64,000 nt of DNA from Streptomyces sp. SLBN-118 (GTDB lineage: Bacteria; Actinomycetota; Actinomycetes; Streptomycetales; Streptomycetaceae): positions 2,170,001 to 2,234,000 of the forward strand of contig NZ_VFNP01000002.1 in the NCBI RefSeq assembly GCF_006715635.1. Direction: 5' to 3'. The translations under genes were made by a program, and so were the position numbers. The stretch's first letter is position 1. Each line of letters starts with the position of its first letter. The notes beneath the pieces are model-generated. The model saw nothing but the letters and a program-made list of their open reading frames with translations, made no database searches and was not told where the DNA came from. Of the stretch, positions 1 to 64,000 are shown piece by piece.

Positions 1-1072
1 TGCCCGCGTCACCGAAGAACGTGGCGACGGAGTCGGCCTCGGTCGAGTCGCCGATGGGGGTGCCGGTGGCGTGGCACTCGAGGTAGTCGATGGCAGTCGG
101 GTCGATGCCGGCCTGCTGGTACGCCAGCTCGTACGACTGGAGTTGGCCGCCGCCCTGCGGGACCAGCAGATGGCGTCCGCTGCCGTCGTTCGTCAGGCCG
201 ATGCCGTCGACGACCGCGTGGATCCGGTCGCCGTCGCGCACCGCGTCGGCCAGCCGCTTGACGGCGACCATGCCGGCGCCCTGGCCGGTGAGGATGCCGC
301 CGGACCTGTCGTCGAAGGGTTGGCTGAAACCGTCGCGGGGGTAGGCCTGAAGGTCCGAGAAGGAGAGGTGGATCAGCGTCGGGTCCGGTGCGCAGACGCC
401 GCCGGCCAGCACCAGGTCGGCCTGGCCCGCGGCGAGGTGGTCGCAGGCCAGCTTGAGCGCGTAGAGGGCGGACGAGCAGGCGGCGTCGAGCGCGTAGCGG
501 GGGCCGCCGAGGCCCAGCGCGGTGGCGGCGACCGACGACGGGGAGCCGCTGACCCGCAGGTCCTCCGGCTTCAGGGCGTCGCGGTCGATACGGCGGTCCT
601 GCCCGGCGAGCGCGCCGAGCGCCGGGTGTCCGGCCCGGCGCAGCCCCTCCAGCACCGCCTCCTGGACCAGCGGCACGCTGACCTCGGCGGAAGTGGGCGT
701 GGGAAAGGAGTAGTTGCCCAGGATCAGGCCGGTGCGGGCGAGGACCTCGGGGCGTTCCGCGTGTCCGCTGTCGCGCAGCGCCTCCCTGGCGACATGCAGG
801 GACCAGTGGAAGATCCGGTCGAGCCCCGCGAGATGTCCGGGGTCCAGGAGATAGCCGGACGGGTCGAAGTCGAAGTCGGTGATGAAGCCGCCCCGGCTGC
901 AGTAGATGCCGTGCTGGGGGTCGGTGTCCCGGGCGTCGAGGGCGGGGCCGAAGACCTCTTCGCCCCCTTCCTTGCGGCTGTCCGCCCCGGTACGGAGGTT
1001 CTGCCAGAACTCGGCAGGTGTCTCCGCTCCTGGAAACAGGCAGGAGAGGCCAACGATGGCGTACTTGCTCAT
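1..1072 (-). CDS. PfaC-type ketosynthase protein, partial (3' end outside window)
   Basis: The N-terminal 357 residues are visible and the reading frame runs off the left edge. They form a beta-ketoacyl synthase domain. The nucleophile Cys lies in DAACSSALYAL near residue 199 and the first catalytic His in ECHATGTPIGD near residue 334. The wording around both sites resembles the KS of PUFA synthase PfaC, whose family order is KS-CLF-DH-DH, so further domains are expected beyond the window. The ATG at 1070-1072 starts directly before the KS motif KYAIVGLSCLFPG. The gene follows the PfaA-like PKS on the same strand after about 107 nt and probably shares its transcript. Domain type is seen directly; the PfaC assignment rests on family resemblance; the product is unknown. 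Confidence 0.85.
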   Translation of the reverse strand, partial: MSKYAIVGLSCLFPGAETPAEFWQNLRTGADSRKEGGEEVFGPALDARDTDPQHGIYCSRGGFITDFDFDPSGYLLDPGHLAGLDRIFHWSLHVAREALRDSGHAERPEVLARTGLILGNYSFPTPTSAEVSVPLVQEAVLEGLRRAGHPALGALAGQDRRIDRDALKPEDLRVSGSPSSVAATALGLGGPRYALDAACSSALYALKLACDHLAAGQADLVLAGGVCAPDPTLIHLSFSDLQAYPRDGFSQPFDDRSGGILTGQGAGMVAVKRLADAVRDGDRIHAVVDGIGLTNDGSGRHLLVPQGGGQLQSYELAYQQAGIDPTAIDYLECHATGTPIGDSTEADSVATFFGDAG

Positions 1073-1179
1073 GAGAGCTCTGGGGTCCCTTCTGAGGGGC
1101 GGCCGGCCCGGACGGCTGGGGCACACAGTGAGCGCCGTCCGGGCCGACCCGATCGCTTGCGTCAGCTACGAAGCGTCAA

Positions 1180-4100
1180 TCAGCTGCTGATGAACTTGGC
1201 CGCCAACTGCGGGGCCGAGACCACGGATACGCCGTCGAAGCGGGTGAGCACCCGTCCGTCGGGGGCGCAGGCGGTGATGGTGAGCGAGGCGCCGATGCTG
1301 CTGCCCGACGGTGCGGGCTCCACCACGATCAGGAACGGCTCGCCGTCCGGCAGCGGGTGGTGCAGATCGGCCCGGCCCACGGAGAGGGGCAGCCCCGCGG
1401 TGCCGCGGAACAGCCTCACCCACACAAGGCCCGCCTGGAGCAGCAGGTCCGCCGTACCCGGCGCGAAGCGGGAGCCGCCGAAGGCGCCCCCGGCAGGCCG
1501 GAGTTCGGGCAGTTCGCACTCGAGGACCAGCCGGGACTCGTCCTCGGCCAGCACCCGGCGCACACCGCGCAGGGCAGGTCCGTGGAAGAGGGTCCCGTCG
1601 CTGTAGAAGCCGGCGGCGTCCCTTCCCGAGCCGAGCGCGGGCAGTCCGACGACGGTGGCGCCGGCGAGCGACGTGCCCGGGGTGACGACGGCCGCGTAGC
1701 GCGGTCGTGCGACTCCCTCCGCGTCGGTCGCACGGATGGCCACCTTGACGGCGTCACCGGCCGGGGTCATCGCGAGGCTGACCTGCTCGGGCTGCGTACC
1801 GTCGAAGACGATGCCCTTGTGGACCGAGAAGTCACTGACCTGCGCCACCTCGGTGGCACCGGCCCGCTCGACCGCGCCGATCGCCCAGCCGAGCGCGACG
1901 GCCGCGGGCAGCACCGGCGCATCGCCGATCACATGGTCGGTGAGGATCGGGTCGCCCGCCAGCTCGCCGAGCCGTCGCTCGACGGTGACGGTGTCCGTGG
2001 GAACGGTCCGCTCCGGCTCCGAGAGGGGCGTCGTCGGGCCGAGTACGGTCACCACGTCCCCGGCGTGCTCGGGGGCGAACTGCTCGGTGAACATCTGCGC
2101 TCCGACGTTCGCCGGGATCAGCGTGATGCCGCGCTCCTGGAAGACGGCCTTGACCTCCGGGGAGACCATTCCGCTGTCCCAGGCGCCCCAGTTGAGCGAG
2201 GTGACGCGGGCGGCCGGGTGGCGCTGCTTCCAGGAGGACGCCCAGGCGTTGAGGACCTCGTTGGCCATGGCGTAGTCCGACTGGCCTCGGTTGCCGAAGA
2301 ATCCGGCGACCGAGGAGAAGAGCACCACGTGGCGCAGTGCGTCGGCGGGCAGCGCGGCGGTCACGGCGCGCAGTCCGGCCAGCTTGGGCGCGAAGACCCG
2401 CTCGATCTCGGAGGCCTTCTTGTTGGCGATGAGCTGGTCGGCCAGGACACCCGCACCGTGCACGAGGCCGCTGATGCGCACCTTGTGCGGGGCGAGCGCG
2501 GTGGCGACGGCGGCCGGGTCGGTGATGTCCACCGCCAGGTACTCGACCTGGCTTCCGGCGGCCCGTACGTCCTCGATGGTCTTACGGATCTCCCGGGCGC
2601 CGACGACGGCCCGGTAGAGCTGCTCGACCCGCTTGGGGGTGGGCTTCTCGCCCGCGGCCTTCAACCGGCCCGCCGCCGCGGCCTTGAGCGCGGGGGCCTC
2701 GACCCCGCGCGCCCACTGCGGCTCCTCGTCCAGCGGGGTGCGGCCGAGCAGCAGCAGACCGGGCTTGTACTGCCTGGCCAGCTCGATCACGCAGTCGGCG
2801 GTGATGCCGCGTCCGCCGCCGGTGACCACCAGTACGTCGTCGGAGGTGAGCTGCGCGATGTCGGCGCCCGTGCCGGTCAGCGGCCGCTCGGCGAGGGTGA
2901 GGCCGACCCGGCGCGTGCCGTCGTGACCCACCTGCACCGTGTCGGTGACGGCGTCGTGGACCTCGTTCAGGATGAGGTCGGCACCGGCCTCGGGGGTGAG
3001 AGCGGGGGCGAGGTCGAGTGCCCGGGTGAACAGCTGGGGCGCTTCCACCGCCAGGGTCTTGACCAGGCCCGCCACACCGCCGGCGGGGGCGAGCTCCTCG
3101 TCGACTCCGCCGAGGCCGAAGGCACCGTCGAGACGCGTGACGGTGACGAAGGCGGCCCGCCCGGCGGCGGCCGCGGTGGTCAGCGGCTCGACCGCGTGCT
3201 TGGCGACGAGCAGCGTGTGGGCGAGGCGGCGTACCGATTCGGTCCAGTCGCCGCTGTGCGCGGCGGAGAGGTCGAGGACCAGGCTGATCCGGTCGGCGAG
3301 GATCTCCTCCATCCGGTCGGCGAGTTCGGTCACTCCCCAGCCGGACAGGGAGTGGTCCTTGACGCCGCTGACGCGCTGGGCCACGCCCGGCAGCCGCAGC
3401 ACGTGGACGTGGCGGCCCGACTCGATGAGACGGTTCACGACGACCGGCGCGAGGTCCGCACCGTCGTCCACGACCAGCGCGCCCGAGTCCTCCGGGTAGG
3501 CGCCGACCAGCAGGTCGGGGGTGGCCAGGGTGACGAGCGCGGCCTGGGCCCGGCCGATACCGGCGCGGGAGTTGTCAGCGGCGGGCTCGGGGGCGGTCGC
3601 GTCGGCGGCCGGGGTCGCGGAGGTCTGGGCGGCGACTGACGTGTCAGTGCCGCCCGCCATGAAATCCACGATGTGGCGGAGCGTACGCAGTTCACCGAGC
3701 TGCTCGGGACCGGCGGCGACCAACTCGCCGAACCGCTCCTGCATCACGCCCATGATCTCGACCCGCTTGATCGAGTCGATACCGAGGTCCGCCTCGATGT
3801 CCATGTCCAGCTCGAGCATGTCCGCGGGGTAACCGGTCTTCTGACCGACGACCTCGAGGAGCGCGGCTTCCAGACCGGCGGCGTCCGGACCCGCCGGAGC
3901 GGCGGTCTGAGCGGGGGCAGCGGCGGGCTGCGGGGCGGCGGGGGCGGCAGCGGAACCCGCGGCCTCGGCCATGAAGTCGACTATGTGGCGCAGCGTACGC
4001 AGTTCACCGAGCCGCTCGGGACCCGCGGCAACCGTCTCGCCCAGGCGCTCCTGCAACACGCCCATGATCTCGACCCGCTTGATCGAGTCGATACCGAGGT

Positions 4101-7100
4101 CCGCCTCGATGTCCATGTCCAGCTCAAGCATGTCCGCCGGGTAACCGGTCTTCTCACCGACCACCTCGAGCAGCACAGCCTCGACATCCACCGCAGGCCT
4201 CGCGGCAACCGCAGCCGCCGGAGCGGGAGCAGCAGCGGCGGCGGCAGCGGAACCCGCGGCCTCGGCCATGAAGTCGACTATGTGGCGCAGCGTACGCAGT
4301 TCACCGAGCCGCTCGGGACCCGCGGCAACCGTCTCGCCCAGGCGCTCCTGCAACACGCCCATGATCTCGACCCGCTTGATCGAGTCGATACCGAGGTCCG
4401 CCTCGATGTCCATGTCCAGCTCAAGCATGTCCGCCGGGTAACCGGTCTTCTCACCGACCACCTCGAGCAGCACAGCCTCGACATCCACCGCAGGCCTCGC
4501 GGCAACCGCAGCCGCCGGAGCGGGAGCAGCAGCGGCGGCGGCAGCGGAACCCGCGGCCTCGGCCATGAAGTCGACTATGTGGCGCAGCGTACGCAGTTCA
4601 CCGAGCCGCTCGGGACCCGCGGCAACCGTCTCGCCCAGGCGCTCCTGCAACACGCCCATGATCTCGACCCGCTTGATCGAGTCGATACCGAGGTCCGCCT
4701 CGATGTCCATGTCCAGCTCAAGCATGTCCGCCGGGTAACCGGTCTTCTCACCGACCACCTCGAGCAGTGCGGCCTCGACATCCACCGCGGGCTGGGCGAC
4801 CACGACCGCCGCCGGAGCGGGAGCCGGGGTGACCGGGGCGGGTGCGGGGGCGGCGGGCGCAGCCGCGGGCAGGGCCTGCGGCGCGGCGGGAGCCGTGGCC
4901 GAGGCGGCCGTCAGCGCGGCCGGGACCTGGGCGGGAGCCACGGCCTGCGGCGCCGTCGCGAGGGCGGCCGGTGCCACCTGTGCAGGGGCGGCCGCGCGAG
5001 TCGGGGCCGGGGCGTTGCCCAGCTCCAGGCCGGCCAGGTCGCGCAGGATCTCGTTGGCCCGCAGGTGGCTGCGGCCGATGTCCAGGCCGTGCTCCTTGAC
5101 GGCGTTGACCCCGGCCAGCACCTGGCCGAGCTGCCCCTGGTCGGCGGCGCGCTCCAGCAGACCAGTGAGGCGTTCGGCGCTCTGCAGCTGGCCGTTGAGG
5201 TACTCGTCGTGCAGGGAAAGATGGTCGGCCACAAGATCGGCCAGGCGGTCACTGTCCACGTGGGCTGTCTCCATGACGGTGGGAGCGGGGGCGGGGGCGG
5301 GCGCCGCCTGAACCGGAGCGGGTGCGGGGGCCGTGGCCAGGGCGGTGGCGGTGGCGACGCCGGTCGCGGCGGAGGCGGGTGCCTGTGACGCGATCGCGGC
5401 GGGCTGTGCCGCCGGGGCCGGAGTCGGTGCGACCGCCGGTTCACCGGGGCTCCGCCCCGGTCCCCGGTCCTCGATCGCCGGACGGGCCGGGTGCGCCGGG
5501 ACCGCGATGCGGTAGCCGTTGTCGATCGCGTCGCGGTAGGCCGCCTTGCGCTCGGGCGAGACGTAGTTGATGCCGTTCAGGAGGATCGACATCCCCTTGG
5601 TCGGCGCGTTCTCCACCGGCGCCGCCACATAACGGTCGGTGGTGGCCAGCGGCAGTCCGAGGACGGCGAGCTGGGCGACGGCCTGCTTGAGCGCTACGTC
5701 CGCGTCGCGTCCGGGACCGGCGTCGAGGTTGACGACCGTGTGCTCGCGGTCGCCGAGGATGCGGCGTACCAGCTGGGTGAGCACGCTCTTGGGGCCGAAC
5801 TCCACGAAGACCCGGAACCCGGCCGCGTACATCTCCTCGACGCGGGCAGCGAAGTCGACCGGGTTGATGAGCTGTTCGGCCAGGACCGTGCGATTGGCGG
5901 CGACGTCGTCGCCGTAGACCGCGCCCTTGGTGTTGGCGAAGACGGTGCCGCTGGGCCGGCGGACCTCGAAGCGCTCCACGTCGCCGCGGAAGGCGTCGAC
6001 CGCGTGGCCGACGAACGGGGTGTGAAAGGCGGCCGAGACCGGCAGGCGGCTGGCGCGCAGGCCCGCCTCCTTGGCGGCCGCGACCAGTCGCTCCACCTCC
6101 TCGGTGCCGCCGCCGATCACGATCTGGTCGGCCGCGTTGCGGTTGCAGACGGCCAGACCGGCACGATCGGCGAGCAGTTCGGCCACGCGCTCCTCGGGGG
6201 CGGAGACCGCGGCCATCGCACCGGCGTCGAAGCCGGTCTCCGGCGGCGGGGCCATCGCCTTGCCGCGGGCGCGGGCCAGCGCGAAGAAGGCGTCGTCGTC
6301 GAGTGCCCCGGCCGCCCACAGGGCGGTCAGCTCACCGAAGCTGTGACCGAGGAACCCCTCGGCTGCGAAGCCGAGTTCCGAGAGGTAGCGGAACTGCCCG
6401 GCTGACAGCGCGCCGATGGCGGGCTGGGCGTAGGCGGTCGCCTGGAGTGCGGTCTCCTGTGCCTGACGCACGGCGTCGCCGAACAGCGGCGGCGGGAAGG
6501 CGATGCGGGACAGCGGCTCGGCACCCTCGAAGTGCAGGTTGGCCCGGTCGAAGGCGGCGCGCAGCGGCGGCAGCGCCATGACCGCGCTCTGGCCGAGGTT
6601 GACGTACTGGCTGCCCTGACCGGCGAAGAGCGCGGCGACCTTGCCGGCGGGTGCGGCGGTGCGGCGGAAGTGGACGCCCTTGGGGTGCGACCAGGCGTCG
6701 GCCTCGGACCGGGCGCGCAGTTCGCCCAGTGCCAGCTCGCGGAGCGTCTTCAGCTCGTCCTCGGTGCGGGCGACCAGGGCGACGCGGGCGTGGCCCTCGG
6801 GGGCCGGGCCTCCGGTCGCGGGCGTAGTGGCGGCGAGGGCCTCGATGAGGGCGGCGGTGTCCGGGGCGTGCCACAGGTGCACGGCCGCGACCGGGTAGCT
6901 GACGCGCAGGTCGTCACCGTCGCCGTGCTCTTCGAGCACCATGTGGAAGTTGGTGCCGCCGAAGCCGAACGAGGAGATCGCGGCGCGTCGCTTGGGGCGC
7001 TCGGGGTCGCGGATCCAGGGGCGGGCCTCGGTGTTGACGTAGAACGGTCCGGAGTCGAAGTCGATGGCGGGGTTGGGCTCGTCCACGTTGATGGTGGGCG

Positions 7101-8349
7101 GAAGCACCTTGTGGTGCAGCGCGAGGGCCAGCTTGATCAGGCCGGCCGCGCCGGCGGCCGCCTTGGTGTGGCCGATCTGCGACTTCACACTGCCCACGGC
7201 CGCGTACTGGCGGCTCTCGTTGCCGTCGGAGACGACGGCCGAAAGGGCACTCAGCTCGGTGGCGTCACCGACGGCGGTGCCGGTGCCGTGGGCCTCGAAG
7301 AGCTCGATGCTCGCGGGCTCGCAGTCGGCGTCCTCGTACGCGCGGCGCAGCGCGACCATCTGCCCTTCCTTACGGGGGGCGTAGATGGACTTGAACCGGC
7401 CGTCGCTGGAGGTGCCCATGCCGCGCAGCACCGCGTAGATCTGGTTGCCGTCGCGCTCGGCGTCGGCGAGGCGGCGCAGGGCGAGCATGCCGATGCCCTC
7501 GCCGATCAACGTGCCGTCGGCGTCCTTGTCGAACGGGCGGATGCGCCCGGACTTGGACAGCGCGGGCGTCTTGCTGAAGCACAGGTACATGAAGATGGTG
7601 TTCTCGGCGTCGCAGCCGCCCACCAGCATCGTGTCGGAGCGGCCTTCGAGCAGCTCGCTGGCCGCGGCGCGGACCGCGCCGAGGGAGCTGGCGCAGGCGG
7701 CGTCGATCGTCATGTTGATGCCGCCGAGGTCGAGCCGGTTGGCGACCCGTCCGGCGACGACGTTGCCGAGCATGCCCGGGAAGGAGTTCTCCTCCCACGG
7801 CGCGTACGCGAGGCGGAACTTGGCGACGATCTCCTCGGCGTCCTCGGCGGACAGTCCGCAGCTCTGGACGACCTCCTTGAGCACGCCGCTCTGGAGTCGC
7901 GCGGTCAGCGGCTGGGTCAGCTGGTTGGCGCCGGTGATGCCGAGGACGACGCCGGTGCGGGAGGCGTCGTACCACGACTGACCGGGCTGATTGGCTCCGG
8001 CGTCCTTGAGCAGGTCGCGCGCGACGACCAGGCTCAGCAGCTGGAGTACGTCCGTGACCTCCAGCGTGTTGGGCGGAAGGCCGAACTCCAGGGGGTTGAA
8101 CGGCACGTCGGGGATGAACCCGCCGCGCGTGGAGTACGTCTTGTCCGGCACCGTGGGGTCGGGGTCGTAGTGCTCGGCGACGTCCCAGTGGTCCGCGGGC
8201 ACATCGTCGATGCAGTCGGCGGCCGAGACGACGTTCGCCCAGAACTCCTGCAGGTTGCTGGACTTCGGGTAGAGCGCGGAGAGGCCGACGATGGCGATGG
8301 GGTCCCGGGCGAGCCGACGGTCGAGGTCGGATTCCTGCGATGAGTTCAC
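1180..8349 (-). CDS. PfaA-like iterative type I PKS: KS-AT-ACP-ACP-ACP-ACP-KR-DH
   Basis: This 2389-residue multidomain synthase has the PUFA synthase A layout. KS is about 15-475 with Cys219 in DAACASSLGA and His in EAHGTGTAVGD. AT is about 573-880 with nucleophile Ser near 668 in GHSFGE. Four ACPs lie between about 1195 and 1562, each with LGIDSIKRVEI. KR is about 1835-2120 (GGGRGIT, active Tyr near 2025 in QSDYAMAN). A C-terminal hotdog dehydratase-like domain carries His in TDHVIGD. Long Ala/Pro-rich linkers flank the ACPs. The GTG start gives VNSSQESDL just before the KS; the frame stays open upstream to 8793 but that stretch is Arg/Pro-rich and not protein-like. ACP1 to ACP3 are nearly identical at DNA level. 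It probably builds a partly reduced chain with the next gene (PfaC-like KS) and the free ACP upstream. No enoyl reductase is present here. Confidence 0.92.
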   Translation of the reverse strand: MNSSQESDLDRRLARDPIAIVGLSALYPKSSNLQEFWANVVSAADCIDDVPADHWDVAEHYDPDPTVPDKTYSTRGGFIPDVPFNPLEFGLPPNTLEVTDVLQLLSLVVARDLLKDAGANQPGQSWYDASRTGVVLGITGANQLTQPLTARLQSGVLKEVVQSCGLSAEDAEEIVAKFRLAYAPWEENSFPGMLGNVVAGRVANRLDLGGINMTIDAACASSLGAVRAAASELLEGRSDTMLVGGCDAENTIFMYLCFSKTPALSKSGRIRPFDKDADGTLIGEGIGMLALRRLADAERDGNQIYAVLRGMGTSSDGRFKSIYAPRKEGQMVALRRAYEDADCEPASIELFEAHGTGTAVGDATELSALSAVVSDGNESRQYAAVGSVKSQIGHTKAAAGAAGLIKLALALHHKVLPPTINVDEPNPAIDFDSGPFYVNTEARPWIRDPERPKRRAAISSFGFGGTNFHMVLEEHGDGDDLRVSYPVAAVHLWHAPDTAALIEALAATTPATGGPAPEGHARVALVARTEDELKTLRELALGELRARSEADAWSHPKGVHFRRTAAPAGKVAALFAGQGSQYVNLGQSAVMALPPLRAAFDRANLHFEGAEPLSRIAFPPPLFGDAVRQAQETALQATAYAQPAIGALSAGQFRYLSELGFAAEGFLGHSFGELTALWAAGALDDDAFFALARARGKAMAPPPETGFDAGAMAAVSAPEERVAELLADRAGLAVCNRNAADQIVIGGGTEEVERLVAAAKEAGLRASRLPVSAAFHTPFVGHAVDAFRGDVERFEVRRPSGTVFANTKGAVYGDDVAANRTVLAEQLINPVDFAARVEEMYAAGFRVFVEFGPKSVLTQLVRRILGDREHTVVNLDAGPGRDADVALKQAVAQLAVLGLPLATTDRYVAAPVENAPTKGMSILLNGINYVSPERKAAYRDAIDNGYRIAVPAHPARPAIEDRGPGRSPGEPAVAPTPAPAAQPAAIASQAPASAATGVATATALATAPAPAPVQAAPAPAPAPTVMETAHVDSDRLADLVADHLSLHDEYLNGQLQSAERLTGLLERAADQGQLGQVLAGVNAVKEHGLDIGRSHLRANEILRDLAGLELGNAPAPTRAAAPAQVAPAALATAPQAVAPAQVPAALTAASATAPAAPQALPAAAPAAPAPAPVTPAPAPAAVVVAQPAVDVEAALLEVVGEKTGYPADMLELDMDIEADLGIDSIKRVEIMGVLQERLGETVAAGPERLGELRTLRHIVDFMAEAAGSAAAAAAAPAPAAAVAARPAVDVEAVLLEVVGEKTGYPADMLELDMDIEADLGIDSIKRVEIMGVLQERLGETVAAGPERLGELRTLRHIVDFMAEAAGSAAAAAAAPAPAAAVAARPAVDVEAVLLEVVGEKTGYPADMLELDMDIEADLGIDSIKRVEIMGVLQERLGETVAAGPERLGELRTLRHIVDFMAEAAGSAAAPAAPQPAAAPAQTAAPAGPDAAGLEAALLEVVGQKTGYPADMLELDMDIEADLGIDSIKRVEIMGVMQERFGELVAAGPEQLGELRTLRHIVDFMAGGTDTSVAAQTSATPAADATAPEPAADNSRAGIGRAQAALVTLATPDLLVGAYPEDSGALVVDDGADLAPVVVNRLIESGRHVHVLRLPGVAQRVSGVKDHSLSGWGVTELADRMEEILADRISLVLDLSAAHSGDWTESVRRLAHTLLVAKHAVEPLTTAAAAGRAAFVTVTRLDGAFGLGGVDEELAPAGGVAGLVKTLAVEAPQLFTRALDLAPALTPEAGADLILNEVHDAVTDTVQVGHDGTRRVGLTLAERPLTGTGADIAQLTSDDVLVVTGGGRGITADCVIELARQYKPGLLLLGRTPLDEEPQWARGVEAPALKAAAAGRLKAAGEKPTPKRVEQLYRAVVGAREIRKTIEDVRAAGSQVEYLAVDITDPAAVATALAPHKVRISGLVHGAGVLADQLIANKKASEIERVFAPKLAGLRAVTAALPADALRHVVLFSSVAGFFGNRGQSDYAMANEVLNAWASSWKQRHPAARVTSLNWGAWDSGMVSPEVKAVFQERGITLIPANVGAQMFTEQFAPEHAGDVVTVLGPTTPLSEPERTVPTDTVTVERRLGELAGDPILTDHVIGDAPVLPAAVALGWAIGAVERAGATEVAQVSDFSVHKGIVFDGTQPEQVSLAMTPAGDAVKVAIRATDAEGVARPRYAAVVTPGTSLAGATVVGLPALGSGRDAAGFYSDGTLFHGPALRGVRRVLAEDESRLVLECELPELRPAGGAFGGSRFAPGTADLLLQAGLVWVRLFRGTAGLPLSVGRADLHHPLPDGEPFLIVVEPAPSGSSIGASLTITACAPDGRVLTRFDGVSVVSAPQLAAKFISS
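3961..4766. repeat. Tandem 297-bp repeat encoding ACP domains
   Basis: Units begin at 3961, 4258 and 4555 with a strict 297-bp (99-codon) period. The first two look identical base for base, and the third matches until about 4766, where its linker diverges. Each unit is one ACP plus its Ala/Pro linker. The fourth ACP (about 3660-3895) belongs to the same family but has clearly different codons and residues (MQERFGELVAAGPEQ). This points to recent duplication or ongoing gene conversion of the inner ACPs. Confidence 0.95.
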
Positions 8350-8552
8350 GGCAAGTCTCTCTGGATCTGGGCGAACAGGGACTTCGGTCTCGGCGCCTGT
8401 GGCACTGGGCCGGCGGTCCGAGGTGGACGGCGCACGCCCTCGGGGCGGCGGACCGGGTCGGCGAGGGTTGCGGCAGTGGGCGGGTCCGCGTCGTGGAGGG
8501 GTCGCCTGGTGCGGTGTGCGCGGCAGGGCCGTTCGGCGCGGGCCGGGGTGTG

Positions 8553-8604
8553 CTCGTCCCACGGGATGGCGGACGGGGCTGTGTCGCCTCTCCCGTGGGA
8601 CGAG
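8553..8604. promoter_or_regulatory. 13-bp perfect inverted repeat in the ACP-PKS spacer
   Basis: CTCGTCCCACGGG (8553-8565) pairs perfectly with CCCGTGGGACGAG (8592-8604) around a 26-nt loop. It lies in the 368-nt spacer (8350-8717) between the free ACP gene and the PfaA-like PKS, and I see no gene in that spacer. The structure could attenuate or process the transcript so that the small ACP is made in excess over the giant PKS. No U-run follows on either strand, so an ordinary terminator is less likely. Confidence 0.5.
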
Positions 8605-8717
8605 GCTCTGGGGCCGTACCCGCAGCGGCTGTACGGACTCGGGCGCCCGCGTACGGACGCGGCCGGCCGCGCTGTCCAGCGGCGCCGGCCAGTGCGACCG
8701 GCCGGGCGCCGAGGCAG

Positions 8718-8984
8718 CTACGCGGCGGCGGTGCGCCGCTCGCACTCCTCGGCGATGTGCGCCGCCAGGGCCTCGATGGTCGGGTGGTACCACAGCGCCG
8801 TCGTACCGAGCTCGAAGCCGAGCCAGCTCTCCATCTCACCGGCGATGATGAGCGCCTGGGTGCTGTCCAGGTCGAGCTCGTCGAAGTACTGGTCGGCCGG
8901 GACCTCCGTCGGCTCCACACCCAGTCGCTGTGCGATCTCGTCGATCAGCCATTTCTGGGCTTCTTCGGCCGTAACGTTCGCCAT
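8718..8984 (-). CDS. Free-standing acyl carrier protein
   Basis: An 88-residue acyl carrier protein. The phosphopantetheine Ser sits in ELDLDSTQALII, and the C-terminal part (WYHPTIEALAAHI) is a typical helix III region. The start MANVTAEEAQKW is chosen because a strong GGAGAGG ribosome site precedes the ATG; a longer frame upstream has no protein character. It is the first gene of the minus-strand PUFA-like set (ACP, PfaA-like, PfaC-like). It may carry starter units, or act as an in-trans shuttle to the other PUFA-like proteins at 31-42 kb. Confidence 0.9.
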   Translation of the reverse strand: MANVTAEEAQKWLIDEIAQRLGVEPTEVPADQYFDELDLDSTQALIIAGEMESWLGFELGTTALWYHPTIEALAAHIAEECERRTAAA

Positions 8985-9304
8985 TTCCCATCCTCTCCCA
9001 CGGCTTATTGCACGCCTTCGGGGACGTTTGGCATTCCCCGTAAGGGCGCCTCGCACATGGAGGCGCAAACATTCGTCAGCAATGACCGAAAACCCGGCCA
9101 TTAATCGGGACTTGCCCGCGAGCCTGACCATAGGTCTGAGCCCCTGTCCGGGCAACCGAACTCCGCACCGGCAAAGGCCGATTTACCTCGTGGCAATCGT
9201 TCGTTCGGCCTGTGCCGGGCGGAATTCCCGTGCTGAGCTGCGGTGATTGAGTGGAAGAAGACGGGAGAAGACGTGCTGTCAGCCTCGCGCAAGGCTGTCA
9301 GCGG
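8985..9304 (-). promoter_or_regulatory. Upstream/leader region of the ACP-PKS set
   Basis: This 320-nt stretch holds no convincing gene. It lies between the SARP stop and the ACP start and must hold the promoter of the minus-strand PUFA-like genes unless they read through from upstream. Two small inverted repeats sit close to the ACP start: GCGCCTC/GAGGCGC (9046-9066) and an imperfect CCTTCGGGGA/TCCCCGTAAGG (9015-9045). I could not identify clear -35/-10 boxes. Confidence 0.4.
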
Positions 9305-11299
9305 TCATGTCAGCCGGCGCCACTGGCCGTTGCCCGCATTGCGTGACCTGCTCGATGTCACGGACTGCTTCGACCTCAGCGCATATGAGTGGTCGGCCGC
9401 CCTTCTCGCGAGTTCTGCCACGAGTGCGTGGATCGAAAGGTGCGGTGTCGCCGCGAGCCTGGCGACGGCCATACGCAGCTCCAGCGGATACTGCCCGCAG
9501 ACCGCCGCCAGTTCGGCCGTGGCCTCGGGCTCCGCCTGCGTACGCTCCGGACCGAGATGGGTCTCGATCAGGGCGTACGACTCCGCCGCGGACAGGACGT
9601 CCAGGGGAATGGACTGCGCGCCCTCACGGGTCACCAGATCGATCAGCGGTGATCTGCTGGTGACGACCACCAGGTTTCCCGGAGTGCCCGGCAGCAGTGC
9701 CCGGACCTGTGCCGCGTCCGCCGCGTCGTCGAGCAGCACCAGGAAGTGGCGGCCGGCGAGGAGGCTGCGGAACAGGGCGGACGACTCTTCCCGGGTGTCC
9801 GGGATCCAGGCGTCCGGCACTCCGAGGGACCGCAGGAAGCGGGTGAGCACCGTACGCGGGTCGACCGGCCGTCCCGTGGCTTCGGCGCTGCCCCGCAGAT
9901 CGGCATAGAGCTGCCCGTCGGGAAACTCCTCGTGCCGGTGATGGGCCCACCGCACGGCCAGTGCCGTCTTTCCGATCTCGGGCGGTCCGTGGATGGCGGC
10001 AATACCCACGGAGGGATGGCCCTTGCGCTGGTGCGCCAGGAGACCGTCCAGAACCTCCAGTTGCTCCTGCCGCCCGATGAAGGGCGTGATGACCGGCGGG
10101 AGTTGCGCCGGTGGTGCCAGGCTTCGGGGACGGGAGTCGGACGACGAGGCCGTCCGCGGCTCCTGGGGCGCGGGCCAGGAGCCGCGGGCGGTGCCGTACG
10201 CCTGGGTCGTGGCCGAGCCGGGCGGTTGTGCGGCCGTGTGACCGGCGTGCCTTTCGGGGCCGTTCGGGCCATCGGGGCCGCTCGGGCCATCGGGGCCGTA
10301 GTGCGTCAGGATGGCGTTGCGGGCCTGCCAGATCTCTTCGCTGGGCTCGACGCCCAGTTCCTTCTTCAGCCGTATTCGCAGATCGGCGAAGAGGCGCAGC
10401 GCGGCCGCCCGCCGCCCGGAGCCGGCGAGCGCGAGCATGATCCGCGCCTGGAGTGCCTCGTGCAGCGGCTCCTCGTACGACGCGACCCTGAGATGTTCGA
10501 CCGCAAAGGCGGAACGGTTCAGTCTGATGGCCAGATCGGCGAATTCGATGGCCACATCGATGTGCCGCTGCGCCACCCTGACGACGGCGGGGTGCTGCCA
10601 CAGCTGCGACAGATCCTGGAGCAGCCGCCCCTGCCAGCCGCGCAGGGCCTGGCCGAACAATTCGAGTGCGGCCATCGGGTCGGCTGCCGCCGTCTGCTTG
10701 GCCTGTGCGCTGCGCTCCTCGAACTGACGGAGGTCCAGCTCAACGCCTCTACTGTTGAAGACGTATCCACCGCGCACCGTACTGATCCGGCGGGCTCCTC
10801 TTGCGTGCCTTCCCTGCCCCGGCTCAATGAGGCGGCGCAGTCGCGCCACATAGGTGTGCACCAATTTCTGGTACGCGGGCGGCGCTTCACCGCTCCAGAG
10901 CACATCCGCTATTTCTTCGTGGCTCACGGTCTGGTCCGGCTGCACGGCAAGCAGACCGAGAAGTGCCCGCTGTTTCAGTGGCATGGCCACGGGCAGCCCG
11001 GTGCACAGGACCGTCAGCGGCCCCAACAGGCGTATCTCGTAGTGGAATCCTGGCTGGTCGGGCTGCTGATCCGCATCGGGCTCACTGCCCGGTGCGGCGG
11101 CACCGTAGTCGTACCCGACCACCTCGGCCATCCGCGCCAAGGTCTCGTGGCGCGGGTTCTTCACCTGGCCACGCTCAATATGGCGGACGGTTCTGACGCT
11201 GATCTCGGCCCTTCGCGCCACTTCGTCCTGAGTTAATCCTGCCTTGATGCGTGCGGCCCGAAGACCGTCCCCCCTGGCAATCCTCAACCATCCCCCCAC
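9305..11299 (-). CDS. SARP-family regulator with N-terminal XRE domain and C-terminal NB-ARC domain
   Basis: A protein of about 664 residues, read as a transcriptional activator. Residues about 10-65 form an XRE-type helix-turn-helix (LTQDEVARRAEISVRTVRHI). An OmpR-like winged helix and bacterial transcriptional activation domain follow (about 88-330), as in SARP proteins. The C-terminal third is an ATP-binding STAND module with a P-loop GPPEIGKT and a Walker B-like LVLLDDAAD. The TPR tail of AfsR is absent. The GTG at 11299 has poor ribosome-site spacing; a TTG at 11287 behind a G-rich stretch is an alternative. Codon 22 is TTA, the rare bldA-dependent leucine codon. It sits between the exporter gene and the ACP/PKS genes and is the obvious candidate pathway activator. 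Confidence 0.88.
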   Translation of the reverse strand: MGGWLRIARGDGLRAARIKAGLTQDEVARRAEISVRTVRHIERGQVKNPRHETLARMAEVVGYDYGAAAPGSEPDADQQPDQPGFHYEIRLLGPLTVLCTGLPVAMPLKQRALLGLLAVQPDQTVSHEEIADVLWSGEAPPAYQKLVHTYVARLRRLIEPGQGRHARGARRISTVRGGYVFNSRGVELDLRQFEERSAQAKQTAAADPMAALELFGQALRGWQGRLLQDLSQLWQHPAVVRVAQRHIDVAIEFADLAIRLNRSAFAVEHLRVASYEEPLHEALQARIMLALAGSGRRAAALRLFADLRIRLKKELGVEPSEEIWQARNAILTHYGPDGPSGPDGPNGPERHAGHTAAQPPGSATTQAYGTARGSWPAPQEPRTASSSDSRPRSLAPPAQLPPVITPFIGRQEQLEVLDGLLAHQRKGHPSVGIAAIHGPPEIGKTALAVRWAHHRHEEFPDGQLYADLRGSAEATGRPVDPRTVLTRFLRSLGVPDAWIPDTREESSALFRSLLAGRHFLVLLDDAADAAQVRALLPGTPGNLVVVTSRSPLIDLVTREGAQSIPLDVLSAAESYALIETHLGPERTQAEPEATAELAAVCGQYPLELRMAVARLAATPHLSIHALVAELARRAADHSYALRSKQSVTSSRSRNAGNGQWRRLT
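11234..11236 (-). promoter_or_regulatory. TTA leucine codon in the SARP gene
   Basis: In the frame KAGLTQDE the leucine is encoded by TTA. In Streptomyces this codon is read by the bldA tRNA, so translation of the regulator should depend on developmental stage. Confidence 0.85.
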
Positions 11300-11435
11300 C
11301 CTTCAAGTGCATTTGGCCACGCCAGTTCACATAGGACTGGCACGTCTCGCCACCGGCCACTCTATTGTGAAGATTCTGCGGAAGTGAAGGCTCCGACTTT
11401 GTCATTGCCAACATTCGTACGAAACACGGCCCCAG

Positions 11436-11447
11436 GGTGTTGACACC
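11436..11447. promoter_or_regulatory. Inverted repeat GGTGT-TG-ACACC upstream of the SARP gene
   Basis: A 5+2+5 inverted repeat about 137 nt upstream of the SARP start, in the gap downstream of the MFS terminator. It could be an operator for the SARP promoter. I see no second copy, so it stays tentative. Confidence 0.3.
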
Positions 11448-11506
11448 AGGTGACCACGGACTGCTGCCTTACAAGAATCCAGTCGAAACCTCAACCAAAT
11501 TCCCCC

Positions 11507-11535
11507 GGGTCCGCCGGTCGGTGACCGGCGGACCC
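11507..11535 (-). terminator. Terminator-like hairpin after the MFS gene
   Basis: GGGTCCGCCGGTC and GACCGGCGGACCC form a perfect 13-bp GC-rich stem with a 3-nt loop, 12 nt beyond the MFS stop codon on the minus strand. It separates the exporter gene from the SARP gene. There is no strong U-tract, which is common in Streptomyces. Confidence 0.7.
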
Positions 11536-11546
11536 ACGCACCACTC

Positions 11547-13094
11547 TCAGGCGGTCCGAAGCGGACTTTCCGCCGCCGGCGACTGCCCGTCGTACTCGGG
11601 AACACCGGCGTCCGGCTGTTCGGCCGACCGGCGCACCAGCACCAGAACGAGCATCCCGGCGAGCACTGCCGCGATACCGCTGATCAGGAACACCTGGTCG
11701 AGACCCGCCGCCCAGGCGTCCTCGATCGCCGTGGTCGCCGCGGCCCGCGACTGCTCCGGGAGACCGGCGACCACGCTGGAGGCCTGACCGCTGGTGACCA
11801 GCTCGGCCACATCGTGCGTTCCGGCGAACGCCTTGCTGTCGTCGAGGTTCCGCCCGACGGCGCCCGCCAGGATGGCGCCCACAACCGGGATCCCGACCGC
11901 GAAGCCGAGCTGCCGGAACGTGTTCGCCGCGCCGCCCGCCATGCCCGCCCTGCTCGCCGGTGCCGCGGCCAGCGCGGCCGATGCAAGGGTCGGCGAGGCG
12001 ATACCGACGCCGACACCGGTGACGATCATGCCGGGGAGCAGGGCCGTCCAGCCCGAGTCGCCGGTGACGAGCATCTCCAGGAGCGTGCCCGCACCGATCA
12101 GCAGAAGACCGATACCGATCGGCCACTGCGGAGCCGCGCTCGCCAGGAAGCGGCCGGCAAGTCCGGCGGCCAGGAAGGACATTCCGCTCAGCGGCGTGAG
12201 GATCAGGCCCGCCTTGACCGGGCTGAGGTCGAGCACCGACTGCGCCCACACCGAGACGAACACCAGGTTGGCGAAGGCCGCGGCGCTGAACACCACGGCT
12301 CCGGCCATCAGCCCGCCGAAGGACGGTGTACGCATCAGAGCCAGGTCCAGCATCGGATCCCGCTTGCCGCGCTCGACCAGGATGAAGGCCACCAGCGCGA
12401 GCGCCGCACCGCCGAACAGGGCGAGCGTCGTGTTCGCGCCCCAGCCGTCGTCGCCCGCGCGGATCAGGGCGAAGATCAGCAGCGTCGCCATCAGGGTGAA
12501 GCCGATCGTGCCGGGCAGGTCGATCCGGCGGTCGGTGCGGATGGCGGAGCCCTCCAGGTACTTGCGGCCGACGATCAGCGCGAGCGCCGCGACGGGCAGG
12601 TTGACCAGGAAGATCCACCGCCAGTTCAGATGCTCGGTGAGCAGTCCGCCGAGGATCGGACCGGCCGCGGCGGCGGCGCCGTTGACCGCACCCCAAAGGC
12701 CGAACGCGATCCCGCGGTCGCGACCGCGGTAATTGCCGGCCAGCAGGGCGGTGTTGGTGGCGAACATCGCTGCGGCACCGAGGCCCTGCACACCGCGCGC
12801 GGCGATCAGCGAGCCGCTGTTGTTCGCGAGGCCGCAGGCCAGCGAGGCGAGGGCGAAGACGGCGAGGCCGACGAGATAGACCTGCCGGGCGCCCTTGAGG
12901 TCGGACAGCGAGCCGATCGCCATCAGCAGGGCGGCCAGGACCAGCACATAGACGTCGACCACCCACTGCAGATCGGAGAACGACGCGTCGAGCGAGTCGG
13001 TCATCTGCGGCAGGGCGACGCTGACGATGGTCACGTCGATCAACAGCATGAAGGTGCCAAGGCAAACCGCCAGCAGCGGCATCCATTTGCGCAT
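11547..13094 (-). CDS. MFS drug-efflux transporter, DHA2 (14-TM) family
   Basis: A 515-residue membrane protein of the EmrB/QacA-like major facilitator group. It starts MRKWMPLLAVCL with a first membrane helix and the signature LLIDVTIVSVALPQM, then many hydrophobic segments, consistent with 14 helices. It is probably a proton-driven exporter of the cluster product or a resistance pump. The ATG follows a GAGAGG ribosome site. It is transcribed divergently from a TetR gene, and the shared gap carries a TTAGAC palindrome, the classic arrangement of a repressor-controlled pump. The substrate cannot be read from sequence. Confidence 0.9.
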   Translation of the reverse strand: MRKWMPLLAVCLGTFMLLIDVTIVSVALPQMTDSLDASFSDLQWVVDVYVLVLAALLMAIGSLSDLKGARQVYLVGLAVFALASLACGLANNSGSLIAARGVQGLGAAAMFATNTALLAGNYRGRDRGIAFGLWGAVNGAAAAAGPILGGLLTEHLNWRWIFLVNLPVAALALIVGRKYLEGSAIRTDRRIDLPGTIGFTLMATLLIFALIRAGDDGWGANTTLALFGGAALALVAFILVERGKRDPMLDLALMRTPSFGGLMAGAVVFSAAAFANLVFVSVWAQSVLDLSPVKAGLILTPLSGMSFLAAGLAGRFLASAAPQWPIGIGLLLIGAGTLLEMLVTGDSGWTALLPGMIVTGVGVGIASPTLASAALAAAPASRAGMAGGAANTFRQLGFAVGIPVVGAILAGAVGRNLDDSKAFAGTHDVAELVTSGQASSVVAGLPEQSRAAATTAIEDAWAAGLDQVFLISGIAAVLAGMLVLVLVRRSAEQPDAGVPEYDGQSPAAESPLRTA

Positions 13095-13245
13095 GACGCG
13101 GAGCCTCTCAGATTGCGGGACGAAAAGTGGACAAATGCACCGGCAAGCCGGTCGGGTCGCCCGGTGGCCGGGTCGTGCACTGCTGCTTGAAAAACCGGTG
13201 CCGCAGGACGCGGCGCCGGTGACGGGCGGTCTGTGCGGGCACCTC

Positions 13246-13260
13246 TTAGACAGTGGCTAA
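13246..13260. promoter_or_regulatory. TTAGAC-type palindromic operator, copy 1
   Basis: TTAGACAGTGGCTAA is an imperfect 15-bp palindrome in the MFS/TetR divergent promoter. It matches better palindromes at 21018 and 45646 in the core TTAGAC-N3-GTCTAA. The neighbouring TetR protein is the likely ligand, by the usual autoregulation logic of that family. Confidence 0.65.
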
Positions 13261-13344
13261 TAGGTTAGGCTGACTCTATGCCCTGCGGGTCGCCGGGCGT
13301 CAAGTCGCTTCGGTCACACCCCCTCCAGCGTTAGGTTCCTCGTC

Positions 13345-14040
13345 ATGTCTGGGTCAGCGCCCCGCCGCCGTTCACGGGCCTCGGCAGGCCTGCCGCCGAT
13401 CACGGCGGACAAAATCATCGATGCCGCGGTCGAGTTGACCGCCGAGCACGGGCTCGACGGCTGGTCGATCCGGCAGATCGCCACCAAGCTGGACGTATGG
13501 CCAGGTGTGGTCGCCCATCACGTCGGCGACCGCGAGGCGGTGGTCATGGCGGTCACCGACCGGGTGATCGCACGCATTCCGGTGCCCGACGCGGACGTGC
13601 CCTGGCGCGACTGGTTCAGCGTGCTGATGCTCGAAGGGCGCGCCGTCCTGCGCCAGTACCCGGGCGTGGCCCGCCGCCTGGTCCTGGTCGGCCCGAACGT
13701 GCCGGCCGCCCTGCCGACGATCGACGTCGGCATCAAGGTGCTGCTGGGGGCGGGGTTCGGCAAGCACGCGACCGAGATCTACCGCTACCTGCTCAACAGC
13801 GCGTTCATGCTGGTGGCGGTGGAGGACGACCGCGACAACTACTTCCCGGCGGCACGCGCGGAAATGGGCCGCGCCATGGCCGCGTTCGCTGAGGACGAGA
13901 CACGGCCCGGTCTGGCGGCGGCGGGTGCGCAGGCGGTCGCGAGCGACGATCCGGCGGATCTGGCCGCGCAGGATCTGGCGTTCTTCAAGCTGACGGTGGA
14001 ACGGTCGCTGGACGGCGCGGAGGCGCTGCTGAAGGACTGA
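13345..14040 (+). CDS. TetR/AcrR-family transcriptional regulator
   Basis: A 231-residue protein with an N-terminal TetR helix-turn-helix (about 20-66: KIIDAAVELTAEHGLDGWSIRQIA, then a second helix with VVAHHVGDRE) and a helical ligand-binding C-terminal domain. It is divergent from the MFS gene. The gap holds one copy of a palindrome found at two more promoters in the window, so it may repress the MFS pump, the benzoxazole operon and the ABC pair, and be released by a pathway product or intermediate. DNA-binding family is seen directly; targets are inferred. Confidence 0.88.
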   Translation: MSGSAPRRRSRASAGLPPITADKIIDAAVELTAEHGLDGWSIRQIATKLDVWPGVVAHHVGDREAVVMAVTDRVIARIPVPDADVPWRDWFSVLMLEGRAVLRQYPGVARRLVLVGPNVPAALPTIDVGIKVLLGAGFGKHATEIYRYLLNSAFMLVAVEDDRDNYFPAARAEMGRAMAAFAEDETRPGLAAAGAQAVASDDPADLAAQDLAFFKLTVERSLDGAEALLKD

Positions 14041-14188
14041 GCTGCCGCCCGGGGGCCGCCCCGGATGCCCCGGACCGGTTGCGCCGCCGCGATCAGTTCA
14101 CGGGTCCGTGGCCGGTGGTGCCCCGCGCGGACGCGGCGATCAGCGCTGGACCCCGATGAACGGACCTGAACATCCCCGGAGCACAGAG

Positions 14189-14228
14189 ACCCGCCGGCCG
14201 GCCTGGATGTCCAGGCCGGCCGGCGGGT
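14189..14228. terminator. Bidirectional terminator hairpin between TetR and PKS genes
   Basis: A 19-bp perfect inverted repeat (ACCCGCCGGCCGGCCTGGA and its complement) with a 2-nt centre, between two convergent genes. Its size and position make it a strong terminator for both strands. Confidence 0.85.
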
Positions 14229-14272
14229 CAATTCAGCCGCGGGGCAGGGGAACAGCCCCGCCCCAAGCGCGC

Positions 14273-17200
14273 CTACGCCGAGGTGCGCCGTTCCTCGTCC
14301 GCGTTGGCGGCACCCTCCCCCAGCACTCCCGCCAGGAAGCCCGCGATCTCGCTCACCGTGGGGTAGTTCCACAGCAGCGTCGCCGGCAGCGCCACGCCCA
14401 GGTCCCGTTCCAGCGCGACCCGTACCGCCGTCGCCAGCAGTGAGTCGACCCCTGCCTCGGTGAGCGGGCGGTGGACGCCGACGGCCGCGGGCTGGACGCC
14501 GAGGACTACGGCGACCCGCCGGCGTACGTCGTCGAGCAGATACGCGGCCAGTTCGTCCCCGGTGAGGCCGACCCAGTCGGGCACTTCGGCCGGCTGGGAC
14601 GCGTCGTCCCGGGCCAGTTCCGCGAGCAGCGCGGGCCGCGGACCTGTGTGGCCGCGCAGCAGGCTCAGGACCGTGACCAGGGCGCTCGGCGCACGGCCGA
14701 CGGTCTGGTCGAAGGCGCGCAGCGCCTGGTCGGGGGCGATGTCCGCGGTGCCCCGGGCGGCCAGTTCGGCGTCGGTGGCCGAGGCCGCCGTCGCCATGCC
14801 CATTCCGCGCCAGCTGGTCCAGGCGATGCTCACCGTCTCGTCGTGCCCGGTGGCCCGCCGGTGCGCGGCCAGTGCGTCGAGGAAGGCGTTGGCCGCCGCG
14901 TACGCACCCTGGCCGGGCAGTCCGAGCAGGGGGCCGCACGAGGAGAACAGGACGAAGAAGTCCGTCGACCCGGGCGGGAACAGCTCGTGGAGCACCATCG
15001 CGCCGTCGGCCTTGGGCCGCATGACGTCCCGCAGATGCCCCGCCTCCAGCCGGTGCATGAGCGCGCTGTGCACCGTGCCCGCGGCGTGGACCACGCCCCG
15101 GATCGGCGGCAGTTGGAGCGCGTCGAGCGCTGCCCGGGTCGCGTCGAGGTCCGTTATGTCGGCGGCCACGGTGGTGACGCTGACTCCGGCGGCCTCCAGT
15201 CGCCGCAGCGCGGCAATCCGGGGGTCGTCGTCGGACCACTGTGCCCGCGGGGGCACCGCGGTGCGGCCGAGGAGCACGATGCGGCGGGCGCCGCGCCGGG
15301 CGAGGTGCTCGGCGAGCACCAGGCCGAGCACTCCGAGACCGCCGGTGATCAGATACGTTCCGTCGGCCCGGCAGGTGAACTGTTCGCCGCCCTCGGCAAG
15401 TTCGGCCGGTACGAGCCGGGGCACCCGCACCTCGCCGTCGGTGACGGCGAGCACCGGCTCGGCCGGGCGCAGGTGCAGCAGGCTCAGCAGCAAGCCGGCG
15501 GGCAGTTCCTCCGTCGGTCCGGCCGGCAGGTCGACCACGCCGCCCCAGAATTCGGGGTGTTCGCTCGCGGCCACCCGGCCCATGCCCCACAGCGGGGCGT
15601 GGCTGAGCTCGTCGGCCGAGGCGGCTTCCCGTACTCCCCTGGTCAGGCACCACAGCGTGGGCTTGCGGCCGGGCAGCGCGGCGATGGCGCCGACCAGTTC
15701 GGCGAAGGCGACTGCGACGTCGGCGGCCGGTATCGCGTGCGGTGCGAAGAGCACATGGTCCGCGCCGTCCAGGTCGGCCCGGTCGACGCTGACCGTCGCG
15801 CCGTGCTCGGCGCAGGCGGGAACGAGCGCGCGGGCCAGGTCGTCGGGGCCGAGCACCAGCACCGTACGGTCGGGGAGGGCGGTGTGCGAGGCGGTGTCCA
15901 CCGGGAAGGGCTGCCAGTCCAGTTCGAAGCGGCCGCTGGCGCTCTGCTCCTCCCCGGACAGGTCGCCCTCGAGCTCGCTGTAGCGCAGCCCGCGCAGGGT
16001 GAGTACGGACTCGGCGCCGTCTGCCTCGCCGCGGATGTCGACGTGCACGGTCGTGGGGTGGTCCTCGTCGAGCCCGACCGAGATCGTCGCCCTCCGGGGC
16101 GGCAGCCCGGTCCGGGTCACCTGATCCACGTACGAAGGCATGCGCAGCACGCCCGGGCCGGGGAAGATGACCGAGGCCATGGAGAGGGCGGCGTCCAGGA
16201 CGGCGGCCCAGCTGCGGTCCAGGTCGGCGCTCGCGGTGGCGGTCAGTGTGCCCTCACCGCGGTGCAGTTCCTCGATCTGCCAGGGGTAACCCATGTCGGC
16301 GACGCCCAGTTCGGCGAGCCGCTCGATGACATAGCCGGGGTCGAGGGTCTCCGAACTCTCCCCCGTCCGTACGGGCTCGGGCTCCGCTCCCCCGCCGACG
16401 GTGGCCATCGTGTGGGTGGACCAGGCCGAGTCGGGTGCGCCGAGCCGGCGGGAGACGAGGGTCAGCGCGGTGTCGTCGCGGACGATCTGAAGTTCGCGCG
16501 TCTCCTGCTCCGGCACCACGACCGGCTGACGCAGCCGCAGATCGGTTAGCACATCGGTGCGGCCCGCGGTGAGGAAGGTGTTGACCAGTACGGCGGCCGG
16601 AACGATCTCCGTGTTCAGCACGGGGTGGCGACGCGGGTAGGGCCGGGTGCGCAGATCGAGTGTGGTCTGCCAGACCCGCAGTCGGGAGCCGTGGACCCCG
16701 GTCTCGCTGCCGAGCAGTGTGTCGACCGGTGACTGGCTGCCGCCGCGTGCGTCGACCCAGTGCCGGGCGTGCTGCCAGGCGGTGGTGGGCAGGTCGGTGC
16801 GGTTCCCGGCGGGCTGAAGGACCGACCAGTCGACCGGGACGCCCTGGCAGTGCAGTGCGGCGAGCGAGGTGAGCAGGGTGGTCCGCTCCGGGCGGTGGCG
16901 GCGAAGGCTGGGCGTGACCAGGGTGTCTCCGGCGCCCGAGACGGTCTCGTTGATCGAGTGGCCGACGACGGGGTGCGCGGAGATCTCCAGGAACAGCCGG
17001 TGGCCGTCCTCGAACGCGGCCTCGACCGCCTGCTGGAAGCGCACCGGATTACGCAGGTTGAGCCCCCAGTAGTCGGCGTCCTGGCGTCGCGTCGAGCGCG
17101 GGTCGTCGAGCGCGGTGAGGTAGAGCGGCACCTGTGCGGTCCCCGCCCGGAGATCGGCGACGGCAGCGGCGAGGTCGGCGCTGATCGCGTCCATGTGCGC

Positions 17201-19408
17201 GCTGTGGAAGGCGACGTCGGAGTCGACCCTGCGTACGGTCCAGCCCAGTTCGGCCCACTGCTCGGCGGCTTCGTCGACGGCGGGGATGTCTCCGGCGACG
17301 ACGGTGGACGAGGGGGCGGCGGCGATGGCGGCGCAGAGGGTGTCGGTGGCTCCAATCGTCTCCTGCACCTCGTCGAAGGGCCGGTCGACCATGATCATCG
17401 CGCCTCTGCCCGCCACCTTGCGCAGCAGTCCCGAACGACGGCAGACCAGCCGCGCGCCGTCCTGTTCGGACAGCACTCCGGCGACGACCGCCGCGGCGAT
17501 CTCGCCGACGGAGTGGCCGATCACCGCGCCGGGAGTGACGCCGTAGCGGCGCCACACCTCGGCGAGGCCGATCTGCATGGCGAACAGCATCGACTGGATG
17601 ATGTCGACCGAGCCGAGGTCGCCGCTGGTGAGCACCTCGCGCGGGGTGACGCCCAGTTCCTCGGAGTAGATGGGGCCGAGCCGGTCGATGGCCGCGGCGA
17701 ACACCGGCTCCTGGGCGAGCAGGTCCTGGCCCATGCCCGACCACTGGGCGCCGTGCCCGGAGAACACCCAGACGGGCGAGCGCGGCGGTCCCGACGTCTC
17801 ACCGGTGACGACGGTGGGAAGCGCCTCGCCCTCGGCCAGGGCACCGAGACCGTCGGCCAGTTCGGCCCGGTCCGCCGCGACCACGACGGCGCGGGCGGAC
17901 AGGTGCGCCCTGCGGTGCGCGAGAGTGTGCCCGACATCGGGGAGCGCGTGCGCGTGCAGCGCCTCGCCCAGCCGGGCGGCCTGGGCGGCGAGTCCGGGCG
18001 CCGTCGCCGATGACAGCGGGTAGACGGTGAGCCCGGTGGAGTTCGCCGACTCGGCCTTCTCGGCCTCGTCGGTGACGCCCGCGGTGACCGGGGCCTGTTC
18101 CAGGACCGCGTGCGCGATGGTGCCGCCGTATCCGTAGCTGGCCACTCCCGCGAGCCGCGGCCGGCCGGAGTCGGGCCACGGCGTGGCCTCACTGACCAGG
18201 CTGAGCCCGGACTCGGCCCACGGAATGTCCTTGCGCGGACCGTTCACGGTCAGGGTCGGCGGGATGATCCCGTGCTGCATGGCGAGCGCGGTCTTGATCA
18301 GCCCGGCGATGCCCGCCGCCGCCTCGCAGTGCCCGATGTTGGTCTTCACCGAGCCTATGAGGCACGGCCGTTGTCCGTCGGCACGGGCGCCGACCACCTC
18401 GGCGAGTGCGGCGGCCTCGATCGGGTCGCCCACCTTGGTGCCGGTGCCGTGCGCCTCGACGTAGTCGACGTCGGAGGGCGCGACGCCCGCCGATTCGTAC
18501 GCCTTGCGCAGCAGATGCGCCTGCGCCGAGGAGCTGGGCGCCATGATGCCGTCGGTGCGGCCGTCCTGGTGCACGGCGCTGCCGCGGACCAGGGCGATGA
18601 TCCGGTCGCCGTCGCGCTGCGCGTCGGCGAGCCGCTTGAGTACGACGATGCCGCAGCCCTCGCCGCGGCCGTATCCGTTGGCGGCCTCGTCGAAGGCCTT
18701 GGACCGGCCGTCCGGCGAGATGGCGCCGGCGATGTCGAGCACGGTGGTCAGCCCCGGGCCGGCCATCAGCATGATTCCGCCCGCGAGCGCGACCGGTACC
18801 TCACCGCGCTGGAGGCTGGCGCACGCCTGGTGCAGGGCGACCAGCGAGGACGAGCAGGCGGTGTCCACCGCGACGCTCGGACCGCGCAGATCGAGGGTGT
18901 AGGAGATCCGGTTGGGCACACCGCACAGCGAGGAGCCGATTCCGGTCCAGGCCTCGACTCCGGGAAGGTCCTCGAGGAGACGGCGGCCGTAGTCGTCGGT
19001 GCCCACGCCGACGAACACGCCGGTGTCGCTGCCCGCGAGGCTGGAGGCGGGGATGCCCGCGTGCTCCAGCGCCTCCCACGCCACCTCGAGCGCCATCCGC
19101 TGCTGCGGGTCGAGCTGGCGGGCCTCGGTGGCCGAGATACCGAAGAAGGAGGCGTCGAATCCGCTGATGTCACCCAGAAAGGCGCCGTTGGAGGTCACCC
19201 GCGACAGGACGGCGGCGTTCTCGCGCGACTGGGCGCGCTGCGGGGCCCACCGGTCCTCGGGAATGGGGCCGGACGCGTCGACCGCGCCCATCAGCAACTC
19301 CCACAGCTGTTGTGGCGAGTTGGCGCCACCGGGGAAACGGCAGCCGATGCCGACGATGGCGATCCGGTCTTCGGGGGTCGGCGGCAGGGGGGACAACTCA
19401 CTCACCAT
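14273..19408 (-). CDS. Iterative type I PKS, 6-methylsalicylate-synthase-like: KS-AT-DH/TH-KR-ACP
   Basis: A synthase of about 1711 residues, the size and order of bacterial 6-MSA synthases. KS has Cys near 185 (VDTACSSSLVALH) and EAHGTGTKVGD. AT has GHSVGE with Ser near 632. The dehydratase/thioester-hydrolase region begins with HPVLNTEIVPAAVL near 927, as in ChlB1-type enzymes. KR has TGGLGVLG near 1350 and Tyr near 1501 (GQGAYAAAN). The ACP has Ser near 1654 in AGVDSLLA. There is no thioesterase. The expected product is a methylsalicylic-type aromatic acid from acetyl- and malonyl-CoA (family inference). The nataxazole pathway also pairs a 6-MSAS with benzoxazole enzymes. ATG 19408 is used; GTG 19417 is an alternative. 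It lies just downstream of the aryl ligase gene in one minus-strand unit. Confidence 0.9.
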   Translation of the reverse strand: MVSELSPLPPTPEDRIAIVGIGCRFPGGANSPQQLWELLMGAVDASGPIPEDRWAPQRAQSRENAAVLSRVTSNGAFLGDISGFDASFFGISATEARQLDPQQRMALEVAWEALEHAGIPASSLAGSDTGVFVGVGTDDYGRRLLEDLPGVEAWTGIGSSLCGVPNRISYTLDLRGPSVAVDTACSSSLVALHQACASLQRGEVPVALAGGIMLMAGPGLTTVLDIAGAISPDGRSKAFDEAANGYGRGEGCGIVVLKRLADAQRDGDRIIALVRGSAVHQDGRTDGIMAPSSSAQAHLLRKAYESAGVAPSDVDYVEAHGTGTKVGDPIEAAALAEVVGARADGQRPCLIGSVKTNIGHCEAAAGIAGLIKTALAMQHGIIPPTLTVNGPRKDIPWAESGLSLVSEATPWPDSGRPRLAGVASYGYGGTIAHAVLEQAPVTAGVTDEAEKAESANSTGLTVYPLSSATAPGLAAQAARLGEALHAHALPDVGHTLAHRRAHLSARAVVVAADRAELADGLGALAEGEALPTVVTGETSGPPRSPVWVFSGHGAQWSGMGQDLLAQEPVFAAAIDRLGPIYSEELGVTPREVLTSGDLGSVDIIQSMLFAMQIGLAEVWRRYGVTPGAVIGHSVGEIAAAVVAGVLSEQDGARLVCRRSGLLRKVAGRGAMIMVDRPFDEVQETIGATDTLCAAIAAAPSSTVVAGDIPAVDEAAEQWAELGWTVRRVDSDVAFHSAHMDAISADLAAAVADLRAGTAQVPLYLTALDDPRSTRRQDADYWGLNLRNPVRFQQAVEAAFEDGHRLFLEISAHPVVGHSINETVSGAGDTLVTPSLRRHRPERTTLLTSLAALHCQGVPVDWSVLQPAGNRTDLPTTAWQHARHWVDARGGSQSPVDTLLGSETGVHGSRLRVWQTTLDLRTRPYPRRHPVLNTEIVPAAVLVNTFLTAGRTDVLTDLRLRQPVVVPEQETRELQIVRDDTALTLVSRRLGAPDSAWSTHTMATVGGGAEPEPVRTGESSETLDPGYVIERLAELGVADMGYPWQIEELHRGEGTLTATASADLDRSWAAVLDAALSMASVIFPGPGVLRMPSYVDQVTRTGLPPRRATISVGLDEDHPTTVHVDIRGEADGAESVLTLRGLRYSELEGDLSGEEQSASGRFELDWQPFPVDTASHTALPDRTVLVLGPDDLARALVPACAEHGATVSVDRADLDGADHVLFAPHAIPAADVAVAFAELVGAIAALPGRKPTLWCLTRGVREAASADELSHAPLWGMGRVAASEHPEFWGGVVDLPAGPTEELPAGLLLSLLHLRPAEPVLAVTDGEVRVPRLVPAELAEGGEQFTCRADGTYLITGGLGVLGLVLAEHLARRGARRIVLLGRTAVPPRAQWSDDDPRIAALRRLEAAGVSVTTVAADITDLDATRAALDALQLPPIRGVVHAAGTVHSALMHRLEAGHLRDVMRPKADGAMVLHELFPPGSTDFFVLFSSCGPLLGLPGQGAYAAANAFLDALAAHRRATGHDETVSIAWTSWRGMGMATAASATDAELAARGTADIAPDQALRAFDQTVGRAPSALVTVLSLLRGHTGPRPALLAELARDDASQPAEVPDWVGLTGDELAAYLLDDVRRRVAVVLGVQPAAVGVHRPLTEAGVDSLLATAVRVALERDLGVALPATLLWNYPTVSEIAGFLAGVLGEGAANADEERRTSA

Positions 19409-19531
19409 GGGGGTCACCGCTTACGGGTCGGGCGTCGTCCACAGTGGACGACGACGGGACAAGAAGAAGTCGGCCGGAATCGGCGGGGCGCGCCCGGAGC
19501 TCGGGAACGGCGGGCATCAGCGGGAGGCGGA

Positions 19532-20842
19532 TCATGCGTACATGACCGCCTTGTCCCAGTCCTCGCCCTCGCCGAACAGATAGCGGGCCTTGAGGATGTC
19601 GCGTTGCGCCGTGAGCGCCTCGCGGGGCACGAGCGTGCCCAGCGGCTGCCCGGTGATGCGGTGCGGTACGCCGAGCTCGCGGTCGATCAGTTCAGCCAGC
19701 TCCTTGGCCGCCGTGTCGCGGCTCTCGTCGGGTGCCTCGAACTCCACGCGCAGGACGTCCCGGTGGGCCATGGCCCGCCAGAACATCACCTCGTAGCTGC
19801 CGGGGAGGCTGAACACCAGCTCCTCGAGCCGCTGTTGGGTGACCGTCGACGCGCCGACCGGATAGCCGGTGCCGGAACGCCCGAGCACGCGGACCGTCGG
19901 CAGCAGCCAGCCGCAGGAGCACGCCGCGTGGGACACCTCGACGTCGTCGGCGAGGTTGTAGCGCAGCAGCGGCATGGCCTCGCGGTAGAGCGGGGTCACC
20001 ACCAGCTGGCCGCGGCCGGACGCGGCCAGTTCACCCGTCTCGGGGTCGAAGACCTCGAAGACCGCGCGGTCCGCCCACAGGTGCAGGGCGCCGTTCGGGC
20101 ACTGGCCGGCGATGGTGCCGGTCTCGGTCGAGCCGTACTCCTCGACGATCGGGATGCCGCCCCAGATCTCGCTGAGCCGGCGGCGGCGCACCTCGGTCAG
20201 AGGTTCCGCCGCGGTGAACATGGCCCGCAGTGCGGGGAAGTCCTGGTCCGGGCGGAGCCCGGCGGCCTTGGCCGCGGCGGCGAGCATCATGATCTCGGTC
20301 GGATTGCACCAGGTCAGCGAGACGTCCAGGGCCCGCATGACGCGGATCATCCGGGGCAGCGGGGTGGCGAGCGAACGGGCGTCGCCCGGCACGATCGTGG
20401 CGCCGCGCAGCCGTCCGGCGGCCTGGGCCAGATGCGCGGTGATCACCAGACCGTAGGGGGTGCGCACCAGGAAGGTGTCCGAGGGAGTGATGCCGACCCA
20501 CTTGCGTGCGTAGCGTTCGGCGAGGTCGGCCCAGTCGTCGTCGGTGTAGTACGAGGCGGTGGGATCCCCGGCCGTGCCGCTCGACTCGTGGTAGGTGGCC
20601 AGCTTCTCGCGGTCCACCGCGAGCAGTCCGAAGGGGTACTGGTCGCGCAGATCCTGCTTGGTGGTCAGCTCGATGCCGGCGAAGTCCTCCGAGTCGCGCG
20701 GCACGGCGCGGCCGTCATAGCGGGCGGCGTAGAACGGCGAGCGCATCGCCTGGGCGATCACCCGCGGCAGCTCCGCCCGCTGCAGCTGCGTGAGTTCGGC
20801 GGGACTTGACCAGTCGCCCAGTTCCGGACGCGACCACGACAT
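19532..20842 (-). CDS. PaaK-like AMP-forming aryl-CoA/aryl ligase
   Basis: A 436-residue member of the phenylacetate-CoA ligase branch of adenylating enzymes. It has the P-loop-like ESSGTAGDPTA, the adenylate motif EEYGSTETGT and a zinc-type Cys pair in the HAACSCGW region. Enzymes of this type activate aromatic acids as CoA or carrier thioesters. The start follows a strong GAGGAG site. It is the first gene of the minus-strand unit with the 6-MSAS-like PKS, so 6-methylsalicylate or 3-hydroxyanthranilate is a likely substrate; which one is inference. Its promoter region is shared with the benzoxazole operon. Confidence 0.88.
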   Translation of the reverse strand: MSWSRPELGDWSSPAELTQLQRAELPRVIAQAMRSPFYAARYDGRAVPRDSEDFAGIELTTKQDLRDQYPFGLLAVDREKLATYHESSGTAGDPTASYYTDDDWADLAERYARKWVGITPSDTFLVRTPYGLVITAHLAQAAGRLRGATIVPGDARSLATPLPRMIRVMRALDVSLTWCNPTEIMMLAAAAKAAGLRPDQDFPALRAMFTAAEPLTEVRRRRLSEIWGGIPIVEEYGSTETGTIAGQCPNGALHLWADRAVFEVFDPETGELAASGRGQLVVTPLYREAMPLLRYNLADDVEVSHAACSCGWLLPTVRVLGRSGTGYPVGASTVTQQRLEELVFSLPGSYEVMFWRAMAHRDVLRVEFEAPDESRDTAAKELAELIDRELGVPHRITGQPLGTLVPREALTAQRDILKARYLFGEGEDWDKAVMYA

Positions 20843-20930
20843 CGGATCTCCTCGTCTGTGCCGGGGGCCGCGAGCGGACGGCACGCGGCGGATACCCGCC
20901 CAGCACACACCGCGGTCCGGGCCCGGGCCC

Positions 20931-20945
20931 GAGTAGTCGCTACTC
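20931..20945. promoter_or_regulatory. GAGTA-N5-TACTC palindrome, site A
   Basis: GAGTAGTCGCTACTC lies 88 nt upstream of the aryl ligase start. It is one of four copies of TGAGTA-N5-TACTCA in the window and is best read as an activator or repressor site for the ligase/6-MSAS unit. Confidence 0.65.
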
Positions 20946-21017
20946 AAATCAGCCAACGGGGGACCGGACCGGCAGGGGCCGGATCACCTGCGCAGGGGAC
21001 CCTAAGTCGACCCCTTT

Positions 21018-21034
21018 CTTAGACGCCGTCTAAG
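21018..21034. promoter_or_regulatory. TTAGAC-type palindromic operator, copy 2 (perfect)
   Basis: CTTAGACGCCGTCTAAG is a perfect 17-bp palindrome apart from its central base. It lies in the middle of the divergent promoter between the ligase/PKS unit and the benzoxazole operon, close to site B of the second motif. This is the best copy of the three. Confidence 0.8.
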
Positions 21035-21043
21035 AGCGGACGT

Positions 21044-21060
21044 TGAGTACCGCCTACTCA
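21044..21060. promoter_or_regulatory. TGAGTA-N5-TACTCA palindrome, site B
   Basis: TGAGTACCGCCTACTCA ends 67 nt before the KSIII start codon. The same 67-nt spacing separates site D from the oxidase start at 57 kb, suggesting a fixed promoter architecture. Confidence 0.7.
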
Positions 21061-21127
21061 TGAGGCCCGTCAGCCCCCGTGTTGTGCTTGCCGCGAAACG
21101 CATCCACCCCACGAAGGAGTCGGCGCG

Positions 21128-22165
21128 ATGAGGACCGAGAACCTGTACCTCGCCGGGATCGGCAGCCATCTGCCGCCCCTGTACCCGGCCGAGCGCGCGG
21201 TCGAGGAAGGCCTGTACGCCGAGGAGAGCAGGCAGGCCTCCGGCATGCGTTCAGCGGCCGTCAGCGAGTCGACACCCGCGCCCGACATGGCGATCGACGC
21301 GGCAAGGGCTGCACTGTCCGCATCCGGCCACGGGCCCGAGGACATCGGCATCCTGCTGCACAGCTACACCCACCACCAGGGTCCCGACGGCTGGTCGGCC
21401 GTGCACTACATCCTCAACAACACCGTGGACCGCCCGATCCCCGCCGTGGAGATCAAGCAGGGCTGCCTCGGCATGCTCGCCTCCGTCGAGGTGGCGGCCA
21501 ACCGGCTGATCGCCAACCCCACCCACGACGCCGCCCTGATCACCACGGGCGACAACTACTCAACTCCGGGTGTGGAGCGCTGGCGTGCCTCCGGTCTCTT
21601 TGTGCTCGCCGACGCCGGCTCCGCCGTGGTGCTCTCGCGGCGCAGCGGCTTCGCCGAGCTGCTCGCGGTCGGTTCGCTGTCCGACTCCTCGATGGAGATC
21701 CTCCACCGGGCGGGCGAGGAGCTCTTCCCGCCGGGTGTCACCAGGGGCCGCGGCCTGAACTTCGGCGAGCGGGCCGAGAAGGTCCGTGAGCAGTGGGCGG
21801 CGGGCCAGGCCCCGCCGATCAAGAACTTCGGCGACAAGGTCGCCGAGATCGCCGAGCGCACGCTCAAGGAGGCGGACCTGACCTTCGATCAGGTCGCCAA
21901 GGTCTGCCACGTCGGCTTCGGCCGGCCCGCGCTGGAGGCCATGTTCCTGCTGCCCCTGGACGTCGACGAGGACAAGGCCCTGTGGGAGTACGTCAACACC
22001 ATCGGGCACACGGGCGCGGCCGACCTGTTCCTGGGCCTTGAGCACGTCTGGCGCACCGGCCAGGTCGGGCCCGGCGACCACGTCCTGCTGATCGGCGCGA
22101 GCACCGGCATGGAGGCGGGCGCCGCCGTCGTACGCATCACCGAATCCGCACCCGAAGCCGAGTAG
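21128..22165 (+). CDS. KSIII-like acyltransferase of benzoxazole assembly (NatS/BomK type)
   Basis: A 345-residue thiolase-fold protein of the FabH-like group. The nucleophile Cys is in [10 protein letters not shown] and a His/Asn pair is visible in HVGFG and NTIGHTG. In nataxazole and A33853 biosynthesis such a protein joins the activated 3-hydroxyanthranilate to its acceptor before ring closure (established for those systems; applied here from gene order). AAGGAG precedes the ATG by 8 nt. It is the first gene of a 13-gene operon, and the ligase, carrier and amidohydrolase genes follow immediately. Confidence 0.85.
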
Positions 22166-22174
22166 GAGCTCCTG

Positions 22175-23794
22175 ATGCTTGCCGGATGCACTCCATGGCC
22201 GTCCGATGTCGCGCAGCGCTACCGCGAGCAGGGCATCTGGCGCGGTGAGACGCTCGGCGCGCTGCTGCGAAGCGCCGCGCGCCGCTACGGCTCCGCCACC
22301 GCGCTGGTCCACGGCGGCCGCCGGATCAGCTATGTCGAACTCGACCAGTGGGCCGACCGGCTGGCCGCCGGGTTCGCCGCGCAGGGCGTGCGCGAGAACG
22401 ACCGGCTCGTGGTGCAGCTGCCCAACGTCCCGGAGTTCGTGGCGATCGCCTTCGCCCTGATGCGTATCGGCGCGAAGCTGGTCTTCTCGCTGCCCGCGCA
22501 CCGCTCGACCGAGATCTCCCACCTCGTCGAGCTGAGCGGGGCCACCGGGTACGTACTGCCCGAGACGCACCGCGGGTTCGACCACCGCGAGATGGCACTG
22601 GAGATCCAGGCCTCGGCCCCCGAGCTGCGCACGCTGTTCGTGCTGGGTGACAAGAGCGAGGGCTTCGTCTCGGTGTCGGAGCTGGAGCTCGCCTCCGCCG
22701 AGTCCCGTCCGCTGCCGGAGCCCGATGCGGCCGATGTGGCGTTCTTCCTGCTCTCGGGCGGAACCACCGCGCTGCCCAAGCTGATCCCGCGCACCCACGA
22801 CGACTACGTCTACCAGTCCCGGCGCGCGGCCCAGGTGTGCGAGCTGACCAGCAGCGACACCTATCTCGCCGTGCTGCCGGTCGAGTTCAACTTCGCGTAC
22901 GGCTGCCCCGGGGTGATCGGCACCTTCCAGACCGGCGGAACCGTGGTCCTGGCCGACACCCCCAATCCCCTCGACTGCTTCCCGCTGATCGAGCAGCACG
23001 GCGTCACCGTCACCTCGATGGTGCCCTCGATCATGCAGCTGTGGCTGGAGGCCGCCGAGTGGAGCGAGGACGATCTGAGCAGCCTGAGGCTGGTGCAGGT
23101 CGGCGGGGCACGGATGACGCGCGAGTTCACCGAGCGCATCGCGCCGACGCTGGGCTGCTCGCTCCAGCAGGTGTTCGGCATGGCCGAGGGTCTGCTGACC
23201 TTCAGCAGGCCCGACGACCCGGCCGAGTCGGTGCTCACCACCCAGGGCAAGCCGATCTCGGACGCCGACGAGCTGCGCATCGTCGACGAGGACGGCAACG
23301 TACTGCCCACCGGATCCATCGGCGAGCTGATCACCCGCGGCCCGTACACCCTGCGGGGCTACTACGGGGTGCCCGAGTACAACAAGCGCGCCTTCACCGA
23401 GGACGGTTTCTACCGCACCGGTGACCTCGCCCGGCTCACCGAGGACGGTGACCTGGTGATCGAGGGCCGCATCAAGGACATGATCATCCGCGGCGGAGAC
23501 AAGATCTCCGCGGGCGAGGTCGAGGACCATCTGCTGGCGCTGCCGTCGATCAATCAGGCGGCCGTGATCGGCGTGCCCGACGAGTTCCTCGGCGAGCGGA
23601 TCTGCGCGTATCTCGTCACGGACGGCGAGCAGATGGCGCTGGCCGAGCTCAAGAAGGCCATTCACTCCCACGGCGTCGCGGACTACAAGCTGCCCGACGT
23701 GGTGCGTTATGTGCCCGAGCTCCCGCTCACGCCGCTGGGCAAAGTCGACAAGAAGGCGCTGGCCGTCATAGCCGCGTCCGAGCAGGAAGGCTGA
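22175..23794 (+). CDS. Aryl-AMP ligase (3-hydroxyanthranilate-activating, NatL2/BomJ type)
   Basis: A 539-residue adenylating enzyme resembling 2,3-dihydroxybenzoate-AMP ligases (EntE/DhbE). Visible motifs are SGGTTALPKLIPRTH (P-loop), FGMAEGLL, and YRTGDLA with the C-terminal Lys in PLGKVDKKAL. It is expected to adenylate 3-hydroxyanthranilate and load it on the carrier protein encoded 1 nt downstream. Substrate choice is inferred from the neighbouring genes that make this acid. Confidence 0.88.
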   Translation: MLAGCTPWPSDVAQRYREQGIWRGETLGALLRSAARRYGSATALVHGGRRISYVELDQWADRLAAGFAAQGVRENDRLVVQLPNVPEFVAIAFALMRIGAKLVFSLPAHRSTEISHLVELSGATGYVLPETHRGFDHREMALEIQASAPELRTLFVLGDKSEGFVSVSELELASAESRPLPEPDAADVAFFLLSGGTTALPKLIPRTHDDYVYQSRRAAQVCELTSSDTYLAVLPVEFNFAYGCPGVIGTFQTGGTVVLADTPNPLDCFPLIEQHGVTVTSMVPSIMQLWLEAAEWSEDDLSSLRLVQVGGARMTREFTERIAPTLGCSLQQVFGMAEGLLTFSRPDDPAESVLTTQGKPISDADELRIVDEDGNVLPTGSIGELITRGPYTLRGYYGVPEYNKRAFTEDGFYRTGDLARLTEDGDLVIEGRIKDMIIRGGDKISAGEVEDHLLALPSINQAAVIGVPDEFLGERICAYLVTDGEQMALAELKKAIHSHGVADYKLPDVVRYVPELPLTPLGKVDKKALAVIAASEQEG

Positions 23795-23795
23795 C

Positions 23796-24062
23796 GTGGA
23801 CATCACTCCGACCCCTACTGAGCTCGATCTGCGCGCAACGGTCGCGCCGCTGCTGGGCCTTGAGCCCGAGGCGATCGAGCCGGACGCCAACCTGGTGGTT
23901 CTCGGCCTGAGTTCGCTGGAGATCATGCGGCTGGTCAGCCGCTGGCGCAAGAACAAGATCCCGGTCCAGTTCGACGAGCTGGTGGCCGCTCCCACGCTGA
24001 ACGGCTGGCTCGCGCACTTCGCCTCCATCGCGTCCGCGTCGACCGAGCCCGGGGTGGCCTGA
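23796..24062 (+). CDS. Aryl carrier protein with SSL instead of DSL motif
   Basis: An 88-residue carrier protein. The site motif reads LGLSSLEIMRL, so the usual Asp before the modified Ser is itself Ser. The rest, including EIMRLVSRWR, resembles aryl carrier domains of the EntB/DhbB type. GTG start 1 nt after the ligase stop; the stop TGA overlaps the amidohydrolase ATG by one base. Probably holds 3-hydroxyanthranilate for the KSIII-like enzyme. Confidence 0.87.
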   Translation: MDITPTPTELDLRATVAPLLGLEPEAIEPDANLVVLGLSSLEIMRLVSRWRKNKIPVQFDELVAAPTLNGWLAHFASIASASTEPGVA

Positions 24063-25570
24063 TGAACGTCCAGCTGATCACCGGCGGCACCGTCTACACG
24101 GCGGACGCCGAGGAGAGCGTCCATGCCGGCGGCGCGGTGCTGATCGTGGACGGCACGATCGCCGCGGTCGGCAGCGCGCCCGAGGTCGAGGAGTCGGCCG
24201 CCGCCCTCGACCCGGCGCAGAAGGCCGCGATGAAGCGGACCGACGCGGGCCGCATGATGGTGCTGCCCGGCTTCGTCAACGCGCACTGGCACGAGATGTT
24301 CGCCATGCGCTTCCCGATGCGCGGCGCCCTGCGGCCGGTCTCCGACCGCGATGACCAGGTCGCGTTCATGGGCGGCGGCGGCGACATGCACCAGATCTCC
24401 GCCACCTTCGACCGCTTCGACGACCTCATCGACGGCATGACCCCGGACGAGGCACAGGCCATCGCCGAGTACTCGATGTGGACCCAGCTGCGCGGCGGGG
24501 TGACCACGCTCGGCGACATGGGCTCGCTCAACCGCCCGCAGTCGATGGTCGCCGCGGCGCAGCGCCTGGGCATCCGGTTCTCGGCGAGCACCTGGGCGAG
24601 CGACGCGATCTGCCCGCCCGACCAGGACACGTTCGTACGGACCAGGGACGCCGACGGCGTTCTCGCGAACTTCGAGTCGCTGCTCCAGCTGGTCAACAAG
24701 GACACTTCGGGGCGCATCAGGTGCCGTCCGAGCATCGCCTACGTCACGAACATGACCGACGAGCTGGCGCGCGGCATGGCCGACCTGGTCGCCGCGCACG
24801 ACCTCGGGTTCGCGACGCACGTCGGCGCGCTGCGCAACGAGGTCGAGCTGATGCGCGCCTACTACGGCGAGACGGGTGTGCGCCGGCTGGCCGAACTCGG
24901 TCTCGTGGACGAGCGGTTGATGGCCGGGCACTGCGCGTTCCTCGACGAGCAGGAGCAGAAGCTCCTGCTGGCGGCCCGGGCCCACATCAGCCACTCCCCC
25001 GGCAAGTACGGGCCCTCCGGCGAGTCGTCGCTGACCGAGACCGGCGTCGTCCCGGCGCTGCGCAGGGCGGGCCTTGATGTGTCGCTGTCGACGGACGGCT
25101 CGTCGATGCCGAGCGCGGGGATCGCCGAGACGATGCGCGCCGCCTGGCAGATGTACAACGAGATGAGCGCCGACCAGACCGAGGTGCTGCCCAGCGATGC
25201 GCTGGCGATGGGCACCCGGATCGCGGCGAAGGGGCTGCGCTGGGACGACGCGGTGGGCAGCCTGGAGGTCGGCAAGCAGGCCGACCTGGTGCTCGTACGG
25301 GCGGACGACTGGCGCTATCTGCTCAACCCCCGGCCCCTGGAGAGCTTCCTGTGGCTGGCCGGTTCGGCCGATGTGGACACCGTGATCGTCGGCGGCCGGA
25401 CGCTGCTGTCCGGCGGCAAGGGCGTCGAGGTCGACGAGGCGGGTCTGCAGGAGCGTTACCTCGAAGCGCTCGGCGCGTTCACGACGCGCACGCTGCGGGT
25501 GCCGTCGGAGGTGGTCGGGCGGGTGCTGGGCCCTGTCCGTTCGGCCGGACAGGGCCAGGTGACACGGTGA
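24062..25570 (+). CDS. Metal-dependent amidohydrolase, benzoxazole-forming type (NatAM/BomN-like)
   Basis: A 502-residue member of the amidohydrolase superfamily (ATZ/TRZ-like). Metal ligands are visible as HxH in VNAHWHEM, a His in FATHVGA, a His in AGHCAF and Asp in LSTDGSS. In nataxazole and A33853 pathways this family does not hydrolyse a substrate but closes the oxazole ring from the 3-hydroxyanthranilate ester or amide. The same role is inferred here because the KSIII, ligase and carrier genes lie directly upstream in the same order of function. It overlaps its neighbours on both sides. Confidence 0.88.
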
Positions 25571-26343
25571 CCGGCGGGCTGTCCGGAGTCGCCGTCGTCA
25601 CGGGGGCGGCCGGCGGGATCGGTGCCGAGATCGCCAGGTCCCTGGTGGCCGCGGAGACGCCGGTCGCGCTGCTCGACCGCGACGTTCTCGCCCTGTGGGA
25701 GCTGGCGGCCGAGCTGGACTCGACCGGAGTGCGCGTCCTCGCGGTGGCCACCGATGTCACGGACAGCGGAGACGTGGACAGCGCGGTGGCCAAGGTCGAG
25801 GTCGAACTCGGCCCGATCGAGTACCTCGTCAATGCCGCCGGGGTGCTGCGCAGCGGCCAGGCCGCCCAGCTGACCGACGAGGAGTGGGACACCACCTTCG
25901 CCGTCAACGCGGGCGGGGTCTTCCACATGAGCCGCGCGGTGGCCCGGGTAATGGTGCCGCGCGGCAGCGGCGCGATCGTCACGGTCGCGTCGAATGCCGC
26001 GGCCACCCCGCGGATGTCGATGTCCGCGTACGCGGCGTCCAAGGCGGCGTCGGCGATGTTCACCAAATGTCTCGGCCTGGAACTGGCCGCGCACGGCATC
26101 CGCTGCAATGTCGTCGCCCCGGGCTCGACCAGGACGCCGATGCTGACCGCACTCCAGGGCGACGCGGCCGAGCGCGCCTCGATCGAGGGTGTGCCCGACG
26201 CCTACCGGGTCGGCATCCCATTGCGGCGTATCGCCGAGCCGTCGCACATCGCCGACGCCGTGCTGTTCCTGCTCTCGGAGCGGGCGTCCCACATCACCAT
26301 GCACGACCTGACCGTGGACGGCGGCGCCGCGCTCGGAGCCTGA
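25567..26343 (+). CDS. SDR dehydrogenase, probably 2,3-dihydro-3-hydroxyanthranilate to 3-hydroxyanthranilate
   Basis: A 258-residue classical short-chain dehydrogenase with the NAD motif TGAAGGIG near residue 12, a catalytic Ser in TVASNAA and YAASK. It resembles EntA/DhbA dihydrodiol dehydrogenases. With the PhzD-like and PhzE-like genes downstream, the expected reaction is aromatisation of DHHA to 3-hydroxyanthranilate. The GTG start overlaps the preceding stop by 4 nt. Confidence 0.87.
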
Positions 26344-26370
26344 CCGACCGACGAGAAGAGGACACGACCA

Positions 26371-27036
26371 GTGGCGATTGCGCCGATCGACTCCTATCCG
26401 ATGCCGCGGCCCGTCGACCTACCGGCCAACACCGCAACATGGACCGTCGACACCCGCAGGGCCGTGCTGCTCGTGCACGACATGCAGCACTATTTCCTCG
26501 CCCCGTTCGCCGGCGGCAAGCAGCCGCTGACCGATCTGATCGCCCACACCGCCGCGCTGCGCGAAAGCTGCGCGGAGCGCGGCGTCCCGGTGCTCTACAC
26601 GGCCCAGCCGGGCGGAATGACTCCCGAAGAGCGCGGCCTGCTCCAGGACTTCTGGGGACCGGGCATGTCGGCCGCGCCCGAGGACCGGGGCATTCCCGAC
26701 GCCATCGCGCCCGGTGAGCACGACACCGTACTCACCAAGTGGCGGGCCAGCGCCTTCCACAAGACCGGGCTGCTCGACCTGATGTCCGCGCAGGGCCGCG
26801 ACCAGCTGATCATCTGCGGTATCTACGCGCATGTCGGCATCCTGCTCACCGCCTGCGACGCCTTCGCCCACAACATCCAGACCTTTGTGGTGGCCGACGC
26901 GATCGCCGACTTCACGCCCGAGTTCCACCGGATGGCGCTGCAGTACGCGGCGACCCGCTGCGCCATGACCCTTCCGACCGCGACGGTGCTCCAGTCGCTC
27001 GCGACGGTGACCACCGCGTCCGTAGGAGACTCATGA
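26371..27036 (+). CDS. Isochorismatase-family hydrolase, PhzD-like
   Basis: A 221-residue isochorismatase fold. The catalytic Asp is in LVHDMQHYF and Lys in LTKWRASAF. The position that is Cys in ordinary cysteine hydrolases reads GIYAHVGILLTA, without Cys, as in PhzD, which cleaves a vinyl ether. It should convert 2-amino-2-deoxyisochorismate to DHHA and pyruvate. GTG start, 27 nt after the dehydrogenase; its stop overlaps the next gene. Confidence 0.9.
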   Translation: MAIAPIDSYPMPRPVDLPANTATWTVDTRRAVLLVHDMQHYFLAPFAGGKQPLTDLIAHTAALRESCAERGVPVLYTAQPGGMTPEERGLLQDFWGPGMSAAPEDRGIPDAIAPGEHDTVLTKWRASAFHKTGLLDLMSAQGRDQLIICGIYAHVGILLTACDAFAHNIQTFVVADAIADFTPEFHRMALQYAATRCAMTLPTATVLQSLATVTTASVGDS

Positions 27037-28916
27037 TGACCCCCCTCGACGAACTGGCCGCGGGCGGAAGGCCGTTCGCGGTGCTGCACCGTCCCGAGAG
27101 CGGCCGGGAGCAGATGGTCGACCTGCTGGTCGGCGAGTTCACCGAGGTCGCGGGCACCGCCGAGCTACCGGTCCCGGACCTCGGCGAGCCCGGCACGCAC
27201 GAGACGCTGGTCGTGCTGCCCTACCGGGTGATCGGCGAGCGCGGTTTCGACCACCACGACGACGGCGAGCCCGTGCTGGCGATGCCGGTCGACGAGCAGT
27301 CGCTGCTGCCCGTGGACGAGGTGCTCGACCTGGTGCTGCGCTGGCCGATCGAGATGAGCGAGGGCACCTTCGACCTGGACGACCAGGAGTACGGCGATCT
27401 GGTGCGCCGGGTGCTCGCCGAGGAGATCGGCCATGGCGCGGGCGCCAACTTCGTCCTCAAGCGCACCTTCGTCACCGAGATGCCCAACTGGTCGGTGCGT
27501 ACCGCGCTGGCGTTCTGGGGCCGGCTGCTGCGGGCCGAGCCCGGCGCGTACTGGACGTTCCTGATCCACACCGGCGAGCGCACCTTCATCGGCGCCAGCC
27601 CGGAGCGCCATGTGAGCCTCGACGACGGCGTCGCCGTGATGAACCCGATCAGCGGCACCTACCGCTACCCGGCCGGCGGCCCGGCCCCGGACGGCGTGCT
27701 CGACTTCCTCGCCGACAGCAAGGAGACCAACGAGCTGTACATGGTGCTCGACGAGGAACTGAAGATGATGAGCCGGGTCTGCGACGACGTGCGCGTGGTC
27801 GGGCCGCAGCTCAAGGAGATGGCGCACCTCGCCCACACCGAGTACCGCATCGTCGGGCACAGCCGCCGCGACGTACGGGAGATCCTGCACGAGACCCTGC
27901 TCGCGCCCACGGTGACCGGCAGTCCGGTGCAGAGCGCGTGCGAGGTGATCGCCAAGTTCGAGCCGGCCGGGCGCGGTTACTACTCCGGCGTCGCCGCACT
28001 CATCGGCCGGGACGCCGAGGGCCGGCGGCGGATGGACTCCGCGATCATGATCAGGACAGCCGATGTCGACCTGGAGGGACGGATGCGGATCGGCGTCGGG
28101 GCGACGCTGGTGCGCGACTCCGACCCCGCGAAGGAGGCGGCGGAGACCGCGGCGAAGGCGGCCGGGCTGCTCGACGCCCTGGGCCGCGTCGCCGAACACG
28201 CCCGCCCCGCGGGCCTCGACCAACACCCGCAGATCAGAGCCGCACTCACCGACCGCAACAGGGCACTCTCGGACTTCTGGCTCGCACCCGCCGTGCCCAG
28301 GATCGCCACCCGCGGCAAGCTGCTGATCATCGACGCCGAGGACAACTTCACCGCGATGGGAGCCTTGCAGCTGCGGGCGCTGGGCTTCGAGGTGACGGTG
28401 CGCCGCTTCGACGAGCCCTACCGGCTGACCGGCTACGACTGCGTCGTACTCGGTCCGGGTCCGGGTGATCCGCGCGACGAGAACCACCCCAAGATCGCGT
28501 ATCTGCGGGCGGTGACCCGCAGCCTCCTCAACCTTCGTGTGCCGTTCGTGTCGGTGTGCCTGAGCCACCAGATCCTCAGCGGACTGCTCGGCCTGCCCCT
28601 GAACAAGCTGGACTTCCCGAACCAGGGTGTGCGGCGCACGATCGATCTCTTCGGCAGCCGGGAGCCGGTCTACTTCTACAACGCGTTCACCGCGAACTCC
28701 GGCAGCGATCTGCTGGAGAGCCCCCTGTGCCGGGACTTCGTGGAGGTCTCGCGCGATCCGGTCACGGGCGAGGTGCACGGCCTGCGCGGTCCCGGCTTCA
28801 CCTCCGTGCAGTTCCACCCCGAGTCGGTGATGACCCGTCACGGATCAGCAATCCTCGACAGCCTGGTCACCGGTGCTCTCGCGCCGGTGCCTCACAGAGT
28901 GGAGCTCACGGCGTGA
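27033..28916 (+). CDS. 2-amino-2-deoxyisochorismate synthase, PhzE-like (chorismate domain + glutamine amidotransferase)
   Basis: A 627-residue fusion. The N-terminal two thirds is an anthranilate synthase component I fold (NPISGTYRYP, KETNELYMVLDEEL, GYYSGVAALIG). The C-terminal third is a class I glutamine amidotransferase with nucleophile Cys near 509 in SVCLSHQ and His/Glu in VQFHPESV. PhzE enzymes stop at ADIC instead of anthranilate. The PhzD-like gene directly upstream supports that outcome. ATG 27033 has a GGAG site; ATG 27036 is equally possible. Confidence 0.92.
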   Translation: MMTPLDELAAGGRPFAVLHRPESGREQMVDLLVGEFTEVAGTAELPVPDLGEPGTHETLVVLPYRVIGERGFDHHDDGEPVLAMPVDEQSLLPVDEVLDLVLRWPIEMSEGTFDLDDQEYGDLVRRVLAEEIGHGAGANFVLKRTFVTEMPNWSVRTALAFWGRLLRAEPGAYWTFLIHTGERTFIGASPERHVSLDDGVAVMNPISGTYRYPAGGPAPDGVLDFLADSKETNELYMVLDEELKMMSRVCDDVRVVGPQLKEMAHLAHTEYRIVGHSRRDVREILHETLLAPTVTGSPVQSACEVIAKFEPAGRGYYSGVAALIGRDAEGRRRMDSAIMIRTADVDLEGRMRIGVGATLVRDSDPAKEAAETAAKAAGLLDALGRVAEHARPAGLDQHPQIRAALTDRNRALSDFWLAPAVPRIATRGKLLIIDAEDNFTAMGALQLRALGFEVTVRRFDEPYRLTGYDCVVLGPGPGDPRDENHPKIAYLRAVTRSLLNLRVPFVSVCLSHQILSGLLGLPLNKLDFPNQGVRRTIDLFGSREPVYFYNAFTANSGSDLLESPLCRDFVEVSRDPVTGEVHGLRGPGFTSVQFHPESVMTRHGSAILDSLVTGALAPVPHRVELTA

Positions 28917-30265
28917 CCCCCATGGTCGACGTCCCTTCCGCACGCGCCGGGCAGACCTGGCGCTCGCTCCCGGCCAAGCAGCAGCCGCAGTGGCCGGACC
29001 CCGCGGCGCTCGACGCCGCGGTCGACACCCTCGACGGCAGCCTTCCCCTGGTCGTACCGCGCGAATGCGACCTCCTCATGAAGCGGCTGGCCGCCGTCGC
29101 CCAGGGCGAGGCGTTCCTCGTCCAGGGCGGCGACTGCGCCGAATCCCTCGACGCGGTCAACGCCACGTCGATCAGCCGCAGCGCGAGCACCCTGCAGCAA
29201 CTGGCCACGGTCTTCGGGTACATGATGTCGCTGCCGGTGGTCACGGTGGGGCGCATGGCCGGGCAGTACGCCAAGCCGCGCTCGGCGACGACCGAGACCC
29301 GTGACGGCGTCGAGCTGCCGGCGTACCGCGGCGACGCGGTGAACGGGTTCGCGTTCACCGCCGCCGCCCGTACCCCCGACCCCCATCGCATGGTGCGCGT
29401 CTACAACGCGTCCGCCGCCACTCTGAACCTGGTCAGAGCTTTCGGCACGGGCGAGTCGGCCAGCGCCGGACAGGCCCTGGAGAACATCAAGAAGTTCGCC
29501 GTGGACTCGCCGGAGCGGGCCCGCTACGAGAGCCTCATCGCCGAGATCGAAGAGGCCGGGGGCTTCACCGGAACCGACGGCTGGCACACGCCCGGCGAGC
29601 TGTTCATGTCGCACGAAGGACTGCTCCTCGACTACGAAGCCGCACTGACCCGGACCGACTCGGGCACCCAGAAGCCCTACGCCACCTCCGGACATCTGCT
29701 GTGGATCGGCGAGCGCACCCGGCAGCTCGACGGCGCGCACGTGGAGTACTTCTCCGGCATCAGCAACCCGATCGCCGTCAAGATCGGGCCGACCGTCGAG
29801 CAGGACGAACTGCTCCGGCTGATGGACCGGCTCGACCCGAGGCGCGAGCCGGGCAGGCTCACCCTCGTCGCCAGAATGGGCGCCGGAAAGGTACGCGCCG
29901 TACTCCCCGGCCTGGTCGAGCGGGTGACGGCCGAGGGCCTGCCCGTCGCCTGGGTGTCCGACCCCATGCACGGCAACACGATCAGCGCGCCGTGCGGGCG
30001 CAAGACCCGCAGGTTCGACGACATCCTCGACGAACTGTCCGGGTTCTTCGAGGTGGTCGGCGGACTGGGCGCGCACCCCGGCGGCGTGCACCTGGAGCTG
30101 ACCGGCGACGACGTTGCCGAGTGCGTCGGCGGCGGTGCGGGGCTCGGATTCGACGATCTGCCCGCGGGCTACCGGTCGGTCTGCGACCCCCGGCTGAACC
30201 GGGAGCAGTCGCTGGACCTCGCGTTCCGGCTCGCCGACCTCGTCAGTGCCCGGACGTTCGGGTGA
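28913..30265 (+). CDS. Class II (plant-type) DAHP synthase, PhzC-like
   Basis: A 450-residue 3-deoxy-D-arabino-heptulosonate-7-phosphate synthase of the type II family. It is recognised by VQGGDCAES, GRMAGQYAKPRS and the SDPMHGNT segment. It would boost shikimate flux toward chorismate during production, as PhzC does for phenazines. GTG start overlapping the upstream stop by 4 nt; an in-frame ATG follows three codons later. Confidence 0.93.
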   Translation: MTPMVDVPSARAGQTWRSLPAKQQPQWPDPAALDAAVDTLDGSLPLVVPRECDLLMKRLAAVAQGEAFLVQGGDCAESLDAVNATSISRSASTLQQLATVFGYMMSLPVVTVGRMAGQYAKPRSATTETRDGVELPAYRGDAVNGFAFTAAARTPDPHRMVRVYNASAATLNLVRAFGTGESASAGQALENIKKFAVDSPERARYESLIAEIEEAGGFTGTDGWHTPGELFMSHEGLLLDYEAALTRTDSGTQKPYATSGHLLWIGERTRQLDGAHVEYFSGISNPIAVKIGPTVEQDELLRLMDRLDPRREPGRLTLVARMGAGKVRAVLPGLVERVTAEGLPVAWVSDPMHGNTISAPCGRKTRRFDDILDELSGFFEVVGGLGAHPGGVHLELTGDDVAECVGGGAGLGFDDLPAGYRSVCDPRLNREQSLDLAFRLADLVSARTFG

Positions 30266-31020
30266 CCGGTAGGGCCGATGTCAGCACCGTGGCGGAGCAG
30301 GTGGCCGCCGCGGGGCTGACGCATGTCTGGCTGCTGCCCGAGCACGCCGTGGACGCCTTCGCCGCCCCTCTCGGCGGCACCCGGCTCCTCACCGATGACG
30401 AACGCGCGCGCATGGACCGGCTGGTGACGGCCACGCTGCGGCGGCGCTTCCTCGCCCGGCGACTGCTGTGCCGGTACGCGCTCAGCGAGCGCACCGGCCG
30501 CCCGCTCGACCACTGGCGCTTTCGGGCCGGCCCGCACGGGCGCCCCGAGGCCGAACCGGACGACGACGGCATGCGGTTCAGCCTCTCCCACACCGAGGGG
30601 CTCATCGTCTGCGCGGTCGCACAGGGCCGGGTCTGCGGAGCCGATGTGGAACGGCTGCCCGCCACCAGTGAAACCACCGACTACGTGAGCCGCTACTTCG
30701 CCGCCGACGAGCGCGCGGAGCTGGCCGCTCTCACCCCCGCGGGGCGGATCGCCCGCGGCAGCGAGCTGTGGGTGCTCAAAGAGGCGTACCTCAAAGCACT
30801 CGGCACCGGTCTGCACCGGAGTCTCGACGGATTCTCCTTCGCCGCGCAGCCGGCGGGCAGAGCGGGACGCATCACCGTCAACGACCCCGAGCAGCGCGAG
30901 AGACCGGGCGACGGCTGGTCGTTCGAACTGCTCCACCCCGGTCCCGAGCACATCCTCGCCATCGCTGTCGAGGGAACGCACCCCGGTGCGCTGCGACGGA
31001 CCGACTTATCCGGCATATAG
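30262..31020 (+). CDS. Sfp-type 4'-phosphopantetheinyl transferase
   Basis: A 252-residue enzyme with the Sfp-type motifs FSLSHTEG, CGADVE and WVLKEAYLKALG. It transfers phosphopantetheine from CoA to carrier proteins and is the dedicated activator for the many ACPs of this cluster (one four-ACP PKS, free ACPs, the AT-ACP and the 6-MSAS). GTG start overlapping the DAHP synthase stop. The fourth codon from the end is TTA, suggesting bldA-dependent translation and therefore bldA control over activation of the whole assembly line. Confidence 0.92.
   Translation: MTGRADVSTVAEQVAAAGLTHVWLLPEHAVDAFAAPLGGTRLLTDDERARMDRLVTATLRRRFLARRLLCRYALSERTGRPLDHWRFRAGPHGRPEAEPDDDGMRFSLSHTEGLIVCAVAQGRVCGADVERLPATSETTDYVSRYFAADERAELAALTPAGRIARGSELWVLKEAYLKALGTGLHRSLDGFSFAAQPAGRAGRITVNDPEQRERPGDGWSFELLHPGPEHILAIAVEGTHPGALRRTDLSGI
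31006..31008 (+). promoter_or_regulatory. TTA leucine codon near the end of the PPTase gene
   Basis: The terminal reading RRTDLSGI-stop uses TTA for its Leu. A ribosome without charged bldA tRNA would stall four codons before the stop, which could also disturb re-initiation at the AT-ACP start 35 nt downstream. Confidence 0.8.
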
Positions 31021-31054
31021 CGCGCTGGTGCAGCGCAGAGATTGGAACCTTGCC

Positions 31055-32383
31055 ATGAACCGAGACCTGCACATGAGTGTTGCCCTCTTCCCCGGGCAGG
31101 GCGCCTACCGGCCGGGGACCCTCGCGGGACTCTGGGAGCGCGGCGACGACACCGTACGCGACACCTACGAAGAGGTCGACGCGGTCGCCAAGGAAAAGCT
31201 CGGCCGCAATGTCTCCTCCACCGTCTTCCGGCCCTCGCCGCCGAGCCCCGCCACCCTGCTGGCATCCGCCCCGGACACCCTGCAACTGGCCGTCTTCACC
31301 ACCTCCGTCGCCGCCCACCGACTGCTCGCCGAGCGCGGCGCGCAGGCCTCGGTGCACCTCGGACACAGCCTGGGCGAGCTGGCCGCGCTGACCTGCGCGG
31401 GCGCGTACGACCTGGCGGACGCCGCGGCCGTCCTCTGCGAGCGGATCTCCGTACTGCGCGAGCACGACCACAGCGGCGGCGCGATGCTCGCGCTCGGCTG
31501 CGGGCGTGAGCGTGCCGAGCGCGTCGTGGCGCTGATCGACCATCCCGACCTGGTCCTCGCCGTCGACAACAGCGCGGGCCAGGCCGTCGTCTCCGGCCCC
31601 GCGGACGCCGTCGCCACGGCCGCGGCGATCGCCGCGCAGCTCGGCATCACGTCCACTCAGCTGCGCTCCCCGCACCCCTTCCACAACCCGCTGCTCGCCG
31701 AGGCGCGGCGGCAGCTCGCCACCCGTATCGCTCCGCTGCGGACCCGGCCGCTCACCGCCCCGGTGTACTCGCCCATCCTGGGCCGCTTCTACCGCGACGG
31801 GGACGACCTCGCCGAGTTGCTGGCGCTGCACCTGGTCACGCCCGTCGACTTCCGTACCTCCTTGTCGGCGCTGCATGCCGCCGGTGCGCGGGAGTTCGTG
31901 GAGATCGGCGCGGGGCGCGTGCTGACCGCGCTGGTCACCGAGGCGCTGCCCGGCGTGCACGCGGTGGCGCCGCTGGCGGGCCGCGACGACGAGGCGGGCC
32001 TGACGGCGGCGGCAGGGGCTCTGCGGGACCCGCTGAGCGGGGACGCGGTGGCGCGTCCGGCCCCCGTGGCTCCTGCTGCCGCGGCGGCTGCTGCTCCTGC
32101 GGCGGCTCCGGCTCCGAGCGCTCCGGTCCGGATCGACGTCAAGGAACTGACCAGCCAGGTACGGGCGTTGTACGCCGAGGCGATGGAGTACCCCGACGAG
32201 GTCTTCACCGACGACGTGCTGCTGGAGGCGGACCTCGGGATCGACTCCGTCAAGCAGACCGAGCTGCTGAGCAGGCTGGGCGACCGCTTCGGGCTCGGCG
32301 TCCCGCCGGCCGGACTGCGAGTGGCCGACTACGACACCTTCGGCAAGGTCGTCGAGTTCGTCGCCGCCGGGATCGCCCCGTGA
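31055..32383 (+). CDS. Acyltransferase-ACP didomain protein
   Basis: A 442-residue protein. The N-terminal malonyl/acyl-CoA transferase has FPGQGAYRPG and nucleophile Ser105 in GHSLGE, with the AT His in PFHNPLL. After an Ala/Pro linker (about 335-355) a C-terminal ACP carries Ser398 in DLGIDSVKQTELL, the LGIDS form typical of PUFA-type ACPs. It can load itself and probably serves the following KS in trans. ATG 31055 is used; ATG 31073 is an alternative. It is followed by a 4-nt overlap with the ER-KS gene. Confidence 0.88.
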   Translation: MNRDLHMSVALFPGQGAYRPGTLAGLWERGDDTVRDTYEEVDAVAKEKLGRNVSSTVFRPSPPSPATLLASAPDTLQLAVFTTSVAAHRLLAERGAQASVHLGHSLGELAALTCAGAYDLADAAAVLCERISVLREHDHSGGAMLALGCGRERAERVVALIDHPDLVLAVDNSAGQAVVSGPADAVATAAAIAAQLGITSTQLRSPHPFHNPLLAEARRQLATRIAPLRTRPLTAPVYSPILGRFYRDGDDLAELLALHLVTPVDFRTSLSALHAAGAREFVEIGAGRVLTALVTEALPGVHAVAPLAGRDDEAGLTAAAGALRDPLSGDAVARPAPVAPAAAAAAAPAAAPAPSAPVRIDVKELTSQVRALYAEAMEYPDEVFTDDVLLEADLGIDSVKQTELLSRLGDRFGLGVPPAGLRVADYDTFGKVVEFVAAGIAP

Positions 32384-35300
32384 GCCCGCACCACCCCACG
32401 GCAGGTGGGGAACCCGAGTTCTCCGGGCGGATCGCACTGGTCACCGGCGGCGCGGGAAGTGTGGGCCGGGTGATCGTCGAGCGGCTCGCCGAGCGCGGCG
32501 CCACGGTCCTGCTCAACTGCTTCCACTCCTACGACTCCGCCAAGGAACAGGCCCGCGGCCTGGTCGAACGCGGCCTGGACGTCAGGGTGGTGCGCGCCTC
32601 GGTGGCCCGCCCGGCCCAGGTCGAGCGGATGTTCACTCAGATCGGCGAAGAGCACGGCCGCCTCGACATCCTGGTCAACAACGCGGCGGCGGGGTCGTTC
32701 GTCCCCTTCGACGAGATCACCGAGGATCTCCTCGACCGGACCTACGCCACGAACGTCAAGGGCCCCCTGTGGTGCGCCCGCTACGCCCGCCCCCTGCTCG
32801 CCGCGGCGCGGGGGCGCGGTGGCTCGGTGGTCAACGTCTCCTCGCTGGGCGCGGTCACCACACCGGCGAACTACCTGCCGGTGGGCGTGTCGAAGGCGGC
32901 GCTCGAGGCACTGACCCGCTATCTGGCGGCGGAGCTCGCCGAGGACCTGATCCGGGTCAACGCCGCGTCGTGCGGCCTGATCGACAACCCGGTCGGCCAG
33001 ATGTTCCCGGACTTCGCGGGCGTGAGCGCGAACACGGTCGCGGCCACCCCGTTGTCCCGCCTGGGCCGCCCGGAGGACCTGGCCGAGGTCGTGCTCTTCC
33101 TGGCCTCGGAACGCTCGGGCTGGGTCACGGGCCAGACGGTCCTGGCGGACGGCGGCCTGACCCTGCTGAGGTCGGCAATGTCGCCACCACGGGAGGCGGC
33201 GGCTGCCCTCGAGGGTGTTGAGCCCCGGGCGGGGCTCACGGCCGACACCCTGCGGGGCGCCCCGGCAGACCTCGTAATCGACGGTTCGGCAGAGCCTCGG
33301 ATCGAGACCCGGGCCGACCTTGTGGCCGAGGCCTCCCCGGGCGAAGTGACAAAGCCCCCGGCCGGGTTCGTGGCCAAGGCGCGACCGGACGTCGTGACCG
33401 GGACCCGCCTGGGCCGCGAGGCCCAGGCCCCGGCCGGCGCCTCGGCGGACTCAGGGGCACAACCCCTGGCTGGGAACGCGGCCAAGGCCCGGCCGGGCGT
33501 CGCGGCCGAGACCCCGGGCGAGGGGCCGATCAAGACCCGGGCCGACCTCGTGGGCCGCGCCTCGGTCGGGGCGTGGGCCGAGGCGGTGGCGGATGCCGTC
33601 GTCGAACCGGAGGTGCCGCAGGCCGAGTCGGGCGCGCCCCGCGACGACGAGGCGGACGACGATCCCATTGCCGTCGTCGGCATGGGCATGGCCGTCCCCG
33701 GCGCCTCGTCCCCCGAGGAGTTCTGGCGACTCCTCATCGACGGGGCCGAGCTCTTCGTCGACGCTCCCGCCGACCGCTGGGACATCGCTCGCTTCCACGC
33801 CACCGACCGCGGCGCCCCCGACAAGACGTACCAGCGCCGCTCCGGCTTCATCACCGGCTTCCGCCCGCACGAGAAGCTGCGCGCGGAGGGCCTGGCCGAT
33901 GCCGGTCTCGATCACACCGCGCTCTGGCTGCGGCACAGTCTCCACCAGGCGCTCGAAGGGGTACGACGCCACGAGCAGGACCGGTTCTCCTTCTGCGTCG
34001 GCTACACCCCGGACGGCAGCCAGCACTTGGAGGAGGCCTTCGTCCTGCGCTCGGCGCTGGACACCCTGGCCGAGGACGGCGACGACGCCGTCGAAGGACC
34101 GATCGGCGACGCGCTGCGGCGGCGCTTCAGCCGCGGTGACGACCCGTCGGCCTCGTATCTGCCCCACCGCATCGGCCAGGACGCGATGGCGGGCATCCTG
34201 CCGCCCGGCACCCGGGTGCACATGGTGGACACCGCCTGCTCCTCCTCGCTGTACGCGATGGATCTAGGGGTGCGCGATCTGCTCTCCGGGCGCAGCGACA
34301 TCGCCGTGTGCGGCGGTTCGTTCGCGCTGGCGCCCAGCGGCTCCATCCTGTTCGCCAAGCTCAACGGCCTCTCCGCGGGCGGTGCCGTACGCGCCCTGGA
34401 CGCCGGCGCGGACGGTGCGCTGTTCTCCGACGGTGCGGGGCTCGTCGTGCTCAAGCGGCTCTCGCGCGCCCGCGCCGACGGCGACCAGGTCCTCGGCATC
34501 GTCTCGGCGATCGGGCTCTCGGCCGACGGCCGCGGCAAGGCGATCTACGCTCCCGCCCGCGCCGGTCAGGAGCTCGCCATCGAGCGGGCCTTCGACCGCA
34601 GCGGGCTCGGCCCGGACGACGTGGACTGGATCGTCGCGCACGCCACCGGCACCCCGGCGGGCGACGAAGCGGAGTTCACGAGCCTCGGCCAGCGGTACGC
34701 CGGTGCCCGGGGGACCCTGGTGACCTCCAACAAGTCGCTGGTGGGGCACTGCGGTTGGGCCGCCGGCGTGGTGTCGGTCATCCACACCCTGCTCGCCCTG
34801 CGGCACGGCACCATCCCGGCCCAGTACCGCTTCGAGCGGCTGCCGGACGCTCTGGCCGACGAGGCGGACGGGCTCACGGTGCCGGAGCAGCCGGTGCCCT
34901 GGCCCGCCCGTGCGGAGCGTCCCCGGCGCGCCGCGGTCTCCGGCTTCGGTTTCGGCGGCACCAACGCTCACATGATCATCTCCGAGGACCACCGGGGAAC
35001 GCGGTCCGGCCACCCTGCGGCGCTGCCCGCACCGGTCGGCGAGGACCTGGTACTGGTCGGCTGGTCCTCGCACCAGCCCGGCAGCCCCGACTCGGACGCC
35101 GTCGCGGCCTGGGCGGCCGGTCGGGGCACGGATCCCGAGCCCTCGTTCGGGGCGACCTATCCGGTGCCGCCGTTCCAGCAGCTGCGTATGCCACCGCCCA
35201 CCGCGCGCGCCACGGACCGTACGCAGCTGATGATGGTGCGCTGCATGCAGGAACTGGACGAAGCGGTACGCCAGTTGTGCCTGGACCACCACAAGACCAC

Positions 35301-35799
35301 CGGGGTCGTGGTCGGGCACACCGGCGCCACCCGTAACGCCCTGCTCTACAAGACGCGTGCCTATCTCGACGAGATCGGGCATGCGGTGGCCGGTGCGGAC
35401 GAGCGGGCCACGACGGCGAAGTTCCTCCAGCGGCTCGAAGAGCGGGCCACCGGCCTGATCGCCGCGCCGACCGAGGACTCCTTCCCTGGCGAGATGCCCA
35501 ATGTCATCGCCGCCAGACTGTCGAACTACTTCGACCTCCGCGGTCTCAACATCACGGTCGACGCGGGCGAGGCCTCGCTCCTCGAAGCGTTCGACGTGGC
35601 GGGTTCCTACCTCGACTTCAGGGAGATCGATGTCGCCCTGGTGGCCGGAGTCAACGGAACGGCGCTGCCCGGCTGGAACGACACGGCGGGACGGAACGCC
35701 GCGGAAGGCGCCTTCCTGTTCGTCGTGACCCGCAGGTCGCTCGCCGAAGAGGCCGGTCTGCCCGTGCTGGCCGTCATGGAAAGGAGCGTGGGAGCGTGA
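32380..35799 (+). CDS. Trifunctional protein: FabL-type enoyl reductase - KS - CLF-like domain
   Basis: A 1139-residue fusion. Residues about 8-265 are an SDR domain (TGGAGSVG) whose active site reads NYLPVGVSK: Tyr165, six residues, Lys172. This Y-x6-K spacing plus KAALEALTRYL is the hallmark of FabL enoyl-ACP reductases rather than ketoreductases (Y-x3-K). A low-complexity linker with loose repeats (ETRADLV, AKARP) spans about 270-425. KS follows (about 427-868) with Cys620 (DTACSSSLYAM) and VAHATGTPAGD. The last 260 residues are a short KS-like domain reading VDAGEAS, with Glu1064 where the KS Cys would be, so it is probably a chain-length-factor-like partner. The order ER-KS-CLF is not one I recognise from described PUFA synthases, where ER is the separate PfaD. 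Confidence 0.85.
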   Translation: MSPHHPTAGGEPEFSGRIALVTGGAGSVGRVIVERLAERGATVLLNCFHSYDSAKEQARGLVERGLDVRVVRASVARPAQVERMFTQIGEEHGRLDILVNNAAAGSFVPFDEITEDLLDRTYATNVKGPLWCARYARPLLAAARGRGGSVVNVSSLGAVTTPANYLPVGVSKAALEALTRYLAAELAEDLIRVNAASCGLIDNPVGQMFPDFAGVSANTVAATPLSRLGRPEDLAEVVLFLASERSGWVTGQTVLADGGLTLLRSAMSPPREAAAALEGVEPRAGLTADTLRGAPADLVIDGSAEPRIETRADLVAEASPGEVTKPPAGFVAKARPDVVTGTRLGREAQAPAGASADSGAQPLAGNAAKARPGVAAETPGEGPIKTRADLVGRASVGAWAEAVADAVVEPEVPQAESGAPRDDEADDDPIAVVGMGMAVPGASSPEEFWRLLIDGAELFVDAPADRWDIARFHATDRGAPDKTYQRRSGFITGFRPHEKLRAEGLADAGLDHTALWLRHSLHQALEGVRRHEQDRFSFCVGYTPDGSQHLEEAFVLRSALDTLAEDGDDAVEGPIGDALRRRFSRGDDPSASYLPHRIGQDAMAGILPPGTRVHMVDTACSSSLYAMDLGVRDLLSGRSDIAVCGGSFALAPSGSILFAKLNGLSAGGAVRALDAGADGALFSDGAGLVVLKRLSRARADGDQVLGIVSAIGLSADGRGKAIYAPARAGQELAIERAFDRSGLGPDDVDWIVAHATGTPAGDEAEFTSLGQRYAGARGTLVTSNKSLVGHCGWAAGVVSVIHTLLALRHGTIPAQYRFERLPDALADEADGLTVPEQPVPWPARAERPRRAAVSGFGFGGTNAHMIISEDHRGTRSGHPAALPAPVGEDLVLVGWSSHQPGSPDSDAVAAWAAGRGTDPEPSFGATYPVPPFQQLRMPPPTARATDRTQLMMVRCMQELDEAVRQLCLDHHKTTGVVVGHTGATRNALLYKTRAYLDEIGHAVAGADERATTAKFLQRLEERATGLIAAPTEDSFPGEMPNVIAARLSNYFDLRGLNITVDAGEASLLEAFDVAGSYLDFREIDVALVAGVNGTALPGWNDTAGRNAAEGAFLFVVTRRSLAEEAGLPVLAVMERSVGA

Positions 35800-38543
35800 G
35801 CGCCCCGCGTCAGGGTTCCACCACCCTGCTGGGCGCCGAGGGCGCCCGTGAACTGATCGCGTTCCTCACCGCCCCCGCGCCGTCGCGGTCCGCGGTGATC
35901 GAACGCGCCGTACAGGAAGGCGGCCCGGTCCACCGGCTGCGGCTGCGCCACCCGGAGGCTGCTGCGGCGGACGGGGGGCAGGAACCCGAGGCAACGGAAC
36001 CCGAGGCGAAGGAACCCGCTGCCCCTGCCCGCCCCACCGAGCCGCATCTCCTCGACCGGCATGTCCTGCGGCTGGCGCCCGCGCCCCGTCCGGCTCGCGC
36101 CGAGGAGCCGCCGCCGCTCTTCCCGCCCGGCACCGCCGTCCTGACCAATCTCAACTCCGCGCAGCTGCCCGGCGGCAGCACGGTTCTCCAGGACGACGAA
36201 ACGATCGAGGCCGACGTCCTGCGGGCACGCCCCCGCCATGTGCGCGTCCTGGTCGACCTGTCCTCCCAGGACAAGAACACCGGTCCCTCGGAGCGGCTAC
36301 TGCGCCTGCACGACAGCCTCTTCCGTACCGCCAAGGCCTGCACCGAACTCCCCGAGCGGCCCGAGTCGTTCGTCGTGCTCGTCCTCGGCGGCATCGACGC
36401 GGCGCGGGTGCCCCACCCGTGCAGCGGCCTGTTCACCGGCTTCGCGAAGAGCCTCGCGCTCGAATGGCCGGACTCGTCCGTCGTCTCCGTCGTCCACGAG
36501 GCCGCCGACATCGCGTCCGCCGAGGCGGACACCGCGGCCGAGGCAGTGGCCGAACAACTGCTGCCCGTCGTCTCCTTCGCGGGCGGCACCCGGCTGCTGT
36601 GGCAGGCCGCCCCGAACCCGGGCCGGAGCCGGCCCCAGCAGCCCGGACCGGACAGAGAACCGGCCCCCTACACGGTGGTCGCGGCCGGCGGCGGACGCGG
36701 CATCGGCGCCGAACTCCTCGCCGCGCTGGCCCGCCGCGATCGCCCCCGTCTCCATGTCATCGGCTCCACGCGCCTCGACACGGTGAGAGAGGCCGACGTC
36801 CTGCTGACCCGCAAGGACTTCATCCGCACCCGCACGACCGCGGCCGGCGCCGACCGGCTCACCGTGCGGGAGGCGAACGCCGCCTTCGACCGGCTGTCCG
36901 CCGCCCGCGAGGTCAAGGCCAACCTGACGGCTCTGGAGGAGATCTGCGGCGCGGGCAGGGTCACGTACCACGCCTGCGACCTGCGGGACCGTGCCGCGGT
37001 GGACGCGGTCGTCGGGCGGATCAACGACGCGGAGGGTGGCGGCCACGTCGACCTGCTGCTCAATATCGCAGGGACCAACCGCGCCGCATCGGTGGACCAG
37101 AAGAGCCTCGGCGACTTCCGTACGGTCCGCGACCTGAAGGTGCGAACGTACGCCAATCTCAAGGCGGCCTTCGGCGGCGGACAGCCGCGCCGCTGGTGCA
37201 ACTTCGGATCCTTCGTCGGCTTCACAGGACAGACCGGCGAGACCGACTACGGCGCGGCGAACGACTATTTCAACACCGCTGCCCTGTACGGCAGTTCACG
37301 CGGTGCACGGGAGTTCACCATCGGCTGGACGCTGTGGCGGGACGTCGGTCTCGGTGCCACACCGATCATGCGGACGTTCCTCGCGAAGAGCGCGCAGTTC
37401 ACCGCGATGCCCACGGCCGAGGGGATCGACCACTTCCTGCACGAGCTCGACCAGGCCGAGCACACGCCGGTCACCGTCCTGTTCGGTGACCCGGAACGAG
37501 CCGCGATCGAGGCGGCCGTCCCCGGCTATCTGGACTTCTGCCGCACACCGCCGAAGCCGCCGGCGCCCACCGCGCCGGCACCCGCCCGCGCCCTGCCGGA
37601 CTTCTTCGTCGACGACATCACAGGCCGCGGCCCCGACCGGCTCACCGTCGTACGCACCTTCAACCAGGACCGGGACGCCTACCTCCACGAGCACGTGGTC
37701 AACGGTTTCCCGACGCTGCCCGGCACCTTCGTGCCCGAACTCGCTGCGCAGGCCGCCATGCACCTCGTGCCCGGCCGTGTCCCGGTCGTCTTCGAGGACA
37801 TCCGGCTCGACTCCTTCCTGCGCGTCTACCGGCCGGGCCGCGACGAGACCAAACGCATCAAGGCCCACCTCGTCAGCCACGGACCGCACGAGTCCGTCGT
37901 CGACATCGAGGTGACCGGTGACGTGCTGGCACCGGGCGGGCGGCTGCTCGTGAAGGACCGCCGCCACTTCTCCGCCCGCGTACGGCTGCGCGACGAGCAC
38001 GTCGCACCGCCGCGCTGGGACCACTGGGACGACCAGGGCGCCGAGCGCATGGCCGACCCCTACCACGTGCCCAATCCGGCGGTGCTGCTCAGCGGTGTCT
38101 TCGTCTCCACCGCCGACACCCGTACGCATCCCAACGGCCGCCGCGCCCGCTACGTACCCGACCGGCCCGGCATCGAGCGCTGGTTCTCCTCGCTCGTCGT
38201 TCCGTCCGTCCTTCTGGACGGCCTGGCCCGTGTGTCGGTCCTGGACCGCAGCGAGGGCGACTGGACTCCCCTGGCCGTGCCGCGCACCATCCGCCGAATC
38301 GATCTGTACGGCGGCCACACCGACGCCTCACTCGCCTCCGCGGGCACCGGGGTCGAGCTCTACTCCCTGCCCTCCCGTCTCGATCTCGAGAGCGAGGAGG
38401 ACAACAGGGCGCTCGCCGTCACCGCGGCCGGAGACGTCGTACTGCAGATCAAGGACATGACCGGCGTCGTACTCGGCCATGTGAACCAGTCCACCGGCGA
38501 GTACCGCGAGCGCCGGCGCCCCGCCGAGGAGGCAACAGCGTGA
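35796..38543 (+). CDS. Ketoreductase-dehydratase protein of the PUFA-like line (KR-DH)
   Basis: A 915-residue protein. An N-terminal region of about 285 residues looks like the structural half of a PKS KR. The catalytic KR follows with GGGRGIG near 298 and Tyr near 484 in GETDYGAANDYF. A C-terminal hotdog dehydratase region has YLHEHVVNGFPTLPG near 632, resembling the DH of PUFA and enediyne synthases. GTG start in a 4-nt overlap with the ER-KS-CLF gene, so stoichiometric production is likely. It would reduce and dehydrate intermediates held on the AT-ACP protein. Confidence 0.83.
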   Translation: MSAPRQGSTTLLGAEGARELIAFLTAPAPSRSAVIERAVQEGGPVHRLRLRHPEAAAADGGQEPEATEPEAKEPAAPARPTEPHLLDRHVLRLAPAPRPARAEEPPPLFPPGTAVLTNLNSAQLPGGSTVLQDDETIEADVLRARPRHVRVLVDLSSQDKNTGPSERLLRLHDSLFRTAKACTELPERPESFVVLVLGGIDAARVPHPCSGLFTGFAKSLALEWPDSSVVSVVHEAADIASAEADTAAEAVAEQLLPVVSFAGGTRLLWQAAPNPGRSRPQQPGPDREPAPYTVVAAGGGRGIGAELLAALARRDRPRLHVIGSTRLDTVREADVLLTRKDFIRTRTTAAGADRLTVREANAAFDRLSAAREVKANLTALEEICGAGRVTYHACDLRDRAAVDAVVGRINDAEGGGHVDLLLNIAGTNRAASVDQKSLGDFRTVRDLKVRTYANLKAAFGGGQPRRWCNFGSFVGFTGQTGETDYGAANDYFNTAALYGSSRGAREFTIGWTLWRDVGLGATPIMRTFLAKSAQFTAMPTAEGIDHFLHELDQAEHTPVTVLFGDPERAAIEAAVPGYLDFCRTPPKPPAPTAPAPARALPDFFVDDITGRGPDRLTVVRTFNQDRDAYLHEHVVNGFPTLPGTFVPELAAQAAMHLVPGRVPVVFEDIRLDSFLRVYRPGRDETKRIKAHLVSHGPHESVVDIEVTGDVLAPGGRLLVKDRRHFSARVRLRDEHVAPPRWDHWDDQGAERMADPYHVPNPAVLLSGVFVSTADTRTHPNGRRARYVPDRPGIERWFSSLVVPSVLLDGLARVSVLDRSEGDWTPLAVPRTIRRIDLYGGHTDASLASAGTGVELYSLPSRLDLESEEDNRALAVTAAGDVVLQIKDMTGVVLGHVNQSTGEYRERRRPAEEATA

Positions 38544-39922
38544 CCGAGAAAAACGTGACCCAGGGCGTCTGCCCGGTGACGGGTGCCGGGCCCAAGCAGG
38601 TCGAGGGGCCGACGGGCTTCCCGATGTCCTCGCCGGTCATCTCCACCGTGCGGTACGCCGCCGATCCGCCGGGCTTCTCGCTGCGTGCCCAGAAGGACTA
38701 CGGCACGGTCGTCAAGATCCCGATCCTGCCCCACAATCCGACGGTCCAGCTCTCCTCGCCCGAGGCGATCCGGCGGGTCCTCCAGGGCAATGCCGACAAC
38801 TACTCCCGTGGCGCCTACTACGAGGCGTTCGAGCTGTTCATGGGCCGGGGTCTGCTCACCCTGGACGACGGTGACTGGCGCGGCCACCGCAAGGTCGTCA
38901 ACCCCGCCTTCACTCCGAACGCGATCGCCGCGCGCGCGGCGGAGTCGGACGCGGCCGTCGCCGATCTGCTCGACCGCTGGGCCGAACACGCCAGGGCGGG
39001 CCGCTCGTTCGACCTGTTCACCGAGTCGATGAAGCTGACCTGCCGGGTGATGGGCCAAGCCCTGGTCGGCAAGGATCTGTCCCAGGACGGCGGCGAGTTC
39101 GCCGGCGCGGTGTCCGTCGCGCTGGAGGCGATCTTCAAGAACGTCGGCTCGGTGGACAAGGCGATCCCCTCGTTCATCCCGACCCCGTACCGCCGCAAGG
39201 TGGCCAGGGCACGGCGCACGCTGGAGCGCGTCATCGCGGAGGCCGCCCGGAACGTCGACCTCGGTGTGGGCGGCGAAGTGGCCACCCTCATCCGTGAGTC
39301 GGACCTGCCCGAGGACGCCCTCTGGGCCGACCTGGTGACCCTCTTCCTCGCCGGTGTCGAGACCACCGCGCTCTCCTTGTCCTGGACGCTGTACGAAATC
39401 GCCCGTGACCCGGTGGCCCGCGACCGTCTGGAGGAGGAGACGGACCGCGTGCTGGGCGGCCGGATGCCCACCACGAAGGACCTGGCCGACCTCCCGTACG
39501 CCGGCATGGTGGTGGACGAAGGACTGCGGATGCACCCGCCGGTCTGGCAGTTCACGCGCGAGGCGATCGAGGACGACGTGCTCGCCGACCACCACATCCC
39601 GGCGGGCACGCCCCTGCTGGTGTCCGTGTACGGCGCGCACTACAACCCCGAGCAGTGGGAGGACCCCGAGCGGTTCGACCCGGAGAGGTTCCGGCCGGGC
39701 AGTGCGCCCAGCCAGGACCGTTCGGCGTATCTGCCCTTCGGCGGCGGCCGCCGGCAGTGCATCGGCAAGAGGATGGGGCTCGCGCTGCTCCAGCAGGCGG
39801 TCGCCGCGGCATCCGGCCGGTTCCGGCTCACGCTCGCCCGCGAGGACGCCCGCTCCGGCGCGTTCATCACGCTGTTCCCCAAGGGCGGGATCCATGTCAC
39901 GGCCGAGGAGCGGCACCGATGA
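38540..39922 (+). CDS. Cytochrome P450 embedded in the PUFA-like operon
   Basis: A 460-residue P450. Visible are the I-helix AGVETTA, the ExxR motif in DEGLRMHP and the haem loop FGGGRRQCIG with Cys407. The overall wording (CYP102/CYP4-like PERFDPERF region) suits hydroxylation or epoxidation of fatty-acyl-like or polyketide chains, but substrate is inference. It overlaps both neighbours by 4 nt, so it is made together with the two KR-DH proteins. No ferredoxin gene is adjacent. Confidence 0.93.
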   Translation: MTEKNVTQGVCPVTGAGPKQVEGPTGFPMSSPVISTVRYAADPPGFSLRAQKDYGTVVKIPILPHNPTVQLSSPEAIRRVLQGNADNYSRGAYYEAFELFMGRGLLTLDDGDWRGHRKVVNPAFTPNAIAARAAESDAAVADLLDRWAEHARAGRSFDLFTESMKLTCRVMGQALVGKDLSQDGGEFAGAVSVALEAIFKNVGSVDKAIPSFIPTPYRRKVARARRTLERVIAEAARNVDLGVGGEVATLIRESDLPEDALWADLVTLFLAGVETTALSLSWTLYEIARDPVARDRLEEETDRVLGGRMPTTKDLADLPYAGMVVDEGLRMHPPVWQFTREAIEDDVLADHHIPAGTPLLVSVYGAHYNPEQWEDPERFDPERFRPGSAPSQDRSAYLPFGGGRRQCIGKRMGLALLQQAVAAASGRFRLTLAREDARSGAFITLFPKGGIHVTAEERHR

Positions 39923-42321
39923 CGACCACAGATCTGCCGGCCGCCGGCGCGTGGCCCGCGATCCGCCCGCACCTGTCCTCCTTCGACCCGGACGCCTTCG
40001 TCCGGCCGGTCGACCGGTTCGTCTGGGAGCCTGTCCACGTCCCGCACACCGGGGCGCGCCAGGCCCGCCCGCTCGCCGGGCGCAGGCTGCTGCTCGTCGG
40101 TGAGTCGGCGGACCTGGTCGGCGCCGTCGCCGGGGAGCTGGGCGAGCGCGGCGCGCTGGTCGTCCGTTCCGATCCCGATACGCCGCTGAGCGCGGGCGGA
40201 TGGGACGGCATCGTCGACCTCAACGTGATGGGCGAGACCTACGAACTGGGCGACACCACCTGGCGGTCGGCGCTCGCCCGCACCACCGAAGCCGTCCGCG
40301 GCGCCTACCAGCAGTGGGCCGCCGAGCCGCGCTTCGGCCGCCATGTCTATCTCGCCGTGACTCATCTCGGCGGGCACGCGGGTCACGGCGAGGGACAGGT
40401 GCCGCAGCCGCTGGGTGGCATCTGGGCCGGTCTCGCCAAGTGTCTGCCGCGCGAACTGCCCGCCGCAGGCATCGTCGTCGTGGACCTCGACCGTGCGGAT
40501 GCCGCGGCGATCGCCGACGCGGTGGAACGTGAATACGTCAGCCCCGGGCACTTCGAGGTCGGCTACCGGGACGGCCGCCGCCATGTCCTGGTCGGCCGCC
40601 CCGCACCTCTCGGTCCGCCCGGCGAACGGCCTCCCGGTACGGATGACACCGTCCTGATCACCGGCGGCGCGCGTGGCGTCGGCTTCGCGGCGGCCCGCGC
40701 GTTCGCCGAGTCGTTCGGCTGCCGCGTCGTCGTCACGGGCCGGGGCGAGCGTCCCGCGGCGAACGAGGTGAACTCCCTGGACGACGAGGAGTTCGCCGCC
40801 TGGCGACGGCGGCGGCTCTCCGGTGCCCGTACCCCGCAGGACCTCGCCACGGCCCGGAACGAGATCCGCCGCGCGGACGAGGACCGCACCGTCCACCACA
40901 ACCTCACGGGGGCGGCGAAGGACGGGCTGCGCATCGACTATCTGCGCTGCGACTGCACCGACATGGAGCAGGTCGAGCGGGCCTTCGCCGCACTCGGTGA
41001 CGGCCCGCAGTTCGTCGTCCACAACGCCGGCATCGACGATCCGGCCCGTTTCGACCGCAAATCCGCGGACAGCGTGGTGCGTACGGTCGATGTCAAGGTC
41101 ACAGGCTTCGCAAACCTGGTCGCCGCGATCCTGGCCCGGCCCGAACGCCGGGACGCACTGCGCCTGTTGAGCAATGTCGGATCGCTCGCGGGCCGGATGG
41201 GCGGGATGGTCGGCCAGATCGACTACGCGGCGGGCAACGAGGCCCTGGCCCGGCTCGGGTTCTGGGCGCGCGACAACCTCGGCCTGCCCGTGCAGACCCT
41301 GTGCTGGCCGACCTGGGAACGCCTCGGCGTGATCGCCAACTACTCTGCCGCCGTCCGCTATGTCTCCACACTCGACCCGGTGGAGGGCGCACGGCGCTGG
41401 ACCGGGGAACTCGCCTCCGGTCACACCGACGAGGCCGTGTTCCTGGGCAGGATCGGCGCGGTGCTCGCCCCCGGCCAGCTCCGCGGCTTCGGCATGCTCA
41501 CCGGCCACCCCGATCTGCCCCGGCTCCACGCGCTGGACCATCACCTCGGTGAGGTCGAGGAGTACGAGATCTTCCGGTCGCTGCGCACGACCCTGCGCCT
41601 GAACGCCGGTCAGCATCCCTGCCTGTCGGAGGTACGTGTCGGCACGGCCCCGGCGGTCCCCGTCAGTGTCGTGCTGGAGCACGCGGTGGCCGCGGGCGAC
41701 TGGGTGGTGCCGGAGGGCTGGCCCCTGCTGCATCTGCGCGAGTTGCGCGCGCTGAAGGTCAGGCTCGACGGGCTGCGGTTCGGCGGCGGGCATCTCGATC
41801 TGCACCGCGAGGCGCGCGGCGGTTACACCGACGGCGAGTGGTGCGTAGAAGTGACCATTCGCGACCGGGAAGGCGCGGACATCGCGTCGGTGACACTCGT
41901 CTACGGTGCCGAGCCCGCCGCGCGGACCGCGGTGCCGGCCGAGGAGGGAAGCCGCGACCGGCCGACAAGGCACGACGGTTGGCTGAGCTGGGCCGGTGTG
42001 GTCTTCCCGGAGAGCGGGGCCCGGAAGGCAGGCCCGGGGCTGAGGCTCGACGTGACGCCCGTACTGCCCGCCGATCTGTGGACCGTGCCCTTCCCGCCCG
42101 ACCCGACGGTCGCACCCGCGGCCGTCGAGGCCATCGTCCGTGAGACGGACCGCCACACGGCACGGGGCGCGGCCGGGACGCTGACGATCCGCCGGCTGGT
42201 GCTCAGCCCGGGCGCGCAGCGCGTCGAGCGCCTGTACGCGACGGACGGCCTCAGCTGCTGGGCGGGGACCCGCGAGGGGGTTGGGGTGCTTCTCGCCGAG
42301 GGCGTCGGCCTGACGGTGTGA
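39919..42321 (+). CDS. Second ketoreductase-dehydratase-like protein (KR-DH)
   Basis: An 800-residue protein. The first about 240 residues are a KR structural subdomain. The catalytic KR has TGGARGVG near 249 and the PKS-type Tyr near 436 in IDYAAGNEAL, with a Ser in NVGSLAG. The C-terminal third (about 560-790) resembles a PUFA-type hotdog domain with His in QHPCLSEVRVG, more diverged than in the preceding KR-DH protein. It is the last gene of the operon; a terminator hairpin follows 9 nt after its stop. Having two KR-DH proteins suggests division of labour between different chain positions or between the two KS lines. Confidence 0.8.
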   Translation: MTTTDLPAAGAWPAIRPHLSSFDPDAFVRPVDRFVWEPVHVPHTGARQARPLAGRRLLLVGESADLVGAVAGELGERGALVVRSDPDTPLSAGGWDGIVDLNVMGETYELGDTTWRSALARTTEAVRGAYQQWAAEPRFGRHVYLAVTHLGGHAGHGEGQVPQPLGGIWAGLAKCLPRELPAAGIVVVDLDRADAAAIADAVEREYVSPGHFEVGYRDGRRHVLVGRPAPLGPPGERPPGTDDTVLITGGARGVGFAAARAFAESFGCRVVVTGRGERPAANEVNSLDDEEFAAWRRRRLSGARTPQDLATARNEIRRADEDRTVHHNLTGAAKDGLRIDYLRCDCTDMEQVERAFAALGDGPQFVVHNAGIDDPARFDRKSADSVVRTVDVKVTGFANLVAAILARPERRDALRLLSNVGSLAGRMGGMVGQIDYAAGNEALARLGFWARDNLGLPVQTLCWPTWERLGVIANYSAAVRYVSTLDPVEGARRWTGELASGHTDEAVFLGRIGAVLAPGQLRGFGMLTGHPDLPRLHALDHHLGEVEEYEIFRSLRTTLRLNAGQHPCLSEVRVGTAPAVPVSVVLEHAVAAGDWVVPEGWPLLHLRELRALKVRLDGLRFGGGHLDLHREARGGYTDGEWCVEVTIRDREGADIASVTLVYGAEPAARTAVPAEEGSRDRPTRHDGWLSWAGVVFPESGARKAGPGLRLDVTPVLPADLWTVPFPPDPTVAPAAVEAIVRETDRHTARGAAGTLTIRRLVLSPGAQRVERLYATDGLSCWAGTREGVGVLLAEGVGLTV

Positions 42322-42329
42322 CGCCCGCC

Positions 42330-42373
42330 CTGCCCGCCCTCCTACGGCCTGGCGGCCGCGGGAGGGCGGGCAG
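42330..42373. terminator. Terminator at the end of the 21-kb operon
   Basis: CTGCCCGCCCTCC and GGAGGGCGGGCAG form a 13-bp stem around an 18-nt GC-rich loop, between the operon end and the convergent TetR gene. It can work on both strands. Confidence 0.75.
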
Positions 42374-42412
42374 GGGAACAGCCCCGCAGGGCGCTGGGCG
42401 CACCTCCACCGC

Positions 42413-43015
42413 TCACTCGGGTTCGGGGCGCCAGCCCAGGACGACGGCGCGCAGCGTGGCTTCGTAGCAGTCGCCGATGTCGAGACCAGGGGGCTCGTTC
42501 CCGGACAGCTCCAGCGATACGAGCCCGTGCGCGGAGCCCCAGCAGGAGAGCGCGATGACCTCGGCCGGCGCGTCGGGTGCGAACTGGCCGGCCTTCTGTC
42601 CCCGGACCACGGCGTCCACGAGCGGCTGGATGGTGTCTCCCACCTCGCTCTTGCGCTCGTCCGTCGGCTCGTACTCCACGGTGCGGTCGGCGAACAGGAT
42701 CGCGTACAGGTGAGGATTTGCCAGTGCGTACTCGCGATAGGCGACGCCGAGCCTGATCACATCATTGGCCGGATCGTCGCTCGAATCGACCGTGGCCAGG
42801 CGCGCGACGAAGAGCCGGGCCGCCTCCCGGTACAGGCTGTCGAGCAGACCCGCCTTGTTTCCGAACAGCGAATAGACCGCCGTGGTCGAGGTCTTCACAT
42901 CGGCTGCGAGCCGCCGCAGGCTCAGCGCCGCGGTGCCCCGGTCGAAGACCGTGGCGGCAGCGCGGTTGATCAGCCTGAGTCGGAGTGCTTCGTCGTAAGT
43001 CTTGAGCCTGGCCAT
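42413..43015 (-). CDS. TetR-family regulator (WHG-type C-terminal domain)
   Basis: A 200-residue TetR protein. The N-terminal HTH includes AALSLRRLAADVKTSTTAVY and FGNKAGLLDSLY. The C-terminal domain carries the YREYALANPHLYAILF pattern of the WHG/TetR_C_13 group. It is divergent from the MMPL exporter gene; both promoters contain an AACRGTGTT palindrome and the half-site GCAACAGT. It is therefore likely a local repressor of the MMPL pump and of itself. Confidence 0.9.
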   Translation of the reverse strand: MARLKTYDEALRLRLINRAAATVFDRGTAALSLRRLAADVKTSTTAVYSLFGNKAGLLDSLYREAARLFVARLATVDSSDDPANDVIRLGVAYREYALANPHLYAILFADRTVEYEPTDERKSEVGDTIQPLVDAVVRGQKAGQFAPDAPAEVIALSCWGSAHGLVSLELSGNEPPGLDIGDCYEATLRAVVLGWRPEPE

Positions 43016-43031
43016 ACGTTAAATGTACCGC

Positions 43032-43040
43032 AACAGTGTT
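43032..43040. promoter_or_regulatory. AACAGTGTT operator candidate upstream of the TetR gene
   Basis: A 9-bp palindrome 17 nt upstream of the TetR start, related to AACGGTGTT at 43185. In the minus-strand sense of the MMPL promoter the half-site GCAACAGT recurs. Confidence 0.45.
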
Positions 43041-43179
43041 TTACAAGCCGGGTCGCCCTGCGTAGACACTTCCGGCCTACGCTCCTCGGTAAAAATTCCT
43101 CCGTACATCGATGCAGGTCAGAGCACACTTACTCGTGCTCACCCACCGACCACGACGCCCGGCTCCTCCCTGAAGGCGA

Positions 43180-43209
43180 TTGATAACGGTGTTACTGTTG
43201 CCGTACCGT
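43180..43209 (+). promoter_or_regulatory. MMPL promoter with overlapping operator
   Basis: TTGATA (43180-43185) and TACCGT (43204-43209) are separated by 18 nt. The palindrome TAACGGTGTTA (43184-43194) overlaps the -35 box, a position suited to repression by the divergent TetR protein. A further inverted repeat, GAGCAC-N8-GTGCTC, lies at 43121-43140 in the same gap. Confidence 0.5.
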
Positions 43210-43259
43210 CGAAGCCAGGCAAGCAAGCTGCGCTCGCTGACGATCTAGGGAGAGACGTG

Positions 43260-45452
43260 ATGTTCGAGGGGTTGGGGCGGTTCATTCACCGGGGGCGCAA
43301 GCCCCTGCTGATCTTCACGCTGTTGTTCGCCGTACTGTCCGGGGTCTATGGCGTCGGCGTCTTCGGCGACATGAAACCGGGTGGCTTCGAGGACCCGAAG
43401 TCGGAGAGCCGCCACGCGGCGGCCCTCGCCGAGAAGGCATTTCCCCAGCGGGCACCCGACGCGGTCGTGGTCTACCGCAACGACGACCTGACCGTGGACG
43501 ATCCGGCGTTCCAGAAGGCGGTCACCAGCAAGGTGAACTCGCTGCCTCGCTCGGTGGTCACCGGGTCGGCCCACTTCTGGATGACCAAGATGCCGGAGCA
43601 GGTGAGCCGGGACCGGCACGCGACCTATGTCGCGATGAACCTGCACGGCAGCGACGACAACATCAAGGAAGAGTCCTACAAGGCGATCAAGGACAAGCTG
43701 GATCTGCCGGGCTTCAAGACCCTGCGCGGCGGTCCCGTCCCGACGGGCCATCAGGCAGGTGAGGAGATCGGCGAGGACCTCGGAGCGGCCGAGGGCTTCT
43801 CCTTCCCCGTGCTCTTCCTGTTCCTGGTGATCGTGTTCGGCGGACTGGCCGCGGCCAGCCTTCCGCTCCTCGTCGGCGGTCTGTCCATCCTGGGATCGAT
43901 GGCGGTCCTGCGGGTGATCGCGCAGTTCACCGATGTCTCGGTGTTCGCGATGAGCCTGGTCACCGTGCTCGGTCTCGCGGTCGCCATCGACTACGGCCTG
44001 CTGATCGTCAGCCGCTACCGGGAGGAACTGGAGCGCGGGCGCACCGGGGCCGACGCTCTCTCGCGTACCGTCGCCACCGCCGGACGCACGGTGGTGGTCT
44101 CCGGAATCACCGTCGCGGTCGCCCTGTTCGGAATGACCTTCTTCCCCTTCGCCTTCCTGAAGTCCATGGCGTACGGCGGGGTGGCGGCGGTCGTCCTGTC
44201 CGTCTTCTTCTCGATCATCGCGCTGCCGGCGGCCCTGGCGGTCATGGGCCCGAAGGTCAACGCCCTCTCGCTGCGCCGCAAGAAGTCCGCCGCGCAGGCA
44301 CCGGCGGCTCAGGCACAGGGCGAAGGCGCCTGGTACAAGCTGGCCCACGGTCTGATGCGGCGCCCGGTGGCCGTCACGGTCGTCACGCTGGGCGTGCTCG
44401 TCGCCCTCGCGGCGCCGTTCCTGCGGATCGACTTCGGCGCCAACGACGCCCGGCAGCTTCCCAACACCGCTGAGGGCCGCCAGGTTCACAACATGCTGGA
44501 GAAGGACTTCGACGGCGACGGCGTGAAGTCCATCGACTCGCTGCTGACCCTGGCGGGCGACGCCAAGTCCAAGGAGCAGGGCGCCGCGCTCCAGGCGTAT
44601 GCCGACAAGCTCGGCAAGGTGCCCGGCGCGAAGGGCGCGCAGATCACCGGGGCCGAGGGCACGACCGCGCGGGTCTCGGTGAAGTTCGACGGGGTTGCCG
44701 TCTCCAGCCCGGCCCGGGACCTGGTGAACGATCTGCGCGAGGTGACACCGCCGCCCGGCGCCAAGGCGTACTTCGGCGGTGAGACCGCGGTGTTCGACGA
44801 CACCCTGGACGCGCTCGCCGAGACGCTGCCGATGATGCTGCTCTACATCGCCGTCGCGACGTACATCCTGCTGTTCCTCGCCTTCGGTTCGGTGCTGCTG
44901 CCGCTCAAGGCGATCGCGATGAACCTGCTGTCGCTCTCGGCGACCTTCGGAATCCTGGTGTGGATCTTCCAGGACGGGCACCTCGCCGATCTGATCGGCT
45001 TCGATCCCACGGGCAGCATCGAGCCCAATATGCCGATCATGCTGTTCGCGCTGATCTTCGGGCTCTCCATGGACTACGAGGTGTTCCTGGTGTCCAGGAT
45101 CCGGGAGCAGTACGACCTGCTGGGCGAGCCCACGGCCGCGGTGGCCACCGGACTGCAGAGCATCGGGAAGCTGATCGCCAGCGCCGCGCTGCTGATGTGC
45201 GTGCCGCTCGCGGCCATGGCGACCAGCGGTGTGCTGACCATGACGCTGTTCGGTGTGGGCATGGTCATCGCGATCCTGCTGGATGTGTTCGTGGTGCGGA
45301 TCCTGCTGGTGCCTGCCGTCATGAAGCTGATGGGCCGGGCCAGTTGGTGGGCTCCGGGCCCGCTGCAGCGGCTGTACTCCAAGTACGGCATCAAGGAGGG
45401 CGAGGGCCTTGACGCCCCGGACTCCAGCGAGCGTGTTCCCGTCCCGAGCTGA
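43260..45452 (+). CDS. MMPL-family RND transporter
   Basis: A 730-residue membrane protein of the MMPL/RND group. It has a first helix (PLLIFTLLFAVLSGVYGV), a large extracytoplasmic loop, a block of five helices around 180-360 including the GLAVAIDYGLL-type Asp-Tyr motif, a second loop and a second helix block with FGLSMDYEVFLVSRI. The Asp-Tyr pairs in both blocks fit proton relay. Such pumps export lipids and polyketides. ATG 43260 follows AGGGAGAG; GTG 43257 is an alternative. It could export a lipid-like cluster product. Confidence 0.9.
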   Translation: MFEGLGRFIHRGRKPLLIFTLLFAVLSGVYGVGVFGDMKPGGFEDPKSESRHAAALAEKAFPQRAPDAVVVYRNDDLTVDDPAFQKAVTSKVNSLPRSVVTGSAHFWMTKMPEQVSRDRHATYVAMNLHGSDDNIKEESYKAIKDKLDLPGFKTLRGGPVPTGHQAGEEIGEDLGAAEGFSFPVLFLFLVIVFGGLAAASLPLLVGGLSILGSMAVLRVIAQFTDVSVFAMSLVTVLGLAVAIDYGLLIVSRYREELERGRTGADALSRTVATAGRTVVVSGITVAVALFGMTFFPFAFLKSMAYGGVAAVVLSVFFSIIALPAALAVMGPKVNALSLRRKKSAAQAPAAQAQGEGAWYKLAHGLMRRPVAVTVVTLGVLVALAAPFLRIDFGANDARQLPNTAEGRQVHNMLEKDFDGDGVKSIDSLLTLAGDAKSKEQGAALQAYADKLGKVPGAKGAQITGAEGTTARVSVKFDGVAVSSPARDLVNDLREVTPPPGAKAYFGGETAVFDDTLDALAETLPMMLLYIAVATYILLFLAFGSVLLPLKAIAMNLLSLSATFGILVWIFQDGHLADLIGFDPTGSIEPNMPIMLFALIFGLSMDYEVFLVSRIREQYDLLGEPTAAVATGLQSIGKLIASAALLMCVPLAAMATSGVLTMTLFGVGMVIAILLDVFVVRILLVPAVMKLMGRASWWAPGPLQRLYSKYGIKEGEGLDAPDSSERVPVPS

Positions 45453-45470
45453 CCGGTCGCCGGTTCGCTT

Positions 45471-45512
45471 CCGGGCCGAAGTGCCGTGCTCCCCCACGGT
45501 ACTTCGGCCCGG
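45471..45512 (+). terminator. Terminator after the MMPL gene
   Basis: An 18-bp stem (CCGGGCCGAAGTGCCGTG with its complement, one G-U pair) and a 6-nt loop, 18 nt after the MMPL stop. Confidence 0.85.
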
Positions 45513-45603
45513 GCTCGGCGGTCGGCCCCCTGCCGTCGGGCTTCCTCCCGCCGTTCTCGCCGGTCACCGGTGATGTCCGGCACTACGTAACACCCGTCAA
45601 CGC

Positions 45604-45634
45604 TTGACGCACCAAGTCGCGCGTCGGGTACAGT
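45604..45634 (+). promoter_or_regulatory. Promoter of the ABC exporter pair
   Basis: TTGACG (45604-45609) and TACAGT (45629-45634) with a 19-nt spacer. The TTAGAC palindrome begins 12 nt downstream of the -10 box, where a bound repressor would block transcription. Confidence 0.55.
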
Positions 45635-45645
45635 CATTCCATCTA

Positions 45646-45660
45646 TTAGACACCGTCTAA
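45646..45660. promoter_or_regulatory. TTAGAC-type palindromic operator, copy 3
   Basis: TTAGACACCGTCTAA, palindromic apart from its central three bases, lies 20 nt before the first ABC gene and just beyond its promoter. It matches the copies at 13246 and 21018. Confidence 0.75.
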
Positions 45661-45680
45661 CTGAGCCTCTGGAGGACCGG

Positions 45681-47474
45681 ATGGCCGCGGAAAAGGCCGC
45701 ACTTGGCGAGATCCTTCGCCCGATCAAGGGACGGCTACGACTGGCCGTCGCCGCCCAGGCCGTTTCGGCGGTCGCCGGCGTCGTCCCCTTCATCGCCATC
45801 GCCGAACTCGGCCGGGTACTGCTCGACAACGAGCCCGACCGCTCCAGCGATGCATGGACCATCACCGCGATCGGCGCGGGCGCCCTCCTGGTGCGGCTGA
45901 TCTTTCTGCTGGCGTCGGGCGCCATCTCCCACTTCGCGGACAACGAACTGCAGTTGCACATCCGGCGAAGCCTCGTGGACCGGCTCGGCCGCGTGCCGCT
46001 GGGCTGGTTCTCCGCCCGTAACTCCGGCTCGGTGAAGAAGGCCGTGCAGGACGACGTCGACGCGATGCACCACATGATCGCCCACTCGGTGCTCGACATG
46101 ACGGCCGCGACGGTCGTGCCGGTCACCTCTCTGGCGTATCTGTTCTGGGTCGACTGGCAGATGACCCTGGTGACGATCGCCCCGCTGGTCATCGGGCTCG
46201 GTCTCTACAGCATCACGATGGCCGGGATGGCGAGCCACCTTCCCGAATACGACAAGGCGATGGGGCGGATCAACGGCAGCGCCGTCGAGTTCGTCCAGGG
46301 CATCGCGGTCGTCAAGACCTTCGGGCAGACCCGCAGGGCCCACCAGCAGTTCGCCTCGGCGGCCGACGACTTCTCCTCGTTCTTCCTCAACTGGGTGCGC
46401 TCCACGCTCAACTCCAAGGCCGCGGCCGAGATCGTGCTGTCCCCCATCGCCGTCCTGGTGGCGGTCCTCACCGGCGGCGCGGTGTTCGTGACGAACGGCT
46501 GGATCGCCGCCGTGGATCTGCTGCCGTTCGCCCTGCTCGGGATCGGCCTCACCGCGCCGGTGCTCGCCCTGTTCTACGCGAGCTACGAACTGCGGTTCGC
46601 CAAGGGCGCGGCCGAGCGTGTCAGCGAGATCCTCGCCACCGAGGAACTTCCGGTCTCCGACGCGCCCCGCACCCCGTCCGGGAACCACGTCAGCTACAAG
46701 GACGTGCACTTCTCCTACGACGGCAAGAAGGAAGCCGTGGCCGGCGTCGATCTGGAGCTCGCGCCGGGTACGGTCACCGCGCTGGTCGGCCCCTCGGGTT
46801 CGGGCAAGAGCACCCTCGCCACACTCCTTCCCCGGTTCGGCGACGTGACCGGTGGCTCGATCACCATCGGCGGCGTCGACATCAGGGAACTGGCCCTGGA
46901 GGACCTGTACAGCCGGGTCGCCTTCGTCTTCCAGGACGTCAAGCTGACCCAGGACACGGTCGCCGAGAACATCCGGATGGCACGGCCCGACGCCGATCTG
47001 TCCGAGGTGCAGGCGGCGGCCCGCGCCGCATGCGTCCACGATGTGATCGAAGCGCTGCCGCGCGGCTACGACTCGGTGATCGGCGAGGACGCACGGTTCT
47101 CGGGCGGCCAGGCGCAGCGCGTCTCGATCGCCCGGGCGCTGCTGGCCGACACCCCGATCATCGTCCTCGACGAGGCGGCGGCCTTCGCGGACCCGCAGTC
47201 CGAGGCCAAGGTGCAGGACGCGCTCTCCGAGCTGACCCGCGGCAAGATCGTGCTGCTGATCGCCCACCGGCTGTCGACGGTGGTCGACGCTGACGTGATC
47301 GCGGTACTGGACGACGGACGGATCGTCGAGCGGGGCACGCACTCGGAACTGGTCGCCCGGGGCGGCAGGTTCGCGCGGATGTGGCACGCCCACGAGAAGA
47401 CGGCTCAGTGGCAACCCCACCAGCCCACGTTGATCACGACCGTGAGCGCCGCTCCGGTGGGAGGGAACAACTGA
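45681..47474 (+). CDS. ABC transporter, fused membrane and ATPase domains (IrtB/YbtQ-like), first subunit
   Basis: A 597-residue half-transporter. The membrane domain is about 1-310. The ATPase has Walker A GPSGSGKST, signature FSGGQAQR and a Walker B/D-loop region IIVLDEAAAFADPQ that departs from the usual LDEATSALD. That variant is typical of siderophore-type paired transporters such as IrtB and YbtQ. GGAGG precedes the ATG by 6 nt. The stop shares one base with the next gene's ATG, so a heterodimer is expected. The role here is likely export or handling of an aryl-type, possibly metal-binding, product; direction is not readable from sequence. Confidence 0.9.
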   Translation: MAAEKAALGEILRPIKGRLRLAVAAQAVSAVAGVVPFIAIAELGRVLLDNEPDRSSDAWTITAIGAGALLVRLIFLLASGAISHFADNELQLHIRRSLVDRLGRVPLGWFSARNSGSVKKAVQDDVDAMHHMIAHSVLDMTAATVVPVTSLAYLFWVDWQMTLVTIAPLVIGLGLYSITMAGMASHLPEYDKAMGRINGSAVEFVQGIAVVKTFGQTRRAHQQFASAADDFSSFFLNWVRSTLNSKAAAEIVLSPIAVLVAVLTGGAVFVTNGWIAAVDLLPFALLGIGLTAPVLALFYASYELRFAKGAAERVSEILATEELPVSDAPRTPSGNHVSYKDVHFSYDGKKEAVAGVDLELAPGTVTALVGPSGSGKSTLATLLPRFGDVTGGSITIGGVDIRELALEDLYSRVAFVFQDVKLTQDTVAENIRMARPDADLSEVQAAARAACVHDVIEALPRGYDSVIGEDARFSGGQAQRVSIARALLADTPIIVLDEAAAFADPQSEAKVQDALSELTRGKIVLLIAHRLSTVVDADVIAVLDDGRIVERGTHSELVARGGRFARMWHAHEKTAQWQPHQPTLITTVSAAPVGGNN

Positions 47475-49213
47475 TGATCCGCCAACTGCTCAATGTGGTG
47501 GGCCCCGAGCAGGGAGCTCCCGTACGCAGGATGCTCGTCGCCCTGGCGGTGGGCGCGGTGCTCCAGGGCATCGCCTTCGCCCTGCTCGTCCCTGTCCTTC
47601 AGGCGCTGTTCGGCTCCGATCCCGATTCGGTCTGGCCGTGGATCTGGTCGCTGCTCGGCGTGTCCTTCCTGTACTGCGTGGTCTATTACGACAGCCTGCG
47701 CACCGGCTTCCAGGCGGGCGCGACGCTCTCGAGGACCCTGCACCACCGGATCGGTGACCAGGTGGCCTCGCTGCCGCTGGGCTGGTTCGCGCCGGAGAGG
47801 GTCGGTCAGCTCGGCCAGCTCGCCACGAAGAGTGTCATGGACATCATGGGCGTTCCGGCGCATCTGCTGCGGCCCCTGGTGACCAGCTTCCTCACCCCCG
47901 CCACCGTCGTGCTGGTGATGTACGCCTTCGACTGGCGCCTCGCGCTGGCGGCCACGCTCACCGTGCCGGTGATCGTGGTGGTCTACCGCTGGAGTGCCGG
48001 TCTCAACCAGAAGGCCGACGCGGCACGGACCGCGGCGCACGCCGTGACCGGCGGCCGGGTCGTCGAGTTCGCCCAGCTCCAGCCTGTTCTCCGGGTCTTC
48101 GGCCGGGGCGGCAGGAACGCCGGTACGCGCGGGCTCGACGACGCACTGCACACCCAGTACGAAGCGTCCCGCAAGGTCCTCGTCACCGGGGTGCCCGGAC
48201 TGATCAGCTTCGCCCTCGTGGTCCAGGCGGCGTTCACCGTCATCCTGGTGACCGGCACGTATCTGGCCCTCGACGGGGGCCTGGACGTGGCCAAGCTGCT
48301 GGCGATCCTGGTTCTGTCGGCCCGGTTCACCGAACCGATCGCCGAGACCGCGGTGCTGGGCTCCACCCTGCGGACGGCGCGCTCCGCGCTCGACCGGGTC
48401 TCCGACCTGCTCGAGGAGCCCCAGCTGCCTCAGCAGGACGACCCGCGGCTCCCGCTCGGCAACGCGATCGAGTTCGAGAACGTGTCCTTCAGCTATGACG
48501 GGACTCCCGTGCTCTCCGGGGTGTCGCTGGTCATGGAGGAGGGCACGATGACCGCGCTGGTTGGCCCCTCCGGTTCCGGCAAGACCACGGTCAGCAAGCT
48601 GATTCCGCGGTTCTGGGACGTGGACTGCGGTGTGGTGCGGGTCGGCGGCGTCGACGTACGGGACATCGATCCCGAGATGCTGATGTCCCGTATCTCCGTG
48701 GTGTTCCAGGATGTCTACCTCTTCGAGGGCACCATCATGGAGAACATCCGGGTGGGCCGCCCCGACGCCACCGACGGCGAGATCCGCGAAGTCGCCCGGC
48801 TGGCGCGGGTGGAGGAGATCGTGCAGCGGCTGCCCGACGGCTGGGACACCAAGGTCGGCGAGGGCGGCGCCCTGTTGTCCGGTGGTGAACGGCAGCGGGT
48901 TTCGATCGCACGGGCGATCCTCAAGGACGCACCGATCGTGCTGCTCGACGAGGCGACAGCCTCGCTCGACCCGGAGAACCAGCAGGCGGTCCAGGAGGCA
49001 CTGAGCCATCTCACCGCCGGCCGGACGCTCCTGGTCATTGCGCACAGGCTGCAGACCGTGGCCGCCGCCGACCAGATCCTGCTGCTGGACGACGGCAGGA
49101 TCGCCGAGCGCGGCAGGCACGAGCAGCTGATCGCCGCGGATGGCCGGTACGCCGACTTCTGGGCGGAGCGGAGTCGCGCTCAGCGCTGGCGGCTGACCCG
49201 TCAGTACTCCTGA
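47474..49213 (+). CDS. ABC transporter, fused membrane and ATPase domains, second subunit
   Basis: A 579-residue partner of the preceding ABC protein. Membrane helices lie in about 15-300. The ATPase has canonical GPSGSGKTT, LSGGERQR and LLDEATASLDPEN. Pairing one canonical and one atypical ATPase site is common in heterodimeric exporters. It overlaps the first subunit gene by one base and ends before a strong terminator. Confidence 0.9.
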   Translation: MIRQLLNVVGPEQGAPVRRMLVALAVGAVLQGIAFALLVPVLQALFGSDPDSVWPWIWSLLGVSFLYCVVYYDSLRTGFQAGATLSRTLHHRIGDQVASLPLGWFAPERVGQLGQLATKSVMDIMGVPAHLLRPLVTSFLTPATVVLVMYAFDWRLALAATLTVPVIVVVYRWSAGLNQKADAARTAAHAVTGGRVVEFAQLQPVLRVFGRGGRNAGTRGLDDALHTQYEASRKVLVTGVPGLISFALVVQAAFTVILVTGTYLALDGGLDVAKLLAILVLSARFTEPIAETAVLGSTLRTARSALDRVSDLLEEPQLPQQDDPRLPLGNAIEFENVSFSYDGTPVLSGVSLVMEEGTMTALVGPSGSGKTTVSKLIPRFWDVDCGVVRVGGVDVRDIDPEMLMSRISVVFQDVYLFEGTIMENIRVGRPDATDGEIREVARLARVEEIVQRLPDGWDTKVGEGGALLSGGERQRVSIARAILKDAPIVLLDEATASLDPENQQAVQEALSHLTAGRTLLVIAHRLQTVAAADQILLLDDGRIAERGRHEQLIAADGRYADFWAERSRAQRWRLTRQYS

Positions 49214-49241
49214 CGGATATTCAAATCAGCCACCGTGCACG

Positions 49242-49278
49242 GTCACTTGTCCCCGGTCCGAGGCCGGGGACGAGTGAC
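49242..49278 (+). terminator. Terminator after the ABC pair
   Basis: GTCACTTGTCCCCGG pairs with CCGGGGACGAGTGAC (one G-U pair) around a 7-nt loop, 28 nt after the second ABC stop. Confidence 0.88.
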
Positions 49279-49724
49279 ATCCGGACCCGGTCGCGAAGGA
49301 GGCCCCTCCCCCCTCAGCACGGCAAACGGAACCCTCCAGCAGAACCCATGGCTTGAAGTCCCCTCAACCGGAACGGCGTCTTTCAGGATGTCAGAATTGC
49401 CGGTCCAGATTGCCGCTCCCCTGCCGCGCAGGACCCGAATGCCGGAACCACCAGGCAATTCCCCGTCTGCCGCCCCCGCCAGAATCATTCAAGTCCCGCT
49501 TGCAACATGCCGGTCTATACTTGTAATCGTCCTGATGACCCACCAGGTACGGATGACCAAAAAGCGGCGCTGATTTTCGGCCGACCCGGGGAGCAGAGTA
49601 GTTGAAAAAGCAGCTTTCACCCTGGTTACAGGCACATTAATCGGCCAAGACTTCACGTCACCTGAGGGTCCCGGGGCATTCATCGAAGGGTGCTGACATT
49701 CTTCCTGCGGGGGCTTGAGAACAT
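49279..49724 (+). promoter_or_regulatory. Gene-free upstream region of the LAL regulator
   Basis: About 450 nt, AT-richer than its surroundings, without a convincing gene on either strand. A good -10-like box TATACT lies at 49516-49521, but no matching -35 box is evident. It probably holds the LAL promoter and a long leader. Confidence 0.4.
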
Positions 49725-52601
49725 ATGTCAACAGATGTTGTTTTCCACTGGCCAATAACTGCACGAGATACCGAACTCCACGCCGTCGAAAGCGCCCTGG
49801 GGCGGGGCAGCGGAGCGATTCTGGTAGGCGGCTCCGGCGTGGGCAAAAGTCTGCTCCTCTCCACCGCACTGGAGCGAGCCGCCGACGAAGGCCGGACGGT
49901 CCTGTCCGTCGGCGGAGCAAGCTGGAACAGCGGCACACGGGCCAAGGGATTCGGATCGCTCGCCGAATGCCTGGAGTCCGTCGAGCCGTCCACGCTGGGC
50001 GGCGCCGCGGCCGAGCGCCCGGTCGTCGGCATCGACGACGCGCATCTGGTCGACGCGGCATCCGGCCACCGCCTCCACCGCCTCGTCGCGGCGGGACGCC
50101 TCAGCGTGCTCGCCACCAGTCGCAAGGACGCGATCACGCCGGCCGGCATCGACAAGCTCTGGGTCGACAGGCTCATAGACCACGTCGAAGTGGCTCCGTT
50201 CGACAGGGCCGCGCTGGGCGACGTCCTGCGCGCCCGCCTCGGCGGCCACACCGACACCTCCACGCTGGAGCGTCTGTGGGCAGCCACCCACGGAAACGCG
50301 CTGATGCTGCGCGAACTCATCGAGCACTCCCTCGAGGACGAGTCGCTGCGCTGCCTCAACGGAACCTGGGTCTGGCAGGGCCTGACCGAACGCCCCGGCA
50401 AGCGACTGTCCGACGTCATACGGCTCGGACTGCGCGATCTCAGCCACGACGAGAACGAACTCGTGAACATGCTCGCCGTCGCCGAGCCGCTCGAGGTCGA
50501 CATCGCCGCCGCGTCGGGCCTCGCCCACGCGGCGGAGTCGCTCGACCTGCGCGGCATCGTGAGGGTCGAGCGCACCGGGGCCCGCGTGGACCTGCGGCTT
50601 GCGGTTCCGCTGAGCCGCGTGGTGGTCGCGTCCCGGATGTCCGACCTCACCGCGCAGCGGCTGCGCCGGCAGGTCGCCGACGCCCTGGAACGTACCGGCG
50701 CCCGCCGGGTCGAGGACGTCCTGCGCATCGTCTCCCTGCGGATGGAGGCGGGCATCGTACCCGAGCGGGACCAGCTCCTCGCCGCGGCCCGAACCGCGCT
50801 CCAGCGCCGGGACTTCTCACTCGCGGAACGCCTGTGCCTGCTGGCGCTGCGCGACACCCCCTCGAAAAGCGACTCGGCGCCCTACCGCCCCGTGCCGGAC
50901 TCCGTGGAGTACGGAACGGACCTGTGCCACGTGGTGACCCGCGCCGCCCGGAGTTCCGAGCCCTCGGACTGCATCCGCGCCGCGCTGCTGCTCGGCCAGG
51001 TCCTGGTCGGCAAGGGATCCCACCAGGAGGCCGAGGCCGTCCTGGCCACGGCGCTCGAATGCGGGGTCGACGTGCCGCACGCCGAGTACATCGCCGCGGT
51101 GCACACCCGGGTCATCAACCTGGCCTGGAGGCTGCGGCGGGTGCCGGACGCCGGTGCCGTACTGGCCCACGCCATCAAGGCCGTCGGCTCCGAGCAGGCG
51201 GGAGTGCTGCACGGCAGCCGCGCCATGATCGCTGTGATGTCCAACCGGCTGCAGGACGCCGTCGCCATCGGTGACACCGTGCTGGGCGCCCAGACCGCCG
51301 GCCTTCCCGTCGCCCAGGCCCTGGTGCCCGTCGTCGCGTTCGCGCGGACCGAACTCGGGGACCCCGCGGGCGCCCTGGAGCTGCTGAACAGCTATCGGGA
51401 CCTCTCGTACGACTGGGACACCGACGCCCTGGTCCTCCTCGACGCCGTCGCCGCACGCTGCTCCTACCTCTCGGGCAACCTCCAGGAGGCCGCCGAAACC
51501 CTGGACGCCCCGCGCCGCTACGACTCCACCGACCGCTGGCCCGTACTGGTACAGAGCATCATCGCCAGGTCCAGGCTCCTGCGGCTGCTGGGTCAGCCCG
51601 AGCGTGCCGTCGTTCTGCTGCGGCAGTCGATCGCCTTCGACACGGGCCACGAATGGCCGGCGACGCGGGCCTGGCCGCTGGCCCAACTGGCGGGTGCGCT
51701 CGCCGAGTCGGGGATGCACTCAGAAGCCCTTCGCACCCTCGTCGAGGCCCGCCTCGTCCAGCGCGAGGCGGTCTCGCACCCGATCGCCGAGGACGAGATC
51801 GCGCACGACCGCGCGCTGGTGCTCGCCCACACCGGGGACTTCTCGGGAGCCGTGTCCCAGGCCGTCGAGCTGGCCGAGGGCGCGGCGGCCTCGGGCCGCA
51901 CCGGCACGGCGGTGATCGCGCTGCATCTGGCGGCCCGGCTCAAGGAGAGCGCCGCGTGCCGCTTCCGCAACCAGGCACGCGAGCTCGCCGCGCAGAGCAC
52001 CGGGGGCCTGGTGCGGGTGATGGCCGATCACATCCAGGCGCTCGCCGAGGCCGACGGCAACGCGCTCTCCAAGGTCGCCAAGCAGTTCCGCGACATGGGA
52101 GCGCTGCCACTCGCCGGCGAGGCCGCCGCGCAGGCTGCGCGCGCGTACCGGGCATCAGGCCAGCGCCGCAAGGGCCGTGAGGCCTGGGCGGCCTGCCAGG
52201 ACATGCTCCGCGCCTGTGGTGGCGCCCTGCCGCCGTGGATGGTGAGCGAGAGCCGCGGCGAGAGTGACATCGCGCCGCTGACCCCGCGGGAACGCGAGGT
52301 CGCCGCGCTCGCGGCGACGGGTCTGTCGAACCGTGACATCGCGAACCAGCTGGTGGTCTCCGTACGCACCGTGGAGAACCATCTGCACCGCATCTACCAC
52401 AAGTTGGGCATCACCGCCCGCAACAACCTCAAGCAGGGTCTGGAGCAGGCGACCACGCAGTCCGACGGCACGAACCGGACGGCACCGATGCAGCTGATCC
52501 GCTCGGCAGAGCCCGGATCTCCGGCTCCGGAGATGAAGGACTCCGACCGGCGCACGCCCCGTCAGTCCGTCCTCCGGTTCGTCGACCGGCCCGCCTCCTG
52601 A
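49725..52601 (+). CDS. LAL-type (large ATP-binding LuxR) transcriptional regulator
   Basis: A 958-residue protein. The N-terminal ATPase has Walker A GGSGVGKS near residue 36 and a Walker B-like VVGIDDAH near 102. A long TPR-like helical middle follows. A LuxR/NarL helix-turn-helix lies at about 875-935 (LTPREREVAALAATGLSNRDIA, then VRTVENHLHRIYHKLGI). LAL proteins act as pathway-level activators in many polyketide clusters. It stands alone between the ABC pair and the reductase genes, with terminators on both sides. It is one candidate to bind the TGAGTA-N5-TACTCA sites. Confidence 0.92.
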   Translation: MSTDVVFHWPITARDTELHAVESALGRGSGAILVGGSGVGKSLLLSTALERAADEGRTVLSVGGASWNSGTRAKGFGSLAECLESVEPSTLGGAAAERPVVGIDDAHLVDAASGHRLHRLVAAGRLSVLATSRKDAITPAGIDKLWVDRLIDHVEVAPFDRAALGDVLRARLGGHTDTSTLERLWAATHGNALMLRELIEHSLEDESLRCLNGTWVWQGLTERPGKRLSDVIRLGLRDLSHDENELVNMLAVAEPLEVDIAAASGLAHAAESLDLRGIVRVERTGARVDLRLAVPLSRVVVASRMSDLTAQRLRRQVADALERTGARRVEDVLRIVSLRMEAGIVPERDQLLAAARTALQRRDFSLAERLCLLALRDTPSKSDSAPYRPVPDSVEYGTDLCHVVTRAARSSEPSDCIRAALLLGQVLVGKGSHQEAEAVLATALECGVDVPHAEYIAAVHTRVINLAWRLRRVPDAGAVLAHAIKAVGSEQAGVLHGSRAMIAVMSNRLQDAVAIGDTVLGAQTAGLPVAQALVPVVAFARTELGDPAGALELLNSYRDLSYDWDTDALVLLDAVAARCSYLSGNLQEAAETLDAPRRYDSTDRWPVLVQSIIARSRLLRLLGQPERAVVLLRQSIAFDTGHEWPATRAWPLAQLAGALAESGMHSEALRTLVEARLVQREAVSHPIAEDEIAHDRALVLAHTGDFSGAVSQAVELAEGAAASGRTGTAVIALHLAARLKESAACRFRNQARELAAQSTGGLVRVMADHIQALAEADGNALSKVAKQFRDMGALPLAGEAAAQAARAYRASGQRRKGREAWAACQDMLRACGGALPPWMVSESRGESDIAPLTPREREVAALAATGLSNRDIANQLVVSVRTVENHLHRIYHKLGITARNNLKQGLEQATTQSDGTNRTAPMQLIRSAEPGSPAPEMKDSDRRTPRQSVLRFVDRPAS

Positions 52602-52631
52602 GGTCCGGCGGCACTGAAGGGCCGCTGACAT

Positions 52632-52672
52632 GACGGTGTCCCGCGAGGTTCCTCGCGGGACACCGTCGTTTT
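52632..52672. terminator. Rho-independent terminator between LAL and reductase genes
   Basis: GACGGTGTCCCGCGAGG and its perfect complement form a 17-bp stem with a 2-nt centre, followed by GTTTT on the plus strand. It lies between convergent genes. Confidence 0.92.
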
Positions 52673-52681
52673 GTCAGCAGT

Positions 52682-53854
52682 TCACAGAACCGGGTCCGGC
52701 AGGACGTCATGACGGACGAAGTACGCCACATAGGCGGCGAACACCTTCTCGTCGATGTCCGGGCATTCGACCCCGGAGCCACTCAGGAACTCCCGTGTGT
52801 CGCCGTCGGCGAATTCCGCGACCTCGACCTTCTCCAGATCGACGATCATGGCCATCAGCGGGTACATGGAGTTGTGGATGTCGGCCGAAATGCCCTTCAT
52901 CCACTTGATGATGCTGACTTCCTTCAGCTCGTAACCGGAGCTGCGGATGAGGCCCAGAATCTCGTCGGAGTCCAGCGAACCGGGGCTCACCTCGTGGAAC
53001 GCCCTGCCGATGGACGCCGGGTCCCGGGAGATGGCGACGATCGCGGCGCTGACGTAGTCGACCGGCACCATGTTCATGTCGAGGCGGAACTTGCGCGGAT
53101 ACAGACCCGCCTGGATGGATCCCTTGATGAACCGCCAGACGAAGTCGTTCGGCTGGCACGCCCCCGTCCGCGTGTCACCCCACACCTGGCCGGGGCGGTG
53201 GATGGTCGTCGGGACACCCCTGCGTCCGGCCTCGCGGACGAGCTGCTCGGCAACCCACTTGCTCTTGGTGTACCCGAGCGACAGCTTCTCCGGCGGGCCG
53301 GTGGGGTCGGCCTCACGCCTCGGTCCCAGGGATGCCTTGGGCTCGAAGACGCCCGTGGTCGACACATGGTGCAGGGCGGCCTTCGCCGCGCACGCGAAGC
53401 GCAGGATCTCGTGAGTACCGTCGACCGTCGACTTGCGCAGCCACTTGTACAGCGTCAGGAAGTTGACCTTGGCCGCGGAGTGATAAATGGCGCCGATACG
53501 CCCGGCCACTTCGGCATAAGCGGGCTCATCCATACCGAACCGGGGCTTCGTCACATCCCCGGGAACGATCCTGACCCGGTCCAGATCGACATCGTCGATT
53601 TCGTACGTATCCAGGTTGGCCTTCAGCCGGCCGAGTCCCGCTTCGGCGTCGGCGGCTCGCACCAGACAGTGCACAACAAGGCCGCGCGCCAGCAGGTCCT
53701 TCAGCAGAAATGCCCCGAGAAAACCGGTCGCGCCGGTGAGGAACACTTCGGATACGGTGTGCGGATCCGGAGCCGTGAAACCGGTGATGTCTTCGTGCAG
53801 GACGACATCTTCGGCGAACTCCTCGGTGACTTCTGAATGCGTGAGCGAAGTCAT
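52682..53854 (-). CDS. Stand-alone thioester reductase (SDR-e type)
   Basis: A 390-residue NAD(P)H-dependent reductase like the R domains that end NRPS and PKS lines. The dinucleotide motif is LTGATGFLGAFLL near residue 38 and the catalytic pair is in LGYTKSKW. No adenylation or carrier domain is attached, so it must act in trans on an acyl-ACP and release an aldehyde. The aminotransferase gene directly upstream suggests aldehyde-to-amine conversion. Last gene of a minus-strand set of three. Confidence 0.9.
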   Translation of the reverse strand: MTSLTHSEVTEEFAEDVVLHEDITGFTAPDPHTVSEVFLTGATGFLGAFLLKDLLARGLVVHCLVRAADAEAGLGRLKANLDTYEIDDVDLDRVRIVPGDVTKPRFGMDEPAYAEVAGRIGAIYHSAAKVNFLTLYKWLRKSTVDGTHEILRFACAAKAALHHVSTTGVFEPKASLGPRREADPTGPPEKLSLGYTKSKWVAEQLVREAGRRGVPTTIHRPGQVWGDTRTGACQPNDFVWRFIKGSIQAGLYPRKFRLDMNMVPVDYVSAAIVAISRDPASIGRAFHEVSPGSLDSDEILGLIRSSGYELKEVSIIKWMKGISADIHNSMYPLMAMIVDLEKVEVAEFADGDTREFLSGSGVECPDIDEKVFAAYVAYFVRHDVLPDPVL

Positions 53855-53905
53855 CAGTTATCTTCGTTCCTTCCCCGGGACATTCGTCCGGTTCGGTGCC
53901 GCGGG

Positions 53906-55150
53906 CTATGCGCCGGCGGCGGCCTTTGCGATCGCGCCGGCGAGAAGCGACAGCGCCTCTTTCACGTCCTCGTCGGTCGCGACGATCGGCGGGAGCAGCC
54001 GCACGGTCGTCGGACGGCTGATGCAGGGCGAGACCACCAGACCGCTCTGGGCGAGTCCCGCGAGTACGTCGCCGGACAACTCGGGCGAACGAAAGTCGAT
54101 GCCCCACAGCAGTCCACGGCCTCGCACGGCGACCACGATGTCGCTGTACTCCTCCTGGATCCGCGCGAGACCTTCCGCCATCGCCGCGGCGACGCGGGCG
54201 CCGTCCTCGGCGTGCAGCTCGATGGTGTCCAGCGCCACGGGAATCACCGCGGTGCCCAGCGGATGACCGCTGAAGGTGGCGGTGTGCTTCATCGGGTCGC
54301 TCAGCAGGGGCTGGAAGAGCCGGTCGTTGCCGACCGCGGCGGAGACCGGGACGACGCCGCCGCCCAGGGGCTTGCCCAGCAGTACGGCATCCACCGCCAG
54401 CCCCGCCTCCAGCGCCACGGACTTGGCGCCGCACCGCCGCAGGCCGACCTGGATCTCGTCGGAGATGACAAAGGCACCGTGCTCGTGGGCGTCGGCGCAC
54501 CACTGCGCCAGGACGGCCTCGTCCAGCACCTGCACACCGTTCTCGGCCTGTACGGGCTCGAAGATGACGGCCGCGACGTCCTGTTCGGCGATGACCCGGG
54601 CAACCGCCTCGGGATCGCTGGGGTCGACATGGACGACGCCCTGGAGCAGCGGCTCCAGACCCGTCCTGAAGCGTTCGTTGTGGGTCAGAGCGAGGGCGCC
54701 GAGGGTCTTTCCGTGGAAGGCTCCGTCGACCGCGATGACGGTCATCCGGCCGGTGGCCATACGGGCGAGCTTGAGGGACACCTCGACGGCGTCCGCCCCG
54801 CCGCATCCGAAGTAGACCCGGTTCAGGGCTCCTCCGAAGTACTCCGTCAGGCTCTCCGCGGCCAGCGGGCCCACCGGGCTCTGGACCGTCCTGGTCGACG
54901 CCGGCATCACGTCCAGCTGGCTGCGTACGGCGTCGACGATCGCGCTGTTGCGGTGCCCGAGGAGCGCGACGGCGTACGAGCCGAAGTCGAGGACGGAACG
55001 GCCGTCCGAGAGGGTCACGCGGCAGCCGTCCGCCGAGGACTCGACGGCACCCTGCCCGGAGAATTTACCGGCCACCGAAAGCGCCGGAGAAAAATGCCGC
55101 TTCACGCGCCGGAAGGTTTCCTTGGCGTCGCCCGAGCGAAGGTCACTCAT
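53906..55150 (-). CDS. Class III PLP-dependent aminotransferase
   Basis: A 414-residue omega-type aminotransferase. The PLP-binding Lys is in LLGKPLGGGVVP; SDEIQVGLRR and ATFSGHPLG are also typical. AGAAGGAG precedes the ATG. It lies 51 nt upstream of the thioester reductase gene on the same strand, a pairing that gives terminal amines by reductive release and transamination. The alternative is amination of a keto group on the chain. Confidence 0.9.
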   Translation of the reverse strand: MSDLRSGDAKETFRRVKRHFSPALSVAGKFSGQGAVESSADGCRVTLSDGRSVLDFGSYAVALLGHRNSAIVDAVRSQLDVMPASTRTVQSPVGPLAAESLTEYFGGALNRVYFGCGGADAVEVSLKLARMATGRMTVIAVDGAFHGKTLGALALTHNERFRTGLEPLLQGVVHVDPSDPEAVARVIAEQDVAAVIFEPVQAENGVQVLDEAVLAQWCADAHEHGAFVISDEIQVGLRRCGAKSVALEAGLAVDAVLLGKPLGGGVVPVSAAVGNDRLFQPLLSDPMKHTATFSGHPLGTAVIPVALDTIELHAEDGARVAAAMAEGLARIQEEYSDIVVAVRGRGLLWGIDFRSPELSGDVLAGLAQSGLVVSPCISRPTTVRLLPPIVATDEDVKEALSLLAGAIAKAAAGA

Positions 55151-55191
55151 TGCTACTCCTTCTGGAGGCTCTGGTCCTGGATGCCCTGGCC

Positions 55192-55611
55192 CTAGAGGCT
55201 CTGGCTGACAATTCCGGCCTGGTAGCCTTCCAGCGCCTTGGCCACCGCGGGATGAATCATTTCGGCCACCATCGGCAGACCGATGTCGAATTCCACGTTC
55301 AGTTCGAGGCCGACTCCGTCGGTGTCCTCGACGACCTGCCAATAGCCCTCGTAGTGGGCGAGATCCCCTTCGGTCTGGCGGAACTCCAGACGCCGCCGCT
55401 CGACGTCGATGACGTCCTCCTGGTCCCACTCCATCTCGGAACCCTTGAGTTCGACCACCCAACTGCTGGTCCGGCGGCCGTCCTCCTCACCGGTGATGGT
55501 CACCTCGTTGACGCCCTCCATGTACGAAGGGAACGCCTCGCAGTCCAGAAGCACCTTCCACACCTGGTCCGGTGTCCCGGCACTCTTGTGAGTTGTGTGC
55601 AGCACGGCCAC
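55192..55611 (-). CDS. SRPBCC-fold protein (polyketide cyclase/aromatase-like)
   Basis: A 139-residue START/SRPBCC domain (VWKVLLDCEAFPSYMEGV at the start is typical of the polyketide cyclase/dehydrase and Coq10 group). These small proteins bind hydrophobic substrates and may cyclise polyketides or shuttle lipids. It is the first gene of the set with the aminotransferase and reductase, separated by 41 nt. Its exact role is not visible. Confidence 0.85.
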   Translation of the reverse strand: MAVLHTTHKSAGTPDQVWKVLLDCEAFPSYMEGVNEVTITGEEDGRRTSSWVVELKGSEMEWDQEDVIDVERRRLEFRQTEGDLAHYEGYWQVVEDTDGVGLELNVEFDIGLPMVAEMIHPAVAKALEGYQAGIVSQSL

Positions 55612-55691
55612 GGAAATCTCCTCTCAGAAATCGAATTCCCGCTCATCAGCTCATCAGCGATTCGCATCGTAGTTTGACGCGCCACTCACCT

Positions 55692-55736
55692 GGGCATTCA
55701 AATGCCCATATCTGACACGCAATTGACAGACTGACA
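55692..55736 (-). promoter_or_regulatory. Candidate SARP-type repeats and inverted repeat upstream of the SRPBCC-aminotransferase-reductase set
   Basis: Read on the minus strand, TGTCA occurs three times, at 55732-55736, 55724-55728 and 55713-55717, with 8- and 11-nt periods. SARP proteins bind short direct repeats spaced about one helical turn, and a SARP gene lies directly upstream. An inverted repeat GGGCATT-CA-AATGCCC (55692-55707) follows toward the gene. Confidence 0.45.
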
Positions 55737-55762
55737 AACGAGTCCGGCCCAGCACCCGGAGT

Positions 55763-56737
55763 TCACGCGGAATCCCTGCGCCGGGCAGGGAAGCGTTCCT
55801 CCACCAGTGCCATGAGGCGGTCGAGTTCCGAGCGGAGTGTGTGCTGTTCGGAGGTCAGCTGCTCGACCCGTCGTCGCAGCCGCAGAAGTTCGAGGCTGGC
55901 CGCACCCTCGCGGTGGGCGCTCTCGCCGTCGCCGTACTCCTCCGCCACCGCGTGCTCGACCGTGCCCTGCGCCTGCCACCGGCTCCCGGCCTCGTGGATC
56001 TGACGTACGGGCGCGGTCAGCACCGGCGCCGAGCCCGCAGCGACCTCGGCGGTGCGCCGTCGCCGTACGGTGTCGCGCACCGTACGGGCCTCCCCCGGCC
56101 GGCCACTGCGCTGGAGCGAGAGGGCCAGCTGGTCGCGGAAGCGCTCCCGCAGAGGGTGGTCGGCGACCAACTCCTCCAGTTGGGCGATCACTTGACGGTG
56201 CTGGCCCATCCGGAGCGAGGCGTCGCACAGGTCCTCCAGCGCGAGCAGCCGCTCCTCCTCCAGGCGGGCGGCGACCCCCGCGCTCAGCGGTCCGTGCGAG
56301 CCGCCGGCCAGCGCGGGTCCGCGCCACAGCTTGAGGGCCTTGCGCAGCAGCACACACGCGGAATGCGGATCGGACTCCAACTGCCGCTGCGCCCGCGCCA
56401 CCAGGAGCCGGAACTGCACACTGTCGAGTTCGTCGGGCCGCGCCTGCAGCAGATAACCGGAACCCCGCGCGACAAGCCGCGGCGTATTGGCCCGGGAGGG
56501 CTCCACCTCGATCAGCTGCTGCCGCAGCCGGGACACGTGCGCCTGTAGTGCGTTGATGGCCTTGTCCGGTGCGTTGTGTCCCCAGAGCTCGTTGATCAGC
56601 GCTTCCGTGGGCACCGGAGACCCCATCCGGACCAGCAGCGCCCCCAGCAGCACCCGCTGCTTGGGACTGGTCAGCTGGACGCTCCGTTGTCTGACCTCGT
56701 CATAGATCTCGGGAGTCCCCAGTACACGGAATTGCAT
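55763..56737 (-). CDS. SARP-family transcriptional activator (short form)
   Basis: A 324-residue regulator. An OmpR-like winged helix (MQFRVLGTPEIYD, VLLGALLVR, LWGHNAPDKAINALQAHVSRLR) is followed by the BTAD helical domain and a C-terminal coiled-coil-like stretch (LLRLRRRVEQL, TLRSELDRLM). The start is set by GTGGAGG before the ATG; a longer frame upstream looks unreal. It lacks the STAND module of the other SARP in the window. Its promoter carries TGAGTA-type site C. Confidence 0.92.
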   Translation of the reverse strand: MQFRVLGTPEIYDEVRQRSVQLTSPKQRVLLGALLVRMGSPVPTEALINELWGHNAPDKAINALQAHVSRLRQQLIEVEPSRANTPRLVARGSGYLLQARPDELDSVQFRLLVARAQRQLESDPHSACVLLRKALKLWRGPALAGGSHGPLSAGVAARLEEERLLALEDLCDASLRMGQHRQVIAQLEELVADHPLRERFRDQLALSLQRSGRPGEARTVRDTVRRRRTAEVAAGSAPVLTAPVRQIHEAGSRWQAQGTVEHAVAEEYGDGESAHREGAASLELLRLRRRVEQLTSEQHTLRSELDRLMALVEERFPARRRDSA

Positions 56738-56810
56738 CCAAACCTCCACGGTCGTCGCGCGCTGCACCGCGCGGCACCATGAGCTGACCACGCGCCCGGA
56801 CCCCGGTTCA

Positions 56811-56828
56811 TGAGTACTCAGGTACTCA
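56811..56828. promoter_or_regulatory. TGAGTA-type palindrome, site C
   Basis: TGAGTACTCAGGTACTCA, 73 nt upstream of the short SARP start. The half-sites are 6 nt apart here instead of 5; the left part is also a perfect 10-bp palindrome. Confidence 0.6.
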
Positions 56829-56923
56829 AACCCTTTTCGCGTCCCCAGTCTGCGGCGTCCCGACCCGGCGTGGGACGGCCCCCGGGCGGGGCGACGGCCA
56901 GGTGATCAGGGGCGGCCACAAGG

Positions 56924-56940
56924 TGAGTAGCCAGTACTCA
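56924..56940. promoter_or_regulatory. TGAGTA-N5-TACTCA palindrome, site D
   Basis: TGAGTAGCCAGTACTCA ends 67 nt before the oxidase start, exactly the spacing of site B to the KSIII gene. Sites C and D lie about 113 nt apart, and sites A and B about 114 nt apart. Confidence 0.68.
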
Positions 56941-57007
56941 GGCATGCGCGCGGGGGCGCGTGGTGGTGTGGACCCTGAGCACCTGACGACAGGCGGGAGT
57001 GAGTGGC

Positions 57008-58150
57008 ATGACTCGGTGGGACGCTGAGGCTGCGGTCGTGGGACTCGGGGCCTGGGGCGCCTCGGCCCTGTGGAAACTGGCGGCCCGGGGCGTCGACGTC
57101 CTGGGCTTCGAGCGCTTCACACCAGGTCATTCGCTCGGCTCATCCCACGGCGGCGCCCGGATGTTCCGGCTCGCCTGTCTGGAAGACCCTCGGCTGGTCC
57201 CGCTCGCACAGCGGTCCCGTGAGCTGTGGTCTGAACTCGAAGACGCCGCGCAGGAGCAGCTGTTCGTCCCCACCGGCGGGCTCCTGATCGGACCCGAGAA
57301 CGGCCGTATCGCCGGCGGCACCCTCCGCTCGGCCCGCGAACACGGCATCGACGTACGCACCTTCACGGCCCGCGCCCTGCGCTTCCAGTACCCGCGCCAC
57401 ACGGCCGTACCGGACCATCACATAGGTGTCTGGGAGCCGACCGCCGGGATCGTCCGGCCGGAGAGGGCGGTCCGCTCCGCCGTCGCACTCGCCCGGCAGG
57501 CGGGCGCCCGCGTGTACACCGACACCCGGATCACCTCGATCGAGAAGGTGCCGGGCGGAGTCCTGCTGCACACGGCGCAGCGGACCGTGCGGGTGCGGCA
57601 GGTCGTCGTGACGGCCGGCTCCTGGCTGGCGTCCCTCGAACCGGGACTGCCGCTGGAGACGGTACGTATGCCGATCACCTGGTTCCGGCAGCTGGAACCG
57701 GACGACAGCTTCACCCTGGACAGCTTCCCCGTCTTCATGAGGGAGCTGGACGACGTCCGGGTGCTGCGGGGCAGCGGGACGGAGGGCGGTCACGACATCC
57801 GGATCGGCCTGGAGGACCGCAGTGTGTCGGCCAAGGCGATCGACCCCGACGACAGCGACCGGTCCGTGGCGTCCGAGGACTGGTCGGACCTGGCGGCCAT
57901 GCTGCCGGCCAAGATCCCGGGCCTCGAGGCGGTGCCCGCACGGGTCGCGGTCTGCATGGCAACCCGCACCCCGGACGGCCAGTTCGTGATCGGCCGCCCC
58001 GGGGGTGACCCCCGCGTGGTCGTCGCGGGCGGCGACAACGCGCACGGCTTCCAGCACGCGCCCGGCATCGGCGAGGCCCTGGCGGATCTGGTCCAGTCCC
58101 GGCCCACGAGGGTGCCGCTGGACTTCCTCTCGCCCGACCGGTTCGCCTGA
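57008..58150 (+). CDS. FAD-dependent oxidase of the MTOX/sarcosine oxidase family
   Basis: A 380-residue flavoprotein with the Rossmann motif GLGAWGASALWKLA at the N-terminus and a C-terminal MATRTPDGQFVIG region with the Cys (AVCMAT) that binds FAD covalently in this family. Relatives oxidise N-methyl amino acids or related amines. ATG 57008 is preceded by GGGAG; GTG 56999 is an alternative. Although it looks like an ordinary gene, site D places it in the same putative regulon as the KSIII and SARP genes, so it may act on an amine-bearing intermediate (inference). Confidence 0.85.
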   Translation: MTRWDAEAAVVGLGAWGASALWKLAARGVDVLGFERFTPGHSLGSSHGGARMFRLACLEDPRLVPLAQRSRELWSELEDAAQEQLFVPTGGLLIGPENGRIAGGTLRSAREHGIDVRTFTARALRFQYPRHTAVPDHHIGVWEPTAGIVRPERAVRSAVALARQAGARVYTDTRITSIEKVPGGVLLHTAQRTVRVRQVVVTAGSWLASLEPGLPLETVRMPITWFRQLEPDDSFTLDSFPVFMRELDDVRVLRGSGTEGGHDIRIGLEDRSVSAKAIDPDDSDRSVASEDWSDLAAMLPAKIPGLEAVPARVAVCMATRTPDGQFVIGRPGGDPRVVVAGGDNAHGFQHAPGIGEALADLVQSRPTRVPLDFLSPDRFA

Positions 58151-58209
58151 CCGCCGCCTGACCGTTAATCGTTGGCCGACGGCTGCGCCCCTCGGGTACA
58201 GAGATCGTC

Positions 58210-58689
58210 ATGACGACCTGGACCCTGGCCCCCGAGGCCTTCGACTCCCCCGACGCGAGTTCGCTGCGTCGCGAGTACTACGACGAGGTCGCGAGCCGCT
58301 ACTGGAAGCGGCCCGCGACCGACGAGGAGATCGAGCAGGGCCTGGACGGGGACGGGGTGGAGCGGCTCGTGCCACCCACGGGCCAGTTCGTCGTCGGCCG
58401 CTACGAAGGCAGGCCGGCGGCCTGCGGCGGCGTCCTGATGCTGGACGCCGAACGGGCGGAGCTCACGCGGGTGTATCTGCGGCCGGCTTTCCGTGGCAAG
58501 GGGGGCGCCGGTCTGTTGATGGAGCTGCTGGAGACGCAGGCGCGGCGACTGGGCGCCCGGCGCATGGTGCTCAACACGCGCCTGGACCTGGTGGAGGCGC
58601 GGGCGTTGTATGTGCGGCACGGTTACGGGGAGATCCCTGCGTATTGCACGGGGCCGTACATGGAGGTCTGGTACGGCAGGGAACTGTAG
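58210..58689 (+). CDS. GNAT-family N-acetyltransferase
   Basis: A 159-residue acetyltransferase. The acetyl-CoA binding turn is RPAFRGKGGAGLLMELLE, and the C-terminal ARALYVRHGYGEIPAY is typical of the family. Substrate unknown; no operon partner. Probably chromosomal background rather than cluster. Confidence 0.88.
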   Translation: MTTWTLAPEAFDSPDASSLRREYYDEVASRYWKRPATDEEIEQGLDGDGVERLVPPTGQFVVGRYEGRPAACGGVLMLDAERAELTRVYLRPAFRGKGGAGLLMELLETQARRLGARRMVLNTRLDLVEARALYVRHGYGEIPAYCTGPYMEVWYGREL

Positions 58690-58727
58690 GGGCGCAGAAT
58701 TCAGCCCCATGGGGACGCGCCGGACGG

Positions 58728-60779
58728 TCACGGCGCGTGGTGGTCCCCAGGCGGCGGAGGACTGTACGGACGCTCCGCGTCCGAGCCGCACAGCTCCGCC
58801 GTCAGCTCCTTCACCAGCTGCACCAGATCCGTCGGCCTCTCGGGCCCCCACCAGTCCCCCAGCAGTTCCGCGAGCGACTCCTCCCGCGCCTTCGCCAGCT
58901 GGACGGCGACCTCGTCGCCCCGGTCGGTGAGCAGCAATTGCAGCCCCTCGCGGCGGGCGAGGCCCCGCTCCTCCACCTGGCGTGCGGCCTCGGTGATGGC
59001 CCGCAGCGGCACCGGCGTGGTGTCCGCGAGCAGCACGGGCTGCACGGTGCCGTGGCGCCGGATGCGCAGCAGCAGCCAACTGGCCGCGGGCAGCAGGTCG
59101 TACCCGGCCCGCGCCGTGATCTTCTCGTAGATCTGCTGCCTCCCCTCGCGCGAGCCGAGCAGCGACAGCGCCCGCGACACCTCCTCGTGGGAGGAGCGCT
59201 CGACCGGGTTGGACGCCAGGGTCTGACTGGGGTCGGGCGCGGTGACCGAGCCGCGCAGTTTGTCCTCCTTGAGGAACCAGGAGACGAGGAAGGCGAGGAG
59301 CACCACGGGTATCGCGTACAGGAAGACATCCGTGATGGACGAGGCGTACGCGTGGAGCACCGACGGCCGCAGTGCGGGCGGCAGTTCGGCGATGGCGCGC
59401 GGGTCGGCGGCCAGCTGACCCGGGCCGGTGCCGGGTGGCAGGGGGTGTCCGGTGAGCGCGTCGGAGAGGTTGTCCTCCAGCCGGCCTGTGAAGATCGTGC
59501 CGAAGACGGAGACGCCGAACGCGGCCCCGATGGAGCGGAAGAACGTCGCGCCGGAGGTGGCGACCCCCAGGTCCTCGTATCCGACGGAGTTCTGGACGAC
59601 GAGGACGAGCACCTGCATGACCAGGCCGAGCCCGGCTCCGAAGACGAAGAAGTAGGTACTCATCTCCCAGGTGGAGCTGGACTCGTCGAGCTGGTGGAGC
59701 AGCACAAGGCCGACGGCGGTGATGCCGGTGCCCGCGACGGGAAAGACCTTCCAGCGTCCGGTGCGGCTGACGATCTGCCCGGACGCGGTGGAGGCGATCA
59801 GCAGGCCGAACACCATCGGCAGCATGTGGACGCCGGACAGGGTGGGCGATACGCCCTGCACGACCTGGAGGAACGTCGGCAGATAGGTCATGGCTCCGAA
59901 CATCGCGAAGCCGACGATGAAGCTGATGACCGCGACGAGTGTGAAGGTGCGGATCCGGAACAGTCTGAGCGGCAGCACCGGTTCGGCGGCGCGTCGCTCT
60001 GCGTACACGAAGGCGACCAGGAGTACGGCGCTGAGCGCGGCGAGGGTGATGATCTGCGCCGAGCCCCAGTCCCAGGTCGTGCCGCCGAGCGAGGCGACGA
60101 GCACCAGACAGGTGGCGAAGGAGGCGATCAGGAAGGTGCCGAGGTAGTCGATGGTGTGCCGGGTCGGGCGGACGGGGGGGTGCAGGACGGCTGCGATGAC
60201 GAGAAGCGCCACGACTCCGATGGGGAGGTTGATGTAGAAGACCCAGCGCCAGCTGAGATGTTCGGTGAACAGACCGCCCAGCAGCGGGCCGAGCACGCTG
60301 GTCGCGCCGAACACCGCACCGAACAGGCCCTGGTACTTTCCCCGTTCGCGAGGCGAGACGATGTCGCCGACGATCGCCATGGACAGCACCATGAGGCCGC
60401 CGCCGCCCAGGCCCTGCAGCGCGCGGAAGCCGATGAGCTGTGGCATGTTCTGGGCGACGCCGCACAGCGCGGAGCCGATGAGGAAGATGACGATCGCGGC
60501 CTGGAAAAGCTTCTTGCGGCCGTACTGGTCACCGAGCTTGCCCCACAGGGGGGTGGCCGCAGTCGAGGCCAGCAGATATGCGGTGACCACCCACGAGAGA
60601 TGGTTCAGGCCGCCGAGTTCGCTGACGATGGTCGGCAGGGCGGTGGAGACGATCGTCTGGTCGAGCGCGGCGAGCAGCATGCCCAGCAGCAGTGCACCGA
60701 TGGCGACCATCACGGTCTGCCGGCTCTGCCCTTCGCCGGGGGCCGGGCTCACGGCCTCGGTGCTCATGTCCTGAGCCAT
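58728..60779 (-). CDS. DHA2-family MFS efflux protein with C-terminal MarR-like extension
   Basis: A 683-residue protein. Residues about 20-500 are a 14-helix EmrB-type transporter ([29 protein letters not shown]). The last 170 or so residues are soluble. They read like a winged-helix MarR domain ([18 protein letters not shown], then [29 protein letters not shown]). A fused regulatory or sensory module on a pump is unusual. AAGGAG lies 10 nt before the ATG; ATG 60767 is an alternative. Outside the cluster proper. Confidence 0.88.
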
Positions 60780-60939
60780 GCCGATGTCACTCCTTGGTCT
60801 TCTTGACCACGCTCCTCCCCATCCTGGTGGGTGTGGCCGGTTATGGCCTGCCGAGTGCGCGACCCGGACGGGCGGGCGCCGTTTGGCGTCGCGACGGGCG
60901 GCTGCATAATCGCTCGCAGTGCAAGGGGAGGAACCAGCC

Positions 60940-61824
60940 ATGGCCGGACACCAGTGTCCTGAATGCGGTACACCGCGAGATGCCGAGGGCGCAGCCGGGC
61001 CCGGCTGCGCATGTGCGGAGCGGGCCGCGGACGCGGTGCGGGCCGAGCGGGAGGCAGATGCGGTGCGGGCCGAGTTCGATCCGCTGCGAGTGCGGCCGTA
61101 TGTGACGTTGCAGCACGTGGCCGAAAGCGGGGCGGCACCCGACGGGGCAACTGTGCCGCTGCCGCGCGTGGTGGATGCCGCGCCGCACGACGAGCCGGAT
61201 GCTCCCGGGGCGGAGATGCTCGACCCGGTGAACCTCACGCGAGTGAACTTCACGCCGGTGCGCCACCGTCGGCGCAAACGCTCGTACAAGGGGCTCATCG
61301 TGGCCGCGGCGGCGGTGACGGTGGCCGGGACCGTTGTGTACGCCGGTGGCCTGTTCTCCGGGGACGACGATGACGAGAAGGCTCTGCCTGACAGGGGGAC
61401 GGTCGCACCGACCAACCTCATGCCGGATCTGCCCACAGCCGGGCCGACCCGTACCGCGTCGCCCAATGCGTCGGCTTCGGCGTCCCGTACGGCGGCTACG
61501 TCCTCGGCCTCGGCGACACCGTCATCGGCGGCACCGTCCTCAACCCCCTCGCCGTCCACGGCGAAGGTCACGGCTGCACTGTCCCAGGACCCACAGCCGC
61601 AGAGCTCGGGCACGCTGCGCAGCGGGGACAGCGGACCGGCGGTCGTCGATCTGCAGCAGCGGCTCGCCGGGCTGCTGCTGTACATCGGTCCGATGGACGG
61701 GGAGTACGACCAGTCGGTCGCGGACGCGGTGCGGTCCTACCAGAACAGCCGGCACGTCAAGGGCGACCCCAAGGGCGTCTACGGCCCGAAGACGCGGCGG
61801 GCACTCGAGGCGGAGACCGGGTAG
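60940..61824 (+). CDS. Membrane-anchored peptidoglycan-binding protein
   Basis: A 294-residue protein. An N-terminal zinc-ribbon-like CPECGTP and cytoplasmic part leads to one membrane helix (about 123-143: [20 protein letters not shown]), a Ser/Thr/Pro/Ala-rich extracellular stretch, and a C-terminal PG_binding_1 domain ([33 protein letters not shown]). GGGGAGG precedes the ATG. A cell-wall role is likely. Divergent from the MFS gene. Confidence 0.87.
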
Positions 61825-61943
61825 GCGGAGTGGACGCGGGAGCCCGCGCTTTGTATCGTGGTGGAACAAAGTGGTTCCGCCCGTATTCCCTGACCGGCGG
61901 GCGGAGCCGCTTGTTCCCTTCTCCCGCGCCCTGGAGTACGCCG

Positions 61944-62621
61944 ATGCCGGCAGCCACACCGTCCGTGCTGACCACCCGTGCCCTCCTGCTTGACATGGAC
62001 GGCACCATCGTCAACTCGGACGCGGTGGTGGAGCGCTGCTGGCGTCAGTGGGCGATCGAGCACGGCCTGGACCCCGAGGCGGCACTCGACGTCGTGCACG
62101 GCCGCCAGGGGTACGCCACCATGGCCGCGCTGCTGCCGGACCGGCCGATGGAGCAGAACTACGCCGACAACCGCGTGATGCTCGCCCAGGAGGCAGCGGA
62201 CACCGATGGCGTGGTCCCCGTCGCGGGCGCCCCCGCCTTCCTGGCCGCGATCGCCGGGCTCCCGCACGCCCTGGTCACCTCGGCGGACGAAACCCTCGCC
62301 CAGGCGCGGATGACCGCGGCGGGCCTGCCGATGCCCCAGACGCGCGTCACCGCCGAACATGTCGGCGCCAGCAAGCCGGACCCGGAGGGCTTCCTCAAGG
62401 GCGCGGCGGAACTGGGCTTCGCCCCGGCGGACTGCGTGGCCTTCGAGGACTCCGAGGCAGGCATCGAGGCGGCACGCGCGGCGGGCATGCGGGTGGTGGG
62501 CGTGGGCCCGCGCGCGAAGTCGCTTTCCCCGGATCTCCACGTGGAGGACCTGACCGGCCTGCGGGTCACGGCGTCGCCGGACGGCACGATCCGCCTCGCT
62601 TTCAGCCCCTCCGGCGTCTGA
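61944..62621 (+). CDS. HAD-superfamily phosphatase (sugar-phosphatase-like)
   Basis: A 225-residue HAD hydrolase. Motif I is LLLDMDGTIVNSD, motif II VTSADE, motif III Lys in ASKPDPEG, motif IV FEDSEAGIEAA. The cap domain is of the beta-phosphoglucomutase/sugar-phosphatase type. The start follows a CTGGAG site. Probably housekeeping. Confidence 0.9.
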   Translation: MPAATPSVLTTRALLLDMDGTIVNSDAVVERCWRQWAIEHGLDPEAALDVVHGRQGYATMAALLPDRPMEQNYADNRVMLAQEAADTDGVVPVAGAPAFLAAIAGLPHALVTSADETLAQARMTAAGLPMPQTRVTAEHVGASKPDPEGFLKGAAELGFAPADCVAFEDSEAGIEAARAAGMRVVGVGPRAKSLSPDLHVEDLTGLRVTASPDGTIRLAFSPSGV

Positions 62622-62666
62622 GACGCCGGCCCCGCGGCGAAGCCCCATTGCCCGGCGCACCGCCCG

Positions 62667-63030
62667 TCACCCCGCCACGGCCTCCACCGGGCTCACCCCC
62701 GCCGGCCCCAGCATCACGCCCGCCGCCACCCTCGTGATCAGCCGCAGCGGCACGTACCTCATCAACGTCCGCCCGCCCAGGATCCCGATGGCCGCGACCG
62801 CCCACAGCGCCGACACCGCGCCGATCCCGACCGAGACGGGGCTGTCGTAGCGCGCCGCGAGATTCGCGGTGCGAGTTGGACCGCCGCGCGCACTCCCGCC
62901 ACGGCGATCTCCCGCGCCCGGCCCAGGTGGGCGACAGCGGCCGCCGTCGCCGCCGCGGTCAGCAGCACGCGAGTACGACCCCGAAGGTGACATGGGCCGT
63001 CGGCAGCACCCTGCAACCCTACGACGCAGC
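62667..63030 (-). pseudogene. Chimeric relic: FetB/UPF0014-like N-terminus joined to GDT1/TMEM165-like C-terminus
   Basis: Read on the minus strand, the first part resembles the start of a UPF0014 (FetB-like) permease: VTFGVVLA, then after a frame change LLTAAATAAAVAHLG and REIAVAGVRAAVQL. Around 62865-62880 it passes, in another frame, into NLAARYDSPVSVG followed by GAVSALWAVAAIGILGG and VPLRLITRVAAGVMLG. That is the C-terminal end of a GDT1-type cation transporter. Neither gene is complete and at least two frame breaks are needed, so this looks like an old deletion that fused two membrane-protein genes and then decayed. The GDT1 end is the better match. Confidence 0.6.
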
Positions 63031-63175
63031 AAGGTGTGTGCCGGGGCGTCAGAAACCTTGATATGACGTGCCCATGTCGCCACCCTGTTACCTGGCGCAC
63101 CCCCCAAGGAAACCTGGCGCCTGAACCATGGCCACGCCCGAACGGCCAAGTTCCCCCCACAACAAAGGAGTTCGC

Positions 63176-63829
63176 ATGCCTGGTGTCTACGCGCGTAATA
63201 GCCGCCGAATAGCCGTACTCGCCGCAACCTCCGCACTCGCCGCAACCGGCCTGCTGGCCACCGCCCCCGCGGCTCAGGCCTCCCCGCCCACCCCGGTCAG
63301 CGCCGCCACCGCCCGTACCTACCTCGGCGAGCTGACCGTGAAGCCGGAAGGCTCCTCCTCCGGCTACAGCCGCGACCTGTTCCCGCACTGGATCACCCAG
63401 TCGGGTGCGTGCAACACCCGGGAGGTCGTCCTCAAGCGCGACGGCACGAACGTCGTCCAGGACTCCAGCTGTGCGGCCGTCAGCGGCAGTTGGTTCTCCG
63501 AGTACGACGGCGCCACCTGGACCGCCGCCTCCGACCTCGACATCGACCACGTGGTGCCTCTCTCCGAGGCCTGGAAGTCCGGCGCCAACAGCTGGACCAC
63601 GTCCAAGCGCCAGGGCTTCGCCAACGACCTCACCCGCCCGCAGCTGATCGCCGTCACCGACAACGTCAACCAGGCGAAGGGTGACCAGGACCCTGCGGAG
63701 TGGCTCCCCTCTCGCACCTCGTACCGCTGCATGTACGTGCGGATGTGGGTGGACGTGAAGCACTACTACAACCTGTCCGTGGACTCGGCCGAGAAGAGCG
63801 CGCTGCAGAGCGTCCTGAACGGCTGCTGA
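63176..63829 (+). CDS. Secreted HNH-type nuclease (DUF1524/GmrSD C-terminal-like)
   Basis: A 217-residue protein with a clear signal peptide (RNSRRIAVLAATSALAATGL, cleavage near AQA-SPP). The nuclease core is DLDIDHVVPLSEAWKSGA with the paired His/Asp, followed by the Asn-rich VTDNVNQAKGDQDPAEW of the family. AAAGGAG precedes the ATG by 5 nt. Probably an extracellular nuclease for nutrient use or competition. Confidence 0.92.
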   Translation: MPGVYARNSRRIAVLAATSALAATGLLATAPAAQASPPTPVSAATARTYLGELTVKPEGSSSGYSRDLFPHWITQSGACNTREVVLKRDGTNVVQDSSCAAVSGSWFSEYDGATWTAASDLDIDHVVPLSEAWKSGANSWTTSKRQGFANDLTRPQLIAVTDNVNQAKGDQDPAEWLPSRTSYRCMYVRMWVDVKHYYNLSVDSAEKSALQSVLNGC

Positions 63830-63842
63830 CCAGCGACTGACG

Positions 63843-63867
63843 GTTCGGCCACGATCACGGCCGGAAC
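63843..63867 (+). terminator. Possible terminator after the nuclease gene
   Basis: GTTCGGCC and GGCCGGAAC pair imperfectly (one bulge) around 8 nt, 13 nt after the stop codon. Weak evidence. Confidence 0.4.
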
Positions 63868-63922
63868 CTGGCAGCCCGTCTCCGTCGTTCCGTACCGTAC
63901 GGGGCGACGGAGGAGGGCACAT

Positions 63923-64000
63923 ATGGCGGGCCTGCGGCTCGGACCACTGCTGAGGTATGTCGACTGGGAGACCGGCGGGAGCGCGACCGTCTGGGTCGAG
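63923..64000 (+). CDS. Start of a PhoD-like alkaline phosphatase/DUF7800 protein, partial
   Basis: Only 26 residues are visible (MAGLRLGPLLRYVDWETG, then SATVWVE) before the window ends. They match the N-terminus typical of actinomycete alkaline phosphatase D-family proteins. GGAGGAGG precedes the ATG by 6 nt. Confidence 0.6.
   Translation, partial: MAGLRLGPLLRYVDWETGGSATVWVE

What the first reader, a model, noticed from the sequence alone, without database searches (positions are those of the whole stretch)
21128..42321. Benzoxazole genes and a PUFA-like synthase fused in one operon
Thirteen plus-strand genes follow each other with gaps of at most 34 nt and eight overlaps. The first eight make 3-hydroxyanthranilate and a benzoxazole (KSIII, aryl ligase, carrier, amidohydrolase, DHHA dehydrogenase, PhzD-, PhzE- and PhzC-like). 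The ninth is a PPTase. The last five are AT-ACP, ER-KS-CLF, KR-DH, P450 and KR-DH. Known benzoxazole clusters (nataxazole, A33853, caboxamycin) are not, to my knowledge, coupled to PUFA-type synthases. Such tight coupling argues for one hybrid product, perhaps a benzoxazole or hydroxyanthraniloyl lipid. The joint product is inference.
Basis: partly seen in the sequence, partly recalled or inferred. Interest (0 to 1): 0.9.

Follow-up and report, generated by a model that had tools for sequence, protein, structure and literature searches.

The report
Benzoxazole cassette inside lipid-synthase supercluster
A Streptomyces-type chromosome carries a complete set of genes for a benzoxazole antibiotic wedged between two lipid-making gene sets of the omega-3 type, a pairing that relatives have made more than once, which suggests that the two kinds of molecule work together or are joined.

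Summary
The operon is real: 14 co-directional genes (not 13), 21128-42321, gaps of at most 34 nt, nine overlaps. But it is one arm of a ~72-kb supercluster running off the left of the window. Comparison with relatives separates three modules. B: a nataxazole/AJI9561-type benzoxazole pathway including a divergent 6-methylsalicylate-type synthase and a NatL2/AjiA1-like ligase. C: AT-ACP, FabL-KS-CLF, KR-DH, P450, KR-DH. The A+B+C order is shared by six genomes, this one included. S. ruber has A+C without B; S. paludis has A+B with most of C gone; A, B and C each also occur alone. Amidohydrolases of A-linked loci are not one clade (p-AU about 1e-45), so benzoxazole sets were joined to A repeatedly. 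The constant partner is A, not C. Sequence cannot show one joint product; the modules separate cleanly and no joining enzyme is seen, so I slightly favour cooperating separate products over a covalent conjugate. My searches of an open-licence library found no paper on such a cluster.

The parts
1..1165 (-). Module A: PfaC-like KS-CLF-DH-DH, C-terminal part lies left of the window (open frame of 2485 aa in the genome)
1180..8793 (-). Module A: PfaA (KS-AT-4xACP-KR-DH)
   Evidence: TIGR02813 2430.8 bits; Pfam; four GIDSI carrier motifs
8718..9155 (-). Module A: stand-alone carrier protein
   Evidence: PF00550; also in loci without B
9305..11299 (-). SARP/NB-ARC-type regulator
11547..13094 (-). 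Module B: MFS transporter (absent in S. ruber)
13345..14040 (+). Module B: TetR regulator (absent in S. ruber)
14273..19417 (-). Module B: iterative type I PKS, 6-methylsalicylic acid synthase type
   Evidence: Pfam; homologues so named by sources
19532..20956 (-). Module B: ester-forming AMP ligase, NatL2/AjiA1 type
   Evidence: 6wuq 829 bits, 6siw 807 bits
21128..22165 (+). Module B: KASIII-like acyltransferase
   Evidence: 7vyu 690 bits, ChlB3 258 bits
22175..23794 (+). Module B: aryl-AMP ligase (NatL1/CbxC type by position and family)
   Evidence: TIGR02275 642 bits, below its cut-off of 724
23796..24062 (+). Module B: carrier protein
   Evidence: PF00550
24062..25570 (+). Module B: benzoxazole-forming amidohydrolase
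   Evidence: 6sj0 867 bits
25567..26343 (+). Module B: DHHA dehydrogenase
   Evidence: TIGR04316 above cut-off
26371..27036 (+). Module B: isochorismatase/PhzD-like
   Evidence: weak NCBIfam hydrolase matches; 58-80% to counterparts beside benzoxazole genes
27033..28916 (+). Module B: PhzE-like chorismate-binding/GATase fusion
28913..30265 (+). Module B: class II DAHP synthase
   Evidence: PF01474 578 bits
30262..31020 (+). PPTase at the B/C junction (beside the amine-oxidase-like gene of module A in S. ruber and S. paludis)
31055..32383 (+). Module C: AT-ACP
32380..35799 (+). Module C: FabL-like SDR fused to KS-CLF
35796..38543 (+). Module C: KR-DH
38540..39922 (+). Module C: cytochrome P450
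39919..42321 (+). Module C: KR with C-terminal hotdog-like (degenerate DH?) part
42413..43015 (-). TetR regulator
43023..45452 (+). MMPL transporter
45681..49213 (+). ABC exporter pair (two genes; absent from the S. ruber locus together with B)
49725..52601 (+). LuxR-type regulator
52682..53854 (-). Module A: stand-alone thioester reductase
   Evidence: 8v1x 290 bits, MxaA 4u7w 254 bits
53906..55150 (-). Module A: class III aminotransferase
   Evidence: PF00202; putrescine aminotransferase 195 bits
55192..55611 (-). Polyketide_cyc/START-like protein
55763..56791 (-). SARP regulator
56999..58150 (+). FAD-dependent oxidoreductase (DAO family), last gene of the conserved stretch

Best explanation
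A three-module biosynthetic supercluster. Module B (MFS gene to DAHP synthase, 11547-30265) is a nataxazole/AJI9561-type pathway: DAHP-synthase/PhzE/PhzD/DHHA-dehydrogenase homologues make 3-hydroxyanthranilate, the iterative PKS makes a 6-methylsalicylate-type acid, and KASIII, two AMP ligases, a carrier and the amidohydrolase join them into a benzoxazole carboxylic acid. Module A (PfaA/C/D, two acyl-CoA dehydrogenases, FAD oxidoreductase, thioester reductase, aminotransferase) makes a long polyunsaturated chain released as aldehyde and then amine. Module C is a second, smaller reducing PUFA-like synthase with a P450. B was inserted between A and C in an ancestor, became packed with C into one operon, and the PPTase moved into the junction. 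I think it slightly more likely that the modules yield separate, co-regulated and cooperating products (a bis-benzoxazole plus a lipid amine) than one molecule. Shown: gene content, order, homology, conservation, repeated A-B joining, separability. Inferred: the chemistry, co-transcription, and the number of products.
For: Homology of B to characterised benzoxazole enzymes. Order A+B+C shared by six genomes, the window's included. B in the same order (iterative PKS to PhzE-like) in another family, G535, with PfaD relatives only on other contigs. Modules separate: S. ruber A+C without B, amidohydrolase absent genome-wide at E 1e-30; S. paludis A+B with C's KS-CLF absent genome-wide at E 1e-100; A in G286, whose genome gave neither amidohydrolase nor C's KS-CLF; no benzoxazole-block gene passing 38% identity and 45% coverage in 76 of the 79 C-type loci, flanks of 10 kb or less. 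On a seven-gene tree S. ruber is sister to two B carriers (100/100), so B was most simply lost there, together with the ABC pair 15 kb downstream: B plus the ABC pair behaves as one unit. No enzyme gene between the amine-oxidase-like gene and the DAO-type gene is confined to A+B+C loci. The nataxazole cluster is said to give AJI9561 on heterologous expression (passage).
Against: Repeated joining of B to A and the B-C packing are also what a hybrid pathway would show. Separability does not exclude a decorated core molecule. In the loci that I read, the ABC pair and TetR1 were found only where A and B are together (window clade, S. paludis, G211, G131) and not within 20 kb of the lone B of G535, which fits a joint A+B product. 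Loss of B in S. ruber rests on parsimony; its PfaA reads in two frames, so its module A may be impaired, as expected if B were needed. No metabolite or transcript data exist here. natAC2, reported in nataxazole, has no clear counterpart in B.
Confidence: 0.48

Rival explanations
1. One hybrid product: the benzoxazole carboxylate made by B is joined to the chain made by A (as an amide of the amine released by thioester reductase and aminotransferase, or as a starter unit for the Pfa synthase), with C adding or modifying a further acyl part.
For: Benzoxazole sets joined to module A at least three times from different amidohydrolase lineages; 18 co-directional genes from MFS to FAD oxidoreductase on the NBC_00503 plasmid; B and C packed as one operon with the PPTase at the junction; thioester reductase and aminotransferase present; ABC pair seen only in A+B loci.
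Against: No spare ligase or acyltransferase; B sets joined to A differ (6-MSA type, salicylate type, neither) and so does release (thioester reductase plus aminotransferase, or thioesterase); S. ruber and S. paludis each lack one module and keep the rest; the nataxazole cluster gives AJI9561 on its own (passage).
Confidence: 0.38
2. One reading: one product of B and C only, with A unrelated.
For: B and C share one tightly packed run in the six A+B+C genomes.
Against: B occurs with A but without C's KS-CLF in S. paludis, G211, G131, G250; C occurs without B in S. ruber and 75 further loci of the 79; none of the loci I read has B with an intact C but without A.
Confidence: 0.06
3. Chance neighbours: gene clusters that crowd together in an actinomycete chromosome without functional link.
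For: Secondary-metabolite genes crowd together and move between strains (general knowledge); A, B and C each occur alone.
Confidence: 0.06

Closest known systems
Nataxazole / AJI9561 pathway (Streptomyces sp. Tu6176; AjiA1)
   Same: Amidohydrolase, ester-forming PaaK-like ligase, KASIII, aryl-AMP ligase, carrier, 3-HAA gene set and a 6-MSA-type iterative PKS
   Different: No clear natAC2; embedded between two PUFA-type modules. Whether the nat locus of Tu6176 has such neighbours could not be checked here.
Caboxamycin cluster cbxA-I
   Same: Same set for 3-HAA and benzoxazole formation (table in PMC5481532)
   Different: Uses salicylate synthase; no PUFA genes among the flanking orfs of that table. 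The NBC_00503 plasmid and G250 carry a salicylate-synthase type fused to module A.
PfaA-D PUFA synthases and secondary lipid synthases
   Same: KS-AT-4xACP-KR-DH, KS-CLF-2xDH, PfaD
   Different: Extra acyl-CoA dehydrogenases, FAD oxidoreductase, thioester reductase and aminotransferase; no separate pfaB-like gene seen in module A.
Zeamine / fabclavine / megapolipeptin / chitinimine PKS-NRPS-PUFA hybrids
   Same: PUFA-type synthase combined with another pathway; the zeamine lipid synthase has aminotransferase and thioester reductase domains (PMC13291983, part 1 of 7)
   Different: No NRPS seen here; partner is a benzoxazole pathway; reductase and aminotransferase stand alone.
Azotobacter vinelandii phenolic lipids
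   Same: PUFA-synthase-like genes next to genes for an aromatic head group (PMC13291983, part 1 of 7)
   Different: There type III PKSs build the ring; here chorismate and 6-MSA-type chemistry.

Membership tests
Nataxazole/AJI9561-type benzoxazole cluster (module B) | NatAM-type condensing amidohydrolase | tested here: met
   6sj0 867.4 bits over residues 1-492; that 6sj0 is NatAM rests on PMC7204872, which reports NatAM structures, and on recall of the code
Nataxazole/AJI9561-type benzoxazole cluster (module B) | NatL2/AjiA1-type ligase | tested here: met
   6wuq AjiA1 829 bits, 6siw PaaK-like ligase 807 bits
Nataxazole/AJI9561-type benzoxazole cluster (module B) | Iterative 6-MSA synthase | tested here: inconclusive
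   Right domains and homologues so named by sources; no direct comparison with NatPK; product not tested
Nataxazole/AJI9561-type benzoxazole cluster (module B) | 3-HAA genes (DAHP synthase, PhzE, PhzD, DHHA dehydrogenase) | tested here: met
   the PhzD-like protein matches NCBIfam hydrolase models only weakly
Nataxazole/AJI9561-type benzoxazole cluster (module B) | Second ligase/carrier pair natL2/natAC2 | tested here: inconclusive
   NatL2 type present; no second carrier in B; the carrier at 8718-9155 also occurs in loci without B
Nataxazole/AJI9561-type benzoxazole cluster (module B) | Produces a benzoxazole | not testable with these tools
   needs metabolite analysis
Pfa-type PUFA synthase (module A) | PfaA, PfaC and PfaD with canonical domains | tested here: met
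   TIGR02813 2430.8 bits, cut-off 1010; KS-CLF with two FabA domains and PfaD_N
Pfa-type PUFA synthase (module C) | PfaA-like protein passing the family cut-off | tested here: not met
   TIGR02813 115, 235, 55 and 43 bits for the four synthase proteins against a cut-off of 1010; other domain split and an SDR enoyl reductase. It works like a reducing KS-CLF synthase but is not filed as Pfa.
PKS-NRPS-PUFA triple hybrid | NRPS modules in the cluster | tested here: not met
   no condensation-domain family among the Pfam matches of the proteins scanned
Single hybrid pathway (one product) | Dedicated joining enzyme or joint compound | tested here: inconclusive
   no enzyme gene confined to A+B+C loci; a compound is not testable here

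The most novel reading that the evidence does not exclude
A new class of natural product in which a benzoxazole carboxylic acid is joined to a Pfa-synthase-made polyunsaturated long-chain amine (in related loci, acid), with the same benzoxazole-plus-Pfa pairing assembled at least three times from different benzoxazole cassettes, and further elaborated by a second FabL-KS-CLF synthase in the window's clade.
Probability: 0.38. Interest if true: 0.85.

Novelty: new variant of a known kind. Interest (0 to 1): 0.68.

Why it matters
Each module is of a known kind; the combination and its repeated assembly were not found in print (searches; open-licence library only). It marks a set of strains, several named (Streptomyces sp. 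NBC_01481, PTY087I2, NBC_00503, S. lichenis, S. paludis, S. ruber), in which nature has already made the needed comparisons: A, A+C, A+B, A+B+C. Comparing their extracts could settle whether benzoxazoles and polyunsaturated lipids are conjugated or co-delivered, and would help to give a function to Pfa-type clusters of Streptomyces whose products I do not know.

Tried and rejected
Rejected: the B-C operon as the unit of function (modules separate). Rejected: joining of B to A in one lineage only; the amidohydrolases of the ten A-linked loci are not one clade (p-AU 1.4e-45; long branches present), and the plasmid NZ_CP107856.1 shows another layout. Considered: S. ruber as the ancestral empty site. 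The seven-gene tree places it beside two B carriers, so loss is simpler than original lack; on PfaD alone that grouping had weak support. Considered: the ABC pair as a mark of a joint A+B product, since the lone B of G535 lacks it within 20 kb; left open, because the nat cluster's own transporters could not be seen. The fold search of the last gene bore out only its KR. The promoter/terminator scan gave nothing. A search on PUFA synthase with thioester reductase and aminotransferase (listing only) gave zeamine-related papers among others, none on benzoxazoles.

Limits: of the 13 genomes with PfaD of at least 74% identity and no amidohydrolase beside it, 9 were fetched (G091, G262, G323, G033 were not), some on one side of PfaD only. 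G231 is S. lichenis (same places as G393). The genus of the window (code g1) is taken to be Streptomyces from its named relatives. The 392- and 394-genome samples include the window's own genome. In one search some rows (for example ACAD1 of S. ruber) were read in an unsuitable frame; one search shows that gene open.
Full report
Observation. The window lies at G000:C2:2170001-2234000 of a 7.79-Mb genome.

Directly upstream and divergent are an iterative PKS (KS-AT-DH-KR-ACP; several homologues are named 6-methylsalicylic acid synthase by a source) and a ligase matching AjiA1 (829 bits) and the PaaK-like ligase 6siw (807 bits; NatL2 according to PMC7204872, first of four parts read, with the code linked to that name by recall). 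The amidohydrolase matches 6sj0 at 867 bits. So the benzoxazole set looks like a nataxazole/AJI9561-type block. Further left, PfaA (TIGR02813 2430.8 bits), PfaC, PfaD, two acyl-CoA dehydrogenases and an amine-oxidase-like FAD protein lie on the minus strand, PfaC onwards mostly outside the window. To the right, beyond TetR and MMPL genes, an ABC pair and a LuxR gene, lie a stand-alone thioester reductase (MxaA 254 bits) and a class III aminotransferase.

Modules from comparison. Seven relatives with the SDR-KS-CLF or the amidohydrolase were tiled (an eighth, Nonomuraea, has C genes only). NBC_01481, G066, G027, S. lichenis and PTY087I2 share with the window the order amine oxidase - ACAD2 - ACAD1 - PfaD - PfaC - PfaA - carrier - SARP (A), the benzoxazole block (B), AT-ACP to KR-DH (C), TetR/MMPL, ABC pair, LuxR, thioester reductase, aminotransferase, cyclase, SARP, DAO, at 58-99% identity in the best segments. 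S. ruber has these except B and the ABC pair; upstream of its AT-ACP come the SARP and PfaA, and a whole-genome search found no amidohydrolase at E 1e-30. S. paludis has A and B, but of C only an AT frame and a KR frame remain, and the KS-CLF is absent from its genome at E 1e-100. In S. ruber and S. paludis the PPTase lies beside the amine oxidase instead. Module C (AT-ACP, SDR-KS-CLF, KR-DH, often P450 and a second KR) occurs in many genera; of 79 loci found by its SDR-KS-CLF, 3 (L004, L005, L008) had benzoxazole genes within 10 kb. KR-DH2 orthologues of 650-1000 aa were read from 35 loci.

How often B meets A. In 392 genomes of the genus (own included) the amidohydrolase occurs in 16 at E 1e-100 and PfaD of at least 74% identity in 21 (of 63 genomes with PfaD at E 1e-150). 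In 8 of the 16 the two lie 21-31 kb apart: the five with an amidohydrolase of 79-100% identity (G000, G066, G231, G225, G027) and G211, G131, G250 (57-59%). In the other 8 they do not: seven have no PfaD at E 1e-150 and G335 has one 218 kb away; the eight benzoxazole loci that I read showed no module A gene in stretches of 13.5-20 kb. In 394 genomes of the class 5 had the amidohydrolase (own included); of the 4 others none has PfaD beside it: G535 has relatives (57% and 52%) on other contigs and three have none at E 1e-60. G535, of another family, carries the iterative PKS, NatL2-type ligase, KASIII, ligase, carrier, amidohydrolase, DHHA dehydrogenase, PhzD and PhzE in the window's order, with no module A or C gene in the 40 kb read apart from a weak SARP match. 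Of 72,556 plasmid records one has the amidohydrolase at E 1e-60, NZ_CP107856.1, and there MFS, salicylate synthase, KASIII, ligase, carrier, amidohydrolase, DHHA dehydrogenase, isochorismatase, anthranilate synthase, chorismate mutase, carrier, thioesterase, PfaA, PfaC, PfaD, two acyl-CoA dehydrogenases and FAD oxidoreductase run in one direction (PfaA and PfaC assigned by tblastn). G250 has the matching genes in the same layout. The S. globosus plasmid NZ_CP030864.1 has module A with thioesterase and acyl-CoA carboxylase (91% to that of NBC_00503) but no benzoxazole gene in the 49 kb read. So a cassette is present or absent at two different places of module A.

Independence. Amidohydrolases of the ten A-linked chromosomal loci fall into three places (window clade; G211/G131; G250 beside G164/G335, which are benzoxazole-only); one clade is rejected, p-AU 1.4e-45 (four long end branches, G250 among them). 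On a tree of seven proteins S. ruber groups with S. paludis and G027 (100/100), and a clade of the nat-type B carriers without S. ruber is rejected (p-AU 3.4e-51). Loss of B and the ABC pair in S. ruber, and of most of C in S. paludis, is then the simplest history. In S. ruber the A and C genes looked at are open except PfaA, which reads in two overlapping frames: a split gene, a frameshift or an assembly error.

Mechanism. B: chorismate to 3-hydroxyanthranilate and its condensation with a 6-MSA-type acid and perhaps a second 3-hydroxyanthranilate, by the ester/hemiorthoamide route reported for NatL2/NatAM (PMC7204872, abstract and part 1). Roles natL1/natAC1 (6MSA-3HAA) and natL2/natAC2 (3HAA-3HAA) are from passages of PMC5481532 and PMC5445379. 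A: Pfa chemistry plus dehydrogenation; reductive release and transamination would give an amine (inferred; tambjamine and coelimycin recalled as parallels). C: reducing KS-CLF synthase with FabL-type enoyl reduction and P450 oxidation (inferred). The benzoxazole carboxylate and the amine could form an amide, but no spare ligase is seen, and loci with a thioesterase instead of reductase and aminotransferase also carry B.

Verdict. Coupling of benzoxazole and PUFA-type genes is real, conserved and recurrent, and the constant partner is module A. One hybrid product of A and B is possible (0.38); separate cooperating products are slightly more likely (0.48). Literature: I saw search listings only, except PMC7204872 (part 1 of 4), PMC5481532 (parts 1-2 of 7 and passages), PMC5445379 and PMC12118335 (passages), and PMC13291983 (part 1 of 7 and passages).

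Noticed in passing
NBC_01481 (G395:C9), loci L089-L091, between TetR1 and the iterative PKS: About 17 kb of extra sequence lies inside the otherwise syntenic benzoxazole block of the nearest relative.
   Followed up: no
L013-L082, match at 10001 in most: Relatives of the SDR-KS-CLF protein occur in Burkholderia, Paraburkholderia, Paenibacillus, Tumebacillus and many actinobacteria, some as ~2000-aa fusions; I know of no product for this gene set.
   Followed up: partly
L118:7090-8376 (G131) and L115:1099-3660 (G211): A DegT/DnrJ-type aminotransferase lies near the ABC genes in these loci, where no class III aminotransferase like the window's was found.
   Followed up: no
L083-L084 (S. ruber, G394:C6), PfaA: PfaA reads in two overlapping frames, parting near the carrier/KR boundary.
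   Followed up: partly
63128-63829: GmrSD C-terminal-like domain protein at the right edge of the window, outside the conserved cluster.
   Followed up: no
L153:39093-49001 (plasmid NZ_CP107856.1): The benzoxazole-Pfa run of NBC_00503 is followed by a further KS/CLF set, adenylate-forming enzyme and acyl-CoA dehydrogenase.
   Followed up: no
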